From positions 1 to 21,823 of IMG/VR virus record IMGVR_UViG_3300021963_005402: a stretch of DNA of 21,823 nucleotides; one strand, 5' to 3'. Position numbers and translations under genes: made by a program. How positions within the stretch are numbered: the stretch's first letter is position 1; every line of letters begins with the position of its first letter. Under the pieces are notes generated by a model that was given only the letters and a program-made list of their open reading frames with translations, made no database searches and was not told where the DNA came from. The DNA is from a virus. Below, piece after piece: positions 1 through 21,823 of the stretch.

Positions 1-1023
1 GGTAAAGTTGATGATTATACTGAATTTGATACTACCGCTCATAATGTAATCAAAACTAGATTTCAAAAGTACGGTGAGCTTAATAAAGCTATTCCTATGG
101 TAAAACATATGGAAAAGTTTGAAAGTATGTATGAAGCAGTGTTGATTAGACTTAAATCCGTCAAAATAGATGATAGTTTTTATAGTATAAACGACACTGT
201 TACTGATAATCTTACAATACTAGAACAGAATGGATTAAAAATCGACATAGAATTGTTTAATAAGCATTTTGAAAACAAGACTGTAAAAGATAGGGATGGA
301 TATGTTTATACACAATATAACATATATACTGCTACAGGACGACCTAGTAATAGGTTTGGTAACGTCAACTATAGTGCATTGAACAAAGAAAACGAATGTA
401 GGTCATCATTTATTAGCAGATTTGGTGAAAATGGTATGTTGTTTATGATTGATTATAGTGCCTACCACCCCCACCTAGTTGCAAAGTTAATCAATTATAA
501 TCTACCTCACAATGCTTATGAATATTTAGGTAAATTGTATTATGGTAAAGAAACATTAACGTCTGATGAAGTAAGAGCGTCAAAGAATCTTACATTTCAA
601 TGTATGTATGGTAATATTCCTTCTGAACTATTAGAAATACCATATTTTAAGAAAATGAGTGATTATATTGCTCATAGATGGAAATTTTTCAATGAAAATG
701 GTTATGTAGAAACTCCTATCTATAAAAGAAGAATTACCGCCAACCATATCAATGACCCAAGCCCAAACAAGTTATTTAATTATATTTTACAAGCAAGTGA
801 AACTGAATTTGGTATGGAATCATTGGTAAGGGTCAATGAATATTTGAATAATAAACAGACAAAAGCTATTTTATACACATATGACAGTGTGTTATTTGAC
901 TGTCACAAAGATGATAAGAAAGATGTTTTAATTGAATTAAAACGGTTAATGTCAAATAATCAGTTCCCAGTAAAATGTTATATTGGTAAGAATTATGACA
1001 ATATGGTAGTAGTAGATATTTAA
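1..1023 (+). CDS. DNA polymerase family A, C-terminal polymerase domain (5' end outside window)
   Basis: The reading frame is open from base 1, so this is the last 340 residues of a longer protein; the ATG at 97 is an internal Met. It carries the family A palm and fingers signatures in order: a TGRPS motif (about 331), motif A as DYSAYHPHL (Asp codon 451-453), motif B as R-x3-K-x3-F-x3-YG (574-612) and motif C as TYDS (Asp codon 883-885). It should be the replicative polymerase, acting with the SSB, helicase and FEN encoded downstream. Two deviations are visible: motif A has Tyr-His where most members have Gln-Ile-Glu, and motif C reads YDS instead of HDE. The two catalytic Asp residues are kept. 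Any exonuclease domain would lie upstream of the window. T4-like phages usually carry a family B enzyme, so the family A choice is notable. The family call is firm; the partner inference comes from context. Confidence 0.88.
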   Translation, partial: GKVDDYTEFDTTAHNVIKTRFQKYGELNKAIPMVKHMEKFESMYEAVLIRLKSVKIDDSFYSINDTVTDNLTILEQNGLKIDIELFNKHFENKTVKDRDGYVYTQYNIYTATGRPSNRFGNVNYSALNKENECRSSFISRFGENGMLFMIDYSAYHPHLVAKLINYNLPHNAYEYLGKLYYGKETLTSDEVRASKNLTFQCMYGNIPSELLEIPYFKKMSDYIAHRWKFFNENGYVETPIYKRRITANHINDPSPNKLFNYILQASETEFGMESLVRVNEYLNNKQTKAILYTYDSVLFDCHKDDKKDVLIELKRLMSNNQFPVKCYIGKNYDNMVVVDI

Positions 1024-1036
1024 AAACTTTGATTTT

Positions 1037-1064
1037 CGTGTATATATCAATATTTATATATACG
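1037..1064 (+). promoter_or_regulatory. Hairpin containing the ATATTTATATA start-site motif
   Basis: Arms 1037-1046 and 1055-1064 pair over 10 bp with one G-U, around an 8-nt loop, ending two bases before the ATG at 1066. Its 3' half contains ATATTTATATA (1050-1060), 5 nt from the start codon. The same motif at nearly the same distance precedes the genes at 13961, 20074 and 18859 (minus). It may be a late-promoter -10 element or a translation element; the sequence alone does not decide. Confidence 0.45.
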
Positions 1065-1065
1065 A

Positions 1066-2877
1066 ATGAGCACAGATATAGAAATAAAATTAAAAGACTT
1101 ACAAGTTAAGTTAAAAGAAGTTGAAACTATAATGCCATTGCCATTTAGTCAACCTCTTAGAGAAAGTTTTCCGTTATATAGAATATTTGGTGAAAGTGGG
1201 GATTATTATCCAAAAGAAAAAGAAACTATATTAAAATGGATAAATTTGTCAAAAGAAATTGAAAAACTTTTACAAAATATTCAATCTTTAAATGACGCAG
1301 GTGCAACCAAATTACTTGAAAAAAGTTCATTATATCAAAACTACACAGATATAAAATCAAGAATTGAACTTGCATCCGGTACATCTGTTACATTAGCCAA
1401 TGTATATTCGTCAAAACCAAGTGGGTTTATTCATCAAGACATTAAAAAGTTTTATGATTCGTTTAATAAAAGCGGATATGCTAGTAAAGATAAGAAAAAA
1501 GAAAACACTGCGGATGTAGTATTGTTATATAATTGTAGCATTGCAGAAATTCAAACTGCATTAAAAGATAAGAATGTATCTGCTTTAGATGACAGTTTAT
1601 GTGAAATAACTGGTACTGGAAAGAAATTCGCAATGGTTTCTTTAAAAGCTGGTGGTGATAGTTATCGTATTGGAAGAATGAAAGGTGCATTTGATATTCT
1701 CCCGGATAAAGCAAGTTTTTCTGGCACACCTGCACAAAGAGAAAAATATTATCAATGGTTGCAATCTTTAAAACCAGATGAAACACCAAAAGTAGATGAC
1801 CCAAGAAAAGTATTTAGTGGCGGTGCTCCTATATTTGAAGAAATTTATGTTGGTAAGACATTACTAACTGAAATTGAATTTATATCATCATTAAAATCTT
1901 CTCTTAACAGAATTGCATCTAAGATAGGTGATGTATCTGCTGAATTAACAAAAGGATGGACAGACTTTACACAAAAAATTAAAAATACTATTGTTAAGAT
2001 ATTTGGCAATATAGAACAAAAGTGTCAAGAAGATTTAAATTATGCTAGAAGTAAACATTCTTCTTTATTCAATACTTGGGATGCGATTGAAAAAGAAATA
2101 GGAGTTTTACAAGAAGCAAGAGAATCAGATGAACAACCAGTAGAAATGACAGATTCTCTTAAAAAGAATGTAACTATATTTGTTCAACAAATCAATCGTA
2201 TTCAACCAGATTCTTTATTTAATGCTATTAATGAAAAAGTAAGATTGATTCAAAATAAAAATTTATTCGTAGTAGAACTTAATGGGGCTACTGCGGAAGA
2301 CGTAAAAGAAGTAAGAAACGCATCTTTAAAAGTTTATAATGATTATTTTAATCCTTCTACAAAAGGTGATGTTATCTTAAACAAAGGTGCATTTAGACCA
2401 ATGAATATTTTCAATTCTAATATTTCGGCTATTGCATTTTATGAAAAGTTCATAGATAGATTTATTAACATTGGTAATGAAACTCAAATTAAGAAAGAGT
2501 TCATACAATTTGCAAGTCAGATATCAGCTGAAGCAATTTTCGGTAATAATGATACTCTTCCTCTTATAGTATTTAATGGTAAGACAATTAACAGAATGGG
2601 AACCAAGAATGAATTTTCAAGTGGTAAGAAGTTAATTGACGCAAATGAAAATAAGAATTTTAGATTGAGTAAGTTTCAAGTTAGTAAAAATAAAGAAGGA
2701 ACATATTTCGTTGTATATTTATATATTATCTTCGACATAAGAGAAGAAGAAGATGGTGGAAAAGTAGAAGTAAAACCATTTTATTCTGCTATTGAATTAA
2801 GAAATGAAAGAGGAAGCAAGTTTTCTTTTAAAACAGAAATTCATCGTTCCAATCTAAGTGAAGAGGATGTATTTTAA
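1066..2877 (+). CDS. Phage protein of unknown function, 603 aa
   Basis: I do not recognise a family with confidence. The protein is soluble-looking, with coiled-coil-like charged stretches at both ends of its first 100 residues and again around residues 290-385, and no signal peptide or membrane segment. Around residues 148-194 there is a TADVVLLYN strand (Asp150) followed some 40 residues later by VSLK (Ser192-Leu-Lys194). That spacing resembles the Asp...(D/E)-x-K core of PD-(D/E)XK folds, seen in degenerate form in some phage virion proteins; this is only a suggestion. No Shine-Dalgarno precedes the ATG, which sits just behind a hairpin carrying the ATATTTATATA motif. Arg is nearly always AGA, a low-bias codon choice unlike gp32. 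It ends 2 bases before the next gene and is probably cotranscribed with it. A late or structural role is a guess based on the upstream motif. Confidence 0.8.
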   Translation: MSTDIEIKLKDLQVKLKEVETIMPLPFSQPLRESFPLYRIFGESGDYYPKEKETILKWINLSKEIEKLLQNIQSLNDAGATKLLEKSSLYQNYTDIKSRIELASGTSVTLANVYSSKPSGFIHQDIKKFYDSFNKSGYASKDKKKENTADVVLLYNCSIAEIQTALKDKNVSALDDSLCEITGTGKKFAMVSLKAGGDSYRIGRMKGAFDILPDKASFSGTPAQREKYYQWLQSLKPDETPKVDDPRKVFSGGAPIFEEIYVGKTLLTEIEFISSLKSSLNRIASKIGDVSAELTKGWTDFTQKIKNTIVKIFGNIEQKCQEDLNYARSKHSSLFNTWDAIEKEIGVLQEARESDEQPVEMTDSLKKNVTIFVQQINRIQPDSLFNAINEKVRLIQNKNLFVVELNGATAEDVKEVRNASLKVYNDYFNPSTKGDVILNKGAFRPMNIFNSNISAIAFYEKFIDRFINIGNETQIKKEFIQFASQISAEAIFGNNDTLPLIVFNGKTINRMGTKNEFSSGKKLIDANENKNFRLSKFQVSKNKEGTYFVVYLYIIFDIREEEDGGKVEVKPFYSAIELRNERGSKFSFKTEIHRSNLSEEDVF

Positions 2878-2879
2878 TT

Positions 2880-3488
2880 ATGAACACTAAACAAATATTT
2901 TTAGATGCTTTAGAAAAAGCAAGTACCGATATTGCTATTGAAAACGGTATTTTTGATATTTCTAAACAAGAACATATTGAAATACTCAGAGAACATCTAA
3001 TTGAATCAAATGTAGATGTAAATGTTATTACTCAATATCTTAATAAAATGGTTGAAGGTAAGTATCCAGAAAGACAAGCATACAATGCAAATGGTATTCT
3101 TGTAACATTTCCTACTCCAGAATATAAACAAAAAGCAATTGCTAGAGGTACTCACTTTGAAGAAAATCCTAGAAAAGGACAAACTAATGTGTTTGCTGGT
3201 GACGAACAACCAGAACAACCAGAACAAAATATTGAATTTGAACCACAACAAACTGCACCTGTTCAACAACCAGAACCAGTAAAAGAACCAAAAAGTGACA
3301 ATAGAACTCCGGAAGAAAAAGAATTAGATGCAGTTGCCATAGAAAAAGCATTGACTATGGAATATACATTAGAAGAAGCATTAAAATTAGGTTTTTATAA
3401 TAAAAGAAATAGTTGGTATGATACAACTGGTAACTTCGTAGGTAAACTATGGAATGTGAACGGTAAACAATTAATTATAAATAAATGA
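2880..3488 (+). CDS. Phage protein of unknown function with a Pro/Gln/Glu linker, 202 aa
   Basis: This is a two-part protein. The N-terminal region (about 1-95) is helical and ends in a segment with the wording TFPTPEYKQKAIARGTHF. A low-complexity linker (about 103-145) follows, with repeated PEQ units encoded by near-identical ccagaacaa repeats. The C-terminal region (about 155-202) contains an EALKLGFYNKRNSWYD stretch. No catalytic motif is visible and I do not recognise the family. It starts two bases after the preceding stop codon and its last four bases (ATGA) contain the next start codon, so it should be translationally coupled to its neighbours. Confidence 0.78.
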   Translation: MNTKQIFLDALEKASTDIAIENGIFDISKQEHIEILREHLIESNVDVNVITQYLNKMVEGKYPERQAYNANGILVTFPTPEYKQKAIARGTHFEENPRKGQTNVFAGDEQPEQPEQNIEFEPQQTAPVQQPEPVKEPKSDNRTPEEKELDAVAIEKALTMEYTLEEALKLGFYNKRNSWYDTTGNFVGKLWNVNGKQLIINK

Positions 3489-3868
3489 AGAATAAACAAT
3501 TATTGTGTACATTTACCAATTCTAAAGAATATACTAACATTCTTGAAGAAATAAGAAACTTTTATAGTATTAACGGTAAAATATTTGTATTGTGTAATAA
3601 CAACAATCCAAAAGAATTATACGTAACATATAACGTAGAATTAGATGGTAGCCAATCCAAATTTAAAAATACCATCAGTGTACATAGAAAAAAAGACACT
3701 AATACATTGTATACTTTGAACGCAATGAATAAATTAATTGCTGAAGAAAACGGTGGAGTTTTTGATAAAACATTTCAATTGGATTGGAATCTCTACAGAA
3801 ATTCAATTATTTTAACGGGGGACATATCCGTCAAAATTGTTCCCGTCAAAATTTTTGATATAATTTAA
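3485..3868 (+). CDS. Conserved-looking phage protein of unknown function, 127 aa
   Basis: A small alpha/beta protein without membrane segments or recognisable catalytic residues. The wording (LLCTFTNSKEY at the start, ELYVTYNVEL in the middle, SVHRKK and TLYTLNAMNKLI later) recalls a conserved hypothetical family in T4-like environmental phages, but I cannot name a function. The start overlaps the preceding stop as ATGA, implying coupled translation. The coding end contains an 11-bp direct repeat, ccgtcaaaatt, at 3828-3838 and 3843-3853. The homing endonuclease gene follows after a 38-bp AT-rich gap. Confidence 0.75.
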   Translation: MKNKQLLCTFTNSKEYTNILEEIRNFYSINGKIFVLCNNNNPKELYVTYNVELDGSQSKFKNTISVHRKKDTNTLYTLNAMNKLIAEENGGVFDKTFQLDWNLYRNSIILTGDISVKIVPVKIFDII

Positions 3869-3906
3869 TATAATTAATAAATTTTTATAGTTTTTTATTC
3901 ATATTT

Positions 3907-4833
3907 ATGTTTATTGATATTACTAATATGAATATAGAAATTGAAAATAAAATGTATGAATGTTTTTATGATAGGTCTAAAGATTATCCATATATTTTAA
4001 TAAACGATAATAAAAAATATTTTAAAAAATGTGATGGATGTGGAAATTTTCAATTGTATGGATTGAAATTAGATATGATTCGTCAAATAGATAAAAAATC
4101 TAAATGTAAATCTTGTAGAGATTATACTGGAGAAAAAAATCCTATGTATGGAAAGAAACATACATTAGAAGTAAAAGAAAAAATATCGTTGATAAATTCT
4201 GGAAGAATATTGTCCAACGAACATAAAGAAAAAATAAGTAATAAAATAAAAGGAAAAAATCATCCGATGTATGGAAAAAAACATACTGAAGATTCAAAAA
4301 ATAAAATAAGACATAAGCATTTGGGAAAAACAGGTTTAATTGGAATTAACCATCCAATGTACGGAAAACATCATAATATAAAATCAAAGTTAAAGATTAG
4401 TAAATCATTAAAAGGAAAAATGATTGGTGATAAAAATCCTTCAAAAAGACAAGATGTAAGAAATAAAATGAGATTAAGCAGAATAAATGATTTAAAGTCA
4501 AAATATGAAAAAATTGGACCTAATTACAATAGTAATGCATGTAAATATTTTGATAAAATAAATGAAGAATTTGGGTGGAATTTACAACATGCATTAAATG
4601 GTGGAGAGTTTTATATTAAAGAACTTGGATATTGGGTTGATGCTTATGATAAAAATAAAAATATTGTCGTTGAATATGATGAACCAAAACACTTCAATAT
4701 TGATGGTTCTTTAAAACAAAAAGATATTGATAGAATGATTAATATAATAAACTTATTAAAATGTGAATTTTGGAGATATGATGAAAGAAACAAAAAATTT
4801 CTTAAAATAAGTTTACAGGATTACAATCTGTGA
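3907..4833 (+). CDS. Free-standing homing endonuclease: zinc finger, NUMOD3 repeats, Vsr/EDxHD-like nuclease
   Basis: Domains in order: a Cys4 zinc-binding unit (Cys42, Cys45, Cys67, Cys70); three NUMOD3 DNA-binding repeats with the core NPMYGKKHT or HPMYGK(K/H)H at about 77-86, 118-127 and 148-157, plus a degenerate fourth near 176; then a C-terminal nuclease-like domain (about 225-308) with the pattern GYWVDAYD...VVEYDEPKH (Asp245, Glu256, Asp258, Lys261, His262). This fits Vsr-like or EDxHD phage homing enzymes better than GIY-YIG or classical HNH. Such genes cut an allele lacking them and spread by recombination, often beside essential replication genes; here it sits just before gp32. It is much richer in AAA codons than its neighbours, suggesting separate ancestry. 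No Shine-Dalgarno is present. Domain calls are firm; the exact nuclease class is less sure. Confidence 0.87.
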   Translation: MFIDITNMNIEIENKMYECFYDRSKDYPYILINDNKKYFKKCDGCGNFQLYGLKLDMIRQIDKKSKCKSCRDYTGEKNPMYGKKHTLEVKEKISLINSGRILSNEHKEKISNKIKGKNHPMYGKKHTEDSKNKIRHKHLGKTGLIGINHPMYGKHHNIKSKLKISKSLKGKMIGDKNPSKRQDVRNKMRLSRINDLKSKYEKIGPNYNSNACKYFDKINEEFGWNLQHALNGGEFYIKELGYWVDAYDKNKNIVVEYDEPKHFNIDGSLKQKDIDRMINIINLLKCEFWRYDERNKKFLKISLQDYNL

Positions 4834-4853
4834 TAATATGTATTTATTGATGG

Positions 4854-4882
4854 TTGACTTTACTTGAGTAAGTAATTATTAA
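4854..4882 (+). promoter_or_regulatory. Promoter for the gp32-like gene
   Basis: TTGACT (4854-4859), a 17-nt spacer and TATTAA (4877-4882) lie in the gap after the homing endonuclease. The same spacing recurs at four other sites in this window. Transcription would start near 4889, giving a leader of about 33 nt made almost entirely of the 16-bp tandem repeat. Confidence 0.5.
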
Positions 4883-4887
4883 ATTAT

Positions 4888-4919
4888 CAATTAACTAATT
4901 AAACAATTAACTAATTAAA
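4888..4919 (+). repeat. Perfect 16-bp tandem repeat at the gp32 start, possible autoregulatory operator
   Basis: Two identical, directly adjacent copies of caattaactaattaaa occupy 4888-4903 and 4904-4919, two bases before the ATG at 4922. The tract has no Shine-Dalgarno and little ability to fold. T4 gp32 is known to repress its own translation by binding cooperatively to an unstructured AT-rich leader at its start codon; this tract is in the same place and of the same kind, so an equivalent role is a reasonable inference. Confidence 0.6.
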
Positions 4920-4921
4920 AT

Positions 4922-5728
4922 ATGCTAGATATATCAAAATTGAAGAGTCGTTTGAACTCTCTAACAAACCAAGGCAACAAAACCAATCTAATTTGGAAAC
5001 CAAAGCCTGGTAAACAAGTGGTTCGTATCGTTCCCTACAAGTATCAACCTGATAATCCGTTTATTGAGTTGAAGTTCCACTATAATATCAATAACAAGAC
5101 TTATCTATCTCCTGACAGTTTCAATCGTCCTGACCCAATCGTTGAGTGGTCAAATCGTATGAAGAAGAATGGTAACAAGGAAGATTGGATTTTGGGACGT
5201 AAGTTTGAACCAAAGATGCGTACCTATGCTCCTATCATCGTTCGTGGTGAGGAAAATGAAGGTGTTCGTTTTTGGGGATTTGGTAAGAACGTCTATCAAG
5301 AAATTCTCAGTATCATCAGTGACGTTGATTATGGTGATATTACCGATTTGGTTAATGGTCGTGACATTGTAGTAGAATTCCGTACAGCAGAAGATTCTGG
5401 TAAGTCTTTCCCAGAAACTACAATTCGTGTCAAACCAAACGCAAGTGTCGCAATTGACCCTTCACAAAAGGAGATTTTGGCACAACAAACAAATATTCTG
5501 GATTTGTTCCCAGAATTTACTTATGACGAATTGAAGGAAGTAATGAACGCATGGTTAAATCCAGACGGTTCAATTCCATCAGAAGGTAGTGTAAACACTA
5601 TCGTTGATGACGAAGTTCCAACTCCTGCTCCAAAAGCAGCAGCACCAGCTAAGTCACCAACCGCTACTGCATCAAAATCAAATACTGACGATGTAGCAGC
5701 AGCTTTTGATAATTTGTTTAACAGTTAA
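4922..5728 (+). CDS. 32: Single-stranded DNA-binding protein, T4 gp32-like
   Basis: The protein coats single-stranded DNA during replication, recombination and repair. The N-terminal LKSRLNSLTNQ helix, the core stretches WKPKPGKQVVRIVPYK and VRFWGFGKNVYQEIL, and a Pro/Ala-rich linker (about 230-252) leading to an acidic end (DDVAAAFDNLFNS) match the gp32 plan: cooperativity segment, OB-fold core, acidic protein-interaction tail. The length, 268 aa, is somewhat below T4 gp32 (301). The protein contains no cysteine, so the zinc-binding Cys/His cluster of T4 gp32 is absent; its place is taken by a loop around SFNRPDPIVEWSNRM. Arg is mostly CGT, as expected of an abundant protein. It has its own promoter, tandem-repeat leader and a terminator directly behind it, so it can be made separately from uvsX. 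Confidence 0.9.
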   Translation: MLDISKLKSRLNSLTNQGNKTNLIWKPKPGKQVVRIVPYKYQPDNPFIELKFHYNINNKTYLSPDSFNRPDPIVEWSNRMKKNGNKEDWILGRKFEPKMRTYAPIIVRGEENEGVRFWGFGKNVYQEILSIISDVDYGDITDLVNGRDIVVEFRTAEDSGKSFPETTIRVKPNASVAIDPSQKEILAQQTNILDLFPEFTYDELKEVMNAWLNPDGSIPSEGSVNTIVDDEVPTPAPKAAAPAKSPTATASKSNTDDVAAAFDNLFNS

Positions 5729-5745
5729 AATAAATTGTTTGTAAT

Positions 5746-5774
5746 GGGGTGGTAGTATATATTACTGCCACCCC
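5746..5774 (+). terminator. Hairpin terminator after the gp32-like gene
   Basis: Arms 5746-5757 and 5763-5774 form a 12-bp stem (GGGGTGG outer part, one G-U pair) with a 5-nt TATAT loop, followed by a weak T-containing tail (tatttagttt). It lies 18 bases after the gp32 stop and 19 bases before uvsX. The poor U-tract suggests partial termination or an mRNA processing or stabilising hairpin, letting gp32 be expressed above uvsX. Confidence 0.7.
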
Positions 5775-5793
5775 TATTTAGTTTATAAAAGTT

Positions 5794-6939
5794 ATGAAAA
5801 AGAAAACAGAAAAAGATTCAACAAAGAGAGACGAATTAGCTGAGTTATTGGCTAATGAATTAAACAAGTCAAATAAAGATGGCGGTAAGATTGCTTTCTT
5901 CTTGGATGAAGAAGAAAATCCCGCAGATATTAGTGATTGGATTAGTACTGGTTCTTCTATGCTTGATTTGGCTATTAGCAATAGACCACACGGAGGTTTA
6001 CCTGTAGGTAAGATGGTTGAATTCAATGGACTAGAAGGAACTGGTAAGAGTCTAGTATCCGCTCATATTTGTGCAGAAACACAAAGAAAAGGTGGGATTG
6101 CAGTTGTTCTAGATACCGAAAACGCAGCAGCTCCAGAATTCTGGAAAAGCTTGGGTGTAGATTTAAAGAATCTTCTATATGTTCAAACTGATACTGTAGA
6201 AGATATTTTTGAAAACATGGAGAAGATGATTGGAATTGTTCGTAAGAGCAACAAAGATCGTATTCTTACATTAATTGTTGACTCTGTAGCTGCTGCTTCT
6301 ACAAAAGCAGAACTAGAGAGTGATCATGGTAAAGATGGATTTGCTACTGGTAAAAGTATTATCATTAGTAAAGCAATGCGTAAGATTACCAATATGATTG
6401 GTAAGCAGAAGGTTCTTACTGTATTCACTAATCAACTTCGTCAGAATCTAAATGCTATGGCATTTGGTGATAAATGGGTTGTTAGTGGTGGTAAGGCACT
6501 TGCTTATCATTGTAGTGTTCGTGTTCGTTTGAATAATACCGGTAAACTCAAGAAAGGTGAAGAAGTCATTGGTAATGAGTGTAAAGCAGTTGTTATTAAG
6601 AACAGAATGGGACCACCACAACGTCAAGCATCATTTGATATTTATTTTGATAGTGGTATTGCTGATTATAGCAGTTGGATTAAAGTATTGAAAGAAAACA
6701 ATTTGGTAAAACAAGGTGGTGCTTATTATACCTATAAAAAGGATGATGGTACTGAATGGAAGTTTCAATCCAAAGAATTCGTTGAAACAATGAAAACTGA
6801 CAAAGCTTTGAGTGAAGAAATTTATTTGAAGATTTGTGATACTTTAATCATGAAATACAAAGATCCAAATAGTATCATTGTTGATGACGCAGTTGTTGAC
6901 ACTGATGAGGATGCTGGTGTATCATCTGAAAATGAGTAA
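5794..6939 (+). CDS. uvsX: UvsX-like RecA-family recombinase
   Basis: An ATP-dependent strand-exchange protein that forms filaments on single-stranded DNA in recombination-dependent replication and repair. The RecA core is clear: Walker A GLEGTGKS (79-86), an LDTEN strand (106-110), Walker B LTLIVD (158-163) followed by SVAAAS, an FTNQLRQN segment of the L2/Q-loop region, then KNRMGPP in the C-terminal half. The acidic tail (DTDEDAGVSSENE) is common in phage UvsX. The length of 381 aa is normal for the family (T4, 391). It starts 19 bases after the gp32 terminator with no Shine-Dalgarno, and its end overlaps the FEN gene start by 8 bases, indicating coupling. The terminator, gp32 and helicase neighbours fit a recombination-replication block. 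Confidence 0.93.
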   Translation: MKKKTEKDSTKRDELAELLANELNKSNKDGGKIAFFLDEEENPADISDWISTGSSMLDLAISNRPHGGLPVGKMVEFNGLEGTGKSLVSAHICAETQRKGGIAVVLDTENAAAPEFWKSLGVDLKNLLYVQTDTVEDIFENMEKMIGIVRKSNKDRILTLIVDSVAAASTKAELESDHGKDGFATGKSIIISKAMRKITNMIGKQKVLTVFTNQLRQNLNAMAFGDKWVVSGGKALAYHCSVRVRLNNTGKLKKGEEVIGNECKAVVIKNRMGPPQRQASFDIYFDSGIADYSSWIKVLKENNLVKQGGAYYTYKKDDGTEWKFQSKEFVETMKTDKALSEEIYLKICDTLIMKYKDPNSIIVDDAVVDTDEDAGVSSENE

Positions 6940-7999
6940 TCTATCTGACAGTGAAAAAAAACGATTGTTTTCATTATTTGATAATGTAAAACAAGAAGAC
7001 AGGATTGGGGGATTGAATAGATCCCCCAATTCTGAAATATTAGTAATTGACTTCATGAATACTTTTATTAGAGCATTCATGGCAACACCATCATTAAGTT
7101 CAAATGGTAATCATACTGGTGGTATTGCTGGATGTTTAAAAAGTATAGGTTATGCAGTCAAATTAATTAATCCTACGAAGATAGTAATTGTATCTGACGG
7201 TCAGGGTGGTTCTCTTAAAAGAAGAAAGATTTATCCTGATTATAAAAGTGGTAGAAAGACAAAAATAAGACTTAATAGAGCTTATGATGATTTGAGTACA
7301 CCAGATACAGAAGATAAGAATCTAAAGAAACAATTACTAAGAACAATTCAATATTTAGATAAATTGCCTGTAACAACAATGGCAATCGACCATATTGAAG
7401 CTGATGATACTATTGCATATCTAGCTAAAGAATTCTTTAAGAATAGTAATGTTACTATTATGAGTGCAGATAAAGACTTCTTACAGTTAGCTAGTGATAA
7501 GATTAAGATATGGAGTCCTACAAAAAAGAAGTTGTATGGATGTGCTGAAATATTATTAGAATATGGTATTAGTTGCGGTAACTTCATCAACTATAGAATT
7601 ATGGAAGGTGATGATAGTGACAATATTGACGGTATTAAAGGTGCAGGATTAAAGACAATTTTAAAATGTTATCCTATTCTGGCTGAAGATAAACATTATA
7701 CACTACAAGAATTATACAATTATAGTGATAGTCATAAAGGCAAACTAAAATTGTATGATACTGTATTAGAAAATAAACATATCATGCAAAGGAATTATGA
7801 TTTAATGCAATTGCATGATACACAAATTCAAACATTCTCGCAATTGAGAATCAATGAAATTATGGAAAAACCAATCGGTAAATTAGACAGATTTGGTTTC
7901 AGTAAGTTGTTGGTAGAAGATAGTATGCAAAATAATTTTCCAAATAGTATGGTTTGGTTGAATGAAGTATTTGGAAAAGTAAATTCGATGGTTCTGTAA
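6932..7999 (+). CDS. rnh: 5'-3' exonuclease / flap endonuclease, T4 RNase H-like
   Basis: This enzyme removes RNA primers and 5' flaps during lagging-strand synthesis. The FEN acidic residues are visible: VIDFMNTF (Asp40), a SDGQGGSLKRRKIYPDYKSGRK-like Asp/Lys/Arg cluster that includes the RRKIYPDYK segment, EADD (156-159), SADKDF (Asp180, Asp182) and the GDDSDNI motif of the helix-hairpin-helix region (226-232). I start at 6932 rather than at the in-frame ATG at 6878: the 18 extra residues would be a frame-shifted reading of the uvsX end, while the ATG at 6932 overlaps the uvsX stop by 8 bases and gives a 355-residue protein, near the family size (T4 Rnh, 305). The region encoding Arg uses AGA far more than the flanking uvsX and helicase genes do. 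Confidence 0.88.
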   Translation: MSNLSDSEKKRLFSLFDNVKQEDRIGGLNRSPNSEILVIDFMNTFIRAFMATPSLSSNGNHTGGIAGCLKSIGYAVKLINPTKIVIVSDGQGGSLKRRKIYPDYKSGRKTKIRLNRAYDDLSTPDTEDKNLKKQLLRTIQYLDKLPVTTMAIDHIEADDTIAYLAKEFFKNSNVTIMSADKDFLQLASDKIKIWSPTKKKLYGCAEILLEYGISCGNFINYRIMEGDDSDNIDGIKGAGLKTILKCYPILAEDKHYTLQELYNYSDSHKGKLKLYDTVLENKHIMQRNYDLMQLHDTQIQTFSQLRINEIMEKPIGKLDRFGFSKLLVEDSMQNNFPNSMVWLNEVFGKVNSMVL

Positions 8000-8005
8000 A
8001 TTATC

Positions 8006-8033
8006 TTGGTTTACAGAAAAAGTGTGGTATAGT
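8006..8033 (+). promoter_or_regulatory. Possible promoter for the replicative helicase
   Basis: TTGGTT (8006-8011), a 16-nt spacer and TATAGT (8028-8033) sit in the 57-bp gap before the helicase gene and would give a leader of about 17 nt. An overlapping reading, TTTACA (8010-8015), 17 nt, TGATTT, is weaker at the -10. The gap is AT-rich, so chance matches are likely. Confidence 0.35.
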
Positions 8034-8056
8034 GATTTTAAGTAAATTATAAATTT

Positions 8057-9439
8057 ATGTCAGAAAAACATATTGTAGATAACCTAAAAAAATTCGGGTC
8101 TGAATTCCAAATCAAATGCATTAGTGCATTGGTTTCAGACAAAACATTTATTGAAAGAATTAGTGACATTCTTGAACCAGAAAGTTTCGAGACTGATGCA
8201 CATCAATTTATCGTTAAAGAAACGATAAATTACTTCTTATCTTATAAAGAATTACCAACATTGGCAGTCTTTAAAGTTAAAGTGGATGGTATTCAAAATG
8301 AAATTCTAAAACAGTCGGTTATAGACCAGTTGAGATTGGTATATCAAAAAATCACAGATACTGATTTAAAGTATATCAAAGAACAATTCTTGGAATTCTG
8401 TAAGAATCAGAAGATTAAGAATGCTATTATGGAAAGTGTTGACCATTTAAAGAGTGGACAATACGATAAAATCAAACATGTAGTTGATATTGCGATGAAA
8501 GCTGGTATGGAACGTAATATCGGTCATGAATACATGGTTGACGTTGAAAAGCGTATGAGTCAAATGGCTCGTAAAACTGTTAAGACAAACTGGACAGAAG
8601 TTGATAGTATTATGGACGGTGGACTTGCTGGCGGTGAACTTGGCATTATTACTGCTTGTGCAGGTAGTGGTAAGAGTTGGGTTCTTGCTAAGATGGGTGC
8701 AGAAGCAATGAGACAAGGTAAAAATGTACTACATTATACTTTGGAATTGAATGAAAACTATGTTGGTCTACGTTATGACGCATGTTTTACTGGAATTGAT
8801 TTCCAGAATATTCGTAACAACATTGATATTGTTAAGAAGAAGATTGCTGAAGTACCTGGTAAGTTAATTATTAAGTATTTCCCAATTAAAACTGTATCTG
8901 CTCATAGTTTGAAACTTCATGCTGAACGTATTCAAACACTAGGCACTAAAGTAGATATGATTATCGTTGACTATGCTGATATTCTACGTCCAGCACAGAG
9001 TGAACGTAATAGTAATAGTTATAGTGAAGCTGGTGGTATTTATGAAGAACTTCGTGGTGTAGCTGGCGAATTACAAGTACCTATTTGGAGTGCTTCACAG
9101 AGTAACAGAGCAGCTATGGATGAAGATATTATTCAGGCAAACAATATTTCTGATAGTTATAGAAAGATTATGACAGCTGACTTTGTAATGTCACTAAGTC
9201 GTAAGATGTCTGATAAACAAGCTAATACTGCACGGTTCCATGTTATTAAGAATCGATTTGGTCCAGATGGTATTACATTCCCAGCTAGAATGAATGCTGG
9301 TTGTGGTGATATTAGAATCTTTGCTGAAAACAGTCGTGAAGGTATTGGAATCTTGAATGAAATGAGTCAAGAAGAAAATATTGTAAAGAAAATGATGAGC
9401 AACAAGTGGAATGCTCATAATTCGGAGGACGGTGAATAA
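8057..9439 (+). CDS. 41: Replicative DNA helicase, DnaB family (T4 gp41-like)
   Basis: A hexameric 5'-3' helicase that unwinds the replication fork. An N-terminal helical domain (about 1-160, including KELPTLAVFK typical of gp41-type enzymes) precedes a RecA-like motor: GELGIITACAGSGKS Walker A (193-207), HYTLELNENYVGLRYD (motif 1a, about 226-241), VDMIIVDYADILRP Walker B, and a WSASQSNR sensor segment followed by ADFVMSLSRK and IKNRFGPDG. The length of 460 aa fits gp41 (475). The surrounding SSB, UvsX and FEN genes support the role. No separate primase (gp61-like) or helicase loader (gp59-like) gene is visible in this window. No Shine-Dalgarno precedes the ATG. Confidence 0.92.
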   Translation: MSEKHIVDNLKKFGSEFQIKCISALVSDKTFIERISDILEPESFETDAHQFIVKETINYFLSYKELPTLAVFKVKVDGIQNEILKQSVIDQLRLVYQKITDTDLKYIKEQFLEFCKNQKIKNAIMESVDHLKSGQYDKIKHVVDIAMKAGMERNIGHEYMVDVEKRMSQMARKTVKTNWTEVDSIMDGGLAGGELGIITACAGSGKSWVLAKMGAEAMRQGKNVLHYTLELNENYVGLRYDACFTGIDFQNIRNNIDIVKKKIAEVPGKLIIKYFPIKTVSAHSLKLHAERIQTLGTKVDMIIVDYADILRPAQSERNSNSYSEAGGIYEELRGVAGELQVPIWSASQSNRAAMDEDIIQANNISDSYRKIMTADFVMSLSRKMSDKQANTARFHVIKNRFGPDGITFPARMNAGCGDIRIFAENSREGIGILNEMSQEENIVKKMMSNKWNAHNSEDGE

Positions 9440-9455
9440 ACCTATATATTAAATT

Positions 9456-9518
9456 GAGGAGAAAAAGTTTCTATAAAACAAGATTTTTTTAAAATTTTAT
9501 TTAGGACTTTTTCTCCTT
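9456..9518 (+). promoter_or_regulatory. Long-range inverted repeat between helicase and nrdA
   Basis: A perfect 12-bp inverted repeat (aggagaaaaagt, 9457-9468, against actttttctcct, 9506-9517), extendable by a G-T pair, encloses a 37-nt very AT-rich loop in which ataaaa (9473-9478) can pair with ttttat (9495-9500). It fills most of the 104-bp gap. No T-tract follows closely as in a classical terminator. It could terminate helicase transcription, protect the nrdA mRNA end, or be an operator. Confidence 0.5.
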
Positions 9519-9543
9519 ATTTGGATAATTATTTTTTACCCAT

Positions 9544-11832
9544 ATGAACAAAGAAATTTTTATAAAGAAGCGTAACGGAAATTTGGAGAAATTTAGTGCA
9601 GATAAAATCAATAAGGTTTTACAATGGGCAACTGAAGACATTAAAAATGTAAGTTTTGAAGAAGTCGCAATGAATGCACATCTATCATTTTTTGATAAGA
9701 TGTCCTCTGGTGATATTCATACTATGTTGATTGAAGCTGCGTCAAATTTGATAAGTGAACAAAAACCAAATTATCAATATGTAGCGTCAAGACTACTTAA
9801 TTATAGATTGAGAAAGAATGTTTGGGGTGGTAAAAATCCACCAAAACTGTTTGATCTTGTTAGAGCTAATGTTGACGCATTGGTTTATGACGAAGATATT
9901 CTAAATTGGTATACCAAACAAGAATTTGATAAATTGGATGAATATCTAAAACATGACCGTGATTTTAATTTCACATATGCTGGTATTAAACAGTTATGTG
10001 ATAAGTACTTAGTACAAAATAGATCTACCAAGACAATATATGAAACTCCACAGTTTGCATATATGTTAATTGCAATGACTTTCTTTAAAGACTATAAAGA
10101 AAACCGTATTGAATATGTAAAGAAAGCATATAACTATTTTAGTAAACATAAGATTAATCTACCCACCCCAATTATGGCAGGTGTAAGAACTCCTATGAAG
10201 AGTTATGCTAGTTGTTCACTCTTTACAGTAGACGATGACTTACGTAGTATTTTCAGTAACAACAGTGCAGTTGGATTTGCTACAGCTAGTCGTTATGGTA
10301 TCGGATTGAATCTATCAAGACTCCGTGCCACTAATGCTCCTATTAGAAATGGCGAAGTAATGCATACAGGCCCTATACCATTTGCTAAAGCATTTGAGTC
10401 TACTGTAAAGAGTTGTCATCAAAATGGAATCAGAGGTGGAAGTGCAACTGTAAACTTTGCTTGGTTTCATTATGATATTCTTGACATTCTTGTATTGAAG
10501 AATAATCAAGGTACTGATGATAACCGTGTTCGTAAACTAGATTACTGTATTGGTTTAGATAAACTAATCTTTGAACGATTCATTAAGAATCAAGATGTAA
10601 CATTATTCAGTTATCATGAATGTCCGTCACTTTGGAATACATTTGGTCTTGAAGGATTTAAAGAAAAGTATGAAAAGGCTGAAGCTAACAAGAACATTAA
10701 ATTCAAGAAGAAAGTACCAGCTAGAGAATTAATGGGATTACTTGCTAAAGAAAGACTTGAAACTGGCCGTATCTATACAATGTTCGTAGATCATGCTAAT
10801 GAACATGGTAGTTGGTTGGATCAAGTAGATACAAGTAATCTATGTCTTGAAGTCAATCATCCATTGATTCCTATTACCGATGTAAATGATAAGAACGGTG
10901 AAATTGGTGTTTGTATCTTGGCTGCTTTGAATTGGTTGGAAATCAAAGACGATGAAGAAATGGAAAGTGTATGTGATGTTATTGTTAGAATGTTGGATGC
11001 ACTAATTGAACATCAAAACTATTTCGTACCAGCCGCAGAAAACTTTGCTAAGAAACGTCGTAGTCTTGGTGTAGGTGTAAGTAATTTGGCTGCTTTATTG
11101 GCTAAAGAAGGTTTGAAATATTGGGATATTAAAGCTCCAAACTTTGTTGCTAAGTGGATGGAAAAGACAAGTTATTATTTAATTAAGGCTAGTGTACAGA
11201 TGGCTAAAGAAGTTGGTAAGTGTGAAAAGTTTGACCGCACCAAATTTAGTCAAGGAGTTCTTCCAGTTGATACTTATAAGAGAGACGTTGATGAATTTAT
11301 CACTGAACCTTTACATATGGATTGGGAAACACTTCGTGAAGAAATCAAGAAATATGGTATGAGACACAGTACACTTACTGCTTGTATGCCTGTAGAATCT
11401 AGTTCAGTAATTCAAAGTTCTACTAACGGTATTGAACCACCTCGTAGTGCTATTAGTTTCAAGGGAAGCAAGAGCAACATTTTGCCTGTAGTTGTTCCTA
11501 ATATTGACAAGTACAAGGATGATTATACTTTTGCTTTTGATATGCCAAGTAATGAAGGTTACTTGAAGGTAGCTGCGGCTATTCAAAAATTTACGGATAT
11601 GAGTATTAGTACAAATACTTACTATATTCCATCTCGTTATGATAAAAATAAAGTTCCTGTTCAAGAAGTAATTAAGGACATGTTATTGGCTTACAAATAT
11701 GGTCTAAAGAACTTGTATTATGCTAATACTGATGACGGTGATAAACAAACCGTTATGGACGAAAAGAAAGAGGAAATAAAACAACCAGTAGTACAAGAAT
11801 CCGGTTGTGAAAGCGGAGCTTGTGCTCTATAA
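9544..11832 (+). CDS. nrdA: Ribonucleoside-diphosphate reductase class Ia, large (alpha) subunit
   Basis: Reduces ribonucleoside diphosphates to deoxyribonucleotides, supplying dNTPs for phage replication. An N-terminal ATP-cone (KKRNGNLEKFSADKINKVL, about 8-26) provides allosteric control. Catalytic residues are all visible: Cys224 (YASCSLF), the Asn432-Cys434-Glu436 triad in SNLCLEVNHP, Cys457 (GVCILAALNW), the Tyr725-Tyr726 radical-transfer pair (NLYYANTDD) and the C-terminal redox pair Cys755 and Cys760 in GCESGACAL, nearly identical to the E. coli NrdA tail. The length of 762 aa is almost the same as E. coli (761). It lies 12 bases before nrdB. An intact redox tail means the host or another phage gene must supply a thioredoxin or glutaredoxin; none is seen here. 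Arg and Ser codon use is mixed. Confidence 0.96.
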   Translation: MNKEIFIKKRNGNLEKFSADKINKVLQWATEDIKNVSFEEVAMNAHLSFFDKMSSGDIHTMLIEAASNLISEQKPNYQYVASRLLNYRLRKNVWGGKNPPKLFDLVRANVDALVYDEDILNWYTKQEFDKLDEYLKHDRDFNFTYAGIKQLCDKYLVQNRSTKTIYETPQFAYMLIAMTFFKDYKENRIEYVKKAYNYFSKHKINLPTPIMAGVRTPMKSYASCSLFTVDDDLRSIFSNNSAVGFATASRYGIGLNLSRLRATNAPIRNGEVMHTGPIPFAKAFESTVKSCHQNGIRGGSATVNFAWFHYDILDILVLKNNQGTDDNRVRKLDYCIGLDKLIFERFIKNQDVTLFSYHECPSLWNTFGLEGFKEKYEKAEANKNIKFKKKVPARELMGLLAKERLETGRIYTMFVDHANEHGSWLDQVDTSNLCLEVNHPLIPITDVNDKNGEIGVCILAALNWLEIKDDEEMESVCDVIVRMLDALIEHQNYFVPAAENFAKKRRSLGVGVSNLAALLAKEGLKYWDIKAPNFVAKWMEKTSYYLIKASVQMAKEVGKCEKFDRTKFSQGVLPVDTYKRDVDEFITEPLHMDWETLREEIKKYGMRHSTLTACMPVESSSVIQSSTNGIEPPRSAISFKGSKSNILPVVVPNIDKYKDDYTFAFDMPSNEGYLKVAAAIQKFTDMSISTNTYYIPSRYDKNKVPVQEVIKDMLLAYKYGLKNLYYANTDDGDKQTVMDEKKEEIKQPVVQESGCESGACAL

Positions 11833-11833
11833 T

Positions 11834-11839
11834 AGGAGG
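11834..11839 (+). promoter_or_regulatory. Shine-Dalgarno of nrdB
   Basis: AGGAGG lies 5 bases before the nrdB ATG. It is the only strong, well-placed anti-16S complement in the window; nearly all other genes have only A and T in this position. It lets nrdB start efficiently inside the nrdA-nrdB message. Confidence 0.8.
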
Positions 11840-11844
11840 AACAA

Positions 11845-12903
11845 ATGAAGAGCGTATTAAATAAGAAGAATATAGACCAATTAAGAAATCCAATGTTTTT
11901 AGGAGAAGATTTATCTCTTCAACGATATGATTTGATAAAGTATCCTAAATTTTATGATTTGTATGACCAACAATTGAACTTTTTCTGGAGACCCCAAGAA
12001 GTTTCTCTTGTAAAGGATATATCTGATTATAAGAATCTTTCACCAGAAGAACGATTTGTTTTTGATAGTAATCTCAAGTTTCAAACTATGACTGATAGTA
12101 TGTTGAGTCGTAGTATTCATGAATTAATGAAACACGTTACTAATAGTGAATTAGAAATTTGTATGAATACTTGGAGTTTCTTTGAAACTATTCATAGTAA
12201 TAGTTATACGTACATTCTTAATAACGTTTATCCAGATGCTACCAAGTTCTTTGATAGTATCTTAAATGATGAAGAAATTGTTAAGAGAGCTACTGCTATT
12301 AGTAAGAAATATGATGAACTATTAACACCATCAGATGATGTTAAACAACAATTGTTTGATGCTGTATTAGCTACTCAGATTACAGAAGGGTTAATCTTCT
12401 ATGTATCATTTGCTTGTAGTTTCTATTTTGGATATCGTGGAAAGATGGAAGGTAACAGTAAGATAATTAAGTTTATCAGTAGAGATGAAAATCTTCACGT
12501 AGCTATTACTCAGAACATTATGAAGAATTGGATTAATAATCCAGACGAAGGATTCCAAGATACAGTAGCTAAAAATGAAGATAAGATATATGCTGCTTAT
12601 GAAATGGCAGTTAATGCAGAAAAGGACTGGGCTGATTATCTATTTAGTAAGGGTAATTTGATTGGTTTAACTTCTGAAAGTCTTAAACATTATGTTGAAT
12701 GGTTAGCTAACAATAGATTAAGTAGTCTTGGATATAAGAAATTATATCCTAATGCTAAGGTTAATCCACTTGCAGGATGGTTAGATAGTTACTATGATAG
12801 TAAGAAACTACAAGTAGCTCCTCAAGAAACTGAGTTGAGTAGTTATGTAAAAGGTGTAGATAATACTATTAGTGACAATGCATTTGATGATTTTAAATTG
12901 TAA
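11845..12903 (+). CDS. nrdB: Ribonucleoside-diphosphate reductase class Ia, small (beta) subunit
   Basis: Houses the di-iron centre and tyrosyl radical that drive NrdA. All ligands of the E. coli enzyme have counterparts: Asp84 (TMTDSMLSR), Glu114 and His117 with the radical Tyr121 (FFETIHSNSYTY), Glu181 (ITEGLIFYVSFACSF), and Glu215 and His218 (RDENLHVA). The Tyr is present, so this is the classical Ia type rather than a Tyr-less variant. The C-terminal NAFDDFKL-like end (AFDDFKL) corresponds to the peptide that docks on NrdA. The length is 352 aa, slightly shorter than E. coli (376). It follows nrdA by 12 bases with a true AGGAGG ribosome binding site. The PQ-loop gene starts 6 bases after its stop. 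Confidence 0.96.
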   Translation: MKSVLNKKNIDQLRNPMFLGEDLSLQRYDLIKYPKFYDLYDQQLNFFWRPQEVSLVKDISDYKNLSPEERFVFDSNLKFQTMTDSMLSRSIHELMKHVTNSELEICMNTWSFFETIHSNSYTYILNNVYPDATKFFDSILNDEEIVKRATAISKKYDELLTPSDDVKQQLFDAVLATQITEGLIFYVSFACSFYFGYRGKMEGNSKIIKFISRDENLHVAITQNIMKNWINNPDEGFQDTVAKNEDKIYAAYEMAVNAEKDWADYLFSKGNLIGLTSESLKHYVEWLANNRLSSLGYKKLYPNAKVNPLAGWLDSYYDSKKLQVAPQETELSSYVKGVDNTISDNAFDDFKL

Positions 12904-12909
12904 TATCAA

Positions 12910-13182
12910 ATGACACTAAAATTAGTATTGGGTATCGCATTCACGGTCCTATTTCTTTTAGGACCGTGTTTTCAATTAGGGAAGTTAATATCTGCAAAAG
13001 ATAGTAGAGGTGTAAGTGCGCCTGCATATTGGTTAAATAATATGGGTCAGATATGTGTTTTATGTTATGCATACTTGACACATTCTGGATTGTGGGTGTA
13101 TATTAACAGCATTGGTTCCATACTTTTGAACTGTTTTATATTATTTTTTATATGGTTATATGATAGACGAAAAATATTGTGA
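12910..13182 (+). CDS. Small three-helix membrane protein, PQ-loop (SemiSWEET / LAB_N)-like
   Basis: A 90-residue protein with three predicted membrane helices (about 4-24, 41-58 and 62-84) and a basic end (YDRRKIL). The segment GPCFQLGKLISAKDSRGVS, followed by a Trp-Leu-Asn-Asn-Met-Gly in helix two, resembles the triple-helix-bundle unit of PQ-loop proteins, such as bacterial SemiSWEET sugar transporters or the small N-terminal domain of lipid A disaccharide synthase-like proteins. The Pro19-x-x-Gln22 spacing is looser than the classical Pro-Gln pair, so the exact subfamily is open. It should act in the host inner membrane. It starts 6 bases after nrdB and its end overlaps the Mom-like gene by 23 bases, so the two are probably made together, though no functional link is known to me. 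Confidence 0.68.
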   Translation: MTLKLVLGIAFTVLFLLGPCFQLGKLISAKDSRGVSAPAYWLNNMGQICVLCYAYLTHSGLWVYINSIGSILLNCFILFFIWLYDRRKIL

Positions 13183-13708
13183 TACATCATTGGTTTATTT
13201 AAAACCATTAAATAAGAATATTGCAAAGAATCTGATTATTAAGAATCATTATACTCATAAATGGACTCTTTGCACTATTGCTTATGGCGTTTATTATAAA
13301 CAGTATATAGAAAGTACATTCTTTGGTGGATTTAATTCAAAATTAATTGGTGTATTAGTATATGGAAATGCTGTGGGGAGGAATGCTAGTACAAGTATAT
13401 CAGAATTACTTAATAATAATAATGTGTTAGAATTAACACGGTTATGGATTGAAGATGGATATGGTAAGAATATTGAAAGTTATTGTATTGCAGAATCATT
13501 TAGACAGTTAAACATAGATTTACCCCAGATTAAATGCGTATTGAGTTATGCGGATAGTGAAGTGGGACATACTGGAAAGATATATCAAGCTACTGGGTTT
13601 GTTTATCAAGGAGACAATTATATAGATGTAGCTTTGATGCCTAATTATAGTGTAAGTTTAAGTGGACCGCCAGATTATGATTGGATACATAGTAGAACTG
13701 TATATTAA
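13160..13708 (+). CDS. mom: Mom-like DNA adenine modification enzyme (GNAT-like acyltransferase fold)
   Basis: Resembles the Mom family, whose Mu phage member converts adenine in DNA to a bulky N6-modified form that blocks restriction enzymes. Visible family features: NHYTHKWT (29-36), GVYY (43-46), LIGVLVYGNAVGR (62-74), LELTRLW (90-96), a GYGKNIES segment (100-107), VLSYAD (127-132) and GKIYQATGFVYQG (139-151), ending in WIHSRT. The pattern is that of an acetyltransferase-like fold with the substrate His-Tyr near the start. The length of 182 aa is usual for phage members (Mu Mom is about 230). The start at 13160 lies inside the end of the preceding membrane protein gene and is the only Met before the conserved core. 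Phage genomes carrying such a gene probably contain modified adenines; whether this genome does cannot be read from bases alone. Confidence 0.75.
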   Translation: MIDEKYCDTSLVYLKPLNKNIAKNLIIKNHYTHKWTLCTIAYGVYYKQYIESTFFGGFNSKLIGVLVYGNAVGRNASTSISELLNNNNVLELTRLWIEDGYGKNIESYCIAESFRQLNIDLPQIKCVLSYADSEVGHTGKIYQATGFVYQGDNYIDVALMPNYSVSLSGPPDYDWIHSRTVY

Positions 13709-13726
13709 AAGAGGAAGACGCATAAT

Positions 13727-13942
13727 GTGGATAAGTTAAAATTGAAGATAGGTAGAACTTTTTGGCGGAAGAAAGAAAGCGGGAAACATAGATATATTAA
13801 ATTTATATCAAATAAAATAGAAAATAAGAAGTTGGTTAAGTCTCTTAAGCACCCATCCCGTCCCTACCCTATTATTGGTGGTTATAAAGAAGACATTCAG
13901 GAGATAAAAGTTGAAAATACCAATGAACAATCTTTTTTTTGA
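13727..13942 (+). CDS. Small basic protein of unknown function (GTG start), 71 aa
   Basis: I do not recognise this protein. It is strongly basic in its first half (Lys/Arg-rich, with TFWRKKESGKHRY) and has no Cys. Translation must begin at the GTG at 13727: a stop codon at 13706-13708 closes the frame upstream, no in-frame ATG precedes, and the overlapping ATG at 13725 leads to a stop after four codons. A purine stretch, agaggaag (13710-13717), lies about 10 bases before the GTG and could be the ribosome binding site, unlike the AT-only leaders around it. It follows the Mom-like gene by 18 bases and could be cotranscribed. An accessory role to the Mom-like enzyme is only a position-based guess. 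Confidence 0.6.
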   Translation: MDKLKLKIGRTFWRKKESGKHRYIKFISNKIENKKLVKSLKHPSRPYPIIGGYKEDIQEIKVENTNEQSFF

Positions 13943-13944
13943 TG

Positions 13945-13955
13945 ATATTTATATA
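13945..13955 (+). promoter_or_regulatory. ATATTTATATA start-site motif
   Basis: Exact copy of the 11-base motif, 5 nt before the ATG at 13961, just after the stop codon of the 71-aa gene. This copy is not part of a hairpin, so the sequence rather than the fold seems to be what is shared. See the copies at 1050, 20059 and, on the minus strand, 18863-18873. Confidence 0.45.
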
Positions 13956-13960
13956 GAAAT

Positions 13961-14623
13961 ATGAATATTACAGAATTTAAGAAACTAATAAAAGAATGTA
14001 TTCTTGAAACCAAAATCAAAAGAAATCTTAAGAATTTGGTAAAAGAATCAATAGAAGAGATTAAAATTGAAAAGGGTGAATCTCTTCATTACAAAATGGA
14101 AGAATTGTCTGAGGAAGTTAAAAAAGTATATAAAGATGCTGAAGTTACTTTGGATGACGTTGGATATTATAATGTATGTTCTTGTAATCCTCATCATTTC
14201 AAAATATACCCTATGACTGATAACAACTTCACTGTAACTTATATGAAAGATAATACTGATAGAATTAAAAAATTTAATCTTACATTTGAAAATCTAAAAG
14301 ATTTCATTGTTAATATACTAAAATCAACAATTGGAAACTATGTCCAAAAAGCCTTCAATAAGACTTCTGTAGATAGTACAGATAAAGAAGGTAAGACAGA
14401 AGAAGGTCCAACACATAAATTGGGAGAAAAAGTAAAGGTTGAAGACCAAGTAAAAGCTAAAGAAGACCAACCAGACCAACCATTAAAAACTGTTGAAAAG
14501 ATAAATAAACAAGTTGATCATAGTGTAAAAGGTGAAAAGGCTTCTTATAAGTATCCAAAACAAACTGATAAGAAATTGACTGTCAAACAAAAGACATTCA
14601 AGGGTAAATCAAAAAATAAATAA
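13961..14623 (+). CDS. Phage protein of unknown function with Lys-rich tail, 220 aa
   Basis: The first 35 residues form an amphipathic helix (MNITEFKKLIKECILETK and on) of a kind that opens many T4-like structural proteins, but I cannot assign a family. A compact domain (about 40-135) includes NVCSCNPHHF (Cys73, Cys75, His78, His79), a possible but unproven metal site. The last 85 residues are a disordered Lys/Glu/Gln-rich tail with repeated EDQ and KVE units and a very basic end. No signal peptide or membrane helix is present. It starts 5 nt after an ATATTTATATA motif and ends 4 bases before the next start codon. A virion or DNA-associated role is possible because of the basic tail; this is inference. 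Confidence 0.72.
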   Translation: MNITEFKKLIKECILETKIKRNLKNLVKESIEEIKIEKGESLHYKMEELSEEVKKVYKDAEVTLDDVGYYNVCSCNPHHFKIYPMTDNNFTVTYMKDNTDRIKKFNLTFENLKDFIVNILKSTIGNYVQKAFNKTSVDSTDKEGKTEEGPTHKLGEKVKVEDQVKAKEDQPDQPLKTVEKINKQVDHSVKGEKASYKYPKQTDKKLTVKQKTFKGKSKNK

Positions 14624-14627
14624 ATAT

Positions 14628-14945
14628 ATGAAAAATAAAATCGCATTGGGTTTGGCTGCATTTGTAGCACTTACCAATGTAAAAGCCGGTGATAGAGAAT
14701 GGGCAACTGTAGGTAAAGTATTAACTGGAGTTGCTGCTCTACATGTTGTGGAAAGAATAGTATGTCCTCCACAACCACAAGTGGTATATGTATCACAACC
14801 AGTAGTAGTTCAATCTGCTCCAGTTGTACAATATGTTCCACCTCAACCACAAGTTGTGTATTATCCACAACCTGTTTATTATTATCAACCAGCACCAGTC
14901 ATAGTTGTTCATGGACATTATCACGGTCACTGGCATAGACATTAA
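14628..14945 (+). CDS. Secreted Pro/Gln/Val-repeat protein with His-rich end, 105 aa
   Basis: A typical signal peptide (basic KNK, hydrophobic core, predicted cut after VKA at about residue 20) starts the protein. The mature part begins GDREWATVGKVLTGVAALHV, a wording I associate with small envelope proteins of some environmental Gram-negative bacteria. A repeat region follows with two copies of PPQPQVVY (about 47-54 and 71-78) and many Val-Tyr-Pro-Gln units. It ends in HGHYHGHWHRH, a likely divalent-metal-binding tail. There is no lipobox Cys at the cut site. It should act in the periplasm or at the host surface, perhaps altering the envelope during infection; function unknown. It is directly followed by a strong terminator and closes the 13.9-14.9 kb group. 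Transfer from a host is plausible. Confidence 0.72.
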   Translation: MKNKIALGLAAFVALTNVKAGDREWATVGKVLTGVAALHVVERIVCPPQPQVVYVSQPVVVQSAPVVQYVPPQPQVVYYPQPVYYYQPAPVIVVHGHYHGHWHRH

Positions 14946-14965
14946 CGATAAAGTAAAGTTTAAAC

Positions 14966-14998
14966 AAAAAACTGCTAGGTCAAACTAGCAGTTTTTTT
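14966..14998 (+). terminator. Strong rho-independent terminator
   Basis: A 13-bp stem (actgctag core, 14971-14978, against ctagcagt, 14985-14992, extended by A5/T5) with a 6-nt loop and a run of seven T (14992-14998). It is symmetrical enough to work on both strands. It separates the secreted-protein gene from the MoxR-VWA operon. Confidence 0.92.
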
Positions 14999-15008
14999 AT
15001 TTTTTGTG

Positions 15009-15037
15009 TTGACGGTTAGAAAAACCCGTGATAGATT
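15009..15037 (+). promoter_or_regulatory. Promoter for the MoxR-VWA operon, near-leaderless
   Basis: TTGACG (15009-15014), 17 nt, TAGATT (15032-15037). Transcription would begin near 15044, only about 6 nt before the ATG at 15050. It is isolated by the terminator 11 bases upstream, which supports a real promoter here. Confidence 0.6.
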
Positions 15038-15049
15038 GTTCTTCGTAAT

Positions 15050-16018
15050 ATGAAGAATAAATCGTCATTGAAACTCGTTACCGTAGACGCAAATAAAATC
15101 CAGTCCTTCATCAAGGATTGTGATAAACTCAAACCATCATCACTGGTGATGGATTCAATCAAGTGGAAGTATCTTGTACGCAGCGTAATGCGTGGTAAGA
15201 ACATTCTAATCGTAGGTCCAACTGGATGTGGCAAGACACTAGCTGCACAGACTGTAGCTAAAGCTCTGGAACGTCCTTATTTTTATTTCAATCTTGGTGC
15301 AACCCAAGATGCTCGTAGTGCTCTTATTGGTAATACCCATTACGATAAGAACACTGGTACTTATTTTAACGAATCTGCTTTTGTTAAGGCTATCAAGACT
15401 CCAAATGCGGTTATTTTGATGGATGAAGTAAGTCGTGCTCATCATGATGCATGGAACGTATTGATGACTGTACTCGATGACCTACAGAGGTATCTTCGTT
15501 TGGATGAAAAGAAGGACAGCGAAGTGGTACAAGTAGCTGAAGGTGTATGTTTCATTGGTACTGCTAACATTGGTAATGAATATACTTCTACCCGTGTAAT
15601 GGATCGTGCTTTGATGAGTCGTTTTCCTGTCAAGTTAGAAATGAGTCCATTGTCTAAGGAAGTAGAACTAAGTTATCTAAAAGAACGATTCAATATTACT
15701 GATTCGGCTCATTTGGATATTTTGAATGCGGTTGTTGAGATTGCTACTCATACCCGTGAACAAGTCAAGAGTGAGGATAGCAAGTTGAGTAATTTTATTC
15801 CTACTCGTTCTACCGTGGAAATTTCAGAATTAATCCTAGATGGATTTAATTTGCTTGAAATTGCCGAGACTGCCATTTATCCTAATTTTGCGATTGAAGG
15901 AGGTATGGACAGCGAACGGACCTATGTAAAACAGTTGGTACAGAAGTACATCAAGGTTGAATCTAAGGATACACTGTTTTCAGATCCTCTAGCTAAGTCT
16001 GAACAACCTCCTTTCTAA
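15050..16018 (+). CDS. MoxR/CobS-like AAA+ ATPase
   Basis: An AAA+ ATPase of the MoxR type, which remodels protein complexes together with VWA-domain partners. Visible: Walker A GPTGCGKT (56-63), a GATQDARSALIG segment after the first strand (83-94), Walker B VILMDE (121-126), sensor 1 TANIG (171-175), and the arginine-finger helix DRALMSRF (185-192). The length of 322 aa is normal. Phage copies are often labelled cobS, the cobaltochelatase subunit, but nothing here shows cobalamin synthesis, so I leave the symbol empty. It starts about 6 nt after its predicted transcription start with no Shine-Dalgarno. The HEXXH-VWA gene begins 31 bases after its stop and is its expected partner. Arg is largely CGT, suggesting good expression. 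Confidence 0.88.
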   Translation: MKNKSSLKLVTVDANKIQSFIKDCDKLKPSSLVMDSIKWKYLVRSVMRGKNILIVGPTGCGKTLAAQTVAKALERPYFYFNLGATQDARSALIGNTHYDKNTGTYFNESAFVKAIKTPNAVILMDEVSRAHHDAWNVLMTVLDDLQRYLRLDEKKDSEVVQVAEGVCFIGTANIGNEYTSTRVMDRALMSRFPVKLEMSPLSKEVELSYLKERFNITDSAHLDILNAVVEIATHTREQVKSEDSKLSNFIPTRSTVEISELILDGFNLLEIAETAIYPNFAIEGGMDSERTYVKQLVQKYIKVESKDTLFSDPLAKSEQPPF

Positions 16019-16049
16019 TAAATAAACAAAACATTGCCTGTCAAAATAT

Positions 16050-18110
16050 ATGAGTAATTATAGTGATTATTGGTTGGATGATACATATCAAGACGATTTT
16101 GATGATATTGATGATTCGTCTTCGGTAAACTTCAATCTGATTAAACTATCTGTAGCACGCCGTGCTGTCAGTAATTTCGTCAATATTTTGACAGGCAAGA
16201 ATGTTCCTGTTTATTTTACTGATGATGGAAGTATTAATTGTACAGATGGAAAAGCTGTTTATCTATCCGCAGATATTGTTGATAAACAAGATTTCGATCC
16301 TGCTGTAGGATTGGCCTTACACGAAGGAAGTCACGTTGTATTGTCTGATTTTGATTTGGTAAAGAAGATTTGGCAAACAGTTCCTAGGGAAGTATATGAT
16401 TTGGCTGAACCTCTTCAAGTATCCAAAGATGATGTTGCTAACCTAATTAAGAATTGTCTTAATTATGTGGAGGACCGTTATATTGATTATTATGTTTATA
16501 ATAATGCTCCTGGTTATCGTGGGTATTATATGGCATTGTATGATAAGTATTTTAACAGTCCTAAGATTAATGCAATGTTAAAGAGTAACTTGTATCGTGT
16601 ACCTTCTATTGAAAGTTATGAAGTTAGGATCATTAACTTCACTAATGAACACACTGATTTGGAAGCATTGCCAGGTCTTCGTGAAATTGCTACAGTAATT
16701 AATCTTTCCAATATTCAACGGTTGACTACACCAAAAGTTCGTTTGGAAGTTGCGATTGAAGTTGCAAAGATTATTCTAAAAAATATTACTGAGTATAAGA
16801 AAGACAAAAAGAGTGAATCTGGAGAAAGTAAACCAGGCAATGGTCTAGGTTCTTCTACTGAAGATTCTGATAAGACAGATGAAAATTCTATTGGTGGAGA
16901 AGAAATGACTAACAAGAGTTCATCTAGTAATAAGACGGATCAAAATGATGTAAAGAATGATATTGGAACTGATGATAAAGTTTCTGATAATAAGTCTAAA
17001 CAGATTAAGAAAGCTGTTCAGAAACAGAAAGATTTCTTGAATGGTGATATTAAGAAAAAGAAAGTTAATAAAAAAGATAAAAAACTTCTTGATGCAATTG
17101 AACAGAGTGGAATGACACTGGTAAAATCTGGTTCCGATTATATTAAATCTGATGGATATTATAGTGTAGACACTATTTTTGTAACTAGATTAACCAGAGA
17201 GTTGATTGATACAGATGTATTTCCTCTTAATTATCATGGATTTGACAGTAGTTATTATACACATATTTCTTCGGTACAAATTTGTCCAAATGTACAAAAA
17301 GCTGTAAATGCGGGATTAATTATGGGTGCAGCACTTGGTCGTAAACTACAGATTCGTAGTGAAGTAAACACTACCAAGTATATGCGCAAACCAGTTGGTA
17401 AGATTGACCGTAGAATCTTATCAGAACTATCTTTTGATAATGAAAATGTATTTCATATCATGGACGTTTCTAAATATAAGAATTCTTATATTCATATTAG
17501 TGTTGACGCTAGTTCTAGTATGAGAGGTGATAAATGGGAAAAGACAATGACCAGTGTTGTTGCTATTTGTAAAGCTGCTTCTATGATTGATAATCTTAGA
17601 GTATCTGTATCATTTAGAACTACATTTAGTACTTCTAGAGGATACAGTGGTAGTAATCCATATGTGGTTATTGCTTATGATTCTGCTGTAGATAAAATTA
17701 ATAAAGTTAAGAATTTGTTTCCATATTTGTATCCTGCGGGATGTACTCCTGAAGGTCTTTCATTTGAAGCAATTATGAAACATTTACCAAAAGCATCTCA
17801 AGATACTGATTATTATTTCTTGAATTTTAGTGACGGTGAACCCGCAATGAATTATACAACTCTTAATGGTGTTGCCGTTGGTTATAGTGAAGACAGTGCG
17901 GCTTTGCATACTAGGAAACAGGTCAATAAGATTCGTAATGAAGGATATTCTGTATTGAGTTACTTTATTAAGAGTGATGGTTTAAATAATCAAAAGGCTA
18001 TTAATATGTTCAAGACCATGTATGGAAAAGACGCTTCTTTTGTGAATCCCAAGAATGTTTTGGATGTTGCCAAAACTATGAACAAGATGTTTCTTGAAAA
18101 AAGTCATTGA
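16050..18110 (+). CDS. HEXXH metallopeptidase-like and VWA-domain protein, CobT-like partner of the MoxR ATPase
   Basis: Domains in order: an acidic N-terminus; a metallopeptidase-like helical domain with HEGSH (His91, Glu92, His95) and a downstream VEDRYID (Glu141) as a candidate third zinc ligand; a disordered Ser/Lys/Asp-rich linker (about 250-330); and a C-terminal von Willebrand A domain with a complete MIDAS metal site, DASSSM (Asp486, Ser488, Ser490), Thr566 in CTPEG and Asp595 in SDGEP. This combination resembles bacterial VWA/metallopeptidase proteins coded beside MoxR ATPases. The pair probably works as an ATP-driven complex whose VWA part recruits a target; the target and any protease activity are unknown. 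The length is 686 aa. The stop codon overlaps the -35 box of the next promoter. Confidence 0.84.
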   Translation: MSNYSDYWLDDTYQDDFDDIDDSSSVNFNLIKLSVARRAVSNFVNILTGKNVPVYFTDDGSINCTDGKAVYLSADIVDKQDFDPAVGLALHEGSHVVLSDFDLVKKIWQTVPREVYDLAEPLQVSKDDVANLIKNCLNYVEDRYIDYYVYNNAPGYRGYYMALYDKYFNSPKINAMLKSNLYRVPSIESYEVRIINFTNEHTDLEALPGLREIATVINLSNIQRLTTPKVRLEVAIEVAKIILKNITEYKKDKKSESGESKPGNGLGSSTEDSDKTDENSIGGEEMTNKSSSSNKTDQNDVKNDIGTDDKVSDNKSKQIKKAVQKQKDFLNGDIKKKKVNKKDKKLLDAIEQSGMTLVKSGSDYIKSDGYYSVDTIFVTRLTRELIDTDVFPLNYHGFDSSYYTHISSVQICPNVQKAVNAGLIMGAALGRKLQIRSEVNTTKYMRKPVGKIDRRILSELSFDNENVFHIMDVSKYKNSYIHISVDASSSMRGDKWEKTMTSVVAICKAASMIDNLRVSVSFRTTFSTSRGYSGSNPYVVIAYDSAVDKINKVKNLFPYLYPAGCTPEGLSFEAIMKHLPKASQDTDYYFLNFSDGEPAMNYTTLNGVAVGYSEDSAALHTRKQVNKIRNEGYSVLSYFIKSDGLNNQKAINMFKTMYGKDASFVNPKNVLDVAKTMNKMFLEKSH

Positions 18111-18135
18111 CATTTGAACGGATATAATATAAAGT
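18107..18135 (+). promoter_or_regulatory. Promoter overlapping the VWA stop codon
   Basis: TTGACA (18107-18112), 17 nt, TAAAGT (18130-18135). The -35 includes the TGA stop (18108-18110) of the gene before. It is identical in both boxes to the promoter at 21426 and would start RNA near 18142, right at a hairpin. Confidence 0.68.
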
Positions 18136-18141
18136 ATTTAC

Positions 18142-18190
18142 AAGGTTGAAGTTCAACCAGTAAACATAAACAAAACATAAAACTAAATAT
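18142..18190 (+). promoter_or_regulatory. Leader with 5' hairpin and AAACATAAAAC element
   Basis: A 6-bp hairpin (GGTTGA, AGT loop, TCAACC; 18144-18158) sits at the expected RNA 5' end. It is followed by an unstructured A-rich stretch with aaacataaac (18162-18171) and AAACATAAAAC (18173-18183) up to the ATG. The leader of the gene at 21517 has the same plan. A 5' hairpin could protect mRNA from decay while the open A-rich part serves as ribosome entry without Shine-Dalgarno pairing. Confidence 0.45.
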
Positions 18191-18574
18191 ATGAGTAATA
18201 AAAAGACAGACCGCAAGAATAAGACAAACCTAACCGTAACTTGGCCATCAAACGACACTTACTTTGGTGTAAGTGACTTGGCTAATCTCAATAAAGATTT
18301 TATTGCGATTACTCTACGAGTTCGATTGAAGAATGCTCTTGACGAGGGTGTAGTAACCCAAATTGGATCGGTTCATGGTGGTAAGGGTCGTCCAAAGCTT
18401 GCTTTCGCAATGACTCCTGTAACTGATGCAGCTATTAATTCTGCTCGTACTGCTGGAGTTGTATTGAATGATAAGTATGAAACGGTAAATGTTCTTGATG
18501 TAAAGGCTGAAACTGATACTGCGGGACATACTGAGGTTGAATCAACTTCAACCACTACTAAGGTAGTTGCTTAA
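18191..18574 (+). CDS. Small winged-helix-like DNA-binding protein, 127 aa
   Basis: The region about 20-85 reads like a winged helix: a short helix (GVSDLANLN), a basic recognition helix (TLRVRLKNALDEG), then a beta wing with VVTQIG, GGKGRPKLAFAM. I recall similar small proteins in environmental bacteria, without a function. The C-terminal 30 residues are Thr/Glu-rich and probably disordered. Its own strong promoter, structured leader, terminator and CGT-rich Arg use all suggest abundant expression, perhaps as a regulator or DNA-associated protein. The helix assignment is read from sequence pattern only. Confidence 0.62.
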   Translation: MSNKKTDRKNKTNLTVTWPSNDTYFGVSDLANLNKDFIAITLRVRLKNALDEGVVTQIGSVHGGKGRPKLAFAMTPVTDAAINSARTAGVVLNDKYETVNVLDVKAETDTAGHTEVESTSTTTKVVA

Positions 18575-18591
18575 TTAAGTATAATGCATAA

Positions 18592-18627
18592 AATGCCGTA
18601 TGGGTACTTATGTATTCATACGGCATT
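18592..18627. terminator. Bidirectional hairpin terminator between convergent genes
   Basis: An 11-bp perfect stem (AATGCCGTATG, 18592-18602, against 18617-18627) with a 14-nt loop. On the + strand it is followed by tattttttacc; on the minus strand by ttttatgcatt. It lies between the + gene ending at 18574 and the minus gene whose stop codon (18626-18628) overlaps its last bases. Confidence 0.85.
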
Positions 18628-18859
18628 ATTTTTTACCTATATATGGTTTTATTGGTTTTAGTTTTATAAATTCTTTTAAACTATAATAGTAGATAGTTAT
18701 ATCTTTGGGAAGTAATCTATTGATATCCACTTGAATTTTTATTTTAGTTCCGTATGATATTGGTTGATCCATTAAACTATCATACAAAGCAATTGTTGTT
18801 GAATCTACTTCGATGTAGTGATATACTTTCTGGGATGGATCTGGTTTTTTACATGTCAT
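18626..18859 (-). CDS. Minus-strand protein of unknown function, 77 aa
   Basis: This is the only convincing gene on the minus strand. The ATG is at 18857-18859 and the TAA falls in the shared terminator hairpin. No + strand gene occupies this interval, which would otherwise be a 298-bp empty gap in a tightly packed genome. The frame is open further upstream (to 18937), but that part lies under the start of the + gene and is its shadow, so I start at 18859. The protein has a charged start (MTCKKPDPSQK), a beta-rich middle (YHYIEVDSTTIALYD) and a basic end. I do not recognise it. Upstream on its own strand is ATATTTATATT four bases before the ATG, a one-mismatch copy of the motif found before three + strand genes. 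Confidence 0.58.
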   Translation of the reverse strand: MTCKKPDPSQKVYHYIEVDSTTIALYDSLMDQPISYGTKIKIQVDINRLLPKDITIYYYSLKEFIKLKPIKPYIGKK

Positions 18860-18862
18860 ACT

Positions 18863-18873
18863 AAATATAAATA
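18863..18873 (-). promoter_or_regulatory. Start-site motif copy before the minus-strand gene
   Basis: Read on the minus strand, ATATTTATATT lies 4 nt before the ATG of the 77-aa gene. The whole divergent gap is only 13 bp (18860-18872), so the motif also covers the bases just before, and the first base of, the opposite gene's ATG at 18873. Confidence 0.4.
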
Positions 18874-20054
18874 TGGGAAACGAATTTTTTGATGCTGGAG
18901 AGTTTGATTTTGATTTGGAGAAATCTAAATTTATCAAAAATATTGATTATTTGAAGAGTATGTCTGCGGAAGAACAGACATTTTATAAGAAGTGGGTTGA
19001 AGTTCAGACTTATGAAAATTATTTGAATAAATCTGGTGTAGCTAAAGCCAAGATTTGGACTCCTACAGATATTAATAATGTTGAATTGACTGTAAAAGAA
19101 ATTGAACAATTAAATCCTACAATTGTTCATGTACAAGCTGGAAGTCAATTTGAACAAGATTGGTTGATGTTAAGAGTATTTTGTCATACTATGGAGTATA
19201 CGCAGACGCCAGGTAGATTTATTAAATTATTGATTACTGATGGTAATTTAGACAATCCACGATATTTGGGTGCGGTAAGTATATCTAGCGATGTTATTGT
19301 TATTACTGATAGAGACAATTATATTGGATGGACTGCTGATAATAAGTTAAAAGATAAGAGGTTAGTACATAGTGCAATTGGTAGTTGTATTATGAGTACA
19401 CAACCATTTGGATATAATTTCTTGGGTGGAAAGATGGTAGCTGCGTTAATTACAACATCTAAAACTAGAGAAATCTGGAAGAAGTTATATAATGAAGAAT
19501 TGGTTGGAATGACTACAACTTCGTTGTATGGTAGTTATAGTATGTATAATAGTCTTAAATGGTGGCATAAATGTGGTTCTAGTACTGGTAAAATGATGAT
19601 TAAACCAGATGACAGTGTATATGAAGTATGGCATCAATGGATTAAAGATAATAAAGCTGACCAATATAATAAAGCAATGACTCAAAAGGAAGGAGTTAGT
19701 GGACCTGTAACTGGTGCTAAGACTAGGGTAATTAACATGATATTCCAGACATTAGGAATTAAAGCTAGTGATTATACACATGGGTATGAAAGAGGTGTTT
19801 ATTATAGTGCTTTTTATGAAAACACTAAAGAATTCTTACAAAGTAAGATTACAGAAAATGATCTTAAGATGAAAGAATTGTTTAAGAAAGATGTTCAAGG
19901 TGTAATAGACTGGTGGAAACCAAAAGCTATAGAAAGATATAAAAAACTTCATAGTGATGGTAATATAAAGTCAGATATACTATATTATAACAAAATGATA
20001 GGTATGACTTATGAAGATGCTAAATCAAAGTTTTTTAATGAAGTTGGACGATAG
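18873..20054 (+). CDS. DUF4338 (DruA)-like protein, 393 aa
   Basis: The central part (about 115-240) resembles the DUF4338 family: PRYLGAVSISSDV (129-141), DRDNYIGWT (147-154), a conserved KDKRLVHSAIGSCIM stretch, a Gly-rich LGGKMVAALITTS strand, then TTTSLYGSYSMYNSLKWW and CGSSTGKM (234-241). Members include DruA of the bacterial Druantia defence system and phage proteins of unknown role; the biochemical activity is not known to me. An acyltransferase-like (GNAT) reading is possible because the first segment resembles LIGVLVYG of the Mom-like enzyme here. The N-terminal 110 residues and C-terminal Lys-rich helices are unassigned. It starts 13 bases from a divergent gene, so its promoter must lie inside that gene, and it ends in the palindrome before the next start. 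Family assignment is by eye and uncertain. Confidence 0.6.
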   Translation: MGNEFFDAGEFDFDLEKSKFIKNIDYLKSMSAEEQTFYKKWVEVQTYENYLNKSGVAKAKIWTPTDINNVELTVKEIEQLNPTIVHVQAGSQFEQDWLMLRVFCHTMEYTQTPGRFIKLLITDGNLDNPRYLGAVSISSDVIVITDRDNYIGWTADNKLKDKRLVHSAIGSCIMSTQPFGYNFLGGKMVAALITTSKTREIWKKLYNEELVGMTTTSLYGSYSMYNSLKWWHKCGSSTGKMMIKPDDSVYEVWHQWIKDNKADQYNKAMTQKEGVSGPVTGAKTRVINMIFQTLGIKASDYTHGYERGVYYSAFYENTKEFLQSKITENDLKMKELFKKDVQGVIDWWKPKAIERYKKLHSDGNIKSDILYYNKMIGMTYEDAKSKFFNEVGR

Positions 20055-20071
20055 TTATATATTTATATAAC
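20054..20071 (+). promoter_or_regulatory. Palindrome containing the ATATTTATATA start-site motif
   Basis: gttatata-tt-tatataac is a perfect 8-bp inverted repeat that begins at the last base of the preceding stop codon and ends two bases before the ATG at 20074. It includes ATATTTATATA (20059-20069), 4 nt from the start codon, closely matching the arrangement at 1037-1064. Confidence 0.48.
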
Positions 20072-20073
20072 AA

Positions 20074-20466
20074 ATGACTGTCAATTTTATAAAAGATAAT
20101 AGATTTCCGAAGTTTATCAATAAATTAGCATCTAATTCATTGAATCAAACTGATAGTGCATATGTAGATGACAGTCCCAATGGAATATTTGACGGTGACA
20201 TTGGAACTATTTTAGTTAAAGATGGTAAAAGTATTCTTTATAAAACCAATACAGACGATACATTTACTAATTTATCTGACTATTATAAAAGTGTAGTTGA
20301 TTCAAAAAGTGAATTGTTGACAAGTGGGATAAATAAAAAAGCTACGTGGATTAAAAACAGTAGTTCTACAGAAAAAACTTGGAAGTTTTTAGGATATACA
20401 TGTCCATTTGATAGTACATGCGCTCCATGTCCTGTTCCATATGTTTATTATCCAATAATTTCTTGA
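20074..20466 (+). CDS. Phage protein of unknown function with C-terminal Cys cluster, 130 aa
   Basis: A Ser/Thr/Asp-rich protein with a beta-like middle (DGDIGTILVKDGKSILYKTN, residues 40-59), reminiscent of small phage structural or tail-associated proteins, although I recognise no family. The end has a CPFDSTCAPCPVP cluster (Cys110, Cys116, Cys119) that could form a disulphide or metal site. There is no signal peptide. The start follows the ATATTTATATA palindrome by 4 nt. Its TGA stop is part of the -35 box of the uvdE promoter. Confidence 0.68.
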   Translation: MTVNFIKDNRFPKFINKLASNSLNQTDSAYVDDSPNGIFDGDIGTILVKDGKSILYKTNTDDTFTNLSDYYKSVVDSKSELLTSGINKKATWIKNSSSTEKTWKFLGYTCPFDSTCAPCPVPYVYYPIIS

Positions 20467-20491
20467 CATTTTTATAATTTTATAGTAAGGT
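20463..20491 (+). promoter_or_regulatory. Promoter of the UV endonuclease gene, predicted leaderless mRNA
   Basis: TTGACA (20463-20468), 17 nt, TAAGGT (20486-20491). The -10 ends 7 bases before the ATG at 20499, so RNA would start at or within a base or two of the start codon. The -35 overlaps the preceding stop codon, as at 18107. An alternative -10, TATAAT at 20473-20478, has no matching -35 box. Confidence 0.58.
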
Positions 20492-20498
20492 ATAGACA

Positions 20499-21413
20499 AT
20501 GAAAAAATCATTGTGTTGTATATCTCTTCAACTTCAAGAACAAGGTTTCAAAGCAAATACTATGACCAAGACACGATTCTTGGCATTGGAACGTAAAAAT
20601 GCTTTATCTAATGTTTCTCAACGAACTCTTAATAATGTTCACGTTGCAGTAAATACGTTTAGTTTTTGTTCTAAACGTGGATGGAACTATCGTATTAGTA
20701 GTGATTTATTTCCTCTAGCAACTTTACCCGAAGCAAATCTATCATTTGATGTCTTACCCGATAAAGACCGTATTTATGCGGAATTCAAACGTGGTGCAGA
20801 AATCATCAAGAACAATAAACTTCGTTGTAGTACTCATCCTGACCAATTTGTTGTACCTGCGAGCGCAACCAAGTCTGTAGTAGAAAAGTCTATTGTCGAG
20901 CTAAAGAATCATGCTACTATTATGGATTTGTTTGGTTTACCGCAGTCATATGAAGCTCCGATGAATATTCATATGAATTGTTATAAAGGTGATACTAAAG
21001 AAATTGCGTCTAGGTTTATTGATGTATACAAAGATTTACCTATCAATGTTAAGTCTCGTCTAGTATTAGAAAACGAAGATAAACCCAATAGTTGGAAGGT
21101 AGAAGAATTGTATGAGTTGATTTATTCCAATACTGGTATTCCTATTACTTATGACAATCTTCACCATCGTTGTAATCCTAGTAAGTATGGTGCAAAAGAA
21201 GCTATGAAACTAGCTATGAGTACATGGGGAAATTATCGTCCATTATTTCATTTTAGTGACAATGACCTTAACAATAGTAATCCTCGTGCGCATGGTGATT
21301 ATGTTCGTACTATTCCTGAAGAATATGTAGGTGTAGAAGAAGTAGATTATGAATTTGAATTCAAAGCTAAAGATTACGCTATTGAACGGTTTGAAAAAGA
21401 ATTCAAAATATAA
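20499..21413 (+). CDS. uvdE: UV DNA damage endonuclease (UvdE/Uve1 family)
   Basis: Nicks DNA 5' of UV photoproducts, starting an alternative excision repair route; it has a TIM-barrel fold with a metal cluster. The family signatures are present: THPDQFVVPAS (112-122), NIHMN (156-160), RLVLENED (187-194, Glu191), ITYDNLHHRCNP (216-227, Asp219, His222), FHFSDN (250-255, His251) and AHGDYV (264-269). The length of 304 aa is close to bacterial UVDE proteins. It replaces the role played in T4 by the unrelated DenV glycosylase. Arg codons are mostly CGT. It has its own promoter placed so close that the message should be leaderless. The host would gain UV resistance of phage DNA, fitting a sunlit habitat; that habitat is inference. 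Confidence 0.9.
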   Translation: MKKSLCCISLQLQEQGFKANTMTKTRFLALERKNALSNVSQRTLNNVHVAVNTFSFCSKRGWNYRISSDLFPLATLPEANLSFDVLPDKDRIYAEFKRGAEIIKNNKLRCSTHPDQFVVPASATKSVVEKSIVELKNHATIMDLFGLPQSYEAPMNIHMNCYKGDTKEIASRFIDVYKDLPINVKSRLVLENEDKPNSWKVEELYELIYSNTGIPITYDNLHHRCNPSKYGAKEAMKLAMSTWGNYRPLFHFSDNDLNNSNPRAHGDYVRTIPEEYVGVEEVDYEFEFKAKDYAIERFEKEFKI

Positions 21414-21425
21414 TTAATAAAGTCT

Positions 21426-21454
21426 TTGACATATACACTATCATGGTGTAAAGT
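21426..21454 (+). promoter_or_regulatory. Promoter of the 69-aa basic protein gene
   Basis: TTGACA (21426-21431), 17 nt, TAAAGT (21449-21454), identical in both boxes and spacing to the promoter at 18107. RNA would start near 21461, two bases before a small hairpin. Confidence 0.68.
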
Positions 21455-21460
21455 CATTTC

Positions 21461-21516
21461 AAGTTAGTAATGAAGCTAACGAAACATAAAACAAATAAAT
21501 AAAAATAAATAAAGTT
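21461..21516 (+). promoter_or_regulatory. Leader with 5' hairpin and AAACATAAAAC element
   Basis: A GTTAG/CTAAC hairpin (21463-21467 with 21476-21480) at the expected RNA start is followed by AAACATAAAAC (21482-21492) and an A-rich run to the ATG. The order matches the leader at 18142-18190 although the hairpin sequences differ. Confidence 0.45.
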
Positions 21517-21726
21517 ATGATTATTCGTAAAAACAACAAGAAGCAGACTAATTTCCTATATGAAAATGCTGCTAATCTAGAAACGTTCATCTCTTATCCA
21601 TTTGCTGGAACCAAGCGAGCTGGTACTCGTTTGACTCTCCGTGCTGGTAAGACTCGTTTGGACCTAAATGGTCGTCAAGTTAAGGCACTACGCAAGGTTC
21701 TTGCTACTGCTTCTAGAGTCAAGTAA
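21517..21726 (+). CDS. Small basic protein of unknown function, 69 aa
   Basis: A very basic protein with no Cys or membrane segment. The second half, TKRAGTRLTLRAGKTRLDL followed by NGRQVKALRKVL, suggests two beta strands and an amphipathic helix, compatible with a nucleic-acid-binding role, but I do not recognise the family. Arg is coded almost only by CGT, CGC and CGA with no AGG and a single AGA, the bias of the best expressed genes here. With its strong promoter and structured leader it is probably made in quantity early or in mid infection. Confidence 0.66.
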   Translation: MIIRKNNKKQTNFLYENAANLETFISYPFAGTKRAGTRLTLRAGKTRLDLNGRQVKALRKVLATASRVK

Positions 21727-21740
21727 TTTATTAGTTAGGT

Positions 21741-21818
21741 ATGGGAAAAACATTTAGAAGAGACAATGACTTTAGAAAGAAGACTTCTAAAGTAAAAAAT
21801 AAAAATTGTCTAAATTAA
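21741..21818 (+). CDS. Very small basic peptide, 25 aa
   Basis: ATG at 21741 and TAA at 21816-21818 enclose a 25-residue peptide beginning MGKTFRRDNDFRKKTSK. Very short Lys/Arg/Asp-rich peptides with this kind of opening are common in T4-like phages and often overlooked. It starts 14 bases after the preceding stop with a weak taggt purine stretch ahead. No function is known; chance cannot be excluded at this length. Confidence 0.5.
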   Translation: MGKTFRRDNDFRKKTSKVKNKNCLN

Positions 21819-21823
21819 ATAAA

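What the first reader, a model, noticed from the sequence alone, without database searches (positions are those of the whole stretch)
1050..20069. ATATTTATATA lies 4-5 nt before four start codons
Exact copies at 1050-1060, 13945-13955 and 20059-20069, and a one-mismatch copy on the minus strand before 18859, all lie 4 or 5 nt from an ATG. The four genes are unrelated and unrecognised. If it is a -10 element like the T4 late TATAAATA box, the mRNAs would be leaderless; if not, it may be a ribosome entry signal. Two copies sit in hairpins and two do not, so the sequence itself seems to matter. TATTTATA is the reverse complement of TATAAATA, so an antisense late promoter is a further reading.
Basis: partly seen in the sequence, partly recalled or inferred. 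Interest (0 to 1): 0.72.

Follow-up and report, generated by a model that had tools for sequence, protein, structure and literature searches.

The report
Leaderless late promoter in T4-like phages
A short AT-rich DNA word just before certain phage genes appears to be the switch that turns on late genes, placed so close to the start codon that the messenger RNA would begin at the gene's first codon, which is unlike the textbook phage T4.

Summary
ATATTTATATA lies 4-5 nt before four starts of the window; a further exact copy lies inside a gene. In the window plus 14 contigs of related uncultured phages (1514 distinct ATG starts), TATTTATA lies within 40 nt upstream of 142 starts (shuffles 21.0, max 36); its reverse complement is at chance (22 vs 20.2). 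The consensus is [AC]TATTTAT(A), without a -35 element; tail tube, sheath, fibre and connector genes are among those it precedes. Box-to-ATG distance peaks at 4 nt, mean 5.0 in the short class, so by T4 late-promoter geometry transcription would start at the A of ATG: leaderless mRNA. Boxes further away have more Shine-Dalgarno sites than box-less starts (21 of 45 vs 261 of 1362). Two isolates, Mel-JY01 and Flavobacterium phage immuto, have the box mostly further upstream. Some relatives encode an unannotated protein whose predicted fold matches T4 gp55. Best reading: a T4-type single-box late promoter of altered sequence (TATTTATA, not TATAAATA), giving leaderless late mRNAs. Ribosome-entry and antisense readings are not supported. 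No RNA 5' ends were mapped; late timing and the pairing of box and sigma-like protein are inferred. New variant of a known kind.

The parts
1050..1060 (+). late-promoter box (ATATTTATATA; core ATATTTATA 1050-1058), 5 nt before ATG 1066; lies in a predicted hairpin 1036-1065
   Evidence: present in 23 of 23 orthologues aligned from residue 1 (79-84% protein identity, many upstreams identical); the other 19 of 42 tblastn hits were partial and gave no comparable upstream
1066..2877 (+). 603-aa gene led by the box, unknown function, no Pfam/PHROGs family
2715..2725 (+). exact copy inside gene 1066-2877, not before a start: probably chance
13945..13955 (+). late-promoter box, 5 nt before ATG 13961
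   Evidence: ATATTTAT kept in 12 of 12 listed distinct orthologous upstreams (27.7-89% protein identity) at 3 to 19 nt from the ATG (which lists only hits aligned from residue 6 or earlier)
13961..14623 (+). 220-aa gene led by the box, unknown function
18864..18874 (-). late-promoter box on the minus strand (ATATTTATATT, read 18874 to 18864), 4 nt before minus ATG 18859; overlaps the ATG (18873-18875) of the plus gene
   Evidence: [AC]TATTTAT in 12 of 18 listed orthologous upstreams
18626..18859 (-). 77-aa minus-strand gene led by the box
   Evidence: 18 listed orthologous upstreams at 30-88% identity; no Pfam/PHROGs family
18873..20054 (+). DruA-like protein (PF14236), divergent partner whose start codon overlaps the minus-strand box
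   Evidence: E 9.4e-23
20059..20069 (+). late-promoter box, 4 nt before ATG 20074, in the predicted hairpin 20054-20071
   Evidence: [AC]TATTTAT in 12 of 12 listed orthologous upstreams
20074..20466 (+). 130-aa gene led by the box, unknown function
20463..20498 (+). sigma70-type promoter placed for a leaderless transcript: TTGACA 20463-20468, 17-nt spacer, TAAGGT 20486-20491, 7 nt, ATG 20499
   Evidence: such placement is enriched in the clade

Best explanation
The word is the recognition box of a phage late promoter, consensus [AC]TATTTAT(A), of the T4 kind: one AT box, no -35 element, read by RNA polymerase with a phage sigma factor. It differs from T4 in two ways. The box is TATTTATA rather than TATAAATA, and it is usually so close to the gene that transcription would start at the A of the ATG, so most of these mRNAs would have no leader and be translated as leaderless messages. 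Shown by computation: orientation, enrichment, the consensus without a -35, the spacing, and the excess of Shine-Dalgarno sites where the box is further away. Inferred: that it is a promoter at all (no RNA data), the exact 5' end, late timing (from the gene content), and that the gp55-like protein is the factor that reads it.
For: TATTTATA within 40 nt of 142 of 1514 starts against 21.0 in shuffles, reverse complement at chance. [AC]TATTTAT 208 starts against [GT]TATTTAT 12; in the last 18 nt 130 against 2. No position from -40 to -4 before the box rises above the null; T at -3 and A/C at -1 do. T4's own late region gives TATAAATA as top word in the same pipeline, 0 of 12 of them within 9 nt of ATG. 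Short class (d <= 9, 88 starts) has mean d 5.03, so the A of ATG is about 6 nt after the box, which is T4's +1 for a box at -13 to -6 (positions from PMC2988020, passages). At d >= 16, 21 of 45 starts have a Shine-Dalgarno word, against 261 of 1362 box-less starts (p 4e-5). Box-led genes include tail tube, sheath, fibres and a connector: 8 of 20 hand-picked. Box before immuto gp20, terL, sheath and tube and the Mel-JY01 tail tube. The gp55-like protein's top VIA-align match is T4 gp55, 7d7c_F, Z 10.8, rmsd 3.0 over 107 residues; the other listed rows are mostly sigma factors, and so are many named viral rows. Sigma70-type promoters in the clade are also placed for leaderless mRNA: 57 of 80 TTGAC at 28-33 nt have TANNNT ending 5-8 nt before ATG, against 322 of all 1514 starts.
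Against: No transcript 5' end exists for any of these phages here. T4's nominal +1 would fall inside the ATG for d = 3-4, which are 44 of the 88 short cases, so the start would have to be 1-2 nt closer there. The lack of Shine-Dalgarno words in the short class (4 of 88) is no independent support: box-less starts with any 8-nt A/T stretch at the same place are about as poor (27 of 343, p 0.36). The gp55-like protein is found in only 3 of 32 contigs of relatives, not in the window and not in two 173-kb contigs, G001 and G017, that have the box; all are linear records, perhaps incomplete. LR756508 encodes a 42% homologue, yet in three stretches, 150 of 484 kb with 179 starts, TATTTATA is never upstream. 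PHROGs gp55 models hit 0 of 12 contigs. The model is moderate (pLDDT 77.6, pTM 0.46), Foldseek had no PDB match at E <= 0.001, and the tool warns that Z below about 13 can mean little for helical folds. Of 12 late genes printed for Mel-JY01 only three have TATTTAT, capsid and sheath not among them; of nine for immuto six do, gp23 not.
Confidence: 0.8

Rival explanations
1. The word acts in the mRNA as a ribosome-entry or translation-enhancing signal in place of a Shine-Dalgarno.
For: It is most often 3-7 nt from the ATG, and few of these starts have a Shine-Dalgarno word (4 of 88). AT-rich start regions are liked by hosts that do not use Shine-Dalgarno sites (recalled).
Against: The same box in the same orientation also sits 16 nt or more from the ATG, with a Shine-Dalgarno word in 21 of 45 such starts, in one orthologue of gene 13961 (L157, GGAG) and in 4 of 13 printed Mel-JY01 cases (GGAG). 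The lack of Shine-Dalgarno at short spacing is shared by any A/T stretch there. The A/C-only base before the box suits recognition of DNA by a protein (inference).
Confidence: 0.06
2. It is a T4 late promoter (TATAAATA) read on the opposite strand, giving antisense late RNA.
For: ATATTTATATA contains TATAAATA on the other strand (sequence). At 18860-18872 the two orientations face two divergent genes.
Against: If TATAAATA were the active box it should precede genes in that orientation; it does so at chance level, 22 against 20.2 in shuffles, while TATTTATA has 142.
Confidence: 0.02
3. It is a promoter box, but read by a host alternative sigma factor or another phage protein, not by the gp55-like protein.
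For: Most contigs searched lack the gp55-like gene (29 of 32), some of them long and with boxes (G001, G017); LR756508 has the gene without the box in the 150 kb examined.
Against: The contigs are linear records and may be incomplete; the longest of them, G020 (250 kb), has the gene. Both named relatives with the box, Mel-JY01 and immuto, encode it. A single-box promoter without -35 is the gp55 type (PMC2988020, passages).
Confidence: 0.15
4. It is a promoter, but the mRNAs carry a very short leader or start inside the annotated ATG, and translation begins at a later codon.
For: For d = 3-4 the nominal T4 start point falls inside the ATG (44 of 88 short cases).
Against: A start within the next 19 codons with its own Shine-Dalgarno exists in 1 of 88 short cases, against 39 of 1362 box-less. 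Orthologues of genes 1066, 13961 and 20074 align from residue 1 (20074 in the four close ones). The separate sigma70-type promoters show the same leaderless spacing.
Confidence: 0.12
5. Chance AT-richness of the gaps.
For: The gaps of the window are 78% AT.
Against: 0 of 2000 shuffles in the window, 0 of 300 in the clade; strand asymmetry; top word also in contigs of 41-42% GC, G019 and G017.
Confidence: 0.01

Closest known systems
T4 late promoters (TATAAATA; gp55, gp33, gp45)
   Same: Single 8-bp AT box, no -35 element, before virion genes; a protein with gp55-like predicted fold in some relatives; a gp45-type clamp in one.
   Different: Box TATTTATA, not TATAAATA; usually 3-7 nt before ATG, leaving no leader; the gp55-like protein is not recognised by PHROGs, Pfam or NCBIfam models.
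T4-like cyanophage late promoters (NATAAATA in S-PM2)
   Same: Late box of gp55-encoding T4-like phages (PMC2984593, passages).
   Different: Two central bases differ (TT for AA); the passages seen do not speak of leaderless spacing.
phiKZ and AR9 non-virion polymerase late promoters
   Same: phiKZ late promoters use TATG with G as start point; the AR9 paper remarks that phage transcripts are often leaderless (PMC5312081, passages).
   Different: Those phages encode their own multisubunit polymerases (PMC5312081, passages); none was looked for here, and the box is different.
Leaderless mRNAs of mycobacteria and other bacteria
   Same: The start codon is the 5' end of the message (recalled; PMC4633059 seen only as title and start of abstract in listings).
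   Different: Host genes, not a phage late regulon; the host of this phage is unknown.

Membership tests
T4-type late promoter | box consensus TATAAATA (perfect at 32 of 50 T4 sites, PMC2988020) | tested here: not met
   The box is [AC]TATTTAT(A), 2 of 8 bases different; TATAAATA is at chance upstream
T4-type late promoter | no conserved -35 element | tested here: met
   No position from -40 to -4 before the box exceeds the 99.9 percentile of the null in 88 starts
T4-type late promoter | located before virion and other late genes | tested here: met
   8 of 20 hand-picked box-led genes are virion families, 2 endonucleases, 1 a family of unknown function, 9 without family; immuto gp20, terL, sheath, tube
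T4-type late promoter | transcription starts about one helical turn downstream of the box (box at -13 to -6) | not testable with these tools
   No RNA data; spacing agrees with a start at or next to the ATG
gp55 late sigma family | sigma region 2 fold close to gp55 | tested here: met
   Model residues 1-112 to T4 gp55 7d7c_F, Z 10.8, rmsd 3.0, 107 residues, first of 50 rows; caution: helical fold, moderate model, Foldseek E 1.2 for the same chain
gp55 late sigma family | sequence membership (phrog_234, phrog_12791, Sigma70_r2) | tested here: inconclusive
   phrog_234 and phrog_12791 0 of 12 contigs; PF04542 2 of 12, below the cut-off
gp55 late sigma family | binds the sliding clamp and reads the late box | not testable with these tools
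   needs biochemistry
T4-type late system | gp45 clamp encoded | tested here: inconclusive
   phrog_223 in 1 of 12 contigs, G002, E 9.6e-13; the ORF next to it looks like a clamp loader by eye (not tested)
T4-type late system | gp33 co-activator encoded | not tested
   not searched

The most novel reading that the evidence does not exclude
A widespread uncultured lineage of T4-like phages has re-tuned the T4 late system (new box TATTTATA, diverged gp55) and moved both its sigma70-type and its late promoters onto the start codons, so that much of its gene expression runs on leaderless mRNA. In some genes the box also sits inside a hairpin next to the ATG, so that early read-through RNA would be folded shut while late RNA, which starts after the hairpin, is open.
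Probability: 0.47. Interest if true: 0.75.

Novelty: new variant of a known kind. Interest (0 to 1): 0.61.

Why it matters
It gives a readable late-gene signal for a large group of uncultured phages with few recognisable genes, so late regulons could be called from sequence alone. It would be a case where the T4 late system changed its box and gave up the leader, which makes two questions testable: how gp55 specificity evolves, and how a phage translates its virion genes without ribosome-binding sites.

Tried and rejected
Rejected: ribosome-entry signal and antisense TATAAATA promoter (see rivals). Hairpin as the general feature: not the rule over box-led starts. Lack of Shine-Dalgarno at short spacing as proof of leaderless mRNA: withdrawn after the A/T-stretch control; I lowered the main confidence slightly for that. 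Host: a scan of genome contigs with the UvsX-like protein confirmed no relative, so the host is unknown. gp55 by PHROGs models: none in 12 contigs; the gp55-like family by PDB sequence profile: only unrelated weak matches; by Pfam and NCBIfam: nothing convincing. LR756508 as a further relative: no box in 150 of 484 kb. Foldseek against PDB gave no match at E <= 0.001, though many of its rows are sigma factors. Literature: searches for TATTTATA with phage and promoter (3 papers, none on phage promoters by title), leaderless with T4-like, phage and sigma factor (none), leaderless with phage, late promoters and transcription start sites (one), Mel-JY01 (none) and others showed in their listings no report of this box; the library holds only open papers and I read passages of three.

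Limits of the counts: starts come from my own simple ORF caller (ATG starts only, one start per ORF); contigs are related, so counts are not independent events, although single contigs show the same (TATTTATA at 0-9 and 10-27 nt: G001 15 and 17 against TATAAATA 1 and 3; G017 7 and 4 against 0 and 0). Of the 21 long-spaced starts with a Shine-Dalgarno word 7 are from one contig, G025. A first version of that comparison (16 of 35) had left some long boxes out through its window; one search counts all. The 20 box-led proteins were chosen by hand from the rows, with a lean towards large ones, and two were partial because of a piece boundary; repeats in the fibre-like proteins inflate their scores.
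Full report
What the window is. The 21,823-base record is a linear virus record of IMG/VR, probably a fragment. Its genes lie almost all in one direction; among them are a RecA/UvsX-like recombinase, a DnaB-like helicase, ribonucleotide reductase subunits, a MoxR-type ATPase and a DruA-like protein (ORFs; PF14236; the other names from relatives or recalled). Relatives are abundant in IMG/VR: the best 80 loci kept for the recombinase are 83-92% identical and the best 80 for the DruA-like protein 42-92%. The first rows among named phages by helicase are an uncultured 484-kb phage LR756508 (44%), Microcystis phage Mel-JY01 (42%) and Flavobacterium phage immuto (38%).

The observation. One further exact copy lies inside gene 1066-2877. 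In the window alone the count is far beyond shuffles: 4 of 23 upstreams with ATATTTATA, mean of shuffles 0.117, 0 of 2000 reach 4.

It is a clade-wide signal. In a first set of eight sequences ATATTTATA has 119 sites, 48 within 10 nt and 29 at 11-30 nt upstream of a start on the same strand; the reverse complement has 8 and 2. Before 616 distinct starts CTATTTAT, ATATTTAT and TATTTATA head the list of enriched 8-mers. In 15 sequences with 1514 distinct ATG starts, TATTTATA lies within 40 nt of 142 starts against 21.0 (sd 4.4, max 36 of 300 shuffles); TATAAATA 22 against 20.2; within 9 nt, 88 against 6.2 (max 16). ATATTTAT or TATTTATA is the top upstream word in 7 of the 9 relatives whose list was printed, including two contigs of 41-42% GC; in G021 a Shine-Dalgarno word and in G025 another word come first, and in Mel-JY01 and the first 100 kb of immuto other words do. 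The T4 late region, run the same way, returns TATAAATA, 12 upstream against 5 TATTTATA.

The consensus. The base before TATTTATA is A (68) or C (20) in all 88 short cases, whereas genome-wide it is A 183, T 97, C 48, G 36. [AC]TATTTAT occurs within 40 nt of 208 starts, [GT]TATTTAT of 12; in the last 18 nt 130 against 2. Apart from T at -3 (65%), no position back to -40 rises above the null. So there is a single box and no -35 element.

Distance and leader. Distances peak at 4 nt (35 of the 142); the short class (d <= 9) has mean 5.03. In T4 the box spans -13 to -6 (PMC2988020, passages), which puts +1 six bases after its end; here that is, on average, the A of the ATG. For d = 3-4 the start would have to be 1-2 nt nearer than T4's. 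A Shine-Dalgarno word is found in 4 of 88 short, 2 of 19 middle (10-15 nt), 21 of 45 long (d >= 16) and 261 of 1362 box-less starts. The excess in the long class (p 4e-5) fits a ribosome site that appears when the predicted mRNA has room for it, though a third of it comes from one contig. The low figure in the short class proves nothing by itself: box-less starts with any 8-nt A/T stretch 3-7 nt before ATG have 27 of 343 (p 0.36).

The same box at other distances. For gene 13961 all 12 listed orthologous upstreams keep ATATTTAT while its distance runs from 3 to 19 nt; L157, with the box 18 nt away, has GGAG between. In Mel-JY01 TATTTATA has 14 upstream sites, 11 of them at 27-52 nt (TATAAATA 2), the tail tube gene among them with GGAG between; 4 of 13 printed cases have GGAG. 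Of 12 Mel-JY01 late genes printed only the tube, terL (with G before the box) and the gene at 19327 have TATTTAT. In 50 kb of immuto's virion region TATTTATA has 10 upstream sites (TATAAATA 3), 8 of them at 16-25 nt; of nine late genes printed, six have TATTTAT (gp20, terL, sheath, tube, phoH, one structural) and gp23, a fibre and one other do not. In immuto's first 100 kb the 11 sites lie 3 at 0-9, 7 at 10-27 and 1 further. This is what a promoter does and what a ribosome signal does not.

Which genes. Of 20 hand-picked box-led proteins of G018 and G001, eight match virion families (tail tube, sheath, fibres, connector, structural), two endonucleases of homing type, one a family of unknown function, nine nothing. 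In the window the box leads four unknown genes.

Early-type promoters show the same habit. TTGAC is sharply placed 29-33 nt before ATG (80 cases); 57 of the 80 have TANNNT ending 5-8 nt before ATG, most often 6 nt (33 of 57), against 322 of all 1514 starts. Gene 20499 of the window is one. Two promoter types both placed for leaderless mRNA support the reading, and suggest that the host translates leaderless messages well (inference). The host is unknown.

The likely reader of the box. Weak Sigma70_r2 hits in two relatives led to a protein family with 201 matching stretches in IMG/VR, also in Mel-JY01, immuto and LR756508; the copies in Mel-JY01 and immuto are annotated as hypothetical, LR756508 has no annotation. 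Its AlphaFold2 model (pLDDT 77.6, pTM 0.46) has T4 gp55 (7d7c_F) as top VIA-align match, Z 10.8, rmsd 3.0 over 107 residues, followed mostly by other sigma factors; viral rows include a Campylobacter phage late sigma factor and a Klebsiella phage sigma-like factor. The tool warns that such Z values are not strong for helical folds. The profile finds the protein in 3 of 32 contigs of relatives, including the longest, G020; the window and two 173-kb contigs do not show it, and LR756508 has it without the box in the part examined. So the pairing is plausible but not shown.

A divergent overlap. At 18860-18875 the minus-strand box runs into the start codon of the DruA-like plus gene. In several relatives the plus gene has, by eye, a TTGATT/TATACT-type promoter across the same bases. 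The two promoters could hardly be used at once, which would make a simple early-to-late switch (inference).

Verdict. A T4-type single-box late promoter with a changed box and leaderless spacing. By letter of consensus it is not a T4 late promoter (TATAAATA not met), but it appears to work like one. Phage leaderless transcripts are not unheard of: the AR9 paper says phage transcripts are often leaderless (PMC5312081, passages). The new part is the altered box, its possible link to a diverged gp55 and the genome-wide leaderless placement.

Noticed in passing
window 18860-18875: Divergent promoters overlap: the late box of minus gene 18859 runs into the ATG of plus gene 18873, and several relatives show by eye a sigma70-type promoter for the plus gene across the same bases: a possible early/late switch.
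   Followed up: partly
window 1036-1065 and 20054-20071: Two boxes sit in predicted hairpins that end 0 and 2 nt before ATG. In distant orthologues of gene 20074 the arms differ (TTTACTAT/ATAGTAAA, CTTACTAT/ATGGTAAG) yet could still pair around TTATT (by eye). Could silence early read-through RNA, as known for some T4 late genes (recalled).
   Followed up: partly
Flavobacterium phage immuto NC_055915, first 100 kb (L253, L254): A second upstream word, ATATTTAG, often followed by GTATCAATAATTAA, 18 times before starts, 17 of them 21-30 nt away, reverse 2: probably another promoter class.
   Followed up: no
G025 (L221-L226): Recurrent TTTTCGTATATTTACTATGTAAAT before genes: another candidate promoter or operator.
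   Followed up: no
Mel-JY01 PP395634 (L208-L211): AACAACCTAACAGGA-like word before several starts, unexplained.
   Followed up: no
window 13160-13942: ORF 13727-13942 matches only the C-terminal part of a Mom-like DNA modification family (phrog_1384); the ORF before it, not scanned, may hold the rest, so the gene may be split.
   Followed up: no
15 clade sequences: Shine-Dalgarno words are rare: 9-22% of starts in 13 of 15 sequences (G025 29%, G021 36%), against 64% in the T4 late region.
   Followed up: partly
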